From the NCBI RefSeq assembly GCF_002994045.1, contig NZ_MQUC01000003.1:596501-660500 (forward strand): a stretch of 64,000 bases of DNA, read 5' to 3'. The notes below the pieces were generated by a model. It searched no databases. It worked only from the letters and a program-made list of their open reading frames with translations, and was not told the DNA's origin. Of this stretch, positions 1-64,000 are shown in pieces (the stretch's first letter is position 1; each line of letters begins with the position of its first letter). The DNA is from Nonlabens agnitus. GTDB lineage: Bacteria; Bacteroidota; Bacteroidia; Flavobacteriales; Flavobacteriaceae. The position numbers and the translations under genes are program-made.

Positions 1-347
1 ATGCTCATCAGTTTGATTTCCAGCTCACCTCCATAAAAGTTGAAATAAGGCGTTCCCTGGAAAATATCACCGCAATCCAATAATAAGGTATTCGGGTTTT
101 CCTTGCGTACCTTATTGATAAGTGCCGCACGTCGCGCCACGCCGCCACGGCCATCGTTTCTGCCGCCATTGATAGGCTCAATGTGCGAGTGCGTATCGTT
201 GGTATGTAGAATGGTGATTTTCTTGAGCTCTTCGTCTTCAGCAGCGGTTTGAAACAACCCTGAAGCCAGCGCCGTATTGCTCCATAGACCAGTACCTGCG
301 ATAAGACTTGCTGTGGCGGTGTTTTGGATAAATTTTCTACGTTCCAT
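1..347 (-). CDS. 5'-nucleotidase-type metallophosphatase, N-terminal part (truncated by window edge)
   Basis: The first 115 codons are visible and the rest lies beyond base 1. The N-terminus MERRKFIQ followed by a small-residue stretch resembles a twin-arginine export signal. The mature part begins with KITILHTNDTHSHIEP and later LLLDCGDIFQGTP, which are the metal-binding motifs (NDxHxH and GD) of the calcineurin-like 5'-nucleotidase/2',3'-cyclic phosphodiesterase (UshA) family. The product should be an exported dinuclear-metal phosphoesterase acting on nucleotides. The next gene upstream encodes the matching C-terminal domain and ends 2 bp before this start, so the two are almost certainly one operon and probably one functional unit. 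Confidence 0.88.
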   Translation of the reverse strand, partial: MERRKFIQNTATASLIAGTGLWSNTALASGLFQTAAEDEELKKITILHTNDTHSHIEPINGGRNDGRGGVARRAALINKVRKENPNTLLLDCGDIFQGTPYFNFYGGELEIKLMS

Positions 348-349
348 GA

Positions 350-1132
350 TTAGTTGGTTTTGGTAAATCGATCATCTGCTTTAAAGCCCAGTGTATCTGT
401 TTTGGAAAAATAGTCGATCATCGCGTTTCTGATCTTGTAATCTAATTTGGTGCTGGAAATAGCTTTGGTAAAAAACTCCATGTTATCGCCACCAGTCATG
501 AGGTAATCGTTGGTAAGCACGTAGTAGTTGCGGTCAAAAGTAATAGGCTGGCCGGCAAGCGATAATTCTACACTGGCATCATCTGTTGTGATTTTGAGCG
601 CATCAAAAGGATGTGCACGTTCCTTTTCTACCAGATAGTCAACTAGTTCCTTCATTTGTTGTGGAGCCAGCTCTGCGACCACCATTTCGTTTTCAAAAGG
701 CATCACTTCATAAGCGGTTCTAGTGGTGACGTTTCCTGCGGGAATACCAGCTCGTATACCACCATGATTGAGCAGTACCATGTCAATTTCCTTACCGGTT
801 CGAGATTTGAAAATAGGTGCGCCTTGGGTGCGAGCGATCGCGGCCATCATGTTTCCTATACGCGTGTTGAGCGGCGTATCGGTTTTGGTCATATCTGCCG
901 GGTTATAACTCAAAGGGGTACTCATTTGTTGGTCCAGGCTTTGCTTGTAGGGAGCGATAAAAGTCTCTATACTGGCTACGCCTTGGATGGTAGAGTCAAT
1001 TTGGGTCTGACTTGCGTTAAGCTTTTGAACGGTGTAGTTTTCTGTCTTGCAGGATGTTGTCAATAATATCGCTTTCGCGAAAGCGAAAACCATTAAACCT
1101 TTCCTACAACCTAGGGTCATACTAATTTTCAT
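350..1132 (-). CDS. lipoprotein with 5'-nucleotidase C-terminal domain
   Basis: 260 residues. A lipoprotein signal ends in the lipobox LTTSC, so the protein is probably membrane-anchored. The body matches the 5'-nucleotidase C-terminal domain, which binds the nucleotide in UshA-type enzymes: NHGGIRAGIPAG, then YEVMPFENEMVV, then VLTNDYLMTGGDNMEFF. No metallophosphatase domain is present; that domain is encoded by the next gene, 2 bp downstream. Because this ORF has its own signal peptide, the split is a genuine two-gene arrangement and not a frameshift. The signal peptide contains AFAKA, encoded by a copy of the 16-bp palindrome at 1070. Confidence 0.88.
   Translation of the reverse strand: MKISMTLGCRKGLMVFAFAKAILLTTSCKTENYTVQKLNASQTQIDSTIQGVASIETFIAPYKQSLDQQMSTPLSYNPADMTKTDTPLNTRIGNMMAAIARTQGAPIFKSRTGKEIDMVLLNHGGIRAGIPAGNVTTRTAYEVMPFENEMVVAELAPQQMKELVDYLVEKERAHPFDALKITTDDASVELSLAGQPITFDRNYYVLTNDYLMTGGDNMEFFTKAISSTKLDYKIRNAMIDYFSKTDTLGFKADDRFTKTN
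1070..1085. repeat. 16-bp palindrome CGCTTTCGCGAAAGCG, exact
   Basis: An exact copy inside the signal peptide codons of the 5'-nucleotidase C-domain lipoprotein, read as AFAKA. Flanked by T and A. Confidence 0.97.
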
Positions 1133-1144
1133 AGGCGATTGTTA

Positions 1145-1152
1145 TACCTTTG
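1145..1152 (+). promoter_or_regulatory. -7 box (TAccTTTG) for the DUF6913-dapA operon
   Basis: TACCTTTG matches the Bacteroidetes sigma-A -7 consensus TAnnTTTG and ends 17 bp before the ATG at 1170. I see no good -33 TTG at the usual spacing. Confidence 0.5.
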
Positions 1153-1169
1153 TGGCTTAGTAAAAGTAA

Positions 1170-1676
1170 ATGATTTTTGACGTTTTTAAGAGGCGATGGC
1201 TGCGCAAACAGCAGGAAAAATTATCTGGACAGCGCAGGAGTAGCATCACGTCAAAACCTTTTTCTATGGTGGTGCTTTATGATGCAGATGTGGAGAAATC
1301 TACATTGTTTATGGAGCAATGGTCGCGTGAGTTGGAGATACGGGATTACCAGATGGTAGGTGTGACTGTAGATACCAAAAAACAACCGGTGCAGGACCAG
1401 CTGCTGGTGAGTATGAAAAGTATCAAATGGTCTGGAGGCCTTGCAGATCCTGCGCTGAAAGAATTGCTGGATCATTATTTTGATCTCCAGATCAATCTGT
1501 TTGAAAAGAGGGATGATTTGAAATCATACGTTGCGATGGCTCTGGATTCTGGAATTACGGCAGGATTAGCATCATTACCAGAGGATCATTATGATCTCGC
1601 TATTGATGTAAAACTTAACCAAAAAGAGTTATTTATTAAAGAATTGAACAAATACCTAAATATCATAACAAAGTAG
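1170..1676 (+). CDS. DUF6913-like conserved flavobacterial protein
   Basis: 168 residues, soluble, with no signal peptide. A basic N-terminal helix (FKRRWLRKQQEKL) is followed by an alpha/beta domain (MVVLYDADVEKS ... YQMVGVTVDTKK ... YDLAIDVKL). The sequence resembles the family annotated DUF6913 in flavobacteria, which typically sits directly before dapA, as here: its TAG stop ends one base before the dapA ATG, so the two genes should be translationally coupled. The function is unknown; nothing visible indicates a catalytic motif. A -7 box lies at 1145. Confidence 0.72.
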   Translation: MIFDVFKRRWLRKQQEKLSGQRRSSITSKPFSMVVLYDADVEKSTLFMEQWSRELEIRDYQMVGVTVDTKKQPVQDQLLVSMKSIKWSGGLADPALKELLDHYFDLQINLFEKRDDLKSYVAMALDSGITAGLASLPEDHYDLAIDVKLNQKELFIKELNKYLNIITK

Positions 1677-1677
1677 C

Positions 1678-2562
1678 ATGCAAGAATTGATAGGAACAGG
1701 AGTGGCCTTAATCACTCCATTTCACACAGATGGAACGGTAGATCATACCGCACTTGAAAAACTAGTGGATTTTCAAATAGAAAATGGAATTGATTATCTA
1801 GTCGTCATGGGAACCACGGGCGAGAATGTGACTCTAACTGTAGAGGATAAACAGGCCGTCATTGCTACTGTTAAAAAGGCCAACAATAAACGTTTGCCAC
1901 TAGTGATTGGTATAGGAGGTAACGATACCAAAGTAGTTGTTGATCAAATCAAAAATACTGATTTATCTGACTTTGCTGCGGTACTATCCGTTTCTCCAGC
2001 ATATAACAAGCCTAGTCAAGAAGGTATTTATCAGCATTTCAAGGCTGTTGCGCAGGCTACGGACAAACCTATCATCGTGTATAACGTGCCTGGTAGAACC
2101 GGTTCAAATATATCAGTCAATACGATCGTACGATTGGCGCATGATTTCGAAAATATTGTAGCCATTAAAGAAGCTGCTGGTGATATTGTGCAGGCCATGA
2201 AAATGATCCAGTACACGCCTAAGGAGTTTTTGGTGATTTCTGGTGATGACATGATTGCGCTGCCTATGACGCTTGCTGGTGGTGCAGGAGTGATATCGGT
2301 TATTGGTCAGGCGATGGCTCAGGATTTTAGCGATATGATCAGATATGCCTTGAATGGCGATGTTCAGGAAGCATATGAATTACATTACAAGGTAGCGCCC
2401 AGCATCGATTTGATTTTTGAACAAGGCAATCCTGTAGGTATTAAAGCGTTATTGGAACAACTAGGAATAGGCTCCTCACAAGTGCGATTACCTTTAATAG
2501 ATGCAGATCAGGATCTAAAGGATAGGTTGAAAGCCTTTCTAGAATCCTATGAACAGAATTAA
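1678..2562 (+). CDS. dapA: 4-hydroxy-tetrahydrodipicolinate synthase
   Basis: 294 residues, the usual length. DapA condenses pyruvate with aspartate semialdehyde, the first committed step to diaminopimelate and lysine. GTTGE (45-49) binds the pyruvate carboxyl. Tyr135 in IIVYNVPGRT is the proton-relay tyrosine, and Lys164 in AIKEAAGD is the Schiff-base lysine. It follows the DUF6913 gene with 1 bp between them and precedes bamD by 64 bp. That gap holds an imperfect inverted repeat (aagcca/tggctt, 2584-2605) without a T-tract, so transcription may continue into bamD. Confidence 0.97.
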   Translation: MQELIGTGVALITPFHTDGTVDHTALEKLVDFQIENGIDYLVVMGTTGENVTLTVEDKQAVIATVKKANNKRLPLVIGIGGNDTKVVVDQIKNTDLSDFAAVLSVSPAYNKPSQEGIYQHFKAVAQATDKPIIVYNVPGRTGSNISVNTIVRLAHDFENIVAIKEAAGDIVQAMKMIQYTPKEFLVISGDDMIALPMTLAGGAGVISVIGQAMAQDFSDMIRYALNGDVQEAYELHYKVAPSIDLIFEQGNPVGIKALLEQLGIGSSQVRLPLIDADQDLKDRLKAFLESYEQN

Positions 2563-2626
2563 AAAGTAACATGTAAATGCAAAAGCCAATCAACGGAATG
2601 GCTTACTTGCAGTTTAAACAACAACA

Positions 2627-3424
2627 ATGAAACAAACAACGGTGCTATTATTAATCGTCCTTTCTCTAATAGGTTGCTCTAATTATCAAAAGGCATTAAA
2701 GTCGACAGATAATCAGCTCAAGGTGCGAGTAGCAGATTCTCTAATCGCTGCCGAAAAATATTCTAAGGCCATCAACTTACTGGAGCAAGCAGTTCCTGCT
2801 TACAGAGGTACAGACAGTGCAGCGCCAGTGGCTCTTAAATATGCCAATGCATTATATGAAGATCGACGTTATCCAGAAAGCGGTTATCAATTTGAAACCT
2901 ATAGAAAAAGTTATGTGTCAGATCCTTATAGAGAATATGCGACATTCATGATAGGGAAAAGCCTCTATGAAATGGCACCGATCTATTCTAAGGATCAAGA
3001 GCCCACCCAAAGGGCGCTTGCAAAATTCCAAGATTACATCAATGTGTATCCTAATGGAGAATATCTGCCAGAGGCTAACAAACTGGTAGATGAGATGCAA
3101 TTCAAGCTGGATAAAAAGGCGTACGAAATTGCAAAGAATTATCATAAAAGAGCGCCGTTTTCACGTGGTGGTTATACCGCTGCAATTGCCTCTTTTGAGA
3201 ACTTCATCATCGACCATCCAGGATCTGAATTTCAGGATGATGCAGCATTTTATCTTTTGGACTCACAATATTCCTATGCCATCAAAAGTTTTGCAGTCTT
3301 AATTCCTGAAAGACTTGAGGTTGCTAAAGAATATTATGATACCTTTGCAGCCCGTTTCCCTAACAGTGAATACAAGGAACAGGCAGACGAATTGTTGGAG
3401 AAAATCAACAGTTACAATAATTAA
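2627..3424 (+). CDS. bamD: outer membrane assembly lipoprotein BamD
   Basis: 265 residues. The signal peptide MKQTTVLLLIVLSLIGC ends in a lipobox (LIGC), giving a periplasm-facing outer-membrane lipoprotein. The rest is a chain of TPR-like helix pairs (SLIAAEKYSKAINLLEQAV, DRRYPESGYQFETYRKSYV, ALAKFQDYINVYPNGEYLPEANKLVDEM, YTAAIASFENFIIDHPGSEF), typical of BamD, the partner of BamA in outer-membrane protein insertion. The gene lies 14 bp upstream of rpoZ, the arrangement usual in Bacteroidetes. Confidence 0.95.
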   Translation: MKQTTVLLLIVLSLIGCSNYQKALKSTDNQLKVRVADSLIAAEKYSKAINLLEQAVPAYRGTDSAAPVALKYANALYEDRRYPESGYQFETYRKSYVSDPYREYATFMIGKSLYEMAPIYSKDQEPTQRALAKFQDYINVYPNGEYLPEANKLVDEMQFKLDKKAYEIAKNYHKRAPFSRGGYTAAIASFENFIIDHPGSEFQDDAAFYLLDSQYSYAIKSFAVLIPERLEVAKEYYDTFAARFPNSEYKEQADELLEKINSYNN

Positions 3425-3438
3425 GAACACTATTTACT

Positions 3439-3762
3439 ATGGATACTAAAAATCTTAAAGCACCCAATACGAGCATTACCTATGATAGAGACCTATTGAC
3501 GGCTCCTACAGGTAATATGTATGAAGCGATTTCTATCATTGCAAAACGCGCAGAGCAAATCAATACTGACATCAAGGAAGAATTGATTGAGAAGCTGGAA
3601 GAGTTTGCTACCTACAACGATTCTCTAGAAGAAATTTTTGAGAACAAAGAGCAAATTGAGGTTTCTAAATTCTATGAGCGTTTGCCTAAACCACATTCCA
3701 TTGCAGTACAGGAATGGATGGATGGTAAGATCTACCACAGAGATACTGGAGTTTCAGAATAG
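3439..3762 (+). CDS. rpoZ: RNA polymerase omega subunit (Bacteroidetes type)
   Basis: 107 residues. The core TGNMYEAISIIAKRAEQINTDIKEELIEKLEEF corresponds to the Rpb6/omega fold, in which the YE.I.I...RA.QI helix contacts the beta' subunit. Bacteroidetes omega proteins are longer and more divergent than the E. coli form, and they lie between bamD and coaBC exactly as here. Omega supports RNA polymerase assembly and, in many bacteria, ppGpp sensing; whether it does so in this organism cannot be read from the sequence. Confidence 0.88.
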   Translation: MDTKNLKAPNTSITYDRDLLTAPTGNMYEAISIIAKRAEQINTDIKEELIEKLEEFATYNDSLEEIFENKEQIEVSKFYERLPKPHSIAVQEWMDGKIYHRDTGVSE

Positions 3763-3767
3763 ATTCT

Positions 3768-4976
3768 ATGAGTATATTGAGTGGTAAAAAGGTATTGCTA
3801 GGAGTAACTGGTGGTATCGCTGCTTACAAAACAACTTATTTGACGCGCCTGCTTGTAAAAGCAGGCGTTTCTGTTAAAGTGGTAATGACACCATCTGCCA
3901 GGGATTTTGTCACGCCACTGTCCTTAAGTACGCTTTCAAAAAATCCAGTGTTGTCCTCATTTACTAATGAAGATGATGAGAATGACTTGTGGAACAACCA
4001 TGTGGAACTAGGTCTCTGGGCAGACTTGATGATCATCGCACCATGTACGGCAAATACAATGAGCAAGATGGTCAATGGCACCGTGGACAATCTCTTGCTA
4101 GCAGTTTATACCAGTGCTAAATGTCCCGTATACTTTGCTCCGGCAATGGATCTGGATATGTACAAACATCCTTCAACCACACAAAATTTTGAGAAACTGG
4201 CTAGTTATGGCAACCACATGATTCCTGCTGGCGATGGTGAGTTGGCGAGTGGACTATCTGGCAAAGGGCGTATGGCAGAACCAGAAGAAATAGTGCACTT
4301 TGTAGAACAGCAATTACTCAAGGAACAGCCGTTGCGTTGTAAAACCTGCCTCATCACCGCTGGACCTACCCATGAAGCGATTGATCCCGTAAGATACATA
4401 GGCAATCACAGTACCGGTAAAATGGGCATGGCCATCGCTATGGATTTAGCTAACCGTGGTGCAGAAGTAACTTTAATTATAGGTCCAACCTCGCTAACCG
4501 GTGAACATGATTTGATCCAGCGCATCGATGTGACCAGCGCACAGGAAATGTATGATGCCGTGCATAAACATATTTCAGGTAAGGATTATGCGGTTTTTAG
4601 TGCTGCTGTTGCAGATTATAAACCAGCCATTCCAGCAGGTCAGAAAATAAAAAAGAGTTCTGATACGTTAACTTTAGAACTGGTCAAAAATCCCGATATT
4701 TTAGCGAGTGTAGGAGTAATGGAGAATCGTCCGTTTTTGGTAGGGTTTGCTCTGGAGACAGAGAATGAAATAGAGCACGCTTTCGCGAAAGCGAAAAAGA
4801 AAAACACCGATTTGCTCATATTAAACTCCATGAATGATGAAGGTGCTGGATTTGGGACGGATACGAATAAAATAACCATGATCGATAAGAACGGAAATTC
4901 AGAGAAATTTCCAGTGAAATCGAAACAATTGGTAGCTAAAGATATTGTCGATGAAATTGTCAAACGTACTTCATAG
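3768..4976 (+). CDS. coaBC: bifunctional phosphopantothenoylcysteine decarboxylase / phosphopantothenate-cysteine ligase
   Basis: 402 residues. The protein makes 4'-phosphopantetheine for coenzyme A. The N-terminal flavin-binding CoaC half has GVTGGIAAYK, the catalytic-histidine segment WNNHVELGLWAD, APCTANTMSKM and PAMDLDMYKHPST. The CoaB half has ITAGPTHEAIDPVRYIGNHSTGKMG and the conserved AAVADYKP with KIKKSS. It starts 5 bp after rpoZ and overlaps porD. Near the end, IEHAFAKAKKKNTDLLILN contains a palindrome-encoded AFAKA in the helix before the conserved K.KN.DL.. segment, without disturbing the family length. Confidence 0.96.
   Translation: MSILSGKKVLLGVTGGIAAYKTTYLTRLLVKAGVSVKVVMTPSARDFVTPLSLSTLSKNPVLSSFTNEDDENDLWNNHVELGLWADLMIIAPCTANTMSKMVNGTVDNLLLAVYTSAKCPVYFAPAMDLDMYKHPSTTQNFEKLASYGNHMIPAGDGELASGLSGKGRMAEPEEIVHFVEQQLLKEQPLRCKTCLITAGPTHEAIDPVRYIGNHSTGKMGMAIAMDLANRGAEVTLIIGPTSLTGEHDLIQRIDVTSAQEMYDAVHKHISGKDYAVFSAAVADYKPAIPAGQKIKKSSDTLTLELVKNPDILASVGVMENRPFLVGFALETENEIEHAFAKAKKKNTDLLILNSMNDEGAGFGTDTNKITMIDKNGNSEKFPVKSKQLVAKDIVDEIVKRTS
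4778..4793. repeat. 16-bp palindrome, exact
   Basis: An exact copy inside coaBC, read as AFAKA. Confidence 0.97.
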
Positions 4977-5862
4977 AACATTTACTTTTTTGGTGCTCAT
5001 TGCTGGCTTTGCCGCAAGTGCCCAAGAATTTAATATGACGGTCCAGGTGAATGCTCAAAACATTGCGCAGCCAGACCGAACGATTTTTAGAACCTTAGAA
5101 AATTCCCTGCAGGAATTTATAAATAATACCAAATGGACCGACCGTGAGGTGGCAGATGAAGAGCGCATCGATGGTGCTCTTATTTTTGTGGTGAGTAATT
5201 TTGACAACAATAGGTTCCAAGGCAATTTCCAGTTGTCAGTGTCTAGACCGGTTTATAATTCTACCTATACATCTACCATTTTTAATTATAAGGACAACGA
5301 CATAAGCTTTGAATACATCGAGAACGCGCCGTTATTCTATAATGCAAATCAGTTTGAGAGCAACCTGAATAGCTTAATTACTTTTTACGTGTACACAATT
5401 TTGGGAATTCATGCAGATACGTTTGAGCTCAAAGGTGGCCAGCAATTTCATGAACAGGCACAGGATATCGTCAATCTTGCCCAATCGTCCCGCAACATAG
5501 GTTGGAACCCTGGTGATGGAAATGGTCGTGTTTCCAGATATCGTTTGAATAGCGATTTGTTATCTGATACCTTCAAAGAGTATCGTGAGGTGATGTACGA
5601 CTACCATTTGAACGGGTTGGATCAATTTGCGCTTAATGCAAAAGAGACAAAGCAAAATCTTCAAACTTATATTTTGAAGTTTGAAGCGATGAATCAACGT
5701 AGGCCCAACAGTTTATTGCAACGTACTTTCTTTGATGCAAAGTCTGACGAGATCAAGGATATTTATAGTGATGGACCAACGGTAAACATCGCAGAGCTCA
5801 AAGAATCCCTGCAAAAATTAGCACCTAATCAGAATACAAAATGGCGTGCGATTAAAGTGTAA
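4951..5862 (+). CDS. porD: DUF4835 / PorD-like exported protein
   Basis: I place the start at ATG 4951 (MKLSNVLHRTFTFLVLIAGFAASAQ), giving 303 residues; the TTG two codons earlier is less likely. The signal peptide is probably cleaved after AASA. The body (FNMTVQVNAQNIAQPDRTIFRTLENSLQEFINNTKWT ... YVYTILGIHADTFELKGGQQFHEQAQDIV) matches DUF4835, the family of P. gingivalis PorD, genetically linked to type IX secretion and gliding. The exact molecular role is unclear. The gene overlaps the 3' end of coaBC by 26 bp and is followed by an intrinsic terminator at 5898. Confidence 0.85.
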   Translation: MKLSNVLHRTFTFLVLIAGFAASAQEFNMTVQVNAQNIAQPDRTIFRTLENSLQEFINNTKWTDREVADEERIDGALIFVVSNFDNNRFQGNFQLSVSRPVYNSTYTSTIFNYKDNDISFEYIENAPLFYNANQFESNLNSLITFYVYTILGIHADTFELKGGQQFHEQAQDIVNLAQSSRNIGWNPGDGNGRVSRYRLNSDLLSDTFKEYREVMYDYHLNGLDQFALNAKETKQNLQTYILKFEAMNQRRPNSLLQRTFFDAKSDEIKDIYSDGPTVNIAELKESLQKLAPNQNTKWRAIKV

Positions 5863-5897
5863 TCACTTTGTTCAAGGAACTCATTTTCACTAGATTT

Positions 5898-5924
5898 AGG
5901 CAACCATTATGGTTGCCTTTTTAA
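5898..5924 (+). terminator. intrinsic terminator after porD
   Basis: An 8-bp perfect stem (aggcaacc / ggttgcct) with a 5-nt loop is followed by a T-rich run. It ends the dapA-porD transcription unit, so recN probably has its own promoter. Confidence 0.85.
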
Positions 5925-5947
5925 TTATTTAAACAACTGTTTCTTAA

Positions 5948-7627
5948 TTGCTTAAAGAAATACACATACAAAATTACGCGCTCATAGATCAATTGGATCT
6001 TGATATAAGTAACGGTCTTACCATGATTACAGGTGAGACTGGTGCTGGTAAATCTATTATTCTGGGTGCTCTGGGTTTAGTTACCGGTAAGCGTGCAGAT
6101 TTGTCTGCGATTAGAGATACCTCTGCAAAATGCGTGGTCGAGGCTCATTTTGATATTTCAAGATTAAATCTGAAGTCGTTTTTCGAAACTGAAGATCTAG
6201 ATTATCAAGAAGTCACCATCATAAGGCGTGAAATTTTACCTTCGGGAAAAAGCAGGTCGTTCATCAATGACACACCAGTTACCTTAAATGTTGTGAGCAG
6301 TATAGGCGCTCAATTAATTGATATCCATTCCCAACATCAAACACTGCAGTTGGCTACTGATCAATTCCAGATGGAGACTATGAACGCCTTTGTGAACGAG
6401 CAGACAAAGAACGAGAAACGATCTGGTGATGAGGTCCTAAAATCCTATAGATCAGAATTGAAAGAATACAAAAGCCTGATCAAGCAACTGGGTTCCTTAA
6501 AAGAAAATCAGGCAGCCTTATCTAGAGAACTGGATTATAATACCTTTTTATTGAACGAACTTGAAGAAGCCCAAATTGACGGTTTGAATCAAGAAGAACT
6601 CGAGCAAGAAAATGAGCAGTTGAGCAATGTAGAGCAGATTACAGAAGCCTTAGGCATGCTGGAACACAAAATCACTACAGAAGATAGTGGTATGCTTGAT
6701 GAATTGCGTGAGGTCAATACACACCTTAAAGCCATTAAAGGGTTCTCGCCTAAATATCTTGAATTAAACGAACGATTGACTTCGGTACTTGTAGAGTTGG
6801 AAGATATTGCCACTGAGGCAGAAGCTTTGAAAGATCAAGTAGATGTTGATCCAGAGCGTTTGGAATTTATAAATGTCAAACTGGCCTTGCTGGATAACTT
6901 ATATCGCAAACATCAACTAGACAATGTGGAAGATCTCATAAAATTGAGGGACGACCTCGCGGACAAGGTGCTTTCTTCCCAAAACATTGATGGCAAGATC
7001 AAAAACATGGAAACTCTAGTCGCCTCCAAAACTAAAGCTCTGGATCAATTAGCGACTGAATTACATGAATTGAGAACCAAACACAAAACCGATCTGGAAG
7101 CCCAAATAGCGGAAACTGTTCGCTCACTGGGCATGAAAGACGCCCAGTTTGAAGTACGTTTATTACAAGTAGATACCTTTACTGCCAACGGAAAGGATAT
7201 CGTTGAGTTTGCCTTTACTGCAAATAGAGGTACACCATTACTGGCGCTGGATAAAGCAGCTTCTGGTGGTGAACTTTCCAGATTGATGCTTTCCATAAAA
7301 GCCTTGCTTTCCAGATGTAAACAAATGCCTACCATCATTTTTGATGAAATTGATACAGGTGTAAGCGGTTCCATCGCAGAAAAAATGGCCATCATCATGA
7401 AGCAAATGGCAACTGCGATGCAGGTGATTACCATTACACACTTACCACAAATCGCCAGTGCTGGTGACGACCACCTTATCGTTCGCAAGAGAAATGAAGG
7501 CGATAGAACCGTCTCTGTCATAGAACGATTGTCAGAAAGTGCTAGAGTAGAGGAGATTGCACAGATGCTCAGTGGTGGCAGCATTTCTGATGCGGCAAGG
7601 GAAAATGCACGCATTCTACTTCAATAG
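5948..7627 (+). CDS. recN: DNA repair protein RecN
   Basis: 559 residues. RecN is an SMC-like ATPase that acts at double-strand breaks. The N-terminal Walker A is TGETGAGKSIILGAL. A long helical coiled-coil region (about 150-360) is followed by the C-terminal signature and Walker B, ASGGELSRLMLSIK ... PTIIFDEIDTGVSG, and the D/H-loop ITHLPQIAS. The start is TTG at 5948 (LKEIHIQNYALIDQLDLD): the codon immediately upstream is a TAA stop, so no ATG is available without losing the conserved first strand. Confidence 0.95.
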   Translation: MLKEIHIQNYALIDQLDLDISNGLTMITGETGAGKSIILGALGLVTGKRADLSAIRDTSAKCVVEAHFDISRLNLKSFFETEDLDYQEVTIIRREILPSGKSRSFINDTPVTLNVVSSIGAQLIDIHSQHQTLQLATDQFQMETMNAFVNEQTKNEKRSGDEVLKSYRSELKEYKSLIKQLGSLKENQAALSRELDYNTFLLNELEEAQIDGLNQEELEQENEQLSNVEQITEALGMLEHKITTEDSGMLDELREVNTHLKAIKGFSPKYLELNERLTSVLVELEDIATEAEALKDQVDVDPERLEFINVKLALLDNLYRKHQLDNVEDLIKLRDDLADKVLSSQNIDGKIKNMETLVASKTKALDQLATELHELRTKHKTDLEAQIAETVRSLGMKDAQFEVRLLQVDTFTANGKDIVEFAFTANRGTPLLALDKAASGGELSRLMLSIKALLSRCKQMPTIIFDEIDTGVSGSIAEKMAIIMKQMATAMQVITITHLPQIASAGDDHLIVRKRNEGDRTVSVIERLSESARVEEIAQMLSGGSISDAARENARILLQ

Positions 7628-7634
7628 ATAATTT

Positions 7635-7642
7635 TATATTTG
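7635..7642 (+). promoter_or_regulatory. -7 box (TAtaTTTG) for fabI
   Basis: An exact match to TAnnTTTG, 17 bp before the fabI ATG. No clear -33 element is visible. Confidence 0.5.
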
Positions 7643-7659
7643 TCACATATAACGAACTT

Positions 7660-8466
7660 ATGTCTTACAACTTACTTAAAGGAAAACGCGGAATTATTTT
7701 TGGCGCGCTTGATGAAAACTCCATAGCATGGAAAACAGCAAAGCTGGCTCATGAAGAAGGTGCTACTTTTGTTTTAACTAATGCTCCAGTCGCTATGCGC
7801 ATGGGCGAGATCAATAAATTGGCAGAAGAAACAGGCAGCGAGATCATCCCTGCAGATGCTACAAGTGTCGAGGATCTTGAAAACCTCGTGAATAAATCTG
7901 TAGAGATTTTAGGCGGCAAGTTGGATTTTGTATTGCACTCCATAGGTATGTCAGTCAATGTACGTAAGGGAAAACACTACACAGACCAGAACTATGCCTG
8001 GACTGAAAAAGGTTGGGACGTCAGCGCCGTATCCTTCCATAAAGTGATGCAAACGCTTCACAAGAATGATGCGATGAATGAATGGGGTAGCATTGTCGCG
8101 TTGACCTATATGGCGGCACAGCGCACCTTTCCTGACTATAATGATATGGCAGACAATAAGGCTTATCTGGAAAGCATCGCGCGCAGTTTTGGCTACTTCT
8201 TTGGCAAGGACAAAAAAGTTCGTGTCAATACAATCTCTCAATCACCTACACCTACTACCGCAGGAAGCGGCGTGAAAGGATTTGAAGGATTCTTGAGTTA
8301 TGCAGAAAAAATGAGCCCATTAGGAAACGCAACTGCTCAAGATTGTGCAGAATATACGGTGACCCTATTCTCTGATTATACCAAGAAGGTAACCATGCAA
8401 AACCTATTTCACGATGGTGGTTTCTCCAACACCGGCGTGAGTCAAGAGGTTATAGAAAAATTCTAG
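7660..8466 (+). CDS. fabI: enoyl-[acyl-carrier-protein] reductase (NADH)
   Basis: 268 residues. FabI reduces the trans-2-enoyl-ACP double bond in the last step of each fatty-acid elongation cycle. The nucleotide-binding N-terminus is GKRGIIFGALDENSIAWKTAKLAHEEGA. The catalytic Tyr-x6-Lys is in PDYNDMADNKAYLES, preceded by the accessory tyrosine of LTYMAAQR. The substrate-binding loop TISQSPTPTTAGSGVKGFEGF follows. The gene is bracketed by its own -7 box (7635) and a strong terminator (8491), so it is probably monocistronic. Confidence 0.97.
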   Translation: MSYNLLKGKRGIIFGALDENSIAWKTAKLAHEEGATFVLTNAPVAMRMGEINKLAEETGSEIIPADATSVEDLENLVNKSVEILGGKLDFVLHSIGMSVNVRKGKHYTDQNYAWTEKGWDVSAVSFHKVMQTLHKNDAMNEWGSIVALTYMAAQRTFPDYNDMADNKAYLESIARSFGYFFGKDKKVRVNTISQSPTPTTAGSGVKGFEGFLSYAEKMSPLGNATAQDCAEYTVTLFSDYTKKVTMQNLFHDGGFSNTGVSQEVIEKF

Positions 8467-8490
8467 TCCAACGACGATTTAATACCATCA

Positions 8491-8516
8491 AAAGGCTGTT
8501 TTAGACAGCCTTTTTT
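8491..8516 (+). terminator. intrinsic terminator after fabI
   Basis: A 9-bp perfect stem (aaaggctgt / acagccttt) with a 5-nt loop is followed by T residues. Only 6 bp separate it from the ATG of the next gene (8523). Confidence 0.88.
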
Positions 8517-8522
8517 AATTAC

Positions 8523-9524
8523 ATGAAAGACTTAAAATTCTCATTTATCGTTCCCGTTTTCAACCGGCCGGCAGAGCTTGAAAAACTGCTGGAGAGTTTG
8601 AGTCTTGTCCAATATAAAAATGGTTTTGAAGTCGTTGTCATAGAAGACGGATCAACGGTGGCGAGTGATGTGGTGTGTTCTCGCTTTCGCGAAAGCGTAA
8701 ACATCAACTACCTAAGCAAGCAAAATACAGGGCCAGGCGATAGTCGCAATTACGGTATGCAGCGTGCCGGCGGAAACTATTTTATCATACTGGATAGTGA
8801 CTGCATTGTTCCTAAAGATTACCTTCAAAAAGTTCACGCTCACCTAGAACGCGAGTTTGTGGAATGTTACGGTGGTCCCGACGCGGCTCATGAGAGTTTT
8901 ACAAACCTGCAAAAGGCGATCAATTACTCCATGACGTCTACCTTGACCACTGGCGGCATACGTGGTGGGAACGAGACCACGGGAAAGTTCCAGCCGCGCA
9001 GTTTCAATATGGGATTGAGCCGTAAGGCATTTGAAGCTTCGGGTGGATTTAGGACCATTCATCCTGGTGAGGATCCAGATCTAACCATGAGGTTATGGAA
9101 TTTAGGTTTTGAAACCGCACTTTTTGCAGACGCCTTTGTGTATCATGAGCGCCGAATTTCTTGGAAGCTTTTTTATAAGCAAGTCAACAAATTTGGGAAA
9201 GTACGAGTCATACTCAACAAATGGCATCCTGGCAGCAGGAAAATTACCTATTGGTTCCCTACCTTATTTTTGATCTATGTGTGCGTGGCTGTAGTGTTTG
9301 CGATTTTAGGTGTACCGCTTTTACTGTTGCCACTGGCTCTTTATGGGTCACTAATTTTAGTGGGTTCCAGCCTTGATAATGGATTTGTCGTAGGTGTCAT
9401 GAGTATCATCGCGGTCTTGATTCAGTTTGCTGGATATGGTTTAGGATTTTTAAATAGTTATATTCAAATTGGTATTCTAAAAAACGAGGAACGTGATGCC
9501 TTTCCCTACTTATTTTTTGAATAA
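8523..9524 (+). CDS. family 2 glycosyltransferase, membrane-anchored
   Basis: 333 residues. The GT-A domain begins SFIVPVFNRPAELEKLLESL, with the nucleotide-sugar motif VVVIEDGS, the metal-binding LDSDC (DxD-like) and the acceptor-site GEDPDLTMRLWNLGFETALFADAFVYHERR. Two or three hydrophobic segments at 240-320 anchor it in the inner membrane. The donor and acceptor are unknown. RFRES (about residues 55-59), in a loop after VCS, is encoded by a 16-bp palindrome. The start lies 6 bp after the fabI terminator, and the stop overlaps the next gene's ATG (TAATG). Confidence 0.88.
   Translation: MKDLKFSFIVPVFNRPAELEKLLESLSLVQYKNGFEVVVIEDGSTVASDVVCSRFRESVNINYLSKQNTGPGDSRNYGMQRAGGNYFIILDSDCIVPKDYLQKVHAHLEREFVECYGGPDAAHESFTNLQKAINYSMTSTLTTGGIRGGNETTGKFQPRSFNMGLSRKAFEASGGFRTIHPGEDPDLTMRLWNLGFETALFADAFVYHERRISWKLFYKQVNKFGKVRVILNKWHPGSRKITYWFPTLFLIYVCVAVVFAILGVPLLLLPLALYGSLILVGSSLDNGFVVGVMSIIAVLIQFAGYGLGFLNSYIQIGILKNEERDAFPYLFFE
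8682..8697. repeat. 16-bp palindrome, exact
   Basis: An exact copy inside the glycosyltransferase gene, read as RFRES. Confidence 0.97.
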
Positions 9525-10459
9525 TGTCTAGATCAAATTACCGTACGTTTTTCCTCTTCATAGCATTTACCATCGCTGCTGCAGTGTTATGGTTTTTGTT
9601 TAGATACAACAATACCTATGAAGAATACGTAGAAGTTGCCATCGAGTGGAATAACGTACCTGTGGATGTAGAGCTGTCAGACTCTGCCAGAAACGTGAAA
9701 GTTCCCATCAAGATTAAATCCAGTGGCTTTAGATTGTTGTGGCTGCACTATGAAGATATGATGGTACCGCTTGATTTTAAAGCCATGGTCAAAACCAATA
9801 AAGGCAACCTAGTTTTCAATCCAGAACTTGCACGTACAGCAATAGATAGAGCACTGGGTGATGGTGTTGATATTCTGGAAGTTGAGGCAAACCCAATTAC
9901 CATGGCTTATCAGCAATTTGCATCCAAAGAACTTCCTCTTGAAAAAGATTTCAAGATTAATTTTGAAGGAAGCTATAAGGAATATGGCGCCAGTAGTTTT
10001 GATGTAGAGCAGGTCAAAATCACGGGAAATGATGAGTTGATTAAAGAATTGAAGGTGCTTAAGGTCAAGATTGACGACTTCACCGTTGGTGATAGTTTGG
10101 TTTCCAAAACTATTATTCTCAACGCATTGTATCCTGATTTAAAAATCGATCCTGCTGAAGTTACTTATACGGTTAGAGCTGCAGAGATGACAGAAGGAAG
10201 TTTCAAGATACCTGTAACGGTCAATAACAGGCCAGTAGACGGCACGGTTAAAGTGATTCCAGACATGGTTACAGTAATATTCATAAGCAAGCTAGTGGAT
10301 TACGATAGTATTGATAAGACCGATTTTAAGGTTACCGTTGATATTGATGATTTGCAAAATGATGAAGCTACTGTAGTGCCGGTACTGACTTACGACAATG
10401 AAAAAATAAATACGGCTCGAGTCCAGCCACAATTTGTTCAAATTCTGGTGATTCAATGA
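9524..10459 (+). CDS. YbbR-like domain protein
   Basis: 311 residues. One N-terminal membrane helix (TFFLFIAFTIAAAVLWFLF) is followed by an extracytoplasmic beta-rich region with repeated YbbR-type units (VEVAIEWNNVPVDVELSDSARNVKVPIKIKSSG; VTGNDELIKELKVLKVKIDDFTVGDS; FKIPVTVNNRPVDGTVKVIPDMVTV). In Firmicutes, YbbR proteins (CdaR) regulate a diadenylate cyclase; in Bacteroidetes the gene is typically beside coaE and its role is not established. Its stop overlaps coaE by 4 bp (ATGA). Confidence 0.8.
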   Translation: MSRSNYRTFFLFIAFTIAAAVLWFLFRYNNTYEEYVEVAIEWNNVPVDVELSDSARNVKVPIKIKSSGFRLLWLHYEDMMVPLDFKAMVKTNKGNLVFNPELARTAIDRALGDGVDILEVEANPITMAYQQFASKELPLEKDFKINFEGSYKEYGASSFDVEQVKITGNDELIKELKVLKVKIDDFTVGDSLVSKTIILNALYPDLKIDPAEVTYTVRAAEMTEGSFKIPVTVNNRPVDGTVKVIPDMVTVIFISKLVDYDSIDKTDFKVTVDIDDLQNDEATVVPVLTYDNEKINTARVQPQFVQILVIQ

Positions 10460-11049
10460 AAATCGTCGGGCTCACAGGTGGCATAGGAAGCGGTAAAAGC
10501 ACGGTTGCCCGATCTTTTCAAAAGTTGGGTGTGCCTGTCTATATTGCAGACGATGCTTCCAAGCGAATCCTCTCGCAGCATCCTAAAGCTATTGTACAAG
10601 TAACCTCGTTATTAGGAGAAGCGGCCTATTCGAAGGACCAAGACAATCAATACGTTGCCAACAAAAAATGGATTGCATCGCAGGTATTTAGTGACAAAAC
10701 GCTTCTGGAGCAATTGAATAATATTTTACATCCTTTGGTGCGTCAGGATTTTCAGGAATGGCTATCAAAACAAAATACGGAATATATTGTGTACGAAGCA
10801 GCCATACTTTTTGAAAGTGGTGGTGACGCGCTTTGTGATGAGGTAATCGTGGTATGGTCCAAGGAAGAGGATCGCATCGCTAGAGTCATGAAAAGAGATG
10901 GCAGTACTCTAGGAGATGTAAGGCAACGGCTACAAAATCAATGGAGTGATCAACAACGTTTAGAGAAGGCTGATTTTATAGTAATAAATGAAGAAATTCA
11001 ACTAATTGATCAATTTGTAAAAAATATACAAGATATTATGTTAAAATAA
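10456..11049 (+). CDS. coaE: dephospho-CoA kinase
   Basis: 197 residues. CoaE phosphorylates the 3'-hydroxyl of dephospho-CoA, the final step of CoA synthesis. The P-loop GLTGGIGSGKSTVARSF and the CoA-site segment VYIADDASKRIL are clear, followed by LHPLVRQDFQEWL and the lid arginines of EEDRIARVMKRDG. It is translationally coupled to the ybbR-like gene. Confidence 0.96.
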   Translation: MKIVGLTGGIGSGKSTVARSFQKLGVPVYIADDASKRILSQHPKAIVQVTSLLGEAAYSKDQDNQYVANKKWIASQVFSDKTLLEQLNNILHPLVRQDFQEWLSKQNTEYIVYEAAILFESGGDALCDEVIVVWSKEEDRIARVMKRDGSTLGDVRQRLQNQWSDQQRLEKADFIVINEEIQLIDQFVKNIQDIMLK

Positions 11050-11117
11050 AACGGATAATCTCATTTTAAGCTAAGTTAATGTTGGGTTAAAGCCTAATTA
11101 ACAGTTTTTCTAAATGT

Positions 11118-11125
11118 TAAATTTG
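11118..11125 (+). promoter_or_regulatory. -7 box (TAaaTTTG) before the sensor kinase gene
   Basis: An exact TAnnTTTG match ending 4 bp before the GTG at 11130. With a normal start about 6-7 bp downstream, the mRNA would begin at or near the GTG, implying a leaderless or nearly leaderless transcript if both assignments hold. Confidence 0.4.
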
Positions 11126-11129
11126 CAGA

Positions 11130-12692
11130 GTGCAAAAGAAGTTACTTTACATTCTCATTAGCTTAATGAGTCTGTCCTTAATAGGGATTATAGTCGTTCA
11201 AATTTATTGGATCACCAACAGTATCCAGTATAATGATGAACAATTTTCATTTGCGGTAAAGCAAACCATGGTAGCCGTAGCTACTGATCTGGAAAACCGT
11301 GAAATAGCCAATTATCAGATGGCTAAGCAAGCATTGAAAGACACTTTAGGTGGTGATGTTAACGATGCCCAACTTCGGCAGATAATGCTGGCACAACAAA
11401 ACAGAAATCTTCTTGAAAACTCTAGATTAAACAATAATCCGCTCAACGATGATTATAAGTTAGATCCTCAATTAACCGACATCGATCTTGATAGTATTAC
11501 TTTCAAAAGATTGTTTGACACTAAACATGGAGATATTGAGCCCAATAAAGGATCAACTACTTTGCAGGATAATTTTTTAAATTATCCTGAATTTGATAAT
11601 TATGCTCGTAAGGTTACAGCAGCAAGAGCGAGTGAATATTACAGTATACTTCCTATACCGCAACGGGTCTCTGCGGAAGAGATTGCTGAATTGATATCGA
11701 AAGAATTAAATAAAAGTCCTATAGATGCTAAATTCGAGTTTGCTATTTATCAGGACGGATTTGCGACGAGAGTACAGTCCGACAATTTCGAATACTTGCC
11801 TGAAGGAACTTGGGTTTATCCCATTTTCAGGACTTCTAATGAGTCCGTAGAGCCTTACTACTTGTACTTGAGTTTACCAGGTCGTAAAAAGTTCATTTTG
11901 TCTTCTATAATGGGCATGGCATTGTTATCATTAATTTTTACTACCGTGATTGTAGTAGCTTATTCAAGTGCCGTAAGTCAAATATTCAAGCAACGTCAGA
12001 TTTCCCAGATAAAGACAGACTTTATCAATAATATGACCCATGAATTTAAAACGCCTATTGCGACGATCAATTTGGCGCTGGATTCTCTGAAACATCCCAA
12101 AATAGCCGCAGATCCCGAAAAGGTTAAGAACTATTTGAGAATGATACGTGAGGAAAATAAACGTATGCACGGTCAGGTAGAGAATGTTCTACAAATTTCC
12201 AAACTCGATAAGAATAACTTGAATATCGAGAAGGAACGAATTGACATGAATCATCTTATCGATGAAGGTATTTCACATGTACAATTATTACTGGAAGAGA
12301 AGAATGGTACTATTAAAACACATTTAGGAGCTCTTAGAACGGTTGTTCTAGGTAATGAAAGCCACATGACAAATGTGTTGGTAAACATCTTAGAGAATGC
12401 CATAAAATACACAGAAGAAGCACCGGTAATCGACGTGTATACTGAAAACGTAAAAAATAAAATTGTCATCAAAATACGAGATCAAGGTATTGGGATGGCA
12501 AAGTCAGCGCAACGTAAGGTGTTTCAGAAATTTTTTAGGGAGCACACTGGAGACATTCACAATGTCAAAGGTCATGGTTTAGGTCTTGCGTATTCTAAAA
12601 GAATTTTGGAAGATCACAATGGTGATATTTTTGTGCAAAGTGTAAAAGGAAAGGGAAGTACGTTCTCCATACACTTGCCGCTTATAGTTTGA
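11130..12692 (+). CDS. membrane sensor histidine kinase (possibly RprX-like)
   Basis: 520 residues, GTG start. A first membrane helix (about 5-28) is followed by a periplasmic sensor domain of about 230 residues with no recognised fold, and a second helix (about 255-280). The dimerisation/phosphoacceptor helix is NNMTHEFKTPIATINLALDSL, with His304. The ATPase domain has the N-box VLVNILENAIKYT, the G1-box RDQGIGMA and the G2-box HGLGLAYSKRI. It lies 22 bp before an OmpR-type regulator, its likely partner. The pair resembles flavobacterial RprXY-like systems, but the signal is unknown. Confidence 0.92.
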   Translation: MQKKLLYILISLMSLSLIGIIVVQIYWITNSIQYNDEQFSFAVKQTMVAVATDLENREIANYQMAKQALKDTLGGDVNDAQLRQIMLAQQNRNLLENSRLNNNPLNDDYKLDPQLTDIDLDSITFKRLFDTKHGDIEPNKGSTTLQDNFLNYPEFDNYARKVTAARASEYYSILPIPQRVSAEEIAELISKELNKSPIDAKFEFAIYQDGFATRVQSDNFEYLPEGTWVYPIFRTSNESVEPYYLYLSLPGRKKFILSSIMGMALLSLIFTTVIVVAYSSAVSQIFKQRQISQIKTDFINNMTHEFKTPIATINLALDSLKHPKIAADPEKVKNYLRMIREENKRMHGQVENVLQISKLDKNNLNIEKERIDMNHLIDEGISHVQLLLEEKNGTIKTHLGALRTVVLGNESHMTNVLVNILENAIKYTEEAPVIDVYTENVKNKIVIKIRDQGIGMAKSAQRKVFQKFFREHTGDIHNVKGHGLGLAYSKRILEDHNGDIFVQSVKGKGSTFSIHLPLIV

Positions 12693-12714
12693 ACAATCAA
12701 TTAAATTAATATTT

Positions 12715-13431
12715 ATGGAAACTGAAAACAAAAAAATACTACTCGTCGAGGACGATCCCAACTTTGGAACAGTATTGAAAGACTACCTTATCATGAACGA
12801 TTTTGACGTGGTTCACGCAAAAAACGGTATGGAAGGTTTTGAAAAATTTAAAAAGGACAACTATGACCTTTGTATTCTAGATGTAATGATGCCTTATAAG
12901 GATGGGTTTACTCTTGCAAAGGAAATACGTGAAAAGAATGAAGATGTGCCGATCGTTTTCTTGACTGCCAAAGCCATGAAAGAAGATGTATTGAGAGGTT
13001 ATAAGGTAGGAGCAGACGATTACCTGAATAAGCCTTTTGATAGTGAGGTACTTTTAATGAAAGTAAAGGCCATCATTCAACGTAAAGGACAAGACAGTAT
13101 TGCTGATTCTAAAGAATTTGAATTCCAGATTGGAAACTTCCACTTGAATTCAAAGCTTAGATTTTTATCCTACAATGATCAAGAGCCTATAAAACTATCT
13201 CCTAAGGAAAATGAACTTCTTAGATTACTAGCTTTACACTTAAACGACCTTATGCCGCGTGAGCTTGCGCTGACTAAGATCTGGAGAGATGATAACTACT
13301 TCACTTCAAGATCAATGGACGTTTATATTGCAAAATTGCGTAAGTATCTTAAGCCAGATGACAATGTTGAAATCGTGAACATACACGGTGAAGGTTTCCG
13401 TCTATTGGTTAAGGATCAAGTAGATTACTAG
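12715..13431 (+). CDS. OmpR/PhoB-family response regulator
   Basis: 238 residues. The receiver domain has the acidic pair VEDD (11-14), phospho-acceptor Asp56 in LDVMMPYKDGF, the switch threonine FLTAKA and the lysine of DDYLNKPFD. The C-terminal winged-helix DNA-binding domain includes LSPKENELLRLLALHLNDLMPRELALTKIWRDD and SRSMDVYIAKLRKYLK. It is the cognate regulator of the kinase encoded just upstream. It ends 5 bp from the convergent miaA stop with no hairpin visible between them. Confidence 0.94.
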   Translation: METENKKILLVEDDPNFGTVLKDYLIMNDFDVVHAKNGMEGFEKFKKDNYDLCILDVMMPYKDGFTLAKEIREKNEDVPIVFLTAKAMKEDVLRGYKVGADDYLNKPFDSEVLLMKVKAIIQRKGQDSIADSKEFEFQIGNFHLNSKLRFLSYNDQEPIKLSPKENELLRLLALHLNDLMPRELALTKIWRDDNYFTSRSMDVYIAKLRKYLKPDDNVEIVNIHGEGFRLLVKDQVDY

Positions 13432-13436
13432 TAACT

Positions 13437-14354
13437 TTATTTAGGTTCCATAAATAATTCTTCAACACGCCGCACAATCTCTGTGTGGCTTGTGTTGTAG
13501 GAGAACCAATTTACCTCTGGATCCTTGCGATACCATGTCATTTGCCGCTTGGCAAACCTTCTCGAATTTCTTTTGATAAGTCTGATCGCTTCATCGAGAC
13601 CATAGTCACCTTCAAAATAGGGAAAAAGCTCCTGATAGCCTACTGTTTTAAGAGGTGTCAAATTTTTGTAAGGAAGCAATTCTCTAGCTTCTTCGAGTAA
13701 TCCATTTTCAAGCATGACATCAACACGTTGGTTGATCCTGTCATACAAAGTAGGTCTTGGCGCTTCTAGCCCGACTTTAATTACTTCAAAATCTCGTTCA
13801 GTCTTTTTTCTACCCAAAAAACTGGAGTAAGTTTTACCACTTGCGCGGTAAACACTTAAAGCCCTTATTACGCGCCGCGGATTCTCCAGATCTGCCGTAA
13901 GCGCATATTCTGGGTCAATTTCCTTTAATTCTGTCACTAATTTATCAAGTCCATCTTGCTCCAGCTCATTATTGAGCGTGTCAATGACTTCATCAGGAAC
14001 ATCTGGGAATTCATCCAGTCCATGAGTTACCGCTTTCTCATATAGTGCACTGCCGCCTACCATGATCACGACATCATTGGTAGCGAATAAACCTGCTAGG
14101 GTAGATAACGCATCTCTTTCAAAATCACCAACGGAATAGGAATCATGAATGCTCAAATTCTGAATGAAGTGGTGAGGTGCCGCAGCTAGTTCTTCAGGTT
14201 CTGGAACGGCCGTGCCTATGGTCATTTCCTTGAAGAACTGTCTTGAGTCGCAGGAAATGATGTGTGTTTTGTACGCTTTCGCAAAAGCGATACTCAAAGC
14301 AGTCTTTCCCACAGCGGTAGGACCTATGATGGTAATGAGTTTCTTAGTGGACAT
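13437..14354 (-). CDS. miaA: tRNA dimethylallyltransferase
   Basis: 305 residues. MiaA prenylates A37 of tRNAs reading UNN codons. The P-loop is GPTAVGKTALSIAF; IISCDSRQFFKEMTIGTAVPEPEE is the family's substrate-site signature, followed by VGGSALYEKAVTHGLD and NPRRVIRALSVY. The segment SIAFAKAYKTHIIS carries AFAKA encoded by a one-mismatch palindrome (14274) in which TTC has become TTT, a synonymous change. It starts directly at the stop of the K+ channel gene. Confidence 0.96.
   Translation of the reverse strand: MSTKKLITIIGPTAVGKTALSIAFAKAYKTHIISCDSRQFFKEMTIGTAVPEPEELAAAPHHFIQNLSIHDSYSVGDFERDALSTLAGLFATNDVVIMVGGSALYEKAVTHGLDEFPDVPDEVIDTLNNELEQDGLDKLVTELKEIDPEYALTADLENPRRVIRALSVYRASGKTYSSFLGRKKTERDFEVIKVGLEAPRPTLYDRINQRVDVMLENGLLEEARELLPYKNLTPLKTVGYQELFPYFEGDYGLDEAIRLIKRNSRRFAKRQMTWYRKDPEVNWFSYNTSHTEIVRRVEELFMEPK
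14274..14289. repeat. 16-bp palindrome, one mismatch
   Basis: CGCTTTCGCAAAAGCG inside miaA. It still encodes AFAKA; the change is synonymous (TTC to TTT). Confidence 0.9.
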
Positions 14355-15218
14355 CTATAAGGAATAACCACATTCATGACAGTAGCTCGCACCGTCTTGA
14401 TGTTTCTTTGCGTGGCAGTTCTGGCAAACCTGTGTGTTGACGTGTCTGTAGTTGGGGTTTTTACCTGGCGTTGGGGCTTGGCTCTTTACACCTGTTGTAT
14501 ATTCTGCACTTACAATACCGGTAGGTACCGCAATAATTCCATAACCCATAATCATGATGATGGTAGCGAGAAACTGACCCATGGGCGTCACCGGTGCGAT
14601 ATCGCCAAAACCAACGGTCGTCAAGGTCACGATACACCAGTAAATGGAAACGGGTATGCTTACGAAACCGCTTTCTGCACCTTCTACCAGATACATAAGG
14701 GTTCCCATGATGATGGAAATGACAAGTACGGCAAATAGAAAGACAAGAATTTTAGGTAGGCTGGACTTTATCGCTTTGGACAACTTGTCTGCTTCACCTA
14801 TAAATCTGGTGATTTTTAATATTCTAAAGACGCGCAGCAATCGCAAGGAACGCACGGCTAACAGTGCATTATAACCGCCAGGAAGTAAGAAGGTTAAGTA
14901 TAGCGGTACGGTAGAAAGAAAGTCAATAATCCCATAAAAACTGAAAATGTATTTTGTGGGCTTATTGATAGATATGATCCTCAGAAAGTATTCAATCGTG
15001 AAGAAAATGGTGATGATCCATTCTGCAAAAATGAATTCTTCAGAGTACTTAGAGCCCAATGCTGGTACGCTTTCCAGCAACACCAGTATGACACTAAATA
15101 TGATGACTATTAATAATATAACGTCAAACAACTTACCAGAAGGCGTGTCGGCTTCATAAATGACTTCATGAAGTTTTCTTCTCCACTCGCTGGTAGGTTG
15201 GACGTTACTTTTAGGCAT
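14355..15218 (-). CDS. voltage-gated-type K+ channel with C-terminal zinc ribbon
   Basis: 287 residues. Six membrane segments are visible: S1 about 30-50, S2 about 63-83, S3 about 90-113, an arginine-rich S4 (LLAVRSLRLLRVFRILKITRF, about 119-139), S5 about 153-177 and S6. The pore loop has the K+ selectivity filter TVGFGD (201-206). The gating-charge spacing of S4 is that of KvAP-like channels. The C-terminus ends in CxxC...CxxC (VCQNCHAKKHQDGASYCHECG), a probable zinc ribbon. It lies 2 bp after the fused E1 stop and abuts miaA, suggesting one transcript. Confidence 0.9.
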   Translation of the reverse strand: MPKSNVQPTSEWRRKLHEVIYEADTPSGKLFDVILLIVIIFSVILVLLESVPALGSKYSEEFIFAEWIITIFFTIEYFLRIISINKPTKYIFSFYGIIDFLSTVPLYLTFLLPGGYNALLAVRSLRLLRVFRILKITRFIGEADKLSKAIKSSLPKILVFLFAVLVISIIMGTLMYLVEGAESGFVSIPVSIYWCIVTLTTVGFGDIAPVTPMGQFLATIIMIMGYGIIAVPTGIVSAEYTTGVKSQAPTPGKNPNYRHVNTQVCQNCHAKKHQDGASYCHECGYSL

Positions 15219-15220
15219 GT

Positions 15221-17632
15221 CTAGTTTTTGACGTATTTATCAGGACGTGCTTCATGCATGATGTCATAAACTCTATCAAAGATGTCGTCGACGCTAGGCT
15301 TAGAGAAATAATCTCCATCAGTTCCATAAGCTGGTCGATGTTCTTTTGCGGTAAGGCATTGCGGCTTGCTGTCTAGATATCTCCACGCATTTTGTTTGCT
15401 GATGATCTCATTGAGAATATATGCACTTGCACCACCAGGAACATCTTCATCAACAACTAAAAGTCTGTTGGTTTTCTCCACACTCTTTACAATATCATTG
15501 CTCACGTCAAATGGTAAAAGGGATTGTGCGTCGATAACTTCTACATCAATTTCTACTGTTTGTAGAAGTTCTGCGGCATCCATCACTAATCTAAGAGTGG
15601 ATCCGTAGGAAACAATCGTGAGATCTGTTCCTTCTTTCATCAATTCAACCTTACCGATAGGTGTTTTAAATGCGCCAAGATTTTCTGGCATCTTTTCCTT
15701 AAGGCGGTAGCCGTTTAAGCACTCTACAACAAGAGCAGGTTCATCGGCTTCCATTAAGGTGTTGTAGAATCCAGCTGCCTGCGTCATGTTTCTAGGAACC
15801 AAGACATGAATACCACGAACTAGATTAATAATGCCGCCCATAGGCGATCCACTATGCCATATACCTTCTAATCGGTGACCACGCGTACGGATGATCACTG
15901 GTGCTTTTTGTTTACCAGCGGTGCGATACTGCACAGTAGCGAGGTCATCACTCATCAACTGTAGGCAATAGAGTAGGTAGTCTAGATACTGTATTTCTGC
16001 AATAGGGCGTAATCCACGCATGGCCATACCTATTCCTTGACCTAAAATCGTGGCTTCACGTATACCCGTGTCTGATACTCTAAGCTCACCATATTTTTCC
16101 TGCATGCCTTCCAGTCCTTGATTGACATCACCTATGGTTCCGGCATCTTCACCAAAGATGAGCATCTCTGGATATTTAGAAAATAAGGCATCAAAATTAT
16201 CACGCATGATCAATCGAGCATCTACCATTTCTGCATCATCTGCATATGTAGGTGTCACAGGATCAATATTAAACACAGACCATTTTGAGTCACTGTATAA
16301 TTTGCTACCGTAATTATGATGTTGTTCTTCAATGTAATCTTTAAGCCATTGTTTAGCTTGGTCCAGATGGGCGTTGCTCTCTTTAAGCGTCATTCTCAAA
16401 ATACTGCGCACACCTTCCAGAAGTTCTTTGCTCATCAAATCTTTCTGACTTTTTAAGTCAGCAATGATAGGCTCAATAAAATTTTTATTTGGAGAAGCGT
16501 TTGCAATAGCTTCCAGTATGGGCATGACCTCGTTACGTTTGCCTACCATAGGTCTTAAATAAGAGTCCCAAGCGGCTTTTTTACCTTCACGCACTTCTTT
16601 TTTGATCTCTTTTTCTAGAGCTGTAAGATCTTCATCAGTTGCAATTCCGTTTTCTATGATCCAGTTTCTGAATTGTTTGTTACAATCATGTTCACGTTCC
16701 CAATTGAGACGCTCTTCATCCTTGTAACGCTCATGGGAACCACTGGTAGAATGCCCTTGTGGTTGCGTCAATTCATGCACATGGATCATGATAGGAACGT
16801 GCTCTTCTCTTGCGATGGCACCAGCTTTCTCATACGTAGCGACCAATTCTGGATAGTTCCATCCTTCTACTTCAAAAAGCTCATAGCCAGGATCATTTTC
16901 ATCACGTTGGAATCCAGCTTGTATCTTGCTTATATTCTCTTTGGTAGTTTGATGTCTTGCGTGAACACTAATACCATAATCATCATCCCAGACACTTATC
17001 ACCATGGGAACCTGTAAAACACCAGCGGCATTGAATGTTTCCCAAAAATGTCCTTCGCTTGTACTTGCATTACCTATGGTTCCCCAAGCGACCTCATTTC
17101 CCTGATCTGAAAATGGGTTGTCTTCTGCGATTACCGTACTGTTTCTAAATACCTTAGAAGCTTGTGCAAGCCCTAATAGCCTCGGCATTTGCGCTGCAGT
17201 AGGAGAAATGTCAGGACTAGAGTTTTTCTGATTTTTAAGGGATTTCCATGAACCGTCTTCATTCAAACTATGCGTGGTAAAGTGGCCACCCATTTGTCTT
17301 CCAGCACTCATAGGTTCCTGGTTGATGTCTGTATTAGCATACAGACCCGCAAAAAACTGTTCGATGCTTAATTCACCTATCGCCATCATAAAGGTTTGAT
17401 CACGATAATAACCACTGCGCCAGTCACCTTTTTTAAAGGCTCTCGCCCAGGCGAGTTGTGGTAATTCCTTACCATCTCCAAAAATCCCAAACTTGGCCTT
17501 ACCGGTAAGTACCTCGCGACGGCCCAAAAGACTGCACTCACGACTGGTAACCGCTATGCGATAGTCTTTTAGAATTTCATTATTAAAATCGTCCTTTAGG
17601 AGCGCTTGTTCCGTAGATTCTTCAATTTGCAT
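15221..17632 (-). CDS. fused alpha/beta E1 component of a 2-oxoacid dehydrogenase (branched-chain type)
   Basis: I start the gene at ATG 17632 (MQIEESTEQALLKDDF), giving 803 residues. A longer ORF from TTG 17656 would begin inside the -7 box at 17654, so it is unlikely. The N-terminal half is an E1-alpha domain with the thiamine-diphosphate site (GNASTSEGHFWETFNAAGVLQVPMVISVWDDDYGIS). The C-terminal half from about residue 480 is E1-beta (YPEMLIFGEDAGTIGDVNQGLEGMQEKYGELRVSDTGIRE). Bacteroidetes commonly encode such a fused branched-chain 2-oxoacid dehydrogenase E1, which feeds synthesis of branched fatty acids. No E2 or E3 gene is in the window. Confidence 0.9.
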   Translation of the reverse strand: MQIEESTEQALLKDDFNNEILKDYRIAVTSRECSLLGRREVLTGKAKFGIFGDGKELPQLAWARAFKKGDWRSGYYRDQTFMMAIGELSIEQFFAGLYANTDINQEPMSAGRQMGGHFTTHSLNEDGSWKSLKNQKNSSPDISPTAAQMPRLLGLAQASKVFRNSTVIAEDNPFSDQGNEVAWGTIGNASTSEGHFWETFNAAGVLQVPMVISVWDDDYGISVHARHQTTKENISKIQAGFQRDENDPGYELFEVEGWNYPELVATYEKAGAIAREEHVPIMIHVHELTQPQGHSTSGSHERYKDEERLNWEREHDCNKQFRNWIIENGIATDEDLTALEKEIKKEVREGKKAAWDSYLRPMVGKRNEVMPILEAIANASPNKNFIEPIIADLKSQKDLMSKELLEGVRSILRMTLKESNAHLDQAKQWLKDYIEEQHHNYGSKLYSDSKWSVFNIDPVTPTYADDAEMVDARLIMRDNFDALFSKYPEMLIFGEDAGTIGDVNQGLEGMQEKYGELRVSDTGIREATILGQGIGMAMRGLRPIAEIQYLDYLLYCLQLMSDDLATVQYRTAGKQKAPVIIRTRGHRLEGIWHSGSPMGGIINLVRGIHVLVPRNMTQAAGFYNTLMEADEPALVVECLNGYRLKEKMPENLGAFKTPIGKVELMKEGTDLTIVSYGSTLRLVMDAAELLQTVEIDVEVIDAQSLLPFDVSNDIVKSVEKTNRLLVVDEDVPGGASAYILNEIISKQNAWRYLDSKPQCLTAKEHRPAYGTDGDYFSKPSVDDIFDRVYDIMHEARPDKYVKN

Positions 17633-17653
17633 GTGTGGAAAATGGTTTATCCA

Positions 17654-17661
17654 CAAAGATA
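17654..17661 (-). promoter_or_regulatory. -7 box (TAtcTTTG) for the fused E1 gene
   Basis: An exact TAnnTTTG on the minus strand, 21 bp upstream of ATG 17632. Its position rules out the longer TTG-started ORF. Confidence 0.55.
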
Positions 17662-17689
17662 ATGAAACCCTCTTCCAGTTACAATAAAA

Positions 17690-20512
17690 CTAGTACCAGC
17701 GACGATTGAAAAGATTCACAAAAGTATTGATGTCCAAAGTCACGATAAAACGGATTTTCTGGTCATAATCTTGCTGGGCAATTTCCCATCGATTATTGCT
17801 ATAAACAGGGAAATAAAGCTCAAAATAATCTTGTAGCAAATTCACACGTATACCGCTATCGTAAACAAACTTTGGTGCGACCGTAGTGTTCTTGACTAAG
17901 CCTACATCACCATAGGCATAAATGTATTTCCAGATGCTGTATGATGAATTGAGTGTCGTGATCCAGCGATTTGCAAAAGCAGGCTCTAGCTGGGATTTGA
18001 ATCCGCCTTCTGCAACGATGAGTTGCTGAGAGAAAAGCCCAGAATCCTCAGATCTACCGTAATAGTTGTAATCAAAAAGGTAATCTGTTGGGCGATCTAG
18101 TGCAAAAGAGAAAAAATCAGAATCTCCAGTGTCGTTATATAAAAAGGTGCCGGCGTAGAATCTAAAGTTCAACTGGCGATTGTCCTTGAAGAGCTTGCGC
18201 CATTCTGCACTACCATTAAGTTTTCCAAATTTCCCAGAAATCTCTGCGCCCACACGATAGGAGAAGAACCTCTTGAGATTAGGGTCGCTGTGGTTCCAGT
18301 TGATACTAAAAACGTTGTAGTCTGGTTCATTGACGGGATTGCTTTCGTCTCTATCACGATTTACCAAGATATTTCTAAAACTAAGTGTTTGCCTCTTGTT
18401 GCTTCTCAAGTCTTCAGGTCTGTAAGATAGATTTAGGAACGTAGAAACCCTTCTATATAACAGGTCATCTGCATAGGAATAGGTGTTTGCGCCAGCGCCA
18501 TAGCGCACTTGGTACAAACGCTCTGATCTGTCCTCAATAGGTTTGGAATAAGCAAAACCGAAGGATCCGATCAGCTTTCCAGAGTTAGTTCCATAAGTAG
18601 GGTTGATACCGTATCTAAAAGGCTTGGGCAACAAGTTACCGTTATAGAAACGCGCGCCTATGCTCACACCGTCGTACAGATTGTAACCCAGATCGGGTAT
18701 CAAAAAAACCTCAGTTTTGGTAGGGTCTTCCACATCCTTGAACAACTTCAAACTTAAGGGTCTACTTAGACTTGGTAGACTTTTGAGCGTTCTATAATTA
18801 TCCCGTTGCGAAAATTCAGGAATGAGCTGTTTGTAGTTGAGAGCTATACGATTAGCACGCTTTCGCGAAAGCGTCACCACGGTATCTCTAGCAAACGCCG
18901 GCAACCATCTTGTACTCACGATGCTATCGTTGTCCAGCGTGTAGATGGGAACAGGTAACATTCGACCCGATTTATTCTTAAGCTTCACGGTAACGGAATC
19001 GTCCTCTTTTTTTATGGATCTAATTTTCCAATCCATGCGCACGTGTGATCGTATATAGTCCTCAAAAAACCAGTTGATGTCTTGATCTGTATATGCGTCC
19101 AAAACACCTCTAAAGTCTGCTGTAGAAATGGTTTTGGAAGAACTTGCGGCGTATAGTTCCTTGATCGTCTTGTCCAATGCGTCATCTTGCAAATAATTGT
19201 CCAGATATAAAAGGCCGACACCAGCTTTGTAGGGAATACCTAATTCTTGGTTGTATTTGACCAGGCTATCTGCTGGCGTTGTGATCGCTTGATCGAGGTT
19301 GAGACGTGAGGTGTTCAAAAAGAGCAATGCGTACCTATCGTTAAAGCCTAATTTTGCAGCATTAAAACTGCGCAATCCCCAAACTTTACTGAACTTTCCA
19401 GCAATTTTAAGGTCTGGATAATGGATCTGTTGATAATCCATCATAGCAAATACCGCGATGGAACTCGCGATCCAATAATCTTCACGAGGGTTTGTTTTCA
19501 AACCTTCGTCCAGCCATTTGCGCGTCAGGGCTTTCAACATTCTTACTTCATAGGTAAATCCAGCTGGAAAGGGATTTATAAATTCTGGGAGCGAACTAAG
19601 ACCAAAAACTGGACTTTCGCGATAAAAGCGATCAGATACGACTAGGTTATCATGAGGATATGGTCCTAGCTTATCAGTGAGAAAGCCAGTGATTTTGTTG
19701 AGCAGCAATTGCTTCATTTCTGGAGCTAGATCATCCTCCTTAATATCTGTGGTAACCAGAAGATCGTTGGTCTTAAAAGTTTTGAACTGATCGTTGGTAT
19801 TTCTCAAATACAGATCTGCTTGAGAATAGCTTTTCCCCTCAAACAAGTAGCTGTTTCTAACACCAGTAGGTGCATACAGAGTCAAGGGAACATTGCTGGT
19901 GGCAAAAAGATTGGTAGGCGTGTGCAAGGAAATCGTGAAATCAATCGTTTTTCCATAAAAGTCATCCAAATCTTTATGAGAATAGTATTCCCAAGATCCA
20001 TCCACGAAATTTGCTGGATGCAAATACCAATATTTTAAGTTGTACTCACCTTTACTGGTTTTCCCGTAGTTGGTAAAGTCATCTTCGGGAATTTGTACGC
20101 TGTATTTGAGTTCGAAGGTTTTGGATTCTTTTGGCTTAAGTGGTGTGTCCAGTAATAATTCAACAATGTCTTGTTGATCATCAAGCCTGTGAATGGTATA
20201 ATCCTTTGAACCATTATCAGTTGAAATAACGGTTTTACCTCGATCCTCATCGTTGGCAAATTGGAATCGGTTTTTGAAATCTTCTGCAAACCTATTCGCT
20301 AAAGCCGTTTCTTTAGAGCTAAAAGAGTTGGCCCAATCCAGCAATACAACGCGATCCCAATCTTCATTGGAATCATTGGTGACCGTTAGCGTTTGCTCGA
20401 TTTCCAATAAGTCATTATCTGGATCAAGAAATGCAATGATTTTCGTTTGATTTTGAGCAAACGAAATCACTGGAATCAATAAAAATAGAAATCTCAAAGG
20501 TTTCAAATACAA
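17690..20512 (-). CDS. exported M1-peptidase-like protein lacking catalytic residues, fused to a C-terminal beta-barrel
   Basis: 940 residues, TTG start, signal peptide MYLKPLRFLFLLIPVISFAQ. Residues about 20-450 follow the layout of M1 aminopeptidases (N-terminal beta sandwich, then SSLPEFINPF). But where HExxHxW and the second glutamate motif should be, the sequence reads LKALTRKWLDEG ... DYWIASSIAVF. No HExxH occurs anywhere. Residues about 590-940 are alternating hydrophobic/polar strands typical of an outer-membrane beta-barrel, ending in an aromatic C-terminus (NRRWY). LSRKR near residue 550 comes from a palindrome at 18858. The function is unknown; it is possibly a surface pseudo-protease or transporter. 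Confidence 0.75.
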   Translation of the reverse strand: MYLKPLRFLFLLIPVISFAQNQTKIIAFLDPDNDLLEIEQTLTVTNDSNEDWDRVVLLDWANSFSSKETALANRFAEDFKNRFQFANDEDRGKTVISTDNGSKDYTIHRLDDQQDIVELLLDTPLKPKESKTFELKYSVQIPEDDFTNYGKTSKGEYNLKYWYLHPANFVDGSWEYYSHKDLDDFYGKTIDFTISLHTPTNLFATSNVPLTLYAPTGVRNSYLFEGKSYSQADLYLRNTNDQFKTFKTNDLLVTTDIKEDDLAPEMKQLLLNKITGFLTDKLGPYPHDNLVVSDRFYRESPVFGLSSLPEFINPFPAGFTYEVRMLKALTRKWLDEGLKTNPREDYWIASSIAVFAMMDYQQIHYPDLKIAGKFSKVWGLRSFNAAKLGFNDRYALLFLNTSRLNLDQAITTPADSLVKYNQELGIPYKAGVGLLYLDNYLQDDALDKTIKELYAASSSKTISTADFRGVLDAYTDQDINWFFEDYIRSHVRMDWKIRSIKKEDDSVTVKLKNKSGRMLPVPIYTLDNDSIVSTRWLPAFARDTVVTLSRKRANRIALNYKQLIPEFSQRDNYRTLKSLPSLSRPLSLKLFKDVEDPTKTEVFLIPDLGYNLYDGVSIGARFYNGNLLPKPFRYGINPTYGTNSGKLIGSFGFAYSKPIEDRSERLYQVRYGAGANTYSYADDLLYRRVSTFLNLSYRPEDLRSNKRQTLSFRNILVNRDRDESNPVNEPDYNVFSINWNHSDPNLKRFFSYRVGAEISGKFGKLNGSAEWRKLFKDNRQLNFRFYAGTFLYNDTGDSDFFSFALDRPTDYLFDYNYYGRSEDSGLFSQQLIVAEGGFKSQLEPAFANRWITTLNSSYSIWKYIYAYGDVGLVKNTTVAPKFVYDSGIRVNLLQDYFELYFPVYSNNRWEIAQQDYDQKIRFIVTLDINTFVNLFNRRWY
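18858..18873. repeat. 16-bp palindrome, exact
   Basis: An exact copy inside the M1-like/beta-barrel gene, read as LSRKR. Confidence 0.97.
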
Positions 20513-20602
20513 ATATTTAGGGCAAAACGATTAAGATAGTTAGGGCAATAGGTCGTTTGAGAAATATAGGGTGCTAATGGTTGATCAATTACTGATCCAA
20601 AA

Positions 20603-21292
20603 TTAAAAGTTAGGACTCAAAGAATATTTCTTGTAGAAATTATTGATGATTTCTACAGCTTCCTCGCTGGTGTCAACCACATGCAAGAGATCAATATCTT
20701 CAGGGCTTACGGTAAAGAACTTTTTATCCAGCGTGCCTTTGATCCAGTCCATAAGGCCTTCCCAAAACTCAGAACCCATCAAGATGATAGGAAAACGACC
20801 TATCTTTTTAGTCTGTATCAAAGTAATCGCCTCAAAAAGTTCGTCGAGTGTACCAAAACCTCCAGGCATCACTACAAAACCTTGAGAATACTTGACAAAC
20901 ATGACCTTGCGTGCAAAGAAATAATCAAAATCAAGACTCTTATCACTGTCAATATAAGGATTGTCATGCTGCTCAAAGGGCAAAGCAATGTTCAATCCTA
21001 CTGATGTACCACCAGCCAGATGAGCGCCCTTGTTACCAGCTTCCATGATTCCAGGGCCACCACCAGTGATGACACCGTACCCATTTTCTACAATCTTTTC
21101 TGCCACCTCTGTAGCGAGTTGGTAATATTTATTATCTGGTTTTAATCGAGCACTTCCAAATATGGATACACATGGACCTATGCGGCTCATGCGTTCAAAT
21201 CCCATTACAAATTCAGAAAGTATTTTAAAGGTGGCCCAACTGTCGTTGGTCTTCAAATCATTCCATCCTTTTTCTCTTATCTCTTTTCTCAT
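20603..21292 (-). CDS. LOG (LONELY GUY) family Rossmann-fold protein
   Basis: 229 residues. Two family motifs are clear: GGGPGIMEAGNKGAHLAGG and PGGFGTLDELFEAITLIQTKK (PGGxGTxxE). LOG proteins are nucleoside-5'-monophosphate phosphoribohydrolases that release bases such as cytokinins; in bacteria many are mislabelled lysine decarboxylases. The natural substrate here is unknown. It lies 4 bp downstream of uvrA, so the two are probably co-transcribed. Confidence 0.88.
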   Translation of the reverse strand: MRKEIREKGWNDLKTNDSWATFKILSEFVMGFERMSRIGPCVSIFGSARLKPDNKYYQLATEVAEKIVENGYGVITGGGPGIMEAGNKGAHLAGGTSVGLNIALPFEQHDNPYIDSDKSLDFDYFFARKVMFVKYSQGFVVMPGGFGTLDELFEAITLIQTKKIGRFPIILMGSEFWEGLMDWIKGTLDKKFFTVSPEDIDLLHVVDTSEEAVEIINNFYKKYSLSPNF

Positions 21293-21296
21293 ATGC

Positions 21297-24137
21297 TTAC
21301 TTCAATTCTTTCTTTAAAAATCTAGCGGTATGGCTGGTTTTGTTTTTAGCCACTTGTTCTGGTGTTCCTGTGGCGATCACCTCGCCACCACCGCGACCAC
21401 CTTCTAGTCCTATATCAATGATATGGTCTGCAATTTTAATAACATCCATATTATGTTCGATGACCAGAACGGTATTTCCTTTATCTACTAATTTATTCAG
21501 GACTTGTAATAATACTCTAATATCTTCAAAATGCAAGCCCGTCGTTGGTTCATCTAGGATATAAAAGGTATTTCCAGTATCACGCTTTGATAATTCTGTT
21601 GCCAGCTTGATACGTTGTGCCTCTCCACCAGATAATGTGGTAGATTGTTGTCCTAGAGTAATGTAGCCCAGGCCTACATCTTTAATAGTTTTAAGTTTAC
21701 GATGGATTTTAGGTATAGGTTCAAAGAAATCTGTCGCTTCATTAATGGTCATTTCCAAAACGTCACTTATCGATTTGCCTTTGTATCTAATTTCTAAGGT
21801 TTCCCTATTGAATCGCTTGCCTTGACACGTTTCACAAGTCACATAGACATCTGGTAAGAAATTCATTTCTATCACACGCAAGCCACCACCTTTACAGGTC
21901 TCACAACGGCCACCAACCACATTAAAACTAAAACGACCTGGTTTGTAACCTCGTATGAGCGCCTCTGGAGTTTTTGCAAATAGGGATCGAACCTCGTCAA
22001 AAGTTTTTGTGTAAGTAGCAGGATTTGATCTTGGCGTTCTACCTATAGGGCTTTGGTTAATATCAATCACCTTGTCACAATGGTCCAGACCTTTGATAGA
22101 CTTGTAAGGCATGGGCTTTTTCACGCCATTGAAAAAATGCGCGTTCATGATAGGGTAGAGCGTCTCGTTAATTAATGTGGATTTACCGCTACCTGAAACA
22201 CCGCTCACCACAATCATTTTTCCCAAAGGAAAATCAACCGATACATTCTTTAAATTATTACCAGTACAGCCCTTTAAGGATATTTTCTTGCCGTTGCCTT
22301 TGCGACGTTCTTCAGGGATCTCGATTTTCATTTTACCGTTAAGGTATTGAGCGGTCACCGTATCATGTTTCAAGATCTCTGCAGGAGAACCTTGGCTAAT
22401 GACCTCGCCACCATATTTTCCAGCTCGTGGTCCAATATCAATCACGTGGTCTGCGCGCTCGATCATATCCTTATCGTGTTCTACTACAATGACCGAATTG
22501 CCCACATCACGCAGGGATTCCAATGAATTGATCAATTTTTCATTGTCACGCTGGTGCAGTCCTATACTAGGCTCATCTAAAATGTAAAGCACGCCCACGA
22601 GCTGCGAACCTATTTGGGTCGCCAGTCGTATGCGTTGCGCTTCACCACCAGAAAGTGATTTCGCACTTCTATTAAGTGATAAGTAATCAAGACCTACGTC
22701 CAGCAAAAACTGAAGGCGTTCCCGTATTTCTTTTAATAATTCTGTGGCTATTTGTTTCTGCTTTCGCGAAAGCGAACTCTCCAAATCATCAAACCACGCG
22801 ACCAGCTGCACGATATCCATCATGGCTAGGTCTGCAATGTTTTTCTCATTCACCTTGAAATACAAAGATTCCTTTCTCAGCCTAGAACCATCACAAGTAG
22901 GACAGGTAACACGATCCATAAATTCTTTGGCCCATCGCACAAGACTCGTGCTATCGTTATTTTGATAGGTTTGATCTATAAAGTTTGCGATGCCTTCAAA
23001 ATCAATATTGTAGCTGCGCTTGACACCTATTTCCTTAGAATCTACCTTGAGCGACTCTTTGCCGCCGTAAAGAATCATCTGGATGGCCTCATCTGGCACA
23101 TCACTCAAAGGATCTGTCAGCTTAAAACCGAATTTTGTGGCGATAAGCTCCAGTTGCTTGAAGATCCAGTTTTTCTTGTTGTCTGGATAAGGAGCCAGGC
23201 CACCTTTTTTGATACTCAAACTGGTATCTGGTATGATTTTGTCAGGATTGACTTGATACAAGGTTCCTATACCATTACAGGTTTGGCAGGCGCCTTTAGG
23301 TGAATTGAACGAGAAATTGTTGGGCTCTGGCTCTGGATAAGAAATCCCAGTTGTGGGGCACATCAAATTACGAGAGAAATAGCGTCCATCCTTGCTGCCT
23401 TGAGGTACGACCATCGCAATGTCGTTCCCATGATACATGGCGGTTTTTATGGATTCATCCAATCGTTTGATATCTTCATCTGTCGTGCCTACCTGGATGC
23501 GGTCAATGACAATTTCTATGTCATGCGTTTTGTATCGATCCAGCTTCATGCCTTTTGTTATATCGACGATCACACCGTCGACTCGCACCTTTACAAAACC
23601 TTGCTTTGCAATCTGTTCAAACAGTTCCCGGTAATGTCCTTTACGGGAACGTATCACCGGTGCCAACAAGTTGATGCGGTCGCCTGTGTAATCATCTATA
23701 ATCAACTGTCTGATTTGCTCGTCACTATAGCTCACCATTTTCTCACCCGTATTGTACGAATAGGCATCACTGGCGCGAGCGAACAACAGTCTCAAGAAAT
23801 CATAGATTTCTGTAATGGTACCAACGGTGCTGCGCGGACTTTTTGAAGTGGTTTTTTGCTCAATGGCGATAACTGGCGATAAGCCATCGATTTTGTCAAC
23901 GTCTGGACGTTCAAGGCCACCCAGAAACTGACGTGCATAGGCAGAAAAAGTCTCAATGTAGCGACGCTGACCTTCTGCATAAATGGTGTCGAAGGCCAAC
24001 GAACTTTTTCCAGAACCAGAAAGTCCGGTAATGACTACTAGCTTTTCTCTGGGAATGTTGACATCTATGTTTTTTAGGTTATGTACTCGAGCTCCTTGAA
24101 CTTCTATAAAATCTTCGTTTTGGGACATATTTTTCAT
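21297..24137 (-). CDS. uvrA: excinuclease ABC subunit A
   Basis: 946 residues. UvrA finds bulky DNA lesions and loads UvrB in nucleotide excision repair. Two ABC ATPase modules are visible: Walker [15 protein letters not shown] and [13 protein letters not shown], signatures [13 protein letters not shown] and [13 protein letters not shown], and Walker [14 protein letters not shown] and [12 protein letters not shown]. Zinc fingers are CPTTG...[12 protein letters not shown] and CETCKGGG...[11 protein letters not shown] 24128 (MSQNEDF) is an alternative start. [10 protein letters not shown], just before LLKEIRERL, is encoded by a palindrome at 22760. LOG follows in the same operon. Confidence 0.97.
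22759..22774. repeat. 16-bp palindrome, one edge mismatch
   Basis: The first base is T. It lies inside uvrA, read as LSRK. Confidence 0.93.
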
Positions 24138-24217
24138 GCAATTCTGCGAAGTTACCTTATTGCAATTTGCTGTCCATATAATGTTTTATCAAAAAATTAA
24201 TTGTTTCATTTCCAGAT

Positions 24218-24269
24218 GTTAGTTCGATTAAATGAAGGTGGCGACTCGCTTTTAATCGATTAATCTAAC
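24218..24269. repeat. stem-loop in the uvrA-DoxX divergent gap
   Basis: The arms tcgattaaa (24224-24232) and tttaatcga (24251-24259) pair perfectly around an 18-nt spacer. Outer pieces gttag and ctaac could extend the stem across a bulge. No T-tract follows. It may be a protein-binding or RNA element; the rest of the 200-bp gap shows nothing clear. Confidence 0.35.
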
Positions 24270-24329
24270 GATACATCGTAATGTGCTGGGTTTGCAAAAT
24301 CTGTCGTGACTGATTTACGTAGATCCTTG

Positions 24330-24337
24330 TAGTTTTG
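24330..24337 (+). promoter_or_regulatory. -7 box (TAgtTTTG) for the DoxX-like gene
   Basis: An exact TAnnTTTG. The ATG at 24339 is only 1 bp downstream and would lie upstream of the RNA start, so translation more likely begins at ATG 24369. Confidence 0.45.
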
Positions 24338-24368
24338 CATGCTGACCAATCATTTAAGAAACTTGTCT

Positions 24369-24824
24369 ATGAGTAGATTTTACCCCAAAAGTGATATTCG
24401 AACTTTACTTTATGCCATGCTTAGGGTTGGCTTGGGTCTGTATCTACTTATCCATGCTGTGATAGGTTTGATGGACATGGACAACTTTATGTTGACCGCT
24501 TTGGGATATCTTGAAGATTCCTCTGTAGAATTTTTAGCCTATTTGACACCTATAATTCCGTTTATGGAATTTTTCCTAGCTGTCATGATTTTGACAGGCA
24601 TTTATACAAAGGCTGCCTTGCAATGGGCAACCGGTATAGGTATCTTTTTTATGCTCATGTTTCATTATTTGGACGATCTGTCCAGCGCATTGGAACATTC
24701 ATATACAGTAGTGATCAAGCTTACCTTGATTATAGGGATTTACTACAATAAGTTTTCAATGGATTACTACAACCTTTGGAACGTGCGCAAAGAAGTTGCC
24801 TCTATTGAGCAGAGACATCAGTAA
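24369..24824 (+). CDS. DoxX-like four-helix membrane protein
   Basis: 151 residues from ATG 24369 (MSRFYPKSDIRTLLYAM). I prefer this start to ATG 24339 because of the -7 box at 24330. Four hydrophobic segments (LLYAMLRVGLGLYLLIHAVIGL, FLAYLTPIIPFMEFFLAVMIL, ALQWATGIGIFFMLMFHYL, TVVIKLTLIIGIYYN) and the R-x-x-x-G-x-x-x-L pattern of the first helix fit the DoxX/SURF4-like group, often linked to oxidative or thiol stress. No catalytic residues are apparent. Its 3' end overlaps the convergent neighbour by 23 bp. Confidence 0.6.
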   Translation: MSRFYPKSDIRTLLYAMLRVGLGLYLLIHAVIGLMDMDNFMLTALGYLEDSSVEFLAYLTPIIPFMEFFLAVMILTGIYTKAALQWATGIGIFFMLMFHYLDDLSSALEHSYTVVIKLTLIIGIYYNKFSMDYYNLWNVRKEVASIEQRHQ

Positions 24825-25506
24825 TAGGGATTTCAAATCCAAATACTGATTTTTTCATGGCGAGCGGGAAACCGGCATCAGTCATTTGCCAATCTTCCCA
24901 TTTAGCCTCAATACCATCTAACGGAATAATATTTACCCACATTTTAAAATTCTGTGGGCGATAATTCTTGTCAAGTTTCCATACATAAACATCTCCAGGC
25001 GTGGATCCACCGCTGGTGTATCTCACGAGTAATTTCTCCTGTGCATCTTCTTGAATAATTTCACGTTCCGTTCCTGGATCCATGATTTTATGCGGAGCGA
25101 TTAACCAGAAACTATCGTTATTGAAATTATTCAAGGCATATTCAATCGCATCTTGTTTTGAATCACCTTGTAGCATGTTACCTTTTTCGAAAGCAGTGCT
25201 TTTAGAAACATCTTTAGTCAAAAGATGTAATTTGTTCTCATTCCATTGTACCACAACACTATCTTGTTGTGGATACCATTCATAATGATTTTTATCCCTA
25301 AAGGTCCAGGTGATTTTTTGAGCTTTGAGATAATCCTCGTGATCTATCGCTTCCAGCATTTTGAGAGCTAGCGCATCTGCACTATCGCCCTTCGTCCCGC
25401 TAGGAACATCTTCATCAAAAACAAATTTAAGGGTAAAACCGGCGATTACTATTAGGGCAACTATAGCCAGAATGAGCTTGAGAACTACTTTAAAAAACTT
25501 TTTCAT
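24802..25506 (-). CDS. membrane-anchored hypothetical protein
   Basis: 234 residues from ATG 25506 (MKKFFKVVLKLILAIVALIVIAGFTL); ATG 25533 is an alternative. One N-terminal membrane helix is followed by an extracytoplasmic domain of about 200 residues with DEDVPSGTKGDSADALALKMLEAIDHEDYLKAQKITWTF, then beta-rich sequence with many Trp and Tyr. I do not recognise the family. The longer ORF start at 25563 falls inside the ppa terminator and is not credible. Confidence 0.7.
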   Translation of the reverse strand: MKKFFKVVLKLILAIVALIVIAGFTLKFVFDEDVPSGTKGDSADALALKMLEAIDHEDYLKAQKITWTFRDKNHYEWYPQQDSVVVQWNENKLHLLTKDVSKSTAFEKGNMLQGDSKQDAIEYALNNFNNDSFWLIAPHKIMDPGTEREIIQEDAQEKLLVRYTSGGSTPGDVYVWKLDKNYRPQNFKMWVNIIPLDGIEAKWEDWQMTDAGFPLAMKKSVFGFEIPITDVSAQ

Positions 25507-25533
25507 AGTAAGCGTTTTGATCAAGGTATTCAT

Positions 25534-25570
25534 AAAAAAAGTCTGCTGAAAATTATGTTCCAACAGACTT
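25534..25570 (-). terminator. intrinsic terminator after ppa
   Basis: On the minus strand aagtctgttg pairs with cagcagactt (one G-U), followed by seven T residues. The T-tract runs straight into the possible ATG at 25533 of the next gene. Confidence 0.75.
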
Positions 25571-25592
25571 CAAAATTTATTGAGTCGCAACA

Positions 25593-26135
25593 TTACTTGC
25601 CGAATTTTTTCTCATAATCCACGATGGCCTGTTGTACAATTTTCATGGCCTTCTCGCGTCCCTGGAAATCTTCTACATCCACCGTTTTGTTCTCTAGCTT
25701 TTTGTAGTCTTCAAAGAAATTGCGCATTTCCTTTTTCCAGTATTCTGGCAGTTCTGACACGTCATTGAAGTGCGCGACACTCATGTCGTTAGCTGCAACG
25801 GCTATAATTTTGTCATCCATCTCGCCGCCATCCATCATCTGCATAACGCCTATGACTTTTGCCTCAACCAGACACATGGGAACAATCTCAATTTGTGATA
25901 GCACCAGGATATCCAGTGGATCCTGGTCATCACAATAAGTGCGTGGTATAAAACCGTAATTGGTTGGATAATACATGGACGAGTAGATCACGCGATCCAG
26001 GATCAACATTCCAGATTCCTTGTCCAGCTCGTATTTAGCTCTCGTATTCTTTGGTATTTCAATAATTCCAGTTACCGTTTCTGGAGCATTCTCGCCATAA
26101 CTTACATCATGCCACGGATTCATTTTCATAGTCAT
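25593..26135 (-). CDS. ppa: inorganic pyrophosphatase (soluble, family I)
   Basis: 180 residues. The enzyme hydrolyses pyrophosphate, pulling biosynthetic reactions forward. Family I signatures are present: [43 protein letters not shown] (the metal-binding DxDPxD), [18 protein letters not shown] and [10 protein letters not shown]. Alternative ATGs lie at 26129 and 26123. It has a good -7 box (26155) with a 16-bp palindrome just upstream, and a terminator at 25534. Confidence 0.96.
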
Positions 26136-26154
26136 CGGTTTTTATAAAAGCTTG

Positions 26155-26162
26155 CAAATTTA
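26155..26162 (-). promoter_or_regulatory. -7 box (TAaaTTTG) for ppa
   Basis: An exact TAnnTTTG, 19 bp upstream of the ppa ATG. The palindrome at 26172-26187 begins 9 bp further upstream and covers the -33 position. Confidence 0.6.
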
Positions 26163-26171
26163 AGGTTTATA

Positions 26172-26187
26172 CGCTTTCGCGAAAGCG
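26172..26187. repeat. 16-bp palindrome, exact, intergenic
   Basis: An exact copy in the divergent gap upstream of ppa, 9 bp before its -7 box. Confidence 0.97.
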
Positions 26188-26314
26188 AACTCCACACAAA
26201 ACTCATCACAATCATCAACTCCAGTGATTTTTACCGATGACTCCTTGCAGCTAAAGGCGTGTTAAAAGACCAAAAGCGTAAATTTTCTTCACGTCTGACG
26301 ACTATCTTTAAACT

Positions 26315-27469
26315 ATGACGAGACAGGAACGCAGCGGCTTTAAGTTTGAATTCTACGATCCCAAAGAGTTGGATCCATTTGATAAGTTGTTTGATATTTT
26401 CAAAGAGCTGATCACGCATACTTCAGGAGATTTTGACGAGGCCATTGACTGGTTGCGCGAGCTGGATAAGGAATACAAGCTCACTACGCCAGAATATACC
26501 ATCGACGATTTTATAGAAGATCTTAAAGAACGTGGCTATATAAGAGAAGAATTTGATCCCAACGCTGGTGGCGATGGAGAAGGAGACGAGGAAGGCAGTG
26601 GACCGGGAAAATACTCGATCACGGCCAAAACGGAGCAACTGCTGCGCAAACATGCCTTGAATCAGATTTTTGGGAACATGCGCAAGGGAAATACTGGTAA
26701 CCACAAGACCGATAAATTAGGATCTGGTGATGAACATACCGGTGATTTTAGAGAATATCGATTTGGCGATGGTCTGGATCGCATTTCCATGACCGAGAGT
26801 TTGCGCAACGCGCAGATCAATCATGGGATGGACGATTTCTATCTTTCAGAAAGTGATTTGATTGTTGAGGACACGCAATTCAAAGCACAAATGAGTACGG
26901 TGTTGATGATTGATATCTCACACTCCATGATTCTTTATGGAGAAGACCGCATCACACCTGCAAAAAAAGTAGCCATGGCGCTGGCCGAATTGATTACCAC
27001 ACGTTATCCCAAGGACACGCTGGATATCATCGTTTTTGGTAACGATGCCTGGCCCATCAAAATAGCCGATTTACCTTATTTAAAAGTTGGACCTTACCAC
27101 ACCAATACAGTAGCTGGTTTACAACTGGCCATGGACATTTTGCGCCGCAAGAGAAATACCAATAAGCAGATCTTTATGATCACTGATGGTAAACCCAGTT
27201 GCCTGCGATTGAAAGATGGTCGTTATTATAAAAACTCCAATGGGTTGGATGAATATATTGTGGAAAAATGCTACACGATGGCCGCACAGGCAAGACGTTT
27301 GCATATTCCCATTACCACTTTTATGATTGCTAATGATCCTTATTTGCAACGTTTCATTGATGAATTCACTGAGGCTAATCAAGGAAAGGCATTTTTCACT
27401 GGCCTCCAAGGGTTAGGAGAAATGATCTTTCATGATTATGAGGCCAATAGGAGAAAGAGATTGAAATAG
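26315..27469 (+). CDS. VWA-domain protein, partner of the downstream AAA ATPase
   Basis: 384 residues, no signal peptide. The N-terminal region is acidic and helical (FDKLFDIFKELITHTSGDFDEAIDWLRELDKEY) and is followed by a glycine/glutamate-rich linker. The C-terminal von Willebrand A domain carries a MIDAS motif: MIDISHSM (DxSxS), then the threonine region NTVAGLQLAMD and the aspartate of IFMITDGKPS. With the MoxR-like ATPase 122 bp downstream it forms a MoxR/VWA pair, which generally act as metal-insertion or complex-remodelling chaperones. The client is unknown. Confidence 0.85.
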   Translation: MTRQERSGFKFEFYDPKELDPFDKLFDIFKELITHTSGDFDEAIDWLRELDKEYKLTTPEYTIDDFIEDLKERGYIREEFDPNAGGDGEGDEEGSGPGKYSITAKTEQLLRKHALNQIFGNMRKGNTGNHKTDKLGSGDEHTGDFREYRFGDGLDRISMTESLRNAQINHGMDDFYLSESDLIVEDTQFKAQMSTVLMIDISHSMILYGEDRITPAKKVAMALAELITTRYPKDTLDIIVFGNDAWPIKIADLPYLKVGPYHTNTVAGLQLAMDILRRKRNTNKQIFMITDGKPSCLRLKDGRYYKNSNGLDEYIVEKCYTMAAQARRLHIPITTFMIANDPYLQRFIDEFTEANQGKAFFTGLQGLGEMIFHDYEANRRKRLK

Positions 27470-27591
27470 AAAATTAGAATACTTGCTCGAGCTCAATTGA
27501 AAACTACTTCAAAGAACGGTGTAGTTATCTCGAACGATAAATGATATAGTCAATAATAGATTCCGTTAATCAACGGGAAGACAATAAAAAT

Positions 27592-29055
27592 ATGAACATA
27601 GAAAATATAAAGACATTAGGCGAACTCAAAAACTCTGGATGGAAATCAAAATCCATCAAAGACGAGTTGAGAGATAATCTTAAAGAGAATATCAAAAGCG
27701 GTAAAGATTCTTTTACAGGAATTCATGGTTATGAGAATAGCGTGATACCAGAATTAGAACGCGCCATTTTGTCTAAACACAACATCAATCTTTTAGGCTT
27801 ACGTGGACAGGCAAAAACACGACTTGCAAGACTGATGACTGGTTTGTTGGATGAGTATATACCATTTGTTTCTGATAGTGAGATTCACGATGATCCACTG
27901 GCACCGTTGTCTAGAACTGCGCAACAGATCATTGAGGAACATGGAGATAACACTCCTATATCTTGGTTACATCGCGATGATCGTTTTTATGAAAAACTAG
28001 CCACGCCAGACGTTACGGTAGCAGACTTGATAGGAGATATTGATCCCATCAAAGCAGCTAACCTCAAATTGAGTTATGCCGATGATCGCGTGATTCACTA
28101 CGGTATGATTCCGCGAGCGAATCGCTGTATTTTTGTCATCAACGAGCTTCCAGATTTACAGGCCAGAATTCAAGTGGCGCTTTTCAACATTTTACAGGAA
28201 GGTGATATCCAAATTAGAGGTTTCAAACTAAGACTAGCACTGGATATGCAGTTTGTTTTTACTGCCAATCCAGAAGATTATACTAACCGCGGTAGCATTG
28301 TGACGCCATTAAAGGATAGAATAGGTTCACAAATCCTAACTCACTATCCAGAGAGCATCGAGATTGCCAAAACGATTACCCAACAGGAAGCCCGTAACGA
28401 TGATCGCATCAAGGAAACCGTTTATGTTCCGGAACTGGCTAAAGACCTACTCGAGCAAATCAGTTTTTCCGCACGTGAATCAGAATATGTAGATGAAAAG
28501 AGCGGCGTGAGTGCTCGTATGAGCATCACAGCTTATGAAAATCTATTAAGTACTGCAGAGCGTCGTTCCCTTATGAATGGTGATGATAGGACTGTGATAC
28601 GTCTATCTGATTTTGCTGGAGTGATTCCTTCCATCACTGGAAAGATTGAACTGGTTTATGAAGGTGAGCAAGAAGGTGCTGCTTTTGTCGCAAACGAATT
28701 AATCGGTGATGCTATCAAGACTTTGTTCCCATCTTATTTCCCAGAGCTCAAAAAACTCAAGAAGCCAGATGAAGAAACACCATACGATAAGCTGGTAGAA
28801 TGGTTCTTTAATAATGATGCTTTGGAACTATTGGATGAACTCAATGATTCTGATTATAGAGCACTGATTGATCAGGTAACGCCACTGGAAGATCTGGTGC
28901 AAAAACACCAGCCAGAAACCAGTAAAGAAGATCGTTATTTTTTAAAGGAGTTTATTCTTTGGGCGCTTGTGGAATTTGACAAGCTCAGTAAAAAACGATT
29001 TACGGAAGGCTATCAATTCAATGACCTTTATAGTGATTTTGTAAAAGGCATTTAA
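27592..29055 (+). CDS. MoxR/magnesium-chelatase-like AAA+ ATPase
   Basis: 487 residues. The N-terminal ATPase module has a Walker A-like LLGLRGQAKTRLARL, a long insert (residues about 90-160), a Walker B variant RCIFVINELPDLQ (Asn-Glu rather than Asp-Glu), sensor 1 FTANPEDYTNRG and the arginine-finger region TPLKDRIGSQI. A helical C-terminal half follows. The sequence is closest in style to ChlI/MoxR ATPases and pairs with the VWA gene upstream. An intrinsic terminator follows at 29076. Confidence 0.87.
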   Translation: MNIENIKTLGELKNSGWKSKSIKDELRDNLKENIKSGKDSFTGIHGYENSVIPELERAILSKHNINLLGLRGQAKTRLARLMTGLLDEYIPFVSDSEIHDDPLAPLSRTAQQIIEEHGDNTPISWLHRDDRFYEKLATPDVTVADLIGDIDPIKAANLKLSYADDRVIHYGMIPRANRCIFVINELPDLQARIQVALFNILQEGDIQIRGFKLRLALDMQFVFTANPEDYTNRGSIVTPLKDRIGSQILTHYPESIEIAKTITQQEARNDDRIKETVYVPELAKDLLEQISFSARESEYVDEKSGVSARMSITAYENLLSTAERRSLMNGDDRTVIRLSDFAGVIPSITGKIELVYEGEQEGAAFVANELIGDAIKTLFPSYFPELKKLKKPDEETPYDKLVEWFFNNDALELLDELNDSDYRALIDQVTPLEDLVQKHQPETSKEDRYFLKEFILWALVEFDKLSKKRFTEGYQFNDLYSDFVKGI

Positions 29056-29075
29056 AAAACACTTCAATTCTTCAT

Positions 29076-29120
29076 AGGTTGATGTTCATGGGTAATACCT
29101 TTGAATATCAACCTTTTTTT
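29076..29120 (+). terminator. intrinsic terminator after the AAA ATPase gene
   Basis: aggttgatgttc pairs with gaatatcaacct (12 bp, one G-U) and is followed by a seven-base T run ending at 29120. The next gene's ATG is at 29121. Confidence 0.8.
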
Positions 29121-30002
29121 ATGCGATCCCTTTACTTTATTCTTTTCATTACCATTGCTTTTATATCTTGTAAGTCAGAACCTGAAGTCGAGCCAGACCT
29201 ACAATTAAACAAAGAACAACAACAAAAACTACACATGACAGCAGTGAGCCTTATGGATGCCATTGGCACCAACAGACCTCATGTGGTTATGGATCAATTT
29301 GACCATAAGTCGTTCTCAAAACGTTTGGGTAAAAATTTCTACCAATTCAGCGCACAGGAACAATCCTTAATTATGGGTACGCTAGTGAATACGCTGGGTC
29401 AAAGTATCGCCGCGTTGACCACAGCCATTGCAAATCAACAGTATGTGGTCAGATTGCTGGATACCAGGCAAGATGGTAATGTATCTGTAGTCACCTTGGA
29501 TGTGGTTACTCAGGATCAGCAAGATCTAGTGAACTTCTTAGTGCTGTATCTCAAAGAGAATAAGGGTGGAGAATTTGTTTTAGTGAATTTTTACAACGTT
29601 TACGATGGTAAAAGCTTCGGCCAACTGGCTAAAGCCTTTTTGAAATATGATTTTGGAAGTGAGCGAATCATGAGACATCTCAAAAACTCCATGGAAACAG
29701 CAGAAAGCGCTATGTACTATGAAAAGGTTGGTGAATATGAAAAGGCTTATGACCAGATGAATTCCATGAGCAAGGTATTTAGGGATTTTGGACAATTTCC
29801 AGTTTATAGAACAAAGCTGGCCTCAAGAGTTAATGATTCTATTTATCTGGAAGAGCTAGAGCATCTCAAGGAACTAACACCTAACGAGCAGAGTAGAAAG
29901 CTTTACGACTGTCTTGACTTAAGCCTTACTGGAACTAAGGTTACTGCCACACAATGTTGGGAAGAGTTTCAGGCCATCCTGCTGGAGAGAATAGAAGACT
30001 AA
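29121..30002 (+). CDS. hypothetical lipoprotein
   Basis: 293 residues from ATG 29121 (MRSLYFILFITIAFISC), a clean lipoprotein signal with lipobox FISC. The ORF extends upstream to 29079, but that part is the terminator hairpin of the previous gene. The mature protein is mostly helical: LNKEQQQKLHMTAVSLMDAIG, then FSAQEQSLIMGTLVNTLGQSIAALTTAIA, then two helix pairs resembling TPR units (MYYEKVGEYEKAYDQMNSMSKVFRDF). I do not recognise the family. It ends in a 4-bp convergent overlap with the thioredoxin gene. Confidence 0.75.
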   Translation: MRSLYFILFITIAFISCKSEPEVEPDLQLNKEQQQKLHMTAVSLMDAIGTNRPHVVMDQFDHKSFSKRLGKNFYQFSAQEQSLIMGTLVNTLGQSIAALTTAIANQQYVVRLLDTRQDGNVSVVTLDVVTQDQQDLVNFLVLYLKENKGGEFVLVNFYNVYDGKSFGQLAKAFLKYDFGSERIMRHLKNSMETAESAMYYEKVGEYEKAYDQMNSMSKVFRDFGQFPVYRTKLASRVNDSIYLEELEHLKELTPNEQSRKLYDCLDLSLTGTKVTATQCWEEFQAILLERIED

Positions 30003-30748
30003 CCTTTAATTTCCTTTACTAGGTTATCGAGAGTACCTGTGTATTCACCGTTGGCAACCATCATTTTTCTAGCTTTCTGTGCAGTGGCGAGTGCTTCTTT
30101 TTTGGCTCCCAATTTCTTTAGATAGCTTGTTTTTAAAAACAAGGTACTACTAGATGGTTTGATTTCAAAGGATCTATTTACCAGTACCAATCCTGCTTGA
30201 AGATCCTTAATATCTGTCAGATTGTTGTGGATGGACCACGCCATTTTATTCAAGTTGGCATCGCTATGCCATAAGGTTTGTAGATTGGTCTTGGTCAGTT
30301 TGGGATGAGCACCAGCGATCACCTTCAAGTCGCTAGGTACCGGTTGATAGGCTAGGAGCTCCTTGGTAGGTTTCATGATGGCGTGCTTTGCAAAAAGCGT
30401 TTTCAGGTCTGCATCTGCCATCGCGCCGGTGTGCTGTCCCAGCACCGTACCGTTTTTTAAAAATACGAAAGTAGGCACGCCAGCGATGTTGAGAATATCA
30501 TCGGTAATATTCTGGTCAATGTCCATTTTATAAATAGTAGCCACAGCTTTGGGATCGCTGGCCATTTTTTCAATGCCAGGTTTCATCATGCGGCAAGGAC
30601 CGCACCAGCTTGCCGTAAAATAAAGTACTTTCATCTCATCGTCGGCTTTCATTACGGTCGTTGACATATCAGCATCTGCAATAAAATCTTGCGCTGTAGC
30701 CGCATTCAGCATAAAAAGTGAACAAAAAGTGATAAGAAAGTATTTCAT
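29999..30748 (-). CDS. exported thioredoxin-family protein
   Basis: 249 residues from ATG 30748 (MKYFLITFCSLFMLNAATAQ, Sec signal). The upstream TTG at 30766 would put six residues before the signal peptide. The thioredoxin domain has the redox-active FTASWCGPCRMMKPG and the cis-proline loop IAGVPTFVFLKNGTVLGQHTG. A helical C-terminal extension of about 110 residues follows (LKTSYLKKLGAKKEALATAQKARKMMVANGEY). It probably acts in the periplasm as a disulfide reductant or isomerase. A palindrome sits at 30808 upstream. Confidence 0.88.
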   Translation of the reverse strand: MKYFLITFCSLFMLNAATAQDFIADADMSTTVMKADDEMKVLYFTASWCGPCRMMKPGIEKMASDPKAVATIYKMDIDQNITDDILNIAGVPTFVFLKNGTVLGQHTGAMADADLKTLFAKHAIMKPTKELLAYQPVPSDLKVIAGAHPKLTKTNLQTLWHSDANLNKMAWSIHNNLTDIKDLQAGLVLVNRSFEIKPSSSTLFLKTSYLKKLGAKKEALATAQKARKMMVANGEYTGTLDNLVKEIKG

Positions 30749-30807
30749 AAGTACTGCGTTTGGCAACTTGCTATCTAATTTTATACCAAAGTGATTGTTG
30801 TTGAGTT

Positions 30808-30823
30808 CGCTTTCGCGAAAGCG
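30808..30823. repeat. 16-bp palindrome, exact, intergenic
   Basis: An exact copy in the divergent gap between the thioredoxin gene and mazG, 13 bp upstream of a weak TCACTTTG on the minus strand. Confidence 0.97.
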
Positions 30824-30884
30824 ATATCATTCAACCACCCACAATCAAAAATAAGAACTTACCACATTATCATAAACCTATTGC

Positions 30885-31661
30885 ATGAATAACCGAAAAG
30901 AACAACTGGAAGCGCTTGACCGATTGCTTACTATCATGGATGAGTTGCGGGAAGGATGTCCATGGGACCGTAAGCAGACCTTGCAATCCCTTCGACATCT
31001 TACCATTGAAGAAACCTATGAGCTGGGCGATGCGATACTGGATAATGATATAGAAGAGATCCCTAAGGAGTTGGGTGATTTGTTGCTACACATTGTTTTT
31101 TACTCCAAAATAGGCTCTGAAACTAACGATTTTGATATTGCCACCGTGGCTCATGGGATATGCGATAAGCTGGTATCAAGGCATCCACATATCTATGGCG
31201 ATGTTGAGGTAGCCAATGAAGAAGAGGTCAAGCAAAACTGGGAAGCGCTCAAGCTTAAAGAAGGTAAAAAAAGTGTGTTGGAAGGTGTGCCTAAAAGTTT
31301 GCCGGCATTGGTAAAAAGTTCGCGAATTCAAGACAAGGTTGCTGGTGTAGGCTTTGACTGGGAACGACCAGAGCAGGTCAAGGAAAAGCTGGAAGAGGAA
31401 CTGCAAGAACTTCAAGAAGAGGTAGACAACGGCAACAAGGATGCTATTGAAGCAGAATTTGGCGATGTGCTATTCTCCTTAGTCAATTATGGCAAGCATC
31501 TAGGAGTCAATCCAGAGGACGCGCTGGAGCGCACCAATAAAAAATTTATCAAACGCTTTCAATATCTGGAGTCTAAAGCAGGTGAACTGGGAAAAAACTT
31601 GAGCGACATGACTCTTGCCGAAATGGATATTTTCTGGAATGAGGCTAAAAAGCTAGGATAA
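30885..31661 (+). CDS. mazG: nucleoside triphosphate pyrophosphohydrolase MazG
   Basis: 258 residues, the two-domain length. MazG hydrolyses NTPs to NMP and PPi, a housekeeping and stringent-response modulating activity. Both repeats show the EExxE + ExxD metal site: REGCPWDRKQTLQSLRHLTIEETYELGDAI ... IPKELGDLLLHIVFYS, and LEEELQELQEEVDNGNKDAIEAEFGDVLFSLVNYGKHLGVNPEDAL. It is followed by a bidirectional terminator at 31661. Confidence 0.95.
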   Translation: MNNRKEQLEALDRLLTIMDELREGCPWDRKQTLQSLRHLTIEETYELGDAILDNDIEEIPKELGDLLLHIVFYSKIGSETNDFDIATVAHGICDKLVSRHPHIYGDVEVANEEEVKQNWEALKLKEGKKSVLEGVPKSLPALVKSSRIQDKVAGVGFDWERPEQVKEKLEEELQELQEEVDNGNKDAIEAEFGDVLFSLVNYGKHLGVNPEDALERTNKKFIKRFQYLESKAGELGKNLSDMTLAEMDIFWNEAKKLG

Positions 31662-31700
31662 AAAAATGGCGCCCAACGGGCGCCATTCTTCTCTTTTTCT
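31661..31700. terminator. bidirectional terminator between mazG and the yqaE-like gene
   Basis: A 10-bp perfect stem (aatggcgccc / gggcgccatt) with loop aac. A T-rich run follows on the plus strand and a run of T also follows on the minus strand, so it can serve both convergent genes. Confidence 0.88.
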
Positions 31701-31712
31701 TAGCAATTTAAA

Positions 31713-31737
31713 TATTTATCGTGAGGTCACGATAAAT
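31713..31737. repeat. 11-bp inverted repeat over the yqaE-like stop codon
   Basis: atttatcgtga / tcacgataaat pair perfectly around 2 bp (31714-31724 and 31727-31737), covering the last five codons and stop of the small gene. It may protect the 3' end of the message. Confidence 0.5.
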
Positions 31738-31871
31738 GCGTGGATCACTCCTGGTATAAAGAATATAAGGGTCAAGATTAAATTGATAATAAAATCCTTA
31801 CCGAATCCTTTAGCTAGGCCTACACCTAGGGGCGGAATAAAAATATTCAAGATGATGGTTAGTAAACTCAT
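31716..31871 (-). CDS. YqaE/Pmp3-family small membrane protein
   Basis: 51 residues: two hydrophobic helices (LLTIILNIFIPPLGVGLAKGFG and FIINLILTLIFFIPGVIHAFIV) separated by a short turn. The PPLGVGL and the N-x-x-L-T-x-x-x-x-x-P-G-x-x-H-A pattern are the hallmarks of the YqaE/Pmp3 (UPF0057) proteolipids, usually induced by salt or membrane stress. It starts at ATG 31871 and ends at TAA 31716, convergent with mazG. Confidence 0.9.
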   Translation of the reverse strand: MSLLTIILNIFIPPLGVGLAKGFGKDFIINLILTLIFFIPGVIHAFIVTSR

Positions 31872-31963
31872 AGTTTTAGTTTTTGGTTGTAATTTAAAAC
31901 TAGAACTATAGTCTCGTTGAGGTCGTTAACTTCGCCCCAATTAAGTAGGAATTAACTTATTAA

Positions 31964-33304
31964 TTAGGGTTTAATACCTGTAAATGAAGAAGGTGTGATG
32001 ACTCTTAATTCTTCTTTAATGGATTCACTTACATCCAGACCCTCAATAAATTGAGCCATGCTGGTGGCTGTAATCTTTTCATTAGTCCTTGTCAATTGCT
32101 TCAATGCCTCATAAGGATTAGGATAGGCCTCGCGTCTCAAAATTGTCTGAACAGCTTCTGCGACAACGGCCCAGTTGTTATCAAGATCTTGGGCTATCTT
32201 ATCAGAATTCAAAAGCAATTTATCCAATCCTTTAGCCGTCGCCTTGAAAGCAATGATCGTATGCGCAATGGGCACACCTACATTACGCAACACCGTAGAA
32301 TCTGTAAGATCACGTTGTAACCTAGATACAGGAAGCTTTGCCGATAGGTGTTCAAAAATGGCATTTGCAAGACCTAAATTACCTTCACTGTTTTCAAAAT
32401 CGATAGGATTGACCTTATGAGGCATGGCACTGGATCCTATTTCACCAGCTTTAATTTTTTGCTTGAAATAGTCCATGGATATATAGGTCCAGATATCCCT
32501 ATCCAAATCTATCAATATGGTGTTGATACGTTTCATGGCGTCAAAAAGCGAAGCCATAAAGTCGTAGTGCTCAATCTGCGTGGTGGGAAAACTATGTTTA
32601 AGTCCTAATCTGTTTTCTACAAAATCAGATCCAAAGGCTTTCCAGTCCACTTGAGGAAAAGCTACATGATGCGCGTTGTAATTTCCTGTAGCGCCACCAA
32701 ATTTTGCTGCATTGGGAATATTCTTAAGCGTGGATAATTGCTCTTTTAATCTGACGACAAATACGTCAAACTCTTTTCCTAATCGTGTAGGTGATGCAGG
32801 TTGTCCATGAGTACGCGCCAGCAATGGTATGTCCTTCCATTCATTTACAAGGACTTCCATTTGAGAAATAAGAGCTTCCAGTTCTGGAAGGTAAACTTCT
32901 TGAACTGCTTCTTTAATAGATAGAGGTATAGCGGTATTGTTGATGTCCTGAGAGGTAAGTCCAAAGTGGATAAACTCCTTGTGAGCCACCAGATCCATGA
33001 GGTCAAATTTCTTTTTTAAGAAGTATTCAACCGCCTTGACATCGTGGTTGGTCGTCTTTTCTATGAACTTGATTTCCTGCGCATCCTCTTCCGTGAAGTT
33101 GCGATAAAGATCGCGTAGTAGTGACTTAGTTTCTTCCTTGAACGGTTGCAGTTGGGCGATTCCGCTTTCGCTTAAAGCGATAAAATATTCAACCTCAATA
33201 AGCACTCTATACTTGATAAGTGCCGCTTCTGAAAAGTAGTCTGACAGCGCTGCGACTTTAGTATGATAACGACCATCAATGGGTGAAATAGCTTGTAAGG
33301 ACAT
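31964..33304 (-). CDS. purB: adenylosuccinate lyase
   Basis: 446 residues. PurB catalyses two eliminations of fumarate in purine synthesis (SAICAR to AICAR, adenylosuccinate to AMP). Visible motifs are the substrate-binding LTSQDINNTA, the catalytic histidine of LLARTHGQPASPT, the signature loop GSSAMPHKVNPIDFENSEGN and the start SPIDGRYH. A -7 box lies at 33324. LSESGIAQ is encoded by a sequence that resembles the palindrome with a 1-bp insertion (33163), probably by chance. Confidence 0.97.
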   Translation of the reverse strand: MSLQAISPIDGRYHTKVAALSDYFSEAALIKYRVLIEVEYFIALSESGIAQLQPFKEETKSLLRDLYRNFTEEDAQEIKFIEKTTNHDVKAVEYFLKKKFDLMDLVAHKEFIHFGLTSQDINNTAIPLSIKEAVQEVYLPELEALISQMEVLVNEWKDIPLLARTHGQPASPTRLGKEFDVFVVRLKEQLSTLKNIPNAAKFGGATGNYNAHHVAFPQVDWKAFGSDFVENRLGLKHSFPTTQIEHYDFMASLFDAMKRINTILIDLDRDIWTYISMDYFKQKIKAGEIGSSAMPHKVNPIDFENSEGNLGLANAIFEHLSAKLPVSRLQRDLTDSTVLRNVGVPIAHTIIAFKATAKGLDKLLLNSDKIAQDLDNNWAVVAEAVQTILRREAYPNPYEALKQLTRTNEKITATSMAQFIEGLDVSESIKEELRVITPSSFTGIKP

Positions 33305-33323
33305 AGTAGATCTTTAAAGCTTG

Positions 33324-33331
33324 CAAAAATA
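33324..33331 (-). promoter_or_regulatory. -7 box (TAttTTTG) for purB
   Basis: An exact TAnnTTTG on the minus strand, 19 bp upstream of the purB ATG. Confidence 0.5.
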
Positions 33332-33368
33332 AGATTTTAAGAGCGATCCAGCACTGTAGATGTGCCGC

Positions 33369-33953
33369 TTAAGCCTGTTTTTGCCAGCTTAATTTAGTAA
33401 GGATCTCACGACCGCAACTGCGATAGCCTTTATTTTCTGGATCCATGATGAGCCGCTCAATAAAAACGGGTAGTTGATGTGGGATTAAATCAAACTCATT
33501 GCGCATGAGATACAGGCTTCTCGTGGCATACATCAAGTTTGCAGACCTACCGCTATCATTGATCAACGCGTCAAAAGATGCTCTAACTAATTGTTCTTTC
33601 ATTTCCTGAGTGATCAATTGTTTTACCTCGTGATCACGTGGCCCATAATAGGACTTAAGAACTTCAAAACCTATTTTAAGCAAACATCTCATACCACTCA
33701 CATTGACTTGAGTGGTGTAAAGACTAAATATCTTCTCCATGTGTGGATAACAGGTTTCAGGAAAAAGATAGTAAGCCTGTTCCAGACACCAGCACGCCTT
33801 GTGGGAAACGGGCGATGAAGGATGACAATAGGCAATAAGATCCTCAATGGAACCTTCCTGAACGAACTTAGTCGCAAGGCGCACACGTGATTCCTTGTAC
33901 GGGTATAAATCTGCTAATTGTTCTTTGAGAATAGGTACTTTCAATGTATTCAT
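33369..33953 (-). CDS. conserved hypothetical helical protein next to purB
   Basis: 194 residues, no signal or membrane segment, mainly helical with cysteine/tyrosine-rich stretches (VSHKACWCLEQAYYLFPETCYPHMEKIFSLYT). Repeated helix pairs suggest a HEAT-like solenoid. I do not recognise a named family; flavobacterial homologues are sometimes mislabelled adenylosuccinate lyase because of their position beside purB. Its start overlaps the sirtuin stop by 4 bp (ATGA), so they are co-translated. Confidence 0.7.
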   Translation of the reverse strand: MNTLKVPILKEQLADLYPYKESRVRLATKFVQEGSIEDLIAYCHPSSPVSHKACWCLEQAYYLFPETCYPHMEKIFSLYTTQVNVSGMRCLLKIGFEVLKSYYGPRDHEVKQLITQEMKEQLVRASFDALINDSGRSANLMYATRSLYLMRNEFDLIPHQLPVFIERLIMDPENKGYRSCGREILTKLSWQKQA

Positions 33954-34642
33954 GTGTTAGTTAGAGATAGGTGAATCATGTCACAAGCCTTGCGTACACC
34001 AGTGCTTGCATTTTCTTCTATCACGGTTAAGTTACCATTACTTTTAAGATTAGGTCGTGGATCTATCAAATAGATAGGTGTTTCTTGTGGTGCATAGTGC
34101 ATTAAACCTGCCGCAGGATATACCTGTAGGGACGTGCCTACAATGATTACCGCATCGGCCTGCGCCGTGAGTTCGATCGCGGTTTCCATAGCGGGAACTT
34201 CCTCGCCAAACCACACGATATGTGGCCTCATTTGGGAACCTTCTGGACAGGAATCTGCCACGGTGATATCGTCCGTCCAGTCCACAATGTAGTTGGGATT
34301 TGAGGTGCTGCGCGCCTTGAGCAGCTCGCCATGCAAATGCAGTACATTGGTGGATCCAGCACGTTCATGAAGGTCATCCACATTTTGCGTGATTACGTGT
34401 ACTTCATAATTGCGCTCGAGTGCCGCAATGCAATAGTGAGCCTCATTAGGCTCGACCGTATGAAGTTGGGCTCTACGCTGGTTGTAGAAATCCAGGACTA
34501 AGGTAGGATTGTTCTCAAAACCTTGTGGCGATGCGACTTCCATCACGTCGTGTCCTTCCCACAGTCCATCAGCATCCCTAAAGGTGGCGATACCACTTTC
34601 TGCACTGACACCTGCGCCAGATAAGATGATGATTTTCTTCAT
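33950..34642 (-). CDS. cobB: sirtuin-family NAD-dependent deacylase lacking zinc cysteines
   Basis: 230 residues. The NAD-binding motifs GAGVSAESGIATFRDADGLW, TQNVDDLHERAG and VGTSLQVYPAA are intact, and His104 in HLHGE is the catalytic base. Tyr53 and Arg56 in FYNQRR match the acyl-pocket pair that confers desuccinylase activity in E. coli CobB and SIRT5. The segment normally carrying four zinc-binding cysteines (about 108-140) keeps only one, so structural zinc is probably absent. It lies 2 bp from the methyltransferase gene. Confidence 0.9.
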   Translation of the reverse strand: MKKIIILSGAGVSAESGIATFRDADGLWEGHDVMEVASPQGFENNPTLVLDFYNQRRAQLHTVEPNEAHYCIAALERNYEVHVITQNVDDLHERAGSTNVLHLHGELLKARSTSNPNYIVDWTDDITVADSCPEGSQMRPHIVWFGEEVPAMETAIELTAQADAVIIVGTSLQVYPAAGLMHYAPQETPIYLIDPRPNLKSNGNLTVIEENASTGVRKACDMIHLSLTNT

Positions 34643-34644
34643 GA

Positions 34645-35808
34645 CTAGATCTTAATAGCTTCTATGACCACAGGACCGCGACCAGCGATACTGGTAAAAA
34701 AAAGGTAGTTGGTCTCGTGTTCTGTAAAATTAAATATAGTGCGTATTTTTTTTACGCTTTCGCGAAAGTTTCTCGTCACAACAGCATGCGCACCTTTACC
34801 AAATTGACGTTTGATCGCCTTAGGCTTGTAGTCCTGCACGCTCAAAACTTCAAAAGATCGCCCTGGAAATTTTATTATTTCGTCATGCGTAAACAAATGC
34901 GCATCCTGATCAATTTTTGAAACCTGAAATTGAGCGCTCAATTCACCAAAAGCTTGCGACTTCATTATCGCAGCATTGGGTTCATACAGATACTTTTGTA
35001 ATTCTGCCATTTGAATAGGTGCATCTTGATCTAGCGTGTATTTAAAATCAGGTTGGTCAGTCGCTAGGTTGACTGCCGTCACTTGAGTCTGCGTGCTGTT
35101 TCTATTCAAGATCCAGAGCAATTCCTTCACCTCGTTTTTTACCGCTACAATGTGGATCTGAGATACATGTGCAAGTTGTCTCATCCCAGCAGTGATATCC
35201 AGCATGGGCGAGGTTTTCATCATGATAGTGGCTCCTTTTTCAAACAACAAATCTTGATACTTTGTAACATCTGGTTCATAGTCTGCCAATAAAACCGCCT
35301 TGTTGGTAGCAGCCGTTTTTCTGCTGGGATCCAGGTAGATGAGGTCAAATGTTTCCTCTGTAGATGTGAGGAAAGAAATCCCATTTCCTTGGTGGCTTTC
35401 AATTCCTGAATTTAGAGCTTTAAAATTATGGTTGGCTATTTGTTGAAGTGTTGGATCGAGTTCTATGTGGATGGTTGTGGAGTACGCTTTCGCGAAAGCG
35501 ATATCATCTATTCCCATGCCGCCAGTGAGATCAATCATGCTATCACCCTTGATAATGCTGCCTTTATAGACCGCTGTTTCCCAACTACTGGTTTGCTCAA
35601 GATTTACCTTAGGCGGATAAATCACCTGGTCATTTTCAAAAAGAACCGGGAATTTATAATGGGCTTTTTGAAGGCCGATGAGCTGTTGCGCCAACTCTTT
35701 ATTATCGATCTGAAAAGGATGTGAGCGCAACAAAAAGACCGCTGCATTCTCATGCAAATGCTGCAGCAGATAGGCTCTCACCTGCGGTTGCAACAATTGA
35801 TGATTCAT
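34645..35808 (-). CDS. class I SAM-dependent methyltransferase with THUMP-like C-terminus
   Basis: 387 residues. The Rossmann methyltransferase core has motif I MIDLTGGMGIDDIAF, the acidic HIELDP and the catalytic-type DLIYLDPSRK. The C-terminal part (GRSFEVLSVQDYKPKAIKRQFGKGAHAVVTRNF) matches the THUMP-like domain found with these enzymes, suggesting an RNA substrate. Two palindrome copies fall in this gene: AFAKA after motif I (35485) and FRES in the C-terminal domain (34755, degenerate end). It is in an operon with cobB and the AI-2E gene. Confidence 0.82.
   Translation of the reverse strand: MNHQLLQPQVRAYLLQHLHENAAVFLLRSHPFQIDNKELAQQLIGLQKAHYKFPVLFENDQVIYPPKVNLEQTSSWETAVYKGSIIKGDSMIDLTGGMGIDDIAFAKAYSTTIHIELDPTLQQIANHNFKALNSGIESHQGNGISFLTSTEETFDLIYLDPSRKTAATNKAVLLADYEPDVTKYQDLLFEKGATIMMKTSPMLDITAGMRQLAHVSQIHIVAVKNEVKELLWILNRNSTQTQVTAVNLATDQPDFKYTLDQDAPIQMAELQKYLYEPNAAIMKSQAFGELSAQFQVSKIDQDAHLFTHDEIIKFPGRSFEVLSVQDYKPKAIKRQFGKGAHAVVTRNFRESVKKIRTIFNFTEHETNYLFFTSIAGRGPVVIEAIKI
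34755..34770. repeat. 16-bp palindrome, two mismatches at one end
   Basis: CGCTTTCGCGAAAGTT inside the THUMP-like methyltransferase gene, read as FRES. Confidence 0.85.
35485..35500. repeat. 16-bp palindrome, exact
   Basis: An exact copy inside the THUMP-like methyltransferase gene, read as AFAKA. Confidence 0.97.
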
Positions 35809-35814
35809 TAGATT

Positions 35815-36918
35815 TTACAGATTTTGCGTTAGCTTCTTAACGATTTTATACTCGCTCAAAAACTCCTTGGAAATGACCTTGATCGCCGTGTAGGTAGGTA
35901 TGGCAAGTACTAGTCCTATGATCCCAAACAGTAATCCAGCAATCAAAATGATGATAAAAATTTCTAATGGATGCGATTTCACAGATTTTCCAAAGATTAA
36001 AGGCTGGTTCAAGAAATTATCGATCATCTGAATAATACCGTAACCTATGCTCACCACAATAAGTTGCGGTAGAATGATTTCGGTAAAGTTGGCCCCAAGG
36101 TTATCACTTATGACAAATGCACTCATTAAAAAGTAGCCTATGGCTGGCCCTAGATAAGGAATCAAATTGAGCAGCGCACAGAAAAAGGCGATGATCAACG
36201 CATTCTCAGTACCTAATGACAAGAGCAAAATTCCATAGAGAACAAAAATGATCAGGATTTGGAAAATTAGTCCTATGAAGTACCTAGAGAGCAGTTGCTT
36301 GATTTTAGTAAAAGCTCTTAAAAACTGGCCTTCATTACCTTTTTTAGAGAATACCAAAACTCCTTCTAGAAGTAATCGACTGTCTTTCAAGAGGAAGAAG
36401 GAAATAAATAGAATGGAGAATAATCCAATTAACAAGCTTCCCAAAGTACCAAACAAACCATTGACAAACTGCGGTATCAAGTCCATGGTCAGGTTTTCCC
36501 GTACAAATTCAAGGTTTTGAATGCGCTCCAGCACGTTCACCTTACTGATTCCAAAATAATCGCTGATTTGCGTGTTGAGTATCTCTAGATTGTCTTTGAC
36601 TTCTTCGATATCAATTTTGGAAATATTCTCGCCTTGCTCTGCGATTACGGGAATGATCATCAGTATCGCACCGACGATGACTGAAAATAAAATAATTAAA
36701 GTAACGATAACGGCCAGAGTGTTGGGAAAATTGAGTCTGTCTCTCAAGAATAGAACAATAGGTCGTCCAACTAGAGATAGCACCGCAGCAAAACCTATGT
36801 AGAACAATACCGACTGGATTTCCCAAAGAAACCAAGCGAGAAGGAATACACCAGCAATAATAAGTAGTGCTCTTAGTAATCCAAAAGCGATGGCTCGCGA
36901 GGTAGCTCTTGTACCCAT
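35815..36918 (-). CDS. AI-2E family membrane transporter
   Basis: 367 residues with seven or eight hydrophobic segments. The family layout is clear: two N-terminal helices (ALLIIAGVFLLAWFLW, VLFYIGFAAVLSLVGRPIVLFLRDR), a long amphipathic region, and the C-terminal block NLIPYLGPAIGYFLMSAFVI ... LIFGKSVKSHPLEIFIIILIAGLLFGIIGLVLAIPTY. Members include Na+/H+ antiporters and presumed exporters; the substrate is unknown and the autoinducer name need not apply. Confidence 0.88.
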   Translation of the reverse strand: MGTRATSRAIAFGLLRALLIIAGVFLLAWFLWEIQSVLFYIGFAAVLSLVGRPIVLFLRDRLNFPNTLAVIVTLIILFSVIVGAILMIIPVIAEQGENISKIDIEEVKDNLEILNTQISDYFGISKVNVLERIQNLEFVRENLTMDLIPQFVNGLFGTLGSLLIGLFSILFISFFLLKDSRLLLEGVLVFSKKGNEGQFLRAFTKIKQLLSRYFIGLIFQILIIFVLYGILLLSLGTENALIIAFFCALLNLIPYLGPAIGYFLMSAFVISDNLGANFTEIILPQLIVVSIGYGIIQMIDNFLNQPLIFGKSVKSHPLEIFIIILIAGLLFGIIGLVLAIPTYTAIKVISKEFLSEYKIVKKLTQNL

Positions 36919-36924
36919 AAATAA

Positions 36925-37572
36925 TTAGTTAGTAAATACGTACTTGATGATGTTGGCACCCATGTCGAGCGCTTTTTGTCTCACTTCTTCTGGATCGTTG
37001 TGGACTTCTGGACTTTCCCAACCGTCACCTAAATCGCTCTCAAAAGTAAATAAAAGAACTAACCTATTTTCATGAAATATTCCCATCGCCTGTGGGCGGT
37101 TTCCATCGTGTTCATGAATCTTAGGCAAACCCTGTGGGAAATTTTTATAACTACTAAAAATTGGATGGTTAGCAGAAAGCTCGGTCAATTGCTTGTCAGG
37201 AAACAATCGAACTAACTCCTTTTCAAGATAGGGTTTCATCCCATAATTATCATCAATATGTAGAAATCCACCGCTCAAAAGGTAATTCCTCAAATTTTCA
37301 ATCTGCTCTTGACTGAAGACCACATTACCATGCCCAGTCATGTGAATAAAAGGATATTGAAAAATATCAATACTTTGCGCTTCAACTGTTTTAACATCAT
37401 TAGAGAAAGTAGTTCCTAAGTTTTTATTACAATAGGATACCAGGTTAGGTAATGCAGTAGGATTAGAATACCAATCACCACCACCATCATATTTAAGCAC
37501 CGCGACTTCTTGAGCAAATAAAGTGCTAATCCCTAGTGTTGAGATTAATAAAGTAAAGCAAAACGTTCTCAT
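36925..37572 (-). CDS. exported DUF4159 protein
   Basis: 215 residues with a Sec signal (MRTFCFTLLISTLGISTLFAQ). The domain begins VAVLKYDGGGDWYSNPTALPNLVSYCNKNLGT and contains YPFIHMTGHGNVVFSQEQIENLRNYLLSGGFLHIDDNYG, a glutamine-amidotransferase-like fold typical of DUF4159 in Bacteroidetes. No catalytic cysteine is in the usual nucleophile position. Function unknown; six bases upstream of the AI-2E gene. Confidence 0.85.
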   Translation of the reverse strand: MRTFCFTLLISTLGISTLFAQEVAVLKYDGGGDWYSNPTALPNLVSYCNKNLGTTFSNDVKTVEAQSIDIFQYPFIHMTGHGNVVFSQEQIENLRNYLLSGGFLHIDDNYGMKPYLEKELVRLFPDKQLTELSANHPIFSSYKNFPQGLPKIHEHDGNRPQAMGIFHENRLVLLFTFESDLGDGWESPEVHNDPEEVRQKALDMGANIIKYVFTN

Positions 37573-37658
37573 CGATTCAATGTTAATTTAAGGTTAATTA
37601 TTTTTAACAAAATCATAAATAATAAACGTTTTATTCATTAGTTTTAGAATTATAACGC

Positions 37659-38429
37659 ATGAAAACTCTCGATATGGTATTTAGACCCATTATAAGAATC
37701 ACTTTTCCAATACTTAGTTTATTTATAGCCTTCTCTATGTTGGCATTTCAACATAACAAGAGAGAAGAACAAAGTAATGAAAAACAAATCCAAAACGGCG
37801 TGAACGTCGTGGAATTGTTTACTTCTCAAGGTTGCAGTAGCTGTCCACCAGCGGATGCATTACTGTCTGAAGTTAAGGATGACGAGAACGTGATTGCTCT
37901 TTCTTATCATGTGGATTATTGGAACTACCTGGGATGGAAAGATCCGTATTCTAAAAAGGAGTATTCCGCATACCAGCGTGATTATGCCACAGAGCTTAAT
38001 TCTGGAGTTTATACGCCACAAATGGTGGTTAATGGTAATAAGGAGTTTGTGGGTTCAAGAGAAAAAACACTCAAAAACTCGCTGATCAATAAATCAAACG
38101 TCACTGCACTACCAGCGCCGGTTGTCACTAAAAAGAATACCTCGGTTGATTTTTCCTATGCATTGAATGAAGTCAAGGATTTTGATAGAGCTTATGCTTT
38201 ATTGCTTATTGATGACGAGACTACCGCTGTCGCGAAAGGTGAAAATGCCAGAAAGCAATTGAGAAATACAAATGTCGTGATCCAGCGCATGGCTATTGAT
38301 AAAAACACACCTAACGGAACACAATCATTCCAATTACAAACCAATTCTAAAACAGATTACAAAGTCGCAATCATCGTGCAAGACAAAGATCTTGAAATTC
38401 TAGCAGCTGGCATTTCTGTTACTGGATAA
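37659..38429 (+). CDS. exported DUF1223 thioredoxin-like protein
   Basis: 256 residues with an N-terminal hydrophobic segment (IRITFPILSLFIAFSMLAF), so exported or anchored. The domain starts VVELFTSQGCSSCPPADALLSEV, a CxxCP redox-like motif, followed by ALSYHVDYWNYLGWKDPYS and YTPQMVVNGNKEFVGSR. These are the hallmarks of DUF1223. The function is unknown, but the thioredoxin fold suggests thiol chemistry. AVAKG is encoded at a heavily degenerate palindrome (38225). Its 3' end overlaps convergent rsmE by 11 bp. Confidence 0.85.
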   Translation: MKTLDMVFRPIIRITFPILSLFIAFSMLAFQHNKREEQSNEKQIQNGVNVVELFTSQGCSSCPPADALLSEVKDDENVIALSYHVDYWNYLGWKDPYSKKEYSAYQRDYATELNSGVYTPQMVVNGNKEFVGSREKTLKNSLINKSNVTALPAPVVTKKNTSVDFSYALNEVKDFDRAYALLLIDDETTAVAKGENARKQLRNTNVVIQRMAIDKNTPNGTQSFQLQTNSKTDYKVAIIVQDKDLEILAAGISVTG

Positions 38430-39123
38430 GCGCATTGAACAAACTCGCGACATGAATGCCTGCCGTTTCTGTTCTTAGTCTGGTATGTCCTAGATGTACT
38501 GGGGAAAATTGATGTTCCAAGGCTTTTTCTATTTCATCTGGAGTGAAATCACCTTCTGGACCTATTAGAATCAGTGTATCCATTTTTTTATCCAATAACT
38601 CTGTGATGTGTCTTTTATTAGTTTCCTCACAGTGAGCAATGAGTTTGAGGTCTTCACTGGCAGTTTCCAGAAACTCGTGCAAAGGCGTCAATGGATTTAG
38701 CTTTGGTTTATGCAACCGTAATGATTGTTGCATGGCGCTAATAATGATTTTTTCAAATCGTTCTTCCTTAATGTTTCTACGCTCACTATTGCTGCACAAT
38801 AGTGGTGTGATGGTCGTGATGCCTAATTCGGTTGACTTTTCAAGAAACCATTCCATACGGTCATTCATCTTTGTAGGAGCGATAGCGATATGAAGTTGAG
38901 GTTTTTTGGTCGCTTCAAACCTTAAATGATTTAACTGGAGCTGACACTTATTGCTGGTAAGTTGAACAATGGTAGCATCAAATAAATCACCTTCACCGTT
39001 AGTGACATGAATGGCGTCTCCTACTTTTTTACGCAACACCTTAGTGATGTGTCGGGTATCTTCTTTTTCAAGAGATAGAATCTCATCTGTGGCGGCAGGC
39101 TGTGAAAAGTAGAATAATTGCAT
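38419..39123 (-). CDS. rsmE: 16S rRNA (uracil-1498 N3)-methyltransferase
   Basis: 234 residues. RsmE is a SPOUT methyltransferase acting on the small subunit rRNA. The N-terminal PUA-like domain (HITKVLRKKVGDAIHVTNGEGDLFDA) is followed by KMNDRMEWFLEKSTELGITTITPLLCSNSERR and the SAM-binding knot LILIGPEGDFTPDEIEKA ... VHLGHTRLRTETAGIHVASLF. It is adjacent to tsaD (2 bp gap), giving a small RNA-modification operon. Confidence 0.96.
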   Translation of the reverse strand: MQLFYFSQPAATDEILSLEKEDTRHITKVLRKKVGDAIHVTNGEGDLFDATIVQLTSNKCQLQLNHLRFEATKKPQLHIAIAPTKMNDRMEWFLEKSTELGITTITPLLCSNSERRNIKEERFEKIIISAMQQSLRLHKPKLNPLTPLHEFLETASEDLKLIAHCEETNKRHITELLDKKMDTLILIGPEGDFTPDEIEKALEHQFSPVHLGHTRLRTETAGIHVASLFNALIQ

Positions 39124-39125
39124 GG

Positions 39126-40157
39126 TTACATCGGAATTCTTGCTTGGGTAATGATGTCCAGCGATGAAAAATCATCTTGTAGATATTTGTAGTATCCAGA
39201 AATACCTATCATGGCTGCATTGTCTGTGGTATATTCAAATGGTGGTATAAATACTTTCCATCCTTTTTCTTGTTTGGAAAGCAGGCGCTCACGCACACCA
39301 GAGTTGGCACTCACGCCACCACCTATGGCAACAGACTTGATTCCTGTTTGTTTGACCGCTTTATTCAATTTTTGAAACAGAATCTCAATGATAGTGTATT
39401 GTATGCTCGCACAAATATCTTCCAGATTGTTTTGGATAAAATCTGGATCTTTCTGTGTTTGTTTTTGGACAAAATAGAGCACACTGGTCTTAAAGCCGCT
39501 GAAGCTATAGTCCAGGTCAGGAGCTTTAGGTATAGGGAATTTAAAGGCGTCGTGATTACCCTTTCGCGCAAGCGAATCTATTATAGGTCCAGCTGGATAA
39601 CCCAGCCCAAGAATTTTTCCCGATTTATCAAATGCCTCACCTACGGCATCATCCATCGTACTGCCTATGACTTCCATATCGTGATAGTCGTTCACCTTCA
39701 CGATTTGGGTATGACCACCACTAATAGTTAATCCCAAAAATGGAAATTCTGGCATTTCCTGACCATGGTCAATAAAATGGGCCAGAATATGCGCCTGCAT
39801 GTGATGAACTTCAATCAATGGAATGTCGAGTGCTAGAGAGAGACTCTTTGCAAAACTACCACCCACAAGCAGACTTCCCATTAGTCCAGGACCTCTGGTA
39901 AAAGCTATGGCTGACAGTTGCTTTTTGTCGATATTTGCTTGTGCTAGAGCAGCATGGACGACGGGTATAATGTTAGATTGGTGTGCGCGAGAAGCCAACT
40001 CTGGTACCACACCACCATATTGTTCATGTATTTTTTGACCTGCAATAACGTTGGATAAAACCTGATTGTTTTTAAGCACAGCGCATGAGGTATCATCACA
40101 AGATGATTCTATCGCTAGAATGAAACAATTATCGTGTTTAGAGGATGGTATGGGCAT
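39126..40157 (-). CDS. tsaD: tRNA threonylcarbamoyltransferase subunit TsaD
   Basis: 343 residues from ATG 40157 (MPIPSSKHDNCFILAIESSCDDTSC). The longer ORF start at 40256 would read through the tsaD promoter and is rejected. TsaD transfers threonylcarbamoyl to A37 of ANN-decoding tRNAs. The metal-site histidines are in VHHMQAHILAHF; further signatures are FTRGPGLMGSLLVGGSFAKSLSL and IGGGVSANSGVRERL. SLARKG is encoded by a two-mismatch palindrome (39559). Confidence 0.95.
   Translation of the reverse strand: MPIPSSKHDNCFILAIESSCDDTSCAVLKNNQVLSNVIAGQKIHEQYGGVVPELASRAHQSNIIPVVHAALAQANIDKKQLSAIAFTRGPGLMGSLLVGGSFAKSLSLALDIPLIEVHHMQAHILAHFIDHGQEMPEFPFLGLTISGGHTQIVKVNDYHDMEVIGSTMDDAVGEAFDKSGKILGLGYPAGPIIDSLARKGNHDAFKFPIPKAPDLDYSFSGFKTSVLYFVQKQTQKDPDFIQNNLEDICASIQYTIIEILFQKLNKAVKQTGIKSVAIGGGVSANSGVRERLLSKQEKGWKVFIPPFEYTTDNAAMIGISGYYKYLQDDFSSLDIITQARIPM
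39559..39574. repeat. 16-bp palindrome, two mismatches
   Basis: CCCTTTCGCGCAAGCG inside tsaD, read as SLARKG. May be a decayed copy or chance. Confidence 0.6.
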
Positions 40158-40166
40158 AGAAATTGG

Positions 40167-40183
40167 TAATCTTTGCAAAAGTA
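40167..40183. promoter_or_regulatory. overlapping divergent -7 elements for tsaD and tamB
   Basis: On the minus strand TACTTTTG (40183-40176) matches TAnnTTTG, 18 bp before the tsaD ATG. On the plus strand TAATCTTTG (40167-40175) is the same box with one extra base, leading to tamB. The two meet at TTTGCAAA, so divergent RNA polymerases could not both be engaged there at once. Confidence 0.45.
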
Positions 40184-40191
40184 ATTGATCT

Positions 40192-43100
40192 ATTATTAAA
40201 AAGCTTTTTAAAATACTGGGAAGAACGCTGCTGGTACTGATAGCGCTATTTGTCATCTTGGTGATTGCTTTTTCTTTTCCATCTGTACAGACCGCTACCG
40301 CTCATTACTTGACGGATTATCTCAATGATACCTATGATGTGGACATTGCCATTGAAAAGGTAGCCATCACGTACGATGGTGATGTCAATTTAGGAAGTTC
40401 ACGCGCGCTAGACCATCATCAAGATACCATCATATCATTTCAAAGCCTAAGTAGTTCCATACTAAGCTTTTCTGAATTGGTATCCAACGCACCTGTGCTG
40501 GGTAACGTAAAGATCGATAAGCTGTATCTCAACATGAAGCGCTATGAAGGTGAAGAAAGCGACAACCTCAATATGTTCCTTAAAAAATTTGCCAGCGATC
40601 AAGCAAGTACGCAACCTTTTACATTATCAACAGGCGAGATCCAACTCACTGATGCACGCATCAGAATCACTGACGAAGAGGCAAATCACCCAGAGATATT
40701 CTTTGCTGATAATCTCAACTTGAACGCTGACAATTTTAGGATAGACGGCGATGAACTTTTTGCAGATATCACAAAGGGTAATTTTATAATGTATAACGGT
40801 GCCGTTAGTGAAAAGAATGGCGGTGAAGGCTTTACCATTAAAGATCTAGTGGCAGATTTCTATTATTCTCCTACGCAAATCAAAGCGCAGGATCTTTATA
40901 TTGAAACCTTAGGTTCATATCTAAAGGGCGATTTGCAATTTGATTATGAGCCTGGTGACTTTTCAGATTTTGTAGATAAGGTACGTTGGGACTTCAAAAT
41001 TCAAGAAGCCAGTCTAGCAACTAATGAGTTGGATATTTTTTACGATGAGTTCGTCAGTAATGAAAGCATTGATGTAGAGGGAAATATTCTGGGAACGCTC
41101 AATGACTTCACGGTTACAGATCTCAAAATGACCGCCTTAAACGATTTGAGTATTGACGGTACCATGTCTATGCGCAATCTTGTTAGGGATGTGGATCAAT
41201 TCTATATTGAAGGTGATTTTAACCAATTACAGGTAAGCAACACCGATTTAAAAAAACTGCTTCCCAATATCTTAGGGACCCAACTACCTGCGGAACTTAA
41301 TCAATTAGGTACCGTGAATGCCAATGGATATGCTAGTGTGGACCAAAACACTGTCGTTTCAAAATTGTCAGGAAGTACCCGTCTAGGCAATTTTGGCACA
41401 GACCTGAGACTGACTGAAATTCGGTCAGAACGCATAGGCTACAACGGTAATATAAAAACCAATGGATTCAATCTAGGTAGTATTACAAAAACAAAAGACC
41501 TAGGTAAAATAAGCCTTGACTTAAATGTAGATGGTCGTGGCTTTGATCCAGATAATGCAAGGTTAAGTTTAAATGGGAATATAGGTAGACTAAGCTTTAA
41601 AGGTTACAATTACCGCAACATCAAGGTCAATGGTGATTTGCGCAAACCGGTATTTAATGGAACCGTCAAAATCAATGATCCCAATCTGCAATTGGAATTT
41701 GACGGTCTTGTAGATATTACTGAAGAAATTAATTCCTACGATTTTAAAGCCTCAATTGCCTACGCAGATTTGCGAGCCACCAACATTTTCACTCGTGATA
41801 GTATGGCGATATTGAAAGGTGATGTGGTAATTGACATGAACGGTACTGATATCAATGACGTCGCTGGAACCATTAATTTTACTGATGCCAGCTATCAGAA
41901 CGACAACGACACCTACTTTTTTGAGGATTTTATTATTGAGAGTACCTTCATAGAACAAGAACGCTTGATTACCATAAACAGCACAGACATTATTGAAGGC
42001 GAGGTAAGAGGACAGTTCAAGATAGAGGAGATTCCAGAGCTCTTTAAAAATGCGATTGGTAACGTTTACATCAATTACAAATCTGATAAAATCACCCAGG
42101 ATCAATATCTTGATTATGAATTTAAGATCTATGATAAAATTGTAGATCTATTTTTTCCTGATATCGCTCTAGGCGAAAACACAATCATCAAAGGCCAAGT
42201 TGCAAGTAACGAGGCCCAATTTAGGCTCACCTTTAGAACACCTAGGATCAAAGCTTTCGATGTAGATCTGAAACAAGTTAATGTCCAGGTGAATAACCAA
42301 AACCCGTTATTTAACACCTATATAAAAATTGATGACATCGATAATGGTTTTTATAACGTTAAAGACTTTCAATTGATCAATGTCACACGTCAGGATACCT
42401 TACTCTTTAGAACTGAATTTACGAGTGAAGAGCAGTCAGACGATAAATACAATCTAAGTTTTTACCACACTATAAACGACGAGAATAAATCGGTCGTAGG
42501 TATACGCCGTAGTGACCTTAGATATCAAGGTAAGAAATGGGTAATAAATCCCAGCGCAGAAGATGTGAAACTGGTTTTTGATAATAACTTCCAAACCTTC
42601 AAACTCGATACACTTAGAGCACAACACCTTAACGAGAGAATCACTGTCGCAGGTATGATTGACGGCAAGGATTCTAAGGACGTCAACCTCAAATTTGATG
42701 GCGTGCGCATTGCCAGTCTAACTAAACCCATTGACAGTCTCAAGATGCGAGGTCGTATTGACGGTGAGCTCAAACTCGAACAGATTGATGGTAACTACGC
42801 TCCATCAAGCAATTTTACCATCAGTAACTTTGAGGTAAATAATACTCCGCTAGGCGATTTTGATATGCTGGTTAAGGGTAATGAAGATCTAAGTGTTTAC
42901 AATGTAAACGCTCAACTTAAGGATGATGTTCAGCGCACATTCACGGTGGACGGTTCCATCAATACTGGTGGTGATTATTCTACACTTGATCTTAGTGCCG
43001 ATTTCAATGAATTTAATTTAGTGGCTTTAAGTCCGCTAGGTGGTATCGTTATAGATAATATAAGAGGTCTGGCCACAGGAAAGGCCAGGGCACAAGGCAG

Positions 43101-44643
43101 ATTGACCGAGCCCGAAATATCTGGACAAATAGTACTCAACAATGCAGGATTGCAGGTGCCATACCTCAATACAGATTTTGATTTTGAGGATAAGGCCACG
43201 GTTGATATTACCAGCACTAGTTTCGATTTTGGAGAAATCCAATTAACCGACACTAAATACAACACCTCTGGACTTTTAAAAGGACAGATCAACCATAAGA
43301 ATTTTGGTTTTTGGGAATTGGATTTAGCGCTAGAATCCGACCGTCTTTTAGTACTCGATACAGAGCTCACTGAAGAATCTCTTTATTACGGTACAGCTTT
43401 CATAGACGGTAGTGCTACCATCACTGGACCTACAGATGAATTGTTTATTGATGTAGTTGCCACCACAGGTGAAGGAACAATTTTTAAAATACCTATCGAC
43501 GATGGTGAATCGTTAGGCGATACCTCTGCGATCTATTTTTTAAGTCCTGAAGAGAAGGAAGCTAGATTATCTGGCGAGGAAACTGAAATTAAAGAAGTAT
43601 CGGGATTGGAGTTACGATTTGACCTAGAAGTAACGCCTACTGCGACAGTTGAAATCACGGTAGATCCCACAAACGGTAGTTATTTGCGAGGTAGCGGTTA
43701 TGGCAATCTTTTATTGGAAATCAATACTAATGGTAAATTCGTCATGAACGGTGACTTTATCGCTACTGAAGGTATTTATAACTTCAAATACGCAGGATTG
43801 GTAAATAAGGAGTTTGTCATAGAACCTGGAGGTACAGTCGACTGGAATGGTGACCCAACAAATGCCAATATTGATGTAAGTGCTTCATACCTCACAAGAG
43901 CAAACCCATCGGTCTTGTTGGACAACCCAAATCTTAATGCACAAATACCAGTCAAGGTTGTCACCAGCCTTGAAGGAGACCTAAGCTTCTTTGATCCAGA
44001 ATTTGAGATTGTTTTTCCTAATGTGAGTTCTGTGGTAAAATCAGAGTTGCAATATCGACTGGAAGATAAAGCGGAAAGACAACGACAAGCCTTGTCGCTA
44101 ATCGCAACAGGATCCTTTTACAACCCTAATAGTATAGCACAAAATGCTGCTACCGGTAACTTAATAGAAAGTCTATCTGGAATCGTGAATGACATCGTGA
44201 GCAGTGGCGATAGTCGTTTGGATTTTGGTGTGACCTATGAGGCAACAGAGCGTAATCCTAACTCTGATATCCAGCGATCAGACCGTTTTGGAATTACATT
44301 AACCACTCAAATAAGCGATCGGGTTTTCATCAACGGTAAATTGGGGGTTCCTGTAGGTAGCACCACGGCTACAGAACGTGCGGTGATTGGTAATGTAGAA
44401 ATTGAATTTTTATTAAATCAAACCGGTACGCTTACCTTAAAAATATTTAACCGCGAAAATGCCTTGCAGCAAATAGGACAGCAGGAAGGCTATGACCAAG
44501 GATTAGGTCTAGAGTATAGTATAGATTTTGACAGCTTGAATGAGTTGTATGAAAAGGTGTTCTCTAAAACCATTTCTAAAAAACCTGCCTTAAGAAAATC
44601 ACAGTCTCTGGAAGAATTCAATACTGGGATCAATCCAGAGTAA
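40192..44643 (+). CDS. tamB: TamB-like translocation/assembly protein
   Basis: About 1483 residues. The first conventional start (TTG 40258) lies inside the membrane anchor. The reading frame is open back to a TGA at 40186 and reads IIKKLFKILGRTLLVLIALFVILVIAFSF, so translation probably begins at ATT 40192 or 40195. The long body is repetitive beta-strand sequence (for example GTMSMRNL, GNILGTLNDF, GLLKGQINHK), a hydrophobic lipid-conducting groove in known relatives. The C-terminus (GDFIATEGIYNFKYAGLVNKEFVIEPGGTVDWNGDP onward) matches the TamB/DUF490 domain. The protein spans the periplasm for outer-membrane lipid or protein delivery. Confidence 0.88.
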   Translation: MIKKLFKILGRTLLVLIALFVILVIAFSFPSVQTATAHYLTDYLNDTYDVDIAIEKVAITYDGDVNLGSSRALDHHQDTIISFQSLSSSILSFSELVSNAPVLGNVKIDKLYLNMKRYEGEESDNLNMFLKKFASDQASTQPFTLSTGEIQLTDARIRITDEEANHPEIFFADNLNLNADNFRIDGDELFADITKGNFIMYNGAVSEKNGGEGFTIKDLVADFYYSPTQIKAQDLYIETLGSYLKGDLQFDYEPGDFSDFVDKVRWDFKIQEASLATNELDIFYDEFVSNESIDVEGNILGTLNDFTVTDLKMTALNDLSIDGTMSMRNLVRDVDQFYIEGDFNQLQVSNTDLKKLLPNILGTQLPAELNQLGTVNANGYASVDQNTVVSKLSGSTRLGNFGTDLRLTEIRSERIGYNGNIKTNGFNLGSITKTKDLGKISLDLNVDGRGFDPDNARLSLNGNIGRLSFKGYNYRNIKVNGDLRKPVFNGTVKINDPNLQLEFDGLVDITEEINSYDFKASIAYADLRATNIFTRDSMAILKGDVVIDMNGTDINDVAGTINFTDASYQNDNDTYFFEDFIIESTFIEQERLITINSTDIIEGEVRGQFKIEEIPELFKNAIGNVYINYKSDKITQDQYLDYEFKIYDKIVDLFFPDIALGENTIIKGQVASNEAQFRLTFRTPRIKAFDVDLKQVNVQVNNQNPLFNTYIKIDDIDNGFYNVKDFQLINVTRQDTLLFRTEFTSEEQSDDKYNLSFYHTINDENKSVVGIRRSDLRYQGKKWVINPSAEDVKLVFDNNFQTFKLDTLRAQHLNERITVAGMIDGKDSKDVNLKFDGVRIASLTKPIDSLKMRGRIDGELKLEQIDGNYAPSSNFTISNFEVNNTPLGDFDMLVKGNEDLSVYNVNAQLKDDVQRTFTVDGSINTGGDYSTLDLSADFNEFNLVALSPLGGIVIDNIRGLATGKARAQGRLTEPEISGQIVLNNAGLQVPYLNTDFDFEDKATVDITSTSFDFGEIQLTDTKYNTSGLLKGQINHKNFGFWELDLALESDRLLVLDTELTEESLYYGTAFIDGSATITGPTDELFIDVVATTGEGTIFKIPIDDGESLGDTSAIYFLSPEEKEARLSGEETEIKEVSGLELRFDLEVTPTATVEITVDPTNGSYLRGSGYGNLLLEINTNGKFVMNGDFIATEGIYNFKYAGLVNKEFVIEPGGTVDWNGDPTNANIDVSASYLTRANPSVLLDNPNLNAQIPVKVVTSLEGDLSFFDPEFEIVFPNVSSVVKSELQYRLEDKAERQRQALSLIATGSFYNPNSIAQNAATGNLIESLSGIVNDIVSSGDSRLDFGVTYEATERNPNSDIQRSDRFGITLTTQISDRVFINGKLGVPVGSTTATERAVIGNVEIEFLLNQTGTLTLKIFNRENALQQIGQQEGYDQGLGLEYSIDFDSLNELYEKVFSKTISKKPALRKSQSLEEFNTGINPE

Positions 44644-44649
44644 TAAGGA

Positions 44650-44949
44650 CTATCTAAGTACTAAGGTTTTGATGACCTCTTTCCCTAAATGTTCATTGAG
44701 GTTTGCTATAATCTTGCTGCGACCATAGGAAAGTTCTTGTCGCAATACAGAGGATGATAGGTCTATGAATAATTTTTCTCCAGATAGCTTGATGCCCGTC
44801 GTGTAGGTCATAACTCCAGGGCCCATAACTTCCTTCCATGCGGCATCCACGTCCACTTTTAAAAAACCTTTGGATAGTTTGTTTTGCGACTTGAAGTCTT
44901 TCAAGACGTCGCTTATACTCACAAATTCCTCTTTTTTATTGTTCCGCAT
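44650..44949 (-). CDS. DUF721 (DciA-like) protein
   Basis: 99 residues from ATG 44949 ([29 protein letters not shown]). The pattern VDAAWKEVMGPGVMTYTTGIKLSGEKLFIDLSSSVLRQELSYGRSKIIANLNEHLG is that of DUF721, the family containing the replicative-helicase operator DciA. It lies with recF, as is common, and its 5' end overlaps the lipoprotein gene by 14 bp. Confidence 0.85.
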   Translation of the reverse strand: MRNNKKEEFVSISDVLKDFKSQNKLSKGFLKVDVDAAWKEVMGPGVMTYTTGIKLSGEKLFIDLSSSVLRQELSYGRSKIIANLNEHLGKEVIKTLVLR

Positions 44950-45352
44950 CGGGTTGGTAGGCTTTATAGTAATATACGGTTCCATCTTCATGAACCAGTT
45001 CCATTTCGTCTTTGTTAGCTTTTCTTAGTATTTGTGAATAAGCTTGCTCACCGCTGGCAAAGTTGAGGACTACTTGATTTTCATCGTCCACCCATTCAAA
45101 CTTTACGGCATCGCCATAAGAAATAAAGGTGCCGTCATATGTAGGGCTTACACGACTCTTGGTGCCGCTATTGCCATTCACTTCAAAAAAATCCATGTGA
45201 TTGGTAAACGGGAATTCCTTCTGGCTGCCATCTGGCTTTTCCACTAGATCAATATTCCAGTAGCCGTTAAGGTTTTTGATTTTTTCACTGTTGCTATCAT
45301 TAGCGCAACTTACCAGCAAAACTGTAAAAACTGCAATGATTAGATTCTTCAT
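44936..45352 (-). CDS. small lipoprotein, possibly lipocalin-like
   Basis: 138 residues. Signal [16 protein letters not shown] with lipobox LVSC. The body ([41 protein letters not shown] ... [47 protein letters not shown]) has the strand pattern and G-x-W start of lipocalin-like domains. Function unknown. It overlaps recF by 4 bp and DUF721 by 14 bp, so all three are one operon. Confidence 0.75.
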
Positions 45353-46431
45353 AACTCAAACATTTTATAGGACTGATTCACATTCTTGATAACAGCTTCC
45401 GTACGCTCACTGTTCGTGTCACTTATGAATAGTTGGCCAAATTGTTCATCATTGACCATTTCGATCAATTGCGATACGCGACTCTCATCCAGCTTATCAA
45501 AAATATCATCCAGTAATAATATGGGAACGGTCCCGCTTTCACTTTTTATGAACTCAAATTGAGCCAATTTCAAAGCGGTCAAAAAGCTCTTTTGTTGTCC
45601 TTGACTACCATATTTTTTTACGGGATAACCATCTAAAGAAAACAACAGATCGTCCTTGTGAATGCCTACAGTGCTGTATTGAATCTGCAAATCCTTTTGC
45701 TGGGCATCTTTGAAAACCGTAGCAGGGTCGGCATCAAGAAAATCAGACTTGTAATAAATGTCCACCTTTTCATCTGCCTTTCTGGAAATCTTTGCATAAA
45801 AATCCTTGAAAATAGGAGTGAAGCGTTCTAAAAATTCCACCCTACACTTATGAATATACGCGCCCAGCGCTACCATTTGTTCATCATAAACGGCAAGCGC
45901 ATCGCTATCAAACTTACGGTTTGCCGCAAAGTACTTGAGCAAGGCATTGCGCTGTGATAACAACTTGTTGTAGTTGATAAGTCGCTCCAGATATTTTTGA
46001 TTGTCCAGTGAGAGAACGCCATCTAGAAATTTACGTCTGGTCTCACTGCCTTCTATGATAAGGTCGCGATCTGCTGGTGATATGATGACCAGTGGCAGCA
46101 AGCCTATATGGTCACTAATCTTTTCATAGACCTTACCATTACGCTTTGCAATTCGCTTATTACCACGTTTGGCGCTTATCACGACATTCTCTTCTCGATC
46201 ATCCTTTTCAAATTTCCCATTAATAACAAAAAAATCAGTTTCATGTTTGATGTTTTGAATCGTAATGGGATTGAAATAACTTTTGGCAAAGGCAAGATGG
46301 TAGATTGCGTCCAGCACGTTGGTTTTTCCTACGCCATTATTGCCCACAAAGCAGTTGATTTTTTCATCCATCTCAAAATCAGCGCTGTCAAAACTTTTGT
46401 AGTTGACCAGACTTAAGGATTTGAGATGCAT
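45349..46431 (-). CDS. recF: DNA replication/repair protein RecF
   Basis: 360 residues from ATG 46431 ([19 protein letters not shown]), the usual RecF length; 26 extra in-frame codons upstream include the palindrome and are not conserved family sequence. Walker A is [18 protein letters not shown], the signature region is [19 protein letters not shown], and Walker B is [15 protein letters not shown]. RecF helps load RecA at gaps. It is first in the recF-lipoprotein-DUF721 operon. Confidence 0.95.
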
Positions 46432-46478
46432 ATGATTTGTGTTGTAATTATTTGAAAAACAAAAGGTTGTGATGAGTT

Positions 46479-46494
46479 CGCTTTCGCGAAAGCG
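46479..46494. repeat. 16-bp palindrome, exact, intergenic
   Basis: An exact copy in the divergent gap between recF and the TPR gene, 11 bp upstream of ACCTTTTG on the minus strand. Confidence 0.97.
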
Positions 46495-46588
46495 AAATAA
46501 AGATTCCAACCTCGACGCGACGTCAAATTTAAGGATTGCCTTCTAGAAGAATAAGTAACAACGCGTTTTTTAATACCGATAAAAATTA

Positions 46589-46596
46589 TATTTTTG
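46589..46596 (+). promoter_or_regulatory. -7 box (TAttTTTG) for the TPR protein-ribH operon
   Basis: An exact TAnnTTTG with a T-rich block about 19 bp upstream (46566-46570) as a weak -33. It lies inside the longest ORF, so the gene starts downstream at 46617. Confidence 0.6.
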
Positions 46597-46616
46597 CGCG
46601 TTCAATAAATTTGATA

Positions 46617-47396
46617 ATGGCCACATACAATAAAAGAGGTTACAAGCCTAAAACGCAGAAGGAGAAAGAAGTAATTGAAGAGCAAGAGTCGACAACGGCT
46701 GAGATTTTTGAAACACTTGATGAAGGCGCAGGCAAAACCGAAGAATGGGTTGCCAAGAATCAAAACGTTATTCTTTATACTGTTATCGCCATCGCGGTAA
46801 TCGCTGCGGCCATATGGGCGTACACGGCTTTCATTCTAGGACCAAAAGCTGAAGAGGCTCTGGAAGAATCCACACAAGCATTCAGTTTTTATGAGCAAGC
46901 AGTTAACGCAACAGGCGAGGAGCAAGATTCTCTTTACAACCTAGCCTTAGAAGGTGGTGAAGGTAAATATGGACTTATCAAACTTGCCGAAAACTACAGC
47001 GGTACAGATGCTGGAAATATTGCCAACTATCAAGCAGGTATGGCTTACCTTAATTTAGGTGGTACCAACTATCAAAATGCGATTGATTACCTAACTGCAT
47101 ATGACGGCGATGGATCGATCATGGAAGCCTACGCAAAAGCTGGTATAGGTGATGCGCTTATGCAAGTTGATCAAGCTGAAGATGCCATCAAATATTACAA
47201 TGAGGCAGCAGATATTGTTCCTAATGAATTTACCACGCCTAAATATCTTTTAAAAGGTGCTCAAGCAGCGCTTTTAACTGGAGATAACAGCACGGCTATC
47301 AAGAATCTTGAGCGTATTGAAGAAGAGTATGAAACTACTCCAGAAGCACAAACTGCCAAAATTCTTTTAGGTCAGGCTCAAGCAGCTTCTAACTAG
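46617..47396 (+). CDS. membrane-anchored TPR protein (YfgM-like)
   Basis: 259 residues from ATG 46617 (MATYNKRGYKPKTQKEKEVIEEQES). A charged cytoplasmic tail, one membrane helix (VILYTVIAIAVIAAAIWAYTAFIL, about 49-72) and three or four TPR units (AYAKAGIGDALMQVDQAEDAIKYYNEAADIVPN; YLLKGAQAALLTGDNSTAIKNLERIEEEY) follow. The layout resembles YfgM, which works with periplasmic chaperones at the Sec translocon; a direct match is not certain. It precedes ribH by 3 bp. Confidence 0.8.
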   Translation: MATYNKRGYKPKTQKEKEVIEEQESTTAEIFETLDEGAGKTEEWVAKNQNVILYTVIAIAVIAAAIWAYTAFILGPKAEEALEESTQAFSFYEQAVNATGEEQDSLYNLALEGGEGKYGLIKLAENYSGTDAGNIANYQAGMAYLNLGGTNYQNAIDYLTAYDGDGSIMEAYAKAGIGDALMQVDQAEDAIKYYNEAADIVPNEFTTPKYLLKGAQAALLTGDNSTAIKNLERIEEEYETTPEAQTAKILLGQAQAASN

Positions 47397-47399
47397 ATC

Positions 47400-47918
47400 A
47401 TGGCTACTGCCGGTAAGGATTTATCCCATTACGATAAGAGTAAATTACCAGACGCATCAAAAATGCGTATAGGTATCGTTGTGTCTGAATGGAACGACGA
47501 CATTACAGAGAATCTATACAAAGGCGCTCTGGATACACTACTGGATTGTGGTATGCATAAAGATGCCATCTATAGGTACGATGTTCCAGGATCTTTTGAA
47601 TTGATTTACGGTTGCCGCAAGATGCAGGAATCCACTTTTAGCGTTCCTGGTAAAAGACAAAAGCGCGTTCTAGATGCCGTAATTGCGATAGGTAGCGTGA
47701 TACGTGGTGAAACGGCTCATTTTGATTTTGTTTGTCAAGGTGTTACCAGTGGTATCAAAGACTTGAATTTGAACAAGACAAGAATTCCAGTGATATTCTG
47801 TGTGTTAACAGATGATACTCACGCTCAATCTGTAGCTCGTAGCGGTGGTATTCATGGGAATAAAGGTTCTGAAGCAGCGATAGCAGCAATCAAGATGGCT
47901 GCTTTGAAGGCAAACTAA
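47400..47918 (+). CDS. ribH: 6,7-dimethyl-8-ribityllumazine synthase
   Basis: 172 residues. RibH condenses the ribulose-derived butanone phosphate with the pyrimidinedione to form lumazine, the penultimate step to riboflavin. Motifs: RIGIVVSEWNDDITENLYKGAL, the substrate site VPGSFELIYGCRKM, AVIAIGSVIRGETAHFDFVCQGVTSGI (catalytic histidine) and FCVLTDDTHAQSVARSGG. An insert (STFSVPGKRQKRVLD) lies between the two conserved blocks. Confidence 0.96.
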   Translation: MATAGKDLSHYDKSKLPDASKMRIGIVVSEWNDDITENLYKGALDTLLDCGMHKDAIYRYDVPGSFELIYGCRKMQESTFSVPGKRQKRVLDAVIAIGSVIRGETAHFDFVCQGVTSGIKDLNLNKTRIPVIFCVLTDDTHAQSVARSGGIHGNKGSEAAIAAIKMAALKAN

Positions 47919-47942
47919 AAATTAGATTTCTCCAACTTTTCT

Positions 47943-48143
47943 TTATCCATTATTGCTTTTTTGGCGCATGGCATTCCAACGCCACAGTTGATAGATTCCT
48001 AATACGATCAAAAGAATGGATAGGACTACTTGATAGGTTGCCATACTCTCATCACCGTTGAAATAATCATAGGTTTTCCAAGAGCCTATCCCTACAAAAG
48101 CGATCGCCAATAATAGGTTGTAATTTGATTTTGAATCGGCCAT
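47943..48143 (-). CDS. small two-helix membrane protein (downstream paralogue)
   Basis: 66 residues with two hydrophobic segments (NLLLAIAFVGIGSWKTYDYF and TYQVVLSILLIVLGIYQLW). It resembles the gene immediately upstream: IGSWKTYDYFNGDESMATYQVV aligns with FGSYRLFIHFSGRATLATWQLV. The start codon overlaps the neighbour's stop (TAATG). Function unknown. Confidence 0.75.
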   Translation of the reverse strand: MADSKSNYNLLLAIAFVGIGSWKTYDYFNGDESMATYQVVLSILLIVLGIYQLWRWNAMRQKSNNG

Positions 48144-48349
48144 TAATCTTCAGGATTTTCTGACTTTTGAGTGAGCACGCTGTATGCAACAAATAATCCA
48201 TATAAGATCACTGCTGCAGTGATCACTAGTTGCCAGGTGGCCAGAGTCGCTCTTCCTGAAAAGTGAATGAACAATCTGTAGCTTCCAAAACCAATCATGA
48301 TCAATGCGAAAATACCGCCCATTAATGGGTTGCGCCTGCGTGCTGCCAT
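48143..48349 (-). CDS. small two-helix membrane protein (upstream paralogue)
   Basis: 68 residues. A basic N-terminus (MAARRRNP), then two hydrophobic segments (LMGGIFALIMIGFGSYRLFIHF and TWQLVITAAVILYGLFVAYSVL) and an acidic tail. It looks like a tandem duplicate of the following gene. No motif suggests a catalytic role. Confidence 0.75.
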   Translation of the reverse strand: MAARRRNPLMGGIFALIMIGFGSYRLFIHFSGRATLATWQLVITAAVILYGLFVAYSVLTQKSENPED

Positions 48350-48371
48350 AGTTTATTATTAGATGGACAAG

Positions 48372-48402
48372 ATAAAAAAAACGTCTCTGTAAAGAGACGT
48401 TT
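48372..48402 (-). terminator. intrinsic terminator after the 48435-49154 gene
   Basis: On the minus strand aaacgtctct pairs with agagacgttt (10 bp, 4-nt loop), followed by a run of T. Confidence 0.85.
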
Positions 48403-48434
48403 CCAACATTAATCTACTATTATAAAGAAAGCAA

Positions 48435-49154
48435 TTATGCGTTAAAGTATTTGCTGTTCCAGATGGCTGTATTGAAATTCTTACCTGCGGCAAATGAATA
48501 ATACAGTACCATACTAGCAATGGACTTGAATGTAAAAAAGAAGATGAGCACAAATTGTACGCCACTGGTGTCCTTGGAGAAGACTCCATTTGGAACTGCA
48601 TAAGCGGCTAACAAACTAACCAGTAAGGTGCAAATAATCAAGTTCTCCAAAGATTTGAAAGGCCATGCCCATGCTCTTCTAAAAGCATTTAAATCATTTC
48701 CCCATTTGTGAATCAAATAAAAGTAACCGTTACCTATAGGGGCAAACAATAAAGGATCGTCTGCATTCTCTAGTTTAAACATCTTAGACGGTGCCACGAT
48801 TTTGAAACCTCTTAAGGTTGTATCGTGCTCTTTTTCTAATCTTTTGATTTTGTTGAGCGCTTCCTGTGGTATCTCGTTTTTAAAATATCGAGTATCAAGA
48901 AACCGCAATCTGTAATTTACACATATGTCACGGATCTGATCTACATGATAAATTTTATCACTGTCTAATAAATCAAAATCAAATGAATTGCGAGGTGTTG
49001 GCTTTTGCGGGCTCTTCATCCTAGCAATGATGGCATCTTCCACAAGATCATCTTGTTTCAGAATTTCCCTCACTTGATCTAGGATATCTGATTCCTTGAT
49101 CGTTTTATTACGTGATTGCTGTAATTTTTGCTCAATGTTAGTCCTGCGCAGCAT
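48435..49154 (-). CDS. conserved hypothetical membrane protein
   Basis: 239 residues. A hydrophilic N-terminal region of about 165 residues (FDLLDSDKIYHVDQIRDICVNYRLRFLDTRYFKNEIPQEALNKIKRLEKEH) is followed by two hydrophobic segments near the C-terminus (LENLIICTLLVSLLAAYAV; VQFVLIFFFTFKSIASMVLYYSF). The arginine/tyrosine-rich block RLRFLDTRYF and FAPIGNGYFYLIHKWGNDL look like conserved features, but I do not recognise a named family. It has its own terminator. Confidence 0.72.
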   Translation of the reverse strand: MLRRTNIEQKLQQSRNKTIKESDILDQVREILKQDDLVEDAIIARMKSPQKPTPRNSFDFDLLDSDKIYHVDQIRDICVNYRLRFLDTRYFKNEIPQEALNKIKRLEKEHDTTLRGFKIVAPSKMFKLENADDPLLFAPIGNGYFYLIHKWGNDLNAFRRAWAWPFKSLENLIICTLLVSLLAAYAVPNGVFSKDTSGVQFVLIFFFTFKSIASMVLYYSFAAGKNFNTAIWNSKYFNA

Positions 49155-49275
49155 ATAGAAGTTTATTAAGTATGAAAGTTAGAAATTAAGCTTGTAAAAT
49201 CCTAGCTTCATTCTTTAGGTCGTAGAGGACCTTTAAAACTATCAACCGCGTCAGGATTATTTTAAACGCACGGTA

Positions 49276-51699
49276 TCAGCGAACTGTGGCACCCGATTGT
49301 TTTTCCAGCTGACTTTGAACTTTGTCCATTACTTTGTCAATTTGCTTATCTGTCAAGGTCTTCTCAAGGTCCTGCAATTTGAAGCTCAATGCATAGGACT
49401 TTTTGCCTTCTGGTAATTCTTTGCCTTCATACACATCAAATAGGTCTACGGACTTCAGCAATTTACGCTCTGCTTGAAATGCGACTGTTTGTAGTTCTTT
49501 GAAGGTAGTTTTATCGTCGACAAGCAAAGCTAGGTCTCGATTGACTACAGGTGATTTTGCAATTTCCTGAATGGATTTATGATCTTTACTTACCAATTTC
49601 AACACCTCACTCCAGTACACATTAGCATAAAATACAGGCTCGTCGATACCAAACGTTCTAGCGATCTTCTTTTTAACTAATCCTATATCTACCAGCTTAC
49701 TTCCAGAACTTAAGGCTAGACCTTCACTTAAAAAGTCCATCTTAGTATCCTTCTCGTTAATAGTGTCAATCCCCAATCTCTTTAAAATGGAAATGACAGC
49801 ACCCTTAAGAAAGAAGAAATCTGCTTTTACATTGCTGGAGTTCCAGGAGTTGGGCTGTACATTACCTACAGTTAGCATTGATAAATGTTTTTGCTCTGTA
49901 TAGCTGCGTCCCTTGAACTGATGATAGCTGTTACCAAATTCAAAGAACTTAAGGTTGTTTTGTTTTCTATTGAGATTATATGCAATAGATTCCAACCCGC
50001 CATAAAGCAAACTCTGGCGCATTACCGACAAGTCATTACTTAACGGATTCAGTATTTTAACCTCATTCTTCACCGAAATCTGTTCCGTAAGTTCGTGATA
50101 TTTAGCAGCCGTTAAGCTGTTCGCCATCATCTCGATAAAGCCTTGCCCTATCAGTTGTTGGGCTACAATATTCTCAATCTTAAAACTGTCTAGTCTCGAA
50201 CTCGGCGCTATGGAAGCATTGAGTTTGGAAGACGTTTCAATACGATCATATCCATAAACACGTAAGATTTCCTCAATGACATCTACAGGACGGCTTACAT
50301 CATTCCGGTATACTGGAATGCTTAGCCCTAGGCCTGTTTCCGTTACATTTTTTACATTGATGTCAAGAGTTCTCAGAATCTCTTTGATTTCTGCTCGGTC
50401 AATTTCCTGTCCTATAAGCGAGTCGATTTTTGCAAAGGGCAAGAAGACTTCATAGTCCTCGATCTTATTGGGATATAGGTCTGTAATATCGCTGGTAATT
50501 TCGCCACCAGCAATTTCTTTAATTAAGATCGCTGCACGTTTCAGTGCATCTTCAGTAATGTTGGGGTCGATGCCTCTCTCAAATCTAAAGGACGCATCTG
50601 TATTGAATCCATGACGTTTTGCTGTTTTGCGGATGCTTACAGGATTGAAATAAGCACTTTCCAAAAATATACTAGTGGTCCCATCAGTGACTCCGCTGTT
50701 TTGACCACCGTAAACTCCAGCGATACATAAAGGCTTTTCGGTATCACAAATCATGAGATCTTCCTCGTGCAACTCGTGGACGATACCATCCAGCGTGGTG
50801 AACGGTGTGCCAGCAGGTAAGGTTTGAACGATGATTTTGTTGCCTTCAATTTTAGTCGCATCAAAGGCATGAAGCGGCTGTCCCAATTCGTGCATCACAT
50901 AATTGGTGATATCTACCACATTGTTCTTTGGTGCAATGCCTATGGCTTTCAATCGATTTTGTAGCCAGTTGGGTGATGCTTCTATTTTCAACCCATTGAT
51001 GGACACTCCACAATATCTAGGAGCCAATTCATTATTGACCACTTCAATATCAAATCTATTGGCGCGAGAATCTACGTGAAAACTGCTTAATGATGGTGTA
51101 ATGAAAGCTGGTGCATCTTCATGCACTGCAAGACCTGCTCTCAAATCTCTGGCGACGCCCATATGGGACATCGCATCTGCGCGATTAGGTGTGAGACCTA
51201 TTTCAATGACATGGTCGCTTTCAATTTCAAAAACATCTGCAAGTGGTGTTCCCACTTCTAGATCATCATCCAGTACCATGATTCCTGCGTGAGATGTTCC
51301 TAGACCCAACTCATCCTCGGCACAGATCATTCCATGACTTTCCTCGCCGCGTATCTTTCCTTTTTTGATTTTCCAGGCTTCACCTTTGGCATCATAAAGA
51401 GTCGTTCCCACAGTTGCCACGGGAACTTTTTGACCAGCAGCAACGTTTGACGCGCCACAAACGATCTGTACCACCTCGTTACCTATGTCAACTTTGGTAA
51501 GATTAAGTTTGTCGGCATTGGAATGTTTTACACATTCCAGAACGTGACCTACAACAATACCTTTCAGGCCGCCCTTGACACTTTCAAATGGCGTTACACC
51601 TTCCACTTCAAGACCTAGTGAGGTGAGCAGTGCCGTGTGTTTTTCAAGATCATCTGCTACATTGATGAACTGTTTGAGCCAGTTGTAGGAAATTTTCAT
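49276..51699 (-). CDS. pheT: phenylalanine--tRNA ligase beta subunit
   Basis: 807 residues, full length. The N-terminal tRNA-binding domain GIVVGHVLECVKHSNADKLNLTKVDIG, the B3/B4 editing domain (RYCGVSINGLKIEASPNWLQNRLKAIGIAPKNNVVDITNYVMHELGQPLHAFD) and the C-terminal anticodon-binding domain (IAKSPVVNRDLALLVDDKTTFKELQ) are all present. pheS is not in the window. A -7 box (51719) with a palindrome just upstream provides the promoter. Confidence 0.97.
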   Translation of the reverse strand: MKISYNWLKQFINVADDLEKHTALLTSLGLEVEGVTPFESVKGGLKGIVVGHVLECVKHSNADKLNLTKVDIGNEVVQIVCGASNVAAGQKVPVATVGTTLYDAKGEAWKIKKGKIRGEESHGMICAEDELGLGTSHAGIMVLDDDLEVGTPLADVFEIESDHVIEIGLTPNRADAMSHMGVARDLRAGLAVHEDAPAFITPSLSSFHVDSRANRFDIEVVNNELAPRYCGVSINGLKIEASPNWLQNRLKAIGIAPKNNVVDITNYVMHELGQPLHAFDATKIEGNKIIVQTLPAGTPFTTLDGIVHELHEEDLMICDTEKPLCIAGVYGGQNSGVTDGTTSIFLESAYFNPVSIRKTAKRHGFNTDASFRFERGIDPNITEDALKRAAILIKEIAGGEITSDITDLYPNKIEDYEVFLPFAKIDSLIGQEIDRAEIKEILRTLDINVKNVTETGLGLSIPVYRNDVSRPVDVIEEILRVYGYDRIETSSKLNASIAPSSRLDSFKIENIVAQQLIGQGFIEMMANSLTAAKYHELTEQISVKNEVKILNPLSNDLSVMRQSLLYGGLESIAYNLNRKQNNLKFFEFGNSYHQFKGRSYTEQKHLSMLTVGNVQPNSWNSSNVKADFFFLKGAVISILKRLGIDTINEKDTKMDFLSEGLALSSGSKLVDIGLVKKKIARTFGIDEPVFYANVYWSEVLKLVSKDHKSIQEIAKSPVVNRDLALLVDDKTTFKELQTVAFQAERKLLKSVDLFDVYEGKELPEGKKSYALSFKLQDLEKTLTDKQIDKVMDKVQSQLEKQSGATVR

Positions 51700-51718
51700 A
51701 TAGGGTCGATTAAGAGGG

Positions 51719-51726
51719 CAAAGATA
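51719..51726 (-). promoter_or_regulatory. -7 box (TAtcTTTG) for pheT
   Basis: An exact TAnnTTTG, 19 bp upstream of the pheT ATG. The palindrome at 51737-51752 starts 10 bp further upstream and covers the -33 position. Confidence 0.6.
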
Positions 51727-51736
51727 GTGGTATGAA

Positions 51737-51752
51737 CGCTTTCGCGAAAGCG
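51737..51752. repeat. 16-bp palindrome, exact, intergenic
   Basis: An exact copy between the acyltransferase gene and pheT, 10 bp upstream of the pheT -7 box. Confidence 0.97.
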
Positions 51753-51812
51753 GAAATCCTACAAACCACCTGCTATGATGTTAGTGTAGTATAGGATTCA
51801 AGAAGAGTGAAA

Positions 51813-52616
51813 TTAATATTCCCAGCGTCTCATCTTATTGAGATCTTCCATGTCTTTGAGGGCTTCTTCTGGGATCACTTTTAGGAAAGAAGGATGTTGC
51901 TCAATGGCAAACTCCAATTGCTCGACAATCTTTTCTACGCTGTCATTTTCATAATCAATCTCTAGCGGCGCCTTGATCTCCATGGATTGTAGAATGTTAC
52001 GTTTCTTGATGCGCAGGCCTTTTTTGTCAAAACTGCGACGGAAACCATCGATGACAATAGGCACGACAATAGGTTTGTATTGCTTGATAATGTGAGCCGT
52101 TCCCTTGCGTATAGGTTTGAAGGGTTTTGTAGTTCCCTGCGGGAATGTGATGACCCAACCATCATCCAGTGCCACGCCTATGTTTTTGGTATCGTCTGGA
52201 TTGACTGCTCTCGATACTTCCTCACCTTTGGCACGCCAGGTGCGCTCTACGGTAATGGCACCGGCATATGCCAGGATCTTGGGCAACAAACCGCTTTGCA
52301 TGGTTTCTTTTGCGGCGACGTAGTATACGTTGAGTTTAGGTTTCCACAGGTAGCCTACATTTTTGATACTGTCATTACGACCAGATAGGGACGCGTTGAA
52401 AACATGAAACATGCTCACAACATCTGCAAAATAGGTCTGGTGATTAGATACAAATAATACGCCTTGTGGTGGTAAATCCTTAATGATCTCGCTACCATCA
52501 ATCTGCAATTCATTAAAGCCACGATAGCGTCTATGGGATAAAACGCCTAAAATGCGAATCAACCAAAGCTTCAAAAAAAGTATATGACCAAAAGGATTTT
52601 TTTTAAATAATCCCAT
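51813..52616 (-). CDS. 1-acyl-sn-glycerol-3-phosphate acyltransferase-like protein
   Basis: 267 residues from ATG 52616 (MGLFKKNPFGHILFLKLW). The PlsC family motifs are present: VLFVSNHQTYFADV (HX4D), AYAGAITVERTW (substrate-binding arginine region), VITFPQGTTKPFKP (EGTR equivalent, here QGTT) and KPIVVPIVIDG. Such enzymes acylate lysophosphatidate or related lipids. The replacement of the usual Glu-Gly-Thr-Arg by Gln-Gly-Thr-Thr suggests a divergent acceptor. Confidence 0.82.
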   Translation of the reverse strand: MGLFKKNPFGHILFLKLWLIRILGVLSHRRYRGFNELQIDGSEIIKDLPPQGVLFVSNHQTYFADVVSMFHVFNASLSGRNDSIKNVGYLWKPKLNVYYVAAKETMQSGLLPKILAYAGAITVERTWRAKGEEVSRAVNPDDTKNIGVALDDGWVITFPQGTTKPFKPIRKGTAHIIKQYKPIVVPIVIDGFRRSFDKKGLRIKKRNILQSMEIKAPLEIDYENDSVEKIVEQLEFAIEQHPSFLKVIPEEALKDMEDLNKMRRWEY

Positions 52617-52702
52617 GAAGTATTTCAAATTTGAACGAAAGAGCAAGATACAAAATCACACCATTATCAGTTGTTAAATTCAGCTGGCGGGAATTTAGAA
52701 TC

Positions 52703-53350
52703 TTAGTGATCCATCGCTAGCGTGAACAAGCTTTTGAACTCGTTGAGCATCATGGCGGTAGCGCCCCAAACGATATGATCCTTCAATAAAAAACAAGGCA
52801 CATCGACATTTTCCATATAGCTGGTCGACAGGTTATGAGTAGAAACATTTGCTGGGTCCAGCAATTCTTGCAATGGTACTTCTATGATAGATTTCACCTC
52901 GCTGGGTTGCGGTGTGAAGGATAAGTTCGCTTTCGCGAAAGCGAGAAAAGGACGAACCAAGTAGTTACTGGGCGGTATGTAAACTGGAGTACCTGCTGTA
53001 ATGACTTCCTGATGGCTCATCAATATACCTACTTCTTCTTCAGTTTCTCTTAGAGCTGTGACGGCATGGGAATCGTCTTCTTCTTCTGACCGGCCACCAG
53101 GGAACGCGATCTGTCCACTGTGTTTTCCTTTCGAGATCATACGCTCGATAAGCACGAAGTAGGGAACATCATATTTAGGGTACACCAGCATCATGGTCGC
53201 TGCCTCTTTGGGAGTTTTTGAAGCCATTTGGGCATTTTGTAATTCTTCCAGTCGCTCCACGGCAGCCATTTCCATCTGTGCCGTGGCACCTGGCAATGGC
53301 ATTTTGGTTAATTTTGGAACTAGATCTAAAAAATCACTGAATGAATTCAA
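52703..53350 (-). CDS. Nudix hydrolase (CoA pyrophosphatase-like)
   Basis: 215 residues, apparent TTG start at 53350 (MNSFSDFLDLVPKLTKMPLPG). The Nudix box is complete (GGRSEEEDDSHAVTALRETEEEVGI), preceded by GKHSGQIAFPGG, the NuCoA pattern of coenzyme A diphosphatases. PFLAFAKANLSF contains a palindrome-encoded AFAKA (52928) in place of the usual loop before the ExV strand. The first 10 bp overlap head-to-head with the cyclophilin gene. Confidence 0.88.
   Translation of the reverse strand: MNSFSDFLDLVPKLTKMPLPGATAQMEMAAVERLEELQNAQMASKTPKEAATMMLVYPKYDVPYFVLIERMISKGKHSGQIAFPGGRSEEEDDSHAVTALRETEEEVGILMSHQEVITAGTPVYIPPSNYLVRPFLAFAKANLSFTPQPSEVKSIIEVPLQELLDPANVSTHNLSTSYMENVDVPCFLLKDHIVWGATAMMLNEFKSLFTLAMDH
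52928..52943. repeat. 16-bp palindrome, exact
   Basis: An exact copy inside the Nudix gene, read as AFAKA. Confidence 0.97.
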
Positions 53351-54063
53351 AATGGTGTTTGCTTTTACTGATAGGCATTTTCTTCTCTTGTAAAGATACT
53401 ACGGACAAATCAAAACAAGACACACCTGAACCGCAGCCCGAACTTTCCAAAGAAGAAAAGGAAGAAATCACTCTTGCAGAATTTTATGCGCCGCCCATCA
53501 CCGCAGACGGTGACACACTACTCAGTTTTATACCTCAAGACAGTGTCATTCCCTTTTTTACCAGATATGGTAAAAAGAATCCAGAGACTAGAGTGCGCAT
53601 GAAAACGAAATTTGGCACGATCGAGATGGAGCTTTTTGAGGAAACGCCTATCTATAGAGCAAGCTTTGTGTACCTCATCAAAAACGGTTACTATGATGGT
53701 ACGGTAGCGCATAGAGTGGTGCCGCGATTCATCGTTCAAGCGGGTGATAGCGATGATCCTTTTACAGCAACCATGCGCAGCAGTGCCGGTAATTATAAGT
53801 TAGCGCCACACTTTCTACCTAACGTGAAGCACGCATATGGAACGGTAAGTAGTGCTAAGGAATGGGAAGACAACCCAGAAATGTGGCACAATCCATTTGA
53901 CTTTTTTATCTCTTTAAGAGCAACAGATCACCTAGATGGCGAGCATACCATTTTTGGCCGAGTGACTTCTGGAATGGAAGTGGCAGAGAAAATTTCACAA
54001 GTAGAAACCGATGAAGGCGACTGGCCCATCGTCGATGTGTATCTTGATATGAGTGTGTATTAA
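53341..54063 (+). CDS. lipoprotein peptidyl-prolyl isomerase (cyclophilin type)
   Basis: 240 residues. Signal MNSKWCLLLLIGIFFSC (lipobox FFSC), then a short acidic linker and a cyclophilin domain: MKTKFGTIEMELFEETPIYRASFVYLIKNGYYDGTVAHRVVPRFIVQAGD and HTIFGRVTSGMEVAEKISQVETDEGDWP. The catalytic region FxHRVxPxFxxQxGD is retained. It probably folds outer-membrane or secreted proteins. The ATG lies within the 5' end of the divergent Nudix gene. Confidence 0.9.
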   Translation: MNSKWCLLLLIGIFFSCKDTTDKSKQDTPEPQPELSKEEKEEITLAEFYAPPITADGDTLLSFIPQDSVIPFFTRYGKKNPETRVRMKTKFGTIEMELFEETPIYRASFVYLIKNGYYDGTVAHRVVPRFIVQAGDSDDPFTATMRSSAGNYKLAPHFLPNVKHAYGTVSSAKEWEDNPEMWHNPFDFFISLRATDHLDGEHTIFGRVTSGMEVAEKISQVETDEGDWPIVDVYLDMSVY

Positions 54064-54120
54064 ATGAAACAGTGTTCCACTAATCGGTTTGAACGCTTTT
54101 ACAAATGGAAAAGATTCTTT

Positions 54121-55179
54121 TTAGTATCTATAAACTATGGCGTTGATGTTCATCCCAGCACCTACACTGGCAAACATTACGACGTCACCTTTTCCAACTT
54201 TGTGATCTTTCATTTTACCTTTTACTACCAGATCCATAACGGTAGGAACGGTAGCTACACTACTATTACCCAGTTTATGAATGATCATAGGCATAATATG
54301 CTTAGGCATATCCATGTCATATAACTTATAGAATCGAGTCACGATGGCTTCATCCATTTTTTCATTAGCTTGATGGATAAAGATCTTTTTCAAGTCTTTA
54401 ATATCCACGCCAGACTGATCCAGTGCTGCTTTCATTCCTTCAGGAACCTTTGAAAGTGCAAAATTGTATATGCGACGCCCGTACATTTTAATGTATTGAG
54501 TCTTATTGTCCAGATTGACGTTATAAGATTTCTGGTTGAAGATGAAATAAGCTTCATCCTCTGTATAGGTCGCTGTGGCTTGTCCAATGATTCCGTGATC
54601 GTCATTACTTGGCTCTACCAAAACCGCTCCAGCACCATCAGAATAGATCATGCTGTCTCTGTCATGAGGATCGACGACTCTTGATAAAGCTTCTGCACCT
54701 ATGACCAAAACTTTTTTGGCCAGTCCAGATTTAATGAACGAATCGGCTTGAGTCAAACCTAAGATCCATCCAGGACAACCAAACAAGACATCATAAGCGA
54801 CGCATTTAGGATTCTTGATACCTAACTTTTGCTTCACTCTAGTACCTAAACTTGGTACCATGTCACTACTGCCGCCATCTGGTTTTACATCACCATAGTT
54901 ATGAGCTACAATGATAAAATCTATGGTTTCTGGATCTGCTTTTGCATCTGCGACCGCATTGCGAGCTGCGCTGGTAGCAATGTCACTGGTGAACATTTCA
55001 TTACTGATGTAACGTCTTTCTTCTATACCAGTTATAGCAACAAACTTTTCAATAATGGTGGCATTATCACTTCCAAAAGAGGTACCATCATTGTTCAGGA
55101 ACTCGTGGTTCATGAACTCCTCATTCTTTCTCACCACATCAGGAATATAACTTCCTACACCAGTAATTTTAGCTCTCAT
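54121..55179 (-). CDS. beta-ketoacyl-ACP synthase III-like enzyme
   Basis: 352 residues. The thiolase fold with the KASIII triad: Cys135 in DVLFGCPGWILGL, His in KKIFIHQANEKMDEA and Asn in HKLGNSSVATVPT. The nucleophile context GCPGW differs from the GxCAGF context of housekeeping FabH, so this could serve a specialised priming reaction (branched or secondary lipids) rather than general fatty-acid initiation. The gene stands alone between gcvP and the cyclophilin. Confidence 0.85.
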   Translation of the reverse strand: MRAKITGVGSYIPDVVRKNEEFMNHEFLNNDGTSFGSDNATIIEKFVAITGIEERRYISNEMFTSDIATSAARNAVADAKADPETIDFIIVAHNYGDVKPDGGSSDMVPSLGTRVKQKLGIKNPKCVAYDVLFGCPGWILGLTQADSFIKSGLAKKVLVIGAEALSRVVDPHDRDSMIYSDGAGAVLVEPSNDDHGIIGQATATYTEDEAYFIFNQKSYNVNLDNKTQYIKMYGRRIYNFALSKVPEGMKAALDQSGVDIKDLKKIFIHQANEKMDEAIVTRFYKLYDMDMPKHIMPMIIHKLGNSSVATVPTVMDLVVKGKMKDHKVGKGDVVMFASVGAGMNINAIVYRY

Positions 55180-55255
55180 AAAGATGATATAATCTGTAAA
55201 AAAAGTGATAAATAATTGATAATCCTATTTCTAGACCAATTTTTCTATGCGTGCA

Positions 55256-55291
55256 TAATAAAAAACACCAGCGACTGATGAGTCGCTGGTG
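55256..55291 (-). terminator. intrinsic terminator after gcvP
   Basis: An 11-bp perfect stem (caccagcgact / agtcgctggtg) with a 4-nt loop, followed on the minus strand by a run of T. Confidence 0.9.
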
Positions 55292-55300
55292 ATGGTTTCA

Positions 55301-58138
55301 CTATAAATATTCTTCCATAGGGGCACAAGTACACATCAAATTACGATCGCCATAGGCGTCATCTGCACGACGAACTGACGGCCAGAATTTGTTGAGCGCT
55401 ACCCATTCCAATGGATATGCAGCCTGCTCTCTAGTGTACGGGAAATCCCAATCATTTGAAGTAAGCATCATCATGGTATGAGGTGCATTCTTAAGAAGGT
55501 TGTTGGGCTCATCCTTATCACATTCTGCTATCTCTTTTCTTATCGAGATCATAGCATCACAAAAACGATCGATTTCTGCTTTGCTTTCTGATTCTGTAGG
55601 CTCGATCATCATGGTTCCTGCAACTGGGAAAGAAACTGTAGGAGCGTGGAATCCATAATCCATTAATCGTTTTGCGATATCCACAACTTCAATTCCGTTG
55701 TCTTTAAATGGACGACAGTCAATAATCATCTCGTGTGCGGCGCGTCCTTGTTCTCCAGAATACAAACATTCAAAACTTCCTTTAAGACGTTCTTTGATGT
55801 AGTTGGCATTCACGATGGCATATTCTGTAGATCTTTTCAATCCATCGGCACCTAGCATGCAGATGTATCCGTAAGAAATCAAACAAGCCAAAGCACTACC
55901 AAATGGTGCCGCACTAATAGGAGTAATCGCTTGATCGCCACCAGTTGGAATAATTGGATTGGTAGGCAGGAATGGAACCAATCGCTCAGCCACACAAATA
56001 GGTCCAACGCCAGGTCCACCACCACCATGTGGAATGGCAAATGTTTTATGTAGGTTCAAGTGACATACATCTGCACCAATGTTTCCAGGATTAGTCAACC
56101 CAACCTGTGCGTTCATGTTTGCACCATCCATATATACCAGTCCACCGTTATCATGGATCAACCCAGTAATTTCTTTGATGGCACTTTCATAAACACCATG
56201 CGTCGATGGATAAGTTACCATCAAGGCACTAAGACTGTCTTTGTATTGTTCTGCTTTTTCGCGCAAATCATCCACATCGATATTACCGTTTTCCAAAGCT
56301 TTGGTGACGACAACCTTCATACCAGCCATAACGGCACTCGCAGGATTGGTTCCATGTGCGCTGGATGGTATCAAACAAATATTTCTGTGCGTATCACCAC
56401 GTGAAATGTGGTAGGCACGTATAGCCATAAGTCCTGCAAACTCACCTTGTGCACCAGAATTGGGTTGTAGTGAAGTACCTGCAAAACCGGTGGCTTCATT
56501 CAATTGTAGCTCAAGTTTTTTAAGCATTTCCTGATATCCAGCTGCTTGATCGATAGGTACAAACGGGTGAATATTTCCCCATTGTGGATCTGACAATGGC
56601 AACATTTCTGCTGCAGCGTTAAGCTTCATGGTACAAGATCCCAATGCGATCATCGAGTGGTTCAAGGCAAGATCCTTACGTTCCAATCTCTTTATGTATC
56701 GCATCAATTCCGTTTCACTGTGATAGGAATTGAACACCTCGTAGGTAAGGAAGTCGGTTTGGCGACCAGTTCCTAGGTTGGTTTCGTCCAACAATTCTGT
56801 GATCGGTTCTGCTGTTTTGTTTACCGCTTTCGCGAAAGCAGAAACTATATCATTCAGATCTGCAAGTGATGTGGTCTCATTGATGGAAACCTGCACGGTG
56901 TCTGCATCTGGATAATAGAAGTTGATTTCTTTTTCTAACGCAGCTTCTCGTACTGGAGCCGATGAAGTCTTGAAAGAAAGCGTGTCAAAATAATTCTCGT
57001 TAGTCTGGTAGATGCCTAGTTTTTCAACTGCATCTGCTAGAGTTGCGGCATGTCTGTGGACTTTTCCAGCGATGTATTTCAATCCTCTTGGGCCATGATA
57101 TACAGCGTACATTCCAGCCATTACGGCTAGTAGTACTTGAGCGGTACAAATATTTGAGGTCGCCTTATCGCGTTTGATGTGCTGTTCTCTGGTTTGCAAT
57201 GCCATGCGCAACGCACGTTTGCCATCCATATCCTTTGTCACACCAATGATACGTCCTGGAATCTGTCTCTTGAATTCTTCTCTGGTAGCAAAAAACGCCG
57301 CGTGTGGACCGCCGTATCCCAAAGGAATACCAAAACGTTGTGTGGTTCCCACAACTACATCTGCGCCCCAATTTCCCGGAGCTTCCAGCAGTACCAACGA
57401 TAGAATATCTGCGGCTACAGCTATGCGAATGCCTTTATCAGAGCACTCTTTCGCGAAAGCGGTATAATCCACAACATTACCACTAGCACCTGGATACTGA
57501 AGTAGTATTGCGTAATAAGAATCGTTAAGATCCATTTCCTTAGGATTGCCTTCCACCAACTCGATCCCAAGCGGAATAGCACGAGTTTTTAGCAATTCCT
57601 TAGTTTGTGGCATCACATCGTTATCCACAAAGAACTTGACGTGATTGTTTTTCTTTTGATCGCGATCACGAACTGAGAATAACAGAGTCATTGCCTCGGC
57701 AGCCGCTGTAGATTCATCCAGTAGTGAGGCATTTGCAAGCTCCATCCCAGTAAGATCGGTCACCATGGTCTGGTAATTCAATAGCGCTTCCAGACGACCT
57801 TGAGCAATTTCTGCTTGATAAGGCGTGTAAGCCGTATACCAGCCTGGATTTTCTAGAATATTTCTTTGAATTACCGCTGGAGTTATACCTGCATTGTAAC
57901 CTAGACCTATGTAGGATCTATATTGTTTGTTTTTATTCCCCAAAGTGTTGATATGGGACAAAAATTCATACTCACTCATCGCGTCATCCAGCTGCAATTC
58001 CTTCTGGAGCCTGATGCCTGCTGGTATGGTTTCATGGATTAACTGATCAATGTCTTCTACACCTATTTTTTCCAGCATTTCTGGAAGGTCTGAGCGGCGT
58101 GGTCCAATGTGTCTGAGTGCAAAGCGGTCTGTATTCAT
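55301..58138 (-). CDS. gcvP: glycine dehydrogenase (decarboxylating), P protein
   Basis: 945 residues from ATG 58138 (MNTDRFALRHIGPRRSDLPEML); the ORF start at 58171 falls in the -7 box. GcvP is the PLP enzyme that decarboxylates glycine and passes aminomethyl to GcvH. The PLP lysine is in HLNLHKTFAIPHGGGGPGVGP; LDESTAAAEAM and SSAHGTNPASA are family signatures, and it is a fused full-length P protein. Two palindromes are inside: SAFAKAVNKT (56825) and YTAFAKECSDKG (57446), both near-perfect. No other gcv gene is nearby. Confidence 0.97.
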   Translation of the reverse strand: MNTDRFALRHIGPRRSDLPEMLEKIGVEDIDQLIHETIPAGIRLQKELQLDDAMSEYEFLSHINTLGNKNKQYRSYIGLGYNAGITPAVIQRNILENPGWYTAYTPYQAEIAQGRLEALLNYQTMVTDLTGMELANASLLDESTAAAEAMTLLFSVRDRDQKKNNHVKFFVDNDVMPQTKELLKTRAIPLGIELVEGNPKEMDLNDSYYAILLQYPGASGNVVDYTAFAKECSDKGIRIAVAADILSLVLLEAPGNWGADVVVGTTQRFGIPLGYGGPHAAFFATREEFKRQIPGRIIGVTKDMDGKRALRMALQTREQHIKRDKATSNICTAQVLLAVMAGMYAVYHGPRGLKYIAGKVHRHAATLADAVEKLGIYQTNENYFDTLSFKTSSAPVREAALEKEINFYYPDADTVQVSINETTSLADLNDIVSAFAKAVNKTAEPITELLDETNLGTGRQTDFLTYEVFNSYHSETELMRYIKRLERKDLALNHSMIALGSCTMKLNAAAEMLPLSDPQWGNIHPFVPIDQAAGYQEMLKKLELQLNEATGFAGTSLQPNSGAQGEFAGLMAIRAYHISRGDTHRNICLIPSSAHGTNPASAVMAGMKVVVTKALENGNIDVDDLREKAEQYKDSLSALMVTYPSTHGVYESAIKEITGLIHDNGGLVYMDGANMNAQVGLTNPGNIGADVCHLNLHKTFAIPHGGGGPGVGPICVAERLVPFLPTNPIIPTGGDQAITPISAAPFGSALACLISYGYICMLGADGLKRSTEYAIVNANYIKERLKGSFECLYSGEQGRAAHEMIIDCRPFKDNGIEVVDIAKRLMDYGFHAPTVSFPVAGTMMIEPTESESKAEIDRFCDAMISIRKEIAECDKDEPNNLLKNAPHTMMMLTSNDWDFPYTREQAAYPLEWVALNKFWPSVRRADDAYGDRNLMCTCAPMEEYL
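56825..56840. repeat. 16-bp palindrome, one edge mismatch
   Basis: The last base is A. It lies inside gcvP, read as AFAKA. Confidence 0.93.
57446..57461. repeat. 16-bp palindrome, one mismatch
   Basis: CTCTTTCGCGAAAGCG inside gcvP, 606 bp from the previous copy, read as AFAKE. Confidence 0.9.
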
Positions 58139-58168
58139 AGTACTTATGTGGTCTATTTTAAGAGAATA

Positions 58169-58176
58169 CAAAAGTA
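58169..58176 (-). promoter_or_regulatory. -7 box (TActTTTG) for gcvP
   Basis: An exact TAnnTTTG, 30 bp upstream of ATG 58138. Confidence 0.5.
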
Positions 58177-58264
58177 GTCGATTAAGCCATGGAAACTAAC
58201 AGCTTGACGTGGTCTGAATCAATGATTTTTCAACGGTTTATGGCAAGTTGTTAACGATCCCAAC

Positions 58265-58272
58265 TACCTTTG
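58265..58272 (+). promoter_or_regulatory. -7 box (TAccTTTG) for the 58278 gene
   Basis: An exact TAnnTTTG ending 5 bp before the ATG, implying a very short leader. Confidence 0.4.
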
Positions 58273-58277
58273 ATTAA

Positions 58278-59105
58278 ATGATGGTAGCGAAACATTTTTT
58301 GGACTTTTATGTCAAGAGCAGCTTGCATGTAAGTTTGTGCTATATAGCCTTTTATGCGGTAGTATCTGCGCACGCTGGATTTACGCCAGGATGGATAGAA
58401 CTCACCGCTATAGGTACAGCAACTTTAGTAGGTTACAATGTTGCCAAATACATCCATTTGCTTAACGAGAAGTTTCCATACCACTATCCAATAAAATTAT
58501 TGACCTTTTTATGCTCTTTGGTAGCGAGTATCACAGTAATTGAGTTGGGAATGCGCGCTTTTGCTCTTTTTGCCTTTTGTACGATACTCACCAGTCTCTA
58601 TTCCTTACCTGAATTACTGGGAAAAAGCTTCCGAGAGATACCGATCTTAAAATTGATCACCATCGGTGCTTCATGGTCTATTCTAGCGGTTCTTTTGCCT
58701 TATGCCATTCAAACCGATTCTATAGAAGAATTATTAAACGTGATCAACAACGAGGGAATTTATGGACGACTCATCCAGTATTCGCTTTTTGTGATTGCCC
58801 TGTGCATACCTTTTGAGATAAGAGATCTTAAATATGACCCACCTAAACTGCGCACATTGCCGCAGGTAGTAGGAACCCAAAATTCTGAAATTATTGGACT
58901 GGTGCTAATTGCCATATGCGCCCTGCTAGAATATTTGATGGCATCAGGATTCAATGTCCATGGCATCATAACTTATATCATTCTAGCCATAACAGCATTA
59001 GCGATTATGGGCTCTGATAAGATAAAATCTGATTATTACGCCAGCTTTTTTGTAGAAGCAATACCAGCGTTGTGGCTGGTGCTGATTTTATTATCCAGCG
59101 ATTAG
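58278..59105 (+). CDS. polytopic membrane protein, UbiA-like in layout
   Basis: 275 residues with about seven or eight membrane helices. The spacing and a loop with acidic residues (FEIRDLKYDPPKLRTLPQVVG) resemble the second aspartate motif of UbiA prenyltransferases, but the first NDxxDxxxD motif is replaced by GYNVAKYIHLLNEKFPYHYP. It may be a divergent, possibly inactive UbiA relative, or an unrelated carrier. Function unknown. Its end overlaps the anti-sigma gene by 4 bp. Confidence 0.65.
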   Translation: MMVAKHFLDFYVKSSLHVSLCYIAFYAVVSAHAGFTPGWIELTAIGTATLVGYNVAKYIHLLNEKFPYHYPIKLLTFLCSLVASITVIELGMRAFALFAFCTILTSLYSLPELLGKSFREIPILKLITIGASWSILAVLLPYAIQTDSIEELLNVINNEGIYGRLIQYSLFVIALCIPFEIRDLKYDPPKLRTLPQVVGTQNSEIIGLVLIAICALLEYLMASGFNVHGIITYIILAITALAIMGSDKIKSDYYASFFVEAIPALWLVLILLSSD

Positions 59106-59350
59106 TTACTGATATGTTCCTTTAAGCGCTCCTTGATGGATTTTTTTTGTTCGTCAGATAATTTGACCCATTTTAAGCTTTTCATTTTACTGGAAAACTT
59201 ATCGTTGATTTTATGAAACTTACGACATCCAGGGCAATGACTTTTATGCAAATTAAGACGGAATCTTTCCTTAGGATTAAGATCCTTATATTGGTCACGA
59301 GTACTAAGCACGTGCGCGTCTTCACATTTTATAAATATCCTGCTACTCAT
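59102..59350 (-). CDS. putative anti-sigma factor (zinc-binding)
   Basis: 82 residues. LNLHKSHCPGCRKFHK is an HxxxCxxC motif as in zinc-binding anti-sigma (ZAS) proteins, preceded by helical sequence. No membrane helix is present, so it would be a soluble regulator. It begins immediately after the sigma factor stop (TAA then ATG), the standard sigma/anti-sigma arrangement. Confidence 0.72.
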   Translation of the reverse strand: MSSRIFIKCEDAHVLSTRDQYKDLNPKERFRLNLHKSHCPGCRKFHKINDKFSSKMKSLKWVKLSDEQKKSIKERLKEHISN

Positions 59351-59917
59351 TTAGTTATCATCATTAAACCACTTGTCCTTGAGACAATCCATTAATTGTA
59401 CTCTTGCGCGGTGCAATATTACCCATAAATTTGACGGCGTGATATCATGTTCCTTACAGATCGTTTCTGTTTCAAGATTATCGATAGATTTCTGGACAAA
59501 TATGGTGGCATAACGTTCTGGTAGTGAATCGATGCACGCATTCAGCGCCTCGCCCAGTTCGCGTTGTTCAATTTCATCTTCTACAGTAGGATTGCGCATA
59601 TCACCTACACGTTCTTCCAGCCAGTCGCCTTCTTGATCGCTAGTGGCGAGATAGCTCACTCGTACTTCAGCTTTTCCTTTTTTACTGTTTTGCTTTCTAT
59701 ATTGATCAATAATCTTGCGTTTAAGAATGGAAACCAACCAGGTACGTTCTGTACTGTTACCTTGGAATCGGTGTGCGCTTTTTAAACCAGCCAGAAAAGT
59801 TTCAGACACCAGATCTTCGGCAAGAGCAGCATCGTTTACTCTGGTAATGGTATAATTGAATAAGTAGTCCGCGTAGCGATCTACCCATTTATCTGGAACT
59901 AATTTTACTTCTGGCAT
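59351..59917 (-). CDS. ECF-type RNA polymerase sigma factor
   Basis: 188 residues. Region 2 is visible in DKWVDRYADYLFNYTITRVNDAALAEDLVSETFLAGLKSAHRFQGNSTERTWLVSILKRKIIDQYRK and region 4 in ALNACIDSLPERYATIFVQKSIDNLETETICKEHDITPSNLWVILHRARVQLMDCL. It is an extracytoplasmic-function sigma without a membrane segment, paired with the small zinc protein that follows. Its regulon is not evident from this window. Confidence 0.93.
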   Translation of the reverse strand: MPEVKLVPDKWVDRYADYLFNYTITRVNDAALAEDLVSETFLAGLKSAHRFQGNSTERTWLVSILKRKIIDQYRKQNSKKGKAEVRVSYLATSDQEGDWLEERVGDMRNPTVEDEIEQRELGEALNACIDSLPERYATIFVQKSIDNLETETICKEHDITPSNLWVILHRARVQLMDCLKDKWFNDDN

Positions 59918-60095
59918 CTTTATCTATTCAGAATTCAAAATAATGAATTCAGATTTATTTCAATTCGTCAAACCTACCTTTTGGAGGGAAACGCTTGGTA
60001 TATTCCCAAAGTTAAGCCTCAAAAGCTCTCTAGGCACTATATGAACTCTTAACAAAATCAAAAACCAGCCGTTAACACGAACTTATTTTTAACCG

Positions 60096-62153
60096 TTACG
60101 CTACCAATCCTGCTCTTTTAAGCAAAGCGTCTATTTTAGGTTCGCTTCCGCGAAAGCGGGTATACAACAACATTGGGTTCTCTGTTCCACCTTTTGATAA
60201 AACGTTGTCCTTAAAGCTAGAGGCAATTTCTCTGTTGAAAACACCTTTCTCCTTGAACAGTTCAAAAGCATCTGCATCAAGTACTTCTGCCCATTTATAG
60301 GAGTAATATCCAGCGCTGTAACCACCTTGAAAAATATGGGCAAAAGCGGTACTCATACAGCTACTTTCCACATCTGGATATAAATCTGTTTGGTCAAAAG
60401 TTTCCATTTCATGAAGTTTTACGTCATCAATCTCACGTGGATCGATACCATGCCAACTCATGTCCAGCATTCCAAAGGATAGCTGTCGCAGCGTTTGCAA
60501 CCCTTGATGGAAACTAGCCGCGTTCTTAATCTTTTCAATGTACTCTGCTGGAATTACTTCGTCCGTTTCATAATGACGGGCAAAAAGTTCCAGCGCTTCT
60601 TTCTCATAACACCAGTTCTCAAGAATCTGACTGGGCAGTTCCACAAAATCCCAAAATACTGATGTGCCTGATAGGCTACGGTAAGTAGTATTTGCAAGCA
60701 TGCCGTGTAGCGCATGTCCAAATTCATGAAAAAGTGTGGTCACCTCATTAAAGGTTAGTAACGATGGTTTAGTAGCAGTAGGCTTAGTGAAATTACAAAC
60801 GATGGAAATGTGTGGACGGCTGTTCACACCATTTTCAATGTATTGATCTTTGAATGAGGTCATCCATGCGCCATTTCTTTTTCCCTTACGCGGGAAAAAA
60901 TCGGCATAGAAGATAGAATTCAATGAGCCGTCTTCATTTTTGACCTCATAGGTCATCACATCTTTGTGATAGGTGTCTATGTTATCAGTTTTGTGAAATG
61001 TCAATCCATACAGACGATTTGCCACTTCAAAGGCGCCGTCGATGACATTTTCCAATTTAAAATACGGTTTGAGAAGCTCATCATCAAGATTGAAGTGCGA
61101 TTTCTTCAGTTTTTCAGAGAAATAGGCAGCATCCCATTTTTGCAACTCTTTAATGGGTTCCAAATGGTTATCACGCAGGTATTCAACCGCAAAATCAGTA
61201 AGTTCATCAAATTCCTTTCTTGCTGCGGGCTTGGCTTTTTTGAGTAATTCCTCTGAGAATTTGCGCACCTTTTTGGGCGTCATCGCCATGCGTTCTTCCA
61301 ATACAAAGTGCGCATGCGTTTTATAGCCTAGCAAATTGGCTCTTTCAAATCGCAAGTTGGCGATTTCCAACACGTTCTCCTGATTGCTATGCTTACCTTG
61401 ATAAGCCCTAGCTCCAAAAGCTTTGGACATCGTTTCGCGCAGTTCACGGTTATCTGCATAAGTCATGAAAGGAATATAACTGGGATAATCCAGTGTGAAT
61501 ACATAACCTTCCTTGTCACGGCTTTTTGCTTCTTCTGCAGCGGCTTCTAGTGCTGTTTCTGGTATACCTGCAAGGTCGTCCTTATTGGTGAGGTGTAGTT
61601 CAAATTCCTGCGTTGCTGCGAGTACATTCTCTCCAAAACCTAGAGAAAGTTGCGCCAGTTTTGCATCGATTTCACGCAGCCGCTCTTTTTTGTTTTCCGC
61701 AAGATTGGCGCCGTTACGAGCAAATCGTTTGTATTGTTTTTCCAGCAAAGTCAATTGTTCTGGGTCCAGCGCTAGTTCATCGCGTTGATCATAAACGGCT
61801 TTTACCCTGGCAAACAATTCTTTATTTAAAGTCACGTCGTTACCAAATTTTGAAAGCTGCGGGCTCACCTCACGGGCAATTCGCTGTATTTCGTCATTGG
61901 TCTCTGCGCTGTTGAGGTTAAAAAATATAGAACTGATGCGGCTTAGTTGATCGCCGCTTCGGTCCAGTGCCTCAATGGTATTTGCAAAGGTGGCCGGTTG
62001 ACTGTTACTGGTGATGGTGTCAATTTCTGACTGTGCTAATGAGATCGCTTTCGCGAAAGCGGACTCAAAATGAGCCTCTTCAATCACGGCAAACGGTGCC
62101 GTTTGAAAAGGCGTTTCAAACGTCTGTAATAGGGGATTGTTTTCTTTACTCAT
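60096..62153 (-). CDS. M3-family oligopeptidase / dipeptidyl carboxypeptidase
   Basis: 685 residues, no signal peptide, so cytoplasmic. The thimet-like zinc site is LFHEFGHALHGML (HExxH around residue 474), with the third ligand expected in ILENWCYE. The family start PLLQTFETPFQTAPFAVIEEAHFESAFAKAI and the C-terminal GGYSAGYYSYKWAEVLDADAFE are typical of Dcp-like enzymes, which trim peptides. Two palindromes: SAFAKAIS (62046) and the degenerate RFRGSE (60143). Confidence 0.95.
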   Translation of the reverse strand: MSKENNPLLQTFETPFQTAPFAVIEEAHFESAFAKAISLAQSEIDTITSNSQPATFANTIEALDRSGDQLSRISSIFFNLNSAETNDEIQRIAREVSPQLSKFGNDVTLNKELFARVKAVYDQRDELALDPEQLTLLEKQYKRFARNGANLAENKKERLREIDAKLAQLSLGFGENVLAATQEFELHLTNKDDLAGIPETALEAAAEEAKSRDKEGYVFTLDYPSYIPFMTYADNRELRETMSKAFGARAYQGKHSNQENVLEIANLRFERANLLGYKTHAHFVLEERMAMTPKKVRKFSEELLKKAKPAARKEFDELTDFAVEYLRDNHLEPIKELQKWDAAYFSEKLKKSHFNLDDELLKPYFKLENVIDGAFEVANRLYGLTFHKTDNIDTYHKDVMTYEVKNEDGSLNSIFYADFFPRKGKRNGAWMTSFKDQYIENGVNSRPHISIVCNFTKPTATKPSLLTFNEVTTLFHEFGHALHGMLANTTYRSLSGTSVFWDFVELPSQILENWCYEKEALELFARHYETDEVIPAEYIEKIKNAASFHQGLQTLRQLSFGMLDMSWHGIDPREIDDVKLHEMETFDQTDLYPDVESSCMSTAFAHIFQGGYSAGYYSYKWAEVLDADAFELFKEKGVFNREIASSFKDNVLSKGGTENPMLLYTRFRGSEPKIDALLKRAGLVA
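60143..60158. repeat. 16-bp palindrome, one mismatch
   Basis: CGCTTCCGCGAAAGCG inside the M3 peptidase gene, read as RFRGSE. Confidence 0.88.
62046..62061. repeat. 16-bp palindrome, exact
   Basis: An exact copy inside the M3 peptidase gene, read as AFAKA. Confidence 0.97.
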
Positions 62154-62227
62154 GGTCGTAAAAGTACGAGCCAGAGGTCTAAGGTTTTATAGGGATTTGT
62201 TAAATACTTTCACATTTTTTGGCAATT

Positions 62228-62467
62228 TTAAAGGATAAAATGACCATATGCGAAAAATACTACACCTGACACCACATGAATCCAACCTAAATAATTGATA
62301 TCCTTCGTGGTAAACTGGCGATTGATAATGATGGACATGATGATATGAATGGCACCAACCGTCAAAAAATGCCACTTTACAAAATGATGTAATTGGAACT
62401 CATAGATCAACCAGATCACAGTCAAACTTATCATGATAATCGAGCTGTAGAGAAAAGGTTTACTCAT
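62228..62467 (-). CDS. small membrane protein downstream of purE
   Basis: 79 residues with two or three hydrophobic segments ([58 protein letters not shown]). Its start overlaps the purE stop by 8 bp, so the two are co-transcribed. No recognised family or motif. Confidence 0.7.
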
Positions 62468-62954
62468 GAGAACGCATATGCGCTGCAGCGTCTGTCACCT
62501 TTTTCTTCAACGTTTCCTTATAGTCCACGATACGATCGCGGATATCTTCTTGCGTGGCGCCTAAGATTTGGGCAGCTAGAATACCTGCGTTTTTGGCACC
62601 GTTAAGTGCCACAGTCGCAACTGGAACGCCACCAGGCATTTGCAAAATGGAAAGAACACTATCCCAACCATCTATGGAATTACTAGACTTAACGGGAACA
62701 CCTATAACTGGTAATGGAGACAGGCTGGCTACCATTCCAGGCAAGTGTGCTGCACCGCCAGCACCTGCGATGATAACAGCAATACCGCGATTGTGGGCGT
62801 TTTTACCAAAATCAAACATTTTTTCTGGCGTACGATGGGCACTAACCACATCTACAACCGTTTCTATCTGTAACTCTTTGAGGACGTCGATGGCGTCCTG
62901 CATCACTGGCAGGTCGCTCATTGATCCCATGATGATGGCAACTTTCTTATTCAT
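62460..62954 (-). CDS. purE: N5-carboxyaminoimidazole ribonucleotide mutase
   Basis: 164 residues. PurE (class I) rearranges N5-CAIR to CAIR in purine synthesis. Motifs: [30 protein letters not shown] and [18 protein letters not shown], with [48 protein letters not shown] -7 box lies at 62959. purK, its usual partner, is not in the window. Confidence 0.97.
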
Positions 62955-62958
62955 ATGA

Positions 62959-62966
62959 CAAAAATA
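62959..62966 (-). promoter_or_regulatory. -7 box (TAttTTTG) for purE
   Basis: An exact TAnnTTTG ending 4 bp before the purE ATG, implying a very short leader. Confidence 0.4.
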
Positions 62967-63082
62967 GCATTTTGCTGGATTACACCACAGCAGATTTGAG
63001 CTCGTCCCAAGTTAAGGCAGATTAACATTGTACCAACAGTGTATGGAACAGTTGTGGATTAACTTTATAAAAAATATTAAAG

Positions 63083-63613
63083 ATGATCAAGAATGTAATT
63101 TTAGGAATGCTTGCGGTTGCAGCAGTTTCCTGTAAATCAAATGCACAAGACAAGCCAACGGAAGAAACCGCGATGGCGTCCAACGAACAACAAGCTTATA
63201 AAGTCTCCAAAACTGAGGCTCAATGGGAAGCTATATTAACTCCAGAAGAGTTTGAAGTCTTGCGCAAAGCAGGAACCGAACGACCATTCACTAGTCCGCT
63301 AAATGATGAAACCAGTCCAGGAACCTTAATTTGCGCAGCATGTTATGCTCCACTATATGATAATGCGCATAAATTCAAATCAGGTACAGGATGGCCTAGT
63401 TATGACCGCGCGATGGACGGTGCTATCGTTTTAGACAGCGATATGAAAATAGGGTACAAAAGAGATGAAGCTAAATGTGCTACCTGTGGTAGTCACTTAG
63501 GTCATATTTTTAACGATGGACCTCAAGAAACCACTGGAAAGAGACATTGTATCAATGGTGTGGCTTTGGATTTTGTTCCAGAAGGACAGCCATTACCAGA
63601 ACTTAGAAAATAA
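63083..63613 (+). CDS. msrB: lipoprotein methionine-R-sulfoxide reductase (MsrB1 of tandem)
   Basis: 176 residues. Lipoprotein signal MIKNVILGMLAVAAVSC (lipobox AVSC), so anchored outside the cytoplasm. MsrB domain: zinc cysteines in ICAACYAPLYD and KCATCGSHLGHIF, and the catalytic cysteine in RHCINGVALDF. The resolving position reads GTGWPSY instead of GCGWPSF, so regeneration may not use the usual internal disulfide. It repairs oxidised methionines in exported proteins. Confidence 0.94.
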   Translation: MIKNVILGMLAVAAVSCKSNAQDKPTEETAMASNEQQAYKVSKTEAQWEAILTPEEFEVLRKAGTERPFTSPLNDETSPGTLICAACYAPLYDNAHKFKSGTGWPSYDRAMDGAIVLDSDMKIGYKRDEAKCATCGSHLGHIFNDGPQETTGKRHCINGVALDFVPEGQPLPELRK

Positions 63614-63622
63614 TCTATAACG

Positions 63623-63997
63623 ATGACTGAAGAAGAATATAAAAGCAAATTGACGCCAGAGCAATATCATGTTTTACGTGAGAAAGGTACTGAGCGTCCT
63701 TTTACTGGAGAATACAATACTCATTATGAAGACGGTGTTTATAGTTGCGCCGCGTGCGGTAATGAATTATACAAATCTGAAGCTAAGTTTGACAGCGGTT
63801 GCGGCTGGCCATCATTTGATGATGAGATAGAAGGAGCCATTGAACGCAAACGCGACTCTACTCACGGCATGATACGTACGGAAATCTTATGCGCCAACTG
63901 TGGCAGCCATTTGGGTCATGTTTTTAACGATGGACCGACAAATACTGGAATCAGACATTGTGTGAATAGCTTGTGTCTGGACTTTGAGAAGAAGTAA
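63623..63997 (+). CDS. msrB: cytoplasmic methionine-R-sulfoxide reductase (MsrB2 of tandem)
   Basis: 124 residues, no signal peptide. Zinc cysteines in SCAACGNELYK and LCANCGSHLGHVF, catalytic cysteine in RHCVNSLCLDF and the resolving cysteine in SGCGWPSF are all present. It starts 9 bp after the lipoprotein MsrB, so the pair covers two compartments from one transcript. It is complete; the window ends 3 bp after the stop. Confidence 0.95.
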   Translation: MTEEEYKSKLTPEQYHVLREKGTERPFTGEYNTHYEDGVYSCAACGNELYKSEAKFDSGCGWPSFDDEIEGAIERKRDSTHGMIRTEILCANCGSHLGHVFNDGPTNTGIRHCVNSLCLDFEKK

Positions 63998-64000
63998 TCT

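Follow-up and report, generated by a model that had tools for sequence, protein, structure and literature searches.

A 16-bp palindrome repeated throughout Nonlabens genomes as a possible self-DNA mark

CGCTTTCGCGAAAGCG is a 16-bp palindrome present in 676 exact copies in the 3.2-Mb genome of Nonlabens agnitus, 11 of them in the 64,000-nucleotide stretch of DNA analysed here (termed the window). The word is confirmed as a real signal of this genome. There are hundreds of evenly spaced copies, often intact at the same places in different species, which suggests that a protein reads the word, perhaps for recognition of the cell's own DNA. The best account, with a probability of about 0.4, is a self-DNA mark that resembles the uptake sequences and is read as a dyad.

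No such word was found for Bacteroidota in the literature listings searched, and papers matching TTTCGCGAAA have unrelated titles. It is unusual for one short word to reshape a whole genome as uptake sequences and HIPs have, and the drivers of these are still debated. The present word can be compared among 23 Nonlabens genomes that diverge by degrees, a second lineage, numerous genera that do not have it, and both word-bearing and word-free phages and islands. Spread by DNA exchange and a role in repair or chromosome structure are therefore open to test.

Occurrence of the word

The word has a density of about one per 4.8 kb in the genome, where the reversed control word has 0 copies. The window shows 19 matches with three or fewer mismatches, whereas 100 dinucleotide shuffles gave 0.20 on average. 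Sampled open reading frames contain 117 copies; 20 within-gene synonymous shuffles gave a mean of 0.5 and a maximum of 1. The initial annotation had named a genome-wide count no higher than that of a codon- and dinucleotide-matched model as the result that would refute the word, and these counts are far above it. It had also proposed a count in related genomes: all 23 Nonlabens genomes searched have the word, with 180 to 737 copies each.

Every position given in the initial annotation was reproduced (11 exact copies, five with one mismatch and two with two). The GC content of the window is 40.9%, not about 42% as given there. The word is a dyad and has no orientation, and no strand is assigned to any copy. 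Four exact copies within open reading frames are read in the AFAKA frame: 1070–1085 (ORF 350–1132, close to its 5′ end), 4778–4793 (ORF 3768–4976), 35485–35500 (ORF 34645–35808) and 62046–62061 (ORF 60096–62153). The copy at 8682–8697 (ORF 8523–9524) is in the RFRES frame and that at 18858–18873 (ORF 17690–20512) in the LSRKR frame. Exact copies are also found at the 5′ end of ORF 45349–46509 (46479–46494) and at aa 139 of ORF 52703–53350 (52928–52943). The copies at 26172–26187 and 30808–30823 are intergenic, and the remaining exact copy (51737–51752) is 37 bp upstream of pheT. Copies with one mismatch are at 14274–14289, 22759–22774 (in the UvrA-type gene 21297–24137), 56825–56840 and 57446–57461 (aa 447 and aa 240, respectively, of ORF 55301–58171) and 60143–60158 (ORF 60096–62153). 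Those with two mismatches are at 34755–34770 and 39559–39574. One further copy, with three mismatches, is at 38225–38240 and is the weakest of the set.

Extent and composition of the site

Read outward from the core, each arm is poor in G, with a strong bias over the first 18 bp or so and a weak one out to about 30 bp. In the sample as a whole, the left arm is thus poor in C and the right arm in G, and the strand that enters the core 5′ to 3′ from either side is rich in G and T and poor in C. Because the biased arms run this far, the 18-bp full site suggested in the initial annotation is rejected. The count behind that suggestion, 20 A or T among the 22 bases beside the exact copies, is correct, but it does not hold as a general rule: the base adjoining the core, read outward, is A in 62%, T in 21%, G in 15% and C in 2%. 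The site carries a total of about 40 bits of information, compared with the 12 needed to locate it. A full site is exemplified by positions 51707–51782, which include the core 51737–51752 and arms of 30 bp, the arm composition being that of the whole sample and not of this copy alone. The arms are alike in composition, not in sequence. An extension of the palindrome into a longer hairpin was considered and rejected, as the arms have no mutual complementarity beyond that given by composition (z −1.46 to 0.76).

Shorter words within the palindrome bear on the likeness to HIP1 that had been pointed out from the window. The HIP1 and alternate HIPs of cyanobacteria are also highly iterated GC-rich palindromes found in and between genes, and in Elhai's model of methyl-directed mismatch repair a word of this type would be kept by DNA methylation. 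In line with this, copies of TTCGCGAA that are not part of the exact word are more numerous than expected (22 vs 7.1), although mismatched copies of the word may be the source of this enrichment. However, TCGCGA shows no enrichment outside the 16-mer (102 vs 98.5 expected) and CGCG is somewhat depleted there. The C5-type methyltransferase family PF00145 is absent from 9 of the 23 Nonlabens genomes, and 11 of the 23 have no match to PF01555; these are the two methyltransferase families covered. Three genomes (G006, G007 and G009) lack both and yet have 579, 680 and 427 words. A methyltransferase would, in addition, leave the 16 exact base pairs and the long arms unexplained. The word is 16 bp long compared with 5–8 for the HIPs, and it is about five-fold rarer or more (HIPs are given as 1000–2000 per Mb in the part of PMC4390886 available). 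As neither methyltransferase family is conserved among the word-bearing Nonlabens, the likeness to HIP1 is only superficial and this explanation is improbable.

Exactness, spacing and placement

Exact copies outnumber those with one mismatch: 180 vs 40 in an 864-kb sample, 86 vs 27 in 480 kb of genome G250, and 52 vs 23 in 18 congener regions. The mismatch spectrum of G250 is looser, with 25 two-mismatch and 30 three-mismatch copies.

The words are spaced more regularly than random. Gaps of less than 1 kb number 5 of 159 where 32 are expected, and 2 of 110 in G250 where 22.7 are expected; close pairs are depleted out to about 1.5 kb in both the 864-kb sample and G250. In G000 the 750–1000 bp gap bin has a mild depletion only (8 vs 11.4). 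Decaying sites were not seen to lie nearer to exact ones (p 0.32). A 34-kb gap (298–332 kb) has no exact word among the matches listed; the part of it that was read contains YD-repeat/RHS-like giant open reading frames.

Open reading frames have 0.175 words per kb, and intergenic stretches 40–1500 bp long have 0.88 to 1.53. The highest density is that of convergent intergenic regions (1.53 per kb, 17 sites), compared with 0.91 per kb (14 sites) in divergent ones. This distribution, together with the presence of 117 of the 180 exact copies within open reading frames, disfavors an element bound by a transcription regulator or forming part of a terminator or promoter, and makes it very unlikely. 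A −7-like box does adjoin the word at pheT.

Several of the properties above are also described for the USS of Pasteurellaceae and the DUS of Neisseriaceae. In the sections of PMC1626085 available, the hallmarks of these sequences are perfect copies far in excess of singly mismatched ones, spacing more regular than random, a preference for non-coding DNA and over-representation in related species. The Nonlabens word has hundreds of exact copies, prefers non-coding DNA while many copies are in genes, and is shared within the genus; its biased flanks recall those of the Pasteurellaceae USS (same source). The likeness to uptake sequences proposed in the initial annotation is thus upheld, as are the high density and the view that this is not a sparse site of the parS or matS type. 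There are also differences. Described USS/DUS are non-palindromic, whereas the word is a palindrome with a 16-bp core and symmetric arms. They occur close to once per kb, and some form close inverted pairs, whereas the Nonlabens words strongly exclude each other within about 1.5 kb.

Exclusion and even spacing would also fit a role in repair, recombination or chromosome folding. One such role would be that of a chromosome-maintenance site, with a sequence-specific nucleoid, loop-anchor or repair protein binding about 700 evenly spread sites. Word density across 21 sampled blocks shows no visible origin–terminus trend, and this, with the exclusion and the conservation in place described below, agrees with such a role; Karlin took even uptake-sequence spacing as a sign of chromosome maintenance (as cited in the part of PMC1939737 available). 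On the other hand, the available text of PMC1626085 regards an excess of perfect over mismatched copies as anomalous for sites bound within the cell. The words in structural genes of Mu-like phages are not obviously expected, and the ParB_N domain has no second copy conserved across the genus. This explanation is a close rival to a self-DNA mark, though a rather doubtful one.

A ParB- or Noc-type reader was rejected: 20 of 23 Nonlabens genomes have one PF02195 match, and extra copies are found only in G014, G018 and G019. A dedicated ParB-type reader besides the chromosomal ParB is thus not supported, and no Noc-like paralogue is conserved in the genus. The parS and Noc sites are also exact palindromes of 14–16 bp with a GAAA half-site, but they have far fewer copies and another half-site spacing.

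Conservation in place and origin of the copies

Words are often at the same places across species and remain exact while their surroundings diverge. The word upstream of pheT (51737–51752) is exact in 18 of the 19 Nonlabens genomes examined, N. agnitus included. Of 18 other Nonlabens regions, 10 have a word at the position corresponding to 46479, exact in seven cases, and 8 have an exact word at the codon of site 52928. Two sites that are mismatched in the window are exact elsewhere: 56825 in G007, G019, G018 and G022 (one mismatch in G003, G011 and G001), and 57446 in G019, G018 and G008 (mismatched in G007 and G022). Among 108 orthologous pairs with 70%–80% flank identity, all from pheT regions and not independent of each other, the partner word is exact in 62%, compared with 1% expected.

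The words arise mostly by substitution in place. For coding sites that are not shared, the homologue aligns without a gap in 15 of 20 cases, and the word site of a phage terminase also aligns ungapped. This agrees with the point-mutation origin, rather than copying, of USS/DUS. A mobile palindromic element of the REP, MITE or RPE type, inserted at many places, would also give many near-identical copies, and 5 of the 20 non-shared coding sites are gapped in alignment. However, inserted copies with empty orthologous sites are not the pattern found: the majority of sites are ungapped, the word is conserved in place across the genus, and the arms of different copies share a composition, not a sequence. 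Such an element is hardly credible here.

A proposed self-DNA mark and its reader

In the proposed mechanism the chromosome would be marked as the cell's own by a recognition site with dyad symmetry, about 50 to 76 bp long, of which the word forms the core. A putative reader, probably a symmetric dimer, would act in DNA exchange, i.e. in uptake, protection or recombination of incoming DNA. Word-bearing DNA would be favored, and the word would therefore spread by biased replacement and keep its exactness, as modelled for uptake sequences. A single word may serve about 1.5 kb, so that a second word nearby would bring no benefit.

The reader protein was not found in searches of selected protein families. 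All 32 genomes checked have ComEC, among them those of genera that do not have the word, and it is therefore uninformative. A type IV pilus reader was considered and rejected. Only three of the 23 Nonlabens genomes, and neither G250 nor G234, have a match to the pilus ATPase family PF00437 above cut-off. This makes a Neisseria-type pilin receptor unlikely, and the pilus machinery that goes with USS/DUS is not conserved. No report of competence in Nonlabens was found in the literature, which counts against the proposed mark. Riemerella columbina, which its authors assign to Flavobacteriaceae, transforms preferentially with its own DNA (PMC7965970, in the part available).

Other lineages, mobile islands and phages

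A second lineage (g225) repeats the word pattern, which is weaker in g209. Sister genera (G023, G024 and G037) have no comparable 10- or 12-mer palindrome in small samples of 80–120 kb. Nonlabens and G250/G234 are apart in a PheT tree, but a single clade is not rejected (p-AU 0.37). Three coding word sites are at the same place in both groups, one of them offset by 3 aa; some sites may thus be of common descent or have been exchanged.

Words with G-poor arms are also found in probable mobile metal-resistance islands of other genera and in genes of Mu-like phage contigs. These could be explained by a bidirectional Chi-like site, the second close rival to a self-DNA mark. An AddAB/RecBCD-type nuclease coming from a break would read the half-word on the 3′-ended strand, halt degradation and start recombination; being palindromic, the word would work from either side. 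The density is near that of E. coli Chi, and the C-poor, G/T-rich composition of the strand that runs 5′ to 3′ into the core from either side is a bias of the kind known for Chi. Chi sites likewise occur on mobile DNA. PDDEXK_1 proteins (PF12705), which appear AddB/AddA-like by length and layout, are above cut-off in 32 of 32 genomes checked and so do not discriminate: genera that do not have the word have the same nuclease. Known Chi sites are 5–8 nt long, oriented and not palindromic, in contrast to a 16-bp word with long arms and about 40 bits, and we know of no mutual exclusion of Chi sites within 1.5 kb. A Chi-like site is unlikely on balance.

The Nonlabens phage isolates P12024S and P12024L do not contain the word. 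The two are 98% identical over 32.1 kb and represent essentially one lineage. Both encode their own ERF and YqaJ-type recombination genes and, if the site is Chi-like, would have less need for the word. A 42-nt consensus gave weak matches only to named phages and plasmids (E 2 to 8).

Returning to the self-DNA mark, the word may be a self-recognition mark of a previously undescribed kind, a dyad of about 50 to 76 bp in at least two marine flavobacterial lineages. It would have been taken up by islands and temperate phages resident in their chromosomes, and it occurs with no conserved pilus ATPase and no conserved PF00145 or PF01555 methyltransferase. The word may label DNA that has passed through these hosts.

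Copy number and structure of the word

All copies of the 16-bp palindromic word listed in the initial annotation were found again in the window. The abundance noted there extends, well beyond chance, to the whole N. agnitus genome (G000, 3.22 Mb in 4 contigs), which has 676 exact copies of the word and 0 of a reversed control. Sampled stretches of this genome (864 kb) contain 180 exact copies together with 40, 13 and 13 copies that have one, two and three mismatches, respectively, and most of the single mismatches (25 of 40) fall on the outermost position of the core. Greedy open reading frames hold 117 of the 180 exact copies. In 20 rounds of synonymous shuffling within genes the mean was 0.5 copies and the maximum 1, and codon use thus does not account for the excess. 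The peptides encoded by the three frames, AFAKA, RFRES and LSRKR, occur 79, 29 and 24 times; amino acid composition predicts 0.27, 0.09 and 0.17.

The flanking arms also display a bias. In 358 arms read outward from the core, G is at 6%–9% over the first 15 positions and is back to about 19% by positions 31–35. A is elevated across the first 15 positions, C is low at positions 1–2 and elevated from position 3, and the column preferences are roughly AAMTCANCANAAACC. G-poor arms are seen at open reading frame sites, are more marked at intergenic sites, and are also found at sites with one or two mismatches. For the 232 sites with two or fewer mismatches, the core carries 31 bits and the two 30-bp arms jointly about 8.5, a total of about 40 vs. 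the 11.9 bits needed to locate 232 sites. The two arms of a site show no complementarity beyond composition, which suggests two half-sites forming a dyad, not an extended hairpin.

Spacing and genomic placement

The density of the 14-mer core is 0.175 per kb in open reading frames (136 sites). In intergenic stretches of 40–1500 bp it is 0.88 per kb between tandem genes (35 sites), 0.91 between divergent genes (14 sites) and 1.53 between convergent genes (17 sites). That convergent stretches are the richest argues against a promoter role.

Words exclude each other. There is 1 pair within 750 bp vs. 35 expected in G000, a mild depletion at 750–1000 bp (8 vs. 11.4) and again a strong one at 1000–1500 bp (5 vs. 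22.7). No regional trend in density is visible across 21 sampled blocks (0.087 to 0.35 per kb). A site for chromosome maintenance, which this spacing would also fit, is a less probable but live alternative to an uptake-like role. The listed exact copies leave a 34-kb gap at 298–332 kb. The part of this gap that was read (G000:C4:310001–330000) has two very long open reading frames (1813 and 1566 aa), which by eye look like YD-repeat/RHS-type proteins.

Occurrence in related genomes

The 16-mer is present in all 23 Nonlabens genomes, at 180–737 copies each; of the 36 other relatives covered by the same search, 35 have no copy and one (G033) has 4, all on a single contig. The surroundings of pheT in other genera (77 named loci, 1.36 Mb) contain no word with two or fewer mismatches. 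Across the phylum, 9 of 247 genomes searched have the 16-mer, and none but G000 has it more than twice. Among 299 family genomes 61 have at least one 14-mer core, and beyond the three Nonlabens of that draw only G250 (857 cores) and G234 (408), each from a further genus, reach the hundreds; no other genome exceeds 19.

G250 repeats the Nonlabens pattern, though with a looser mismatch spectrum (86 exact, 27 one-, 25 two- and 30 three-mismatch copies in 480 kb). Its arms are G-poor, 2 of 110 gaps are under 1 kb (22.7 expected), and 7 pairs lie within 1.5 kb (38 expected). In 100 kb of G234 (L227–L231) there are 6 exact copies and 13 cores, with a weaker arm bias. This weaker system may represent decay, possibly in a lineage that lost the protein recognizing the word.

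PheT of G250 and G234 is 62% and 61% identical to the PheT encoded in the window, values no higher than for other genera. The PheT tree places the two as sisters (SH-aLRT 99), apart from Nonlabens, and a single clade of all three is not rejected on PheT (p-AU 0.37). Over 23,483 aligned residues, the 10 sites of G250 and 16 of G000 coincide at three places, in one case with an offset of 3 aa. Simple arithmetic gives about 0.05 shared places by chance; thus some sites may predate the split or have been exchanged.

Conservation in place

In 18 of the 19 Nonlabens regions examined, the word that lies 37 bp upstream of pheT is kept exact, even though PheT identity is as low as 69%. This word is lost in G018 and missing in the sister genera G023 and G024. 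Between this word and pheT there is a TATCTTTG box (window positions 51719–51726, minus strand), which we take to be like the Bacteroidota -7 element. In one draft genome (G001:C24:229638–232057) pheT is split into two matched pieces, by a frameshift or an assembly error. The remaining window sites are retained in only some regions (e.g. 8/18, 10/18), partly because gene order differs.

In 236 ordered orthologous pairs from the pheT regions, which are not independent, an exact partner word is seen in 33%, 40%, 62%, 84% and 94% at flank identities of <60, 60–70, 70–80, 80–90 and >90%; a word that changed like its flanks would give 0.0, 0.1, 1, 7 and 36%. When G000 is compared with G250, which is more distant, the alignment is ungapped at 15 of 20 coding sites that are not shared and has a gap at 5. 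Therefore, words arise mostly by substitution.

Islands and phages

Several other genera have few copies, and these are clustered. Word copies in L232–L240 and L088–L091 lie within a family of related islands (66%–97% identity). Genes of the G131 island include metal-transport ATPases, AcrB/CusA-type pumps, a multicopper oxidase, ArsP and the CTnDOT-type regulator RteC; given this content, the metal-resistance islands are probably mobile. Two words are exact at the same positions in both L232 and L237 (78% identical), and other words have mutations in one of the copies or are absent, e.g. site B in L234. At 21 island sites the arms contain little G (10%). Positions shared across several Flavobacteriaceae genera suggest that the islands evolved in word-bearing hosts.

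IMG/VR stretches below 50% GC have 41 word sites with G-poor arms (11% G); the 7 sites in stretches of 50% GC or more have arms of 31% G and are probably due to chance. Some of the stretches below 50% GC are real phages. Words lie inside terminase and portal genes in a Mu-like phage (L043, L047), and at other places in another Mu-like contig (L030) and in the contig of a tailed phage (L057), which has genes for the portal and major head proteins. Relative to the word-free Winogradskyella phage Peternella_1, the terminase word of L043 is an ungapped substitution. Eleven contigs with at least two words have 0.07–0.17 per kb vs. about 0.21 in the host. Two phage isolates of Nonlabens, P12024S and P12024L, have no word in about 35.7 kb each, where host density predicts about 7.5; the two, however, share 98% identity over 32.1 kb.

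Relation to known systems

Hallmarks of uptake sequences are listed in PMC1626085, and the word's combined features fit these better than they fit HIP1 as described in PMC4390886, or Chi, parS and mobile repeats. Of the two likenesses proposed in the initial annotation, that to uptake sequences is supported and that to HIP1 is only superficial. Six terms on other bacteria or on spacing gave no match in PMC4390886. A Chi-like site is a less probable reading, though still a live one. The word may work like an uptake sequence (probability about 0.4), which is not a claim that it is one. Its palindromic form, arms and low density, and the absence of a pilus ATPase conserved alongside it, distinguish it from known uptake sequences. 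No report of the word in flavobacteria was found in the literature searched, subscription journals being mostly outside its scope.

The families profiled (PF00145, PF01555, ParB, pilus/T2SS ATPase, ComEC, PDDEXK_1) gave no candidate for a protein recognizing the word. C5 (PF00145) and PF01555 methyltransferases are patchy among Nonlabens, a second ParB is not conserved there, and only 3 of 23 Nonlabens have a pilus/T2SS ATPase above the cut-off. ComEC and PDDEXK_1 proteins occur in each of the 32 genomes checked. One strong pilus/type-II-secretion ATPase match, at G000:C4:336408–337520 in N. agnitus, lies in a word-poor stretch.
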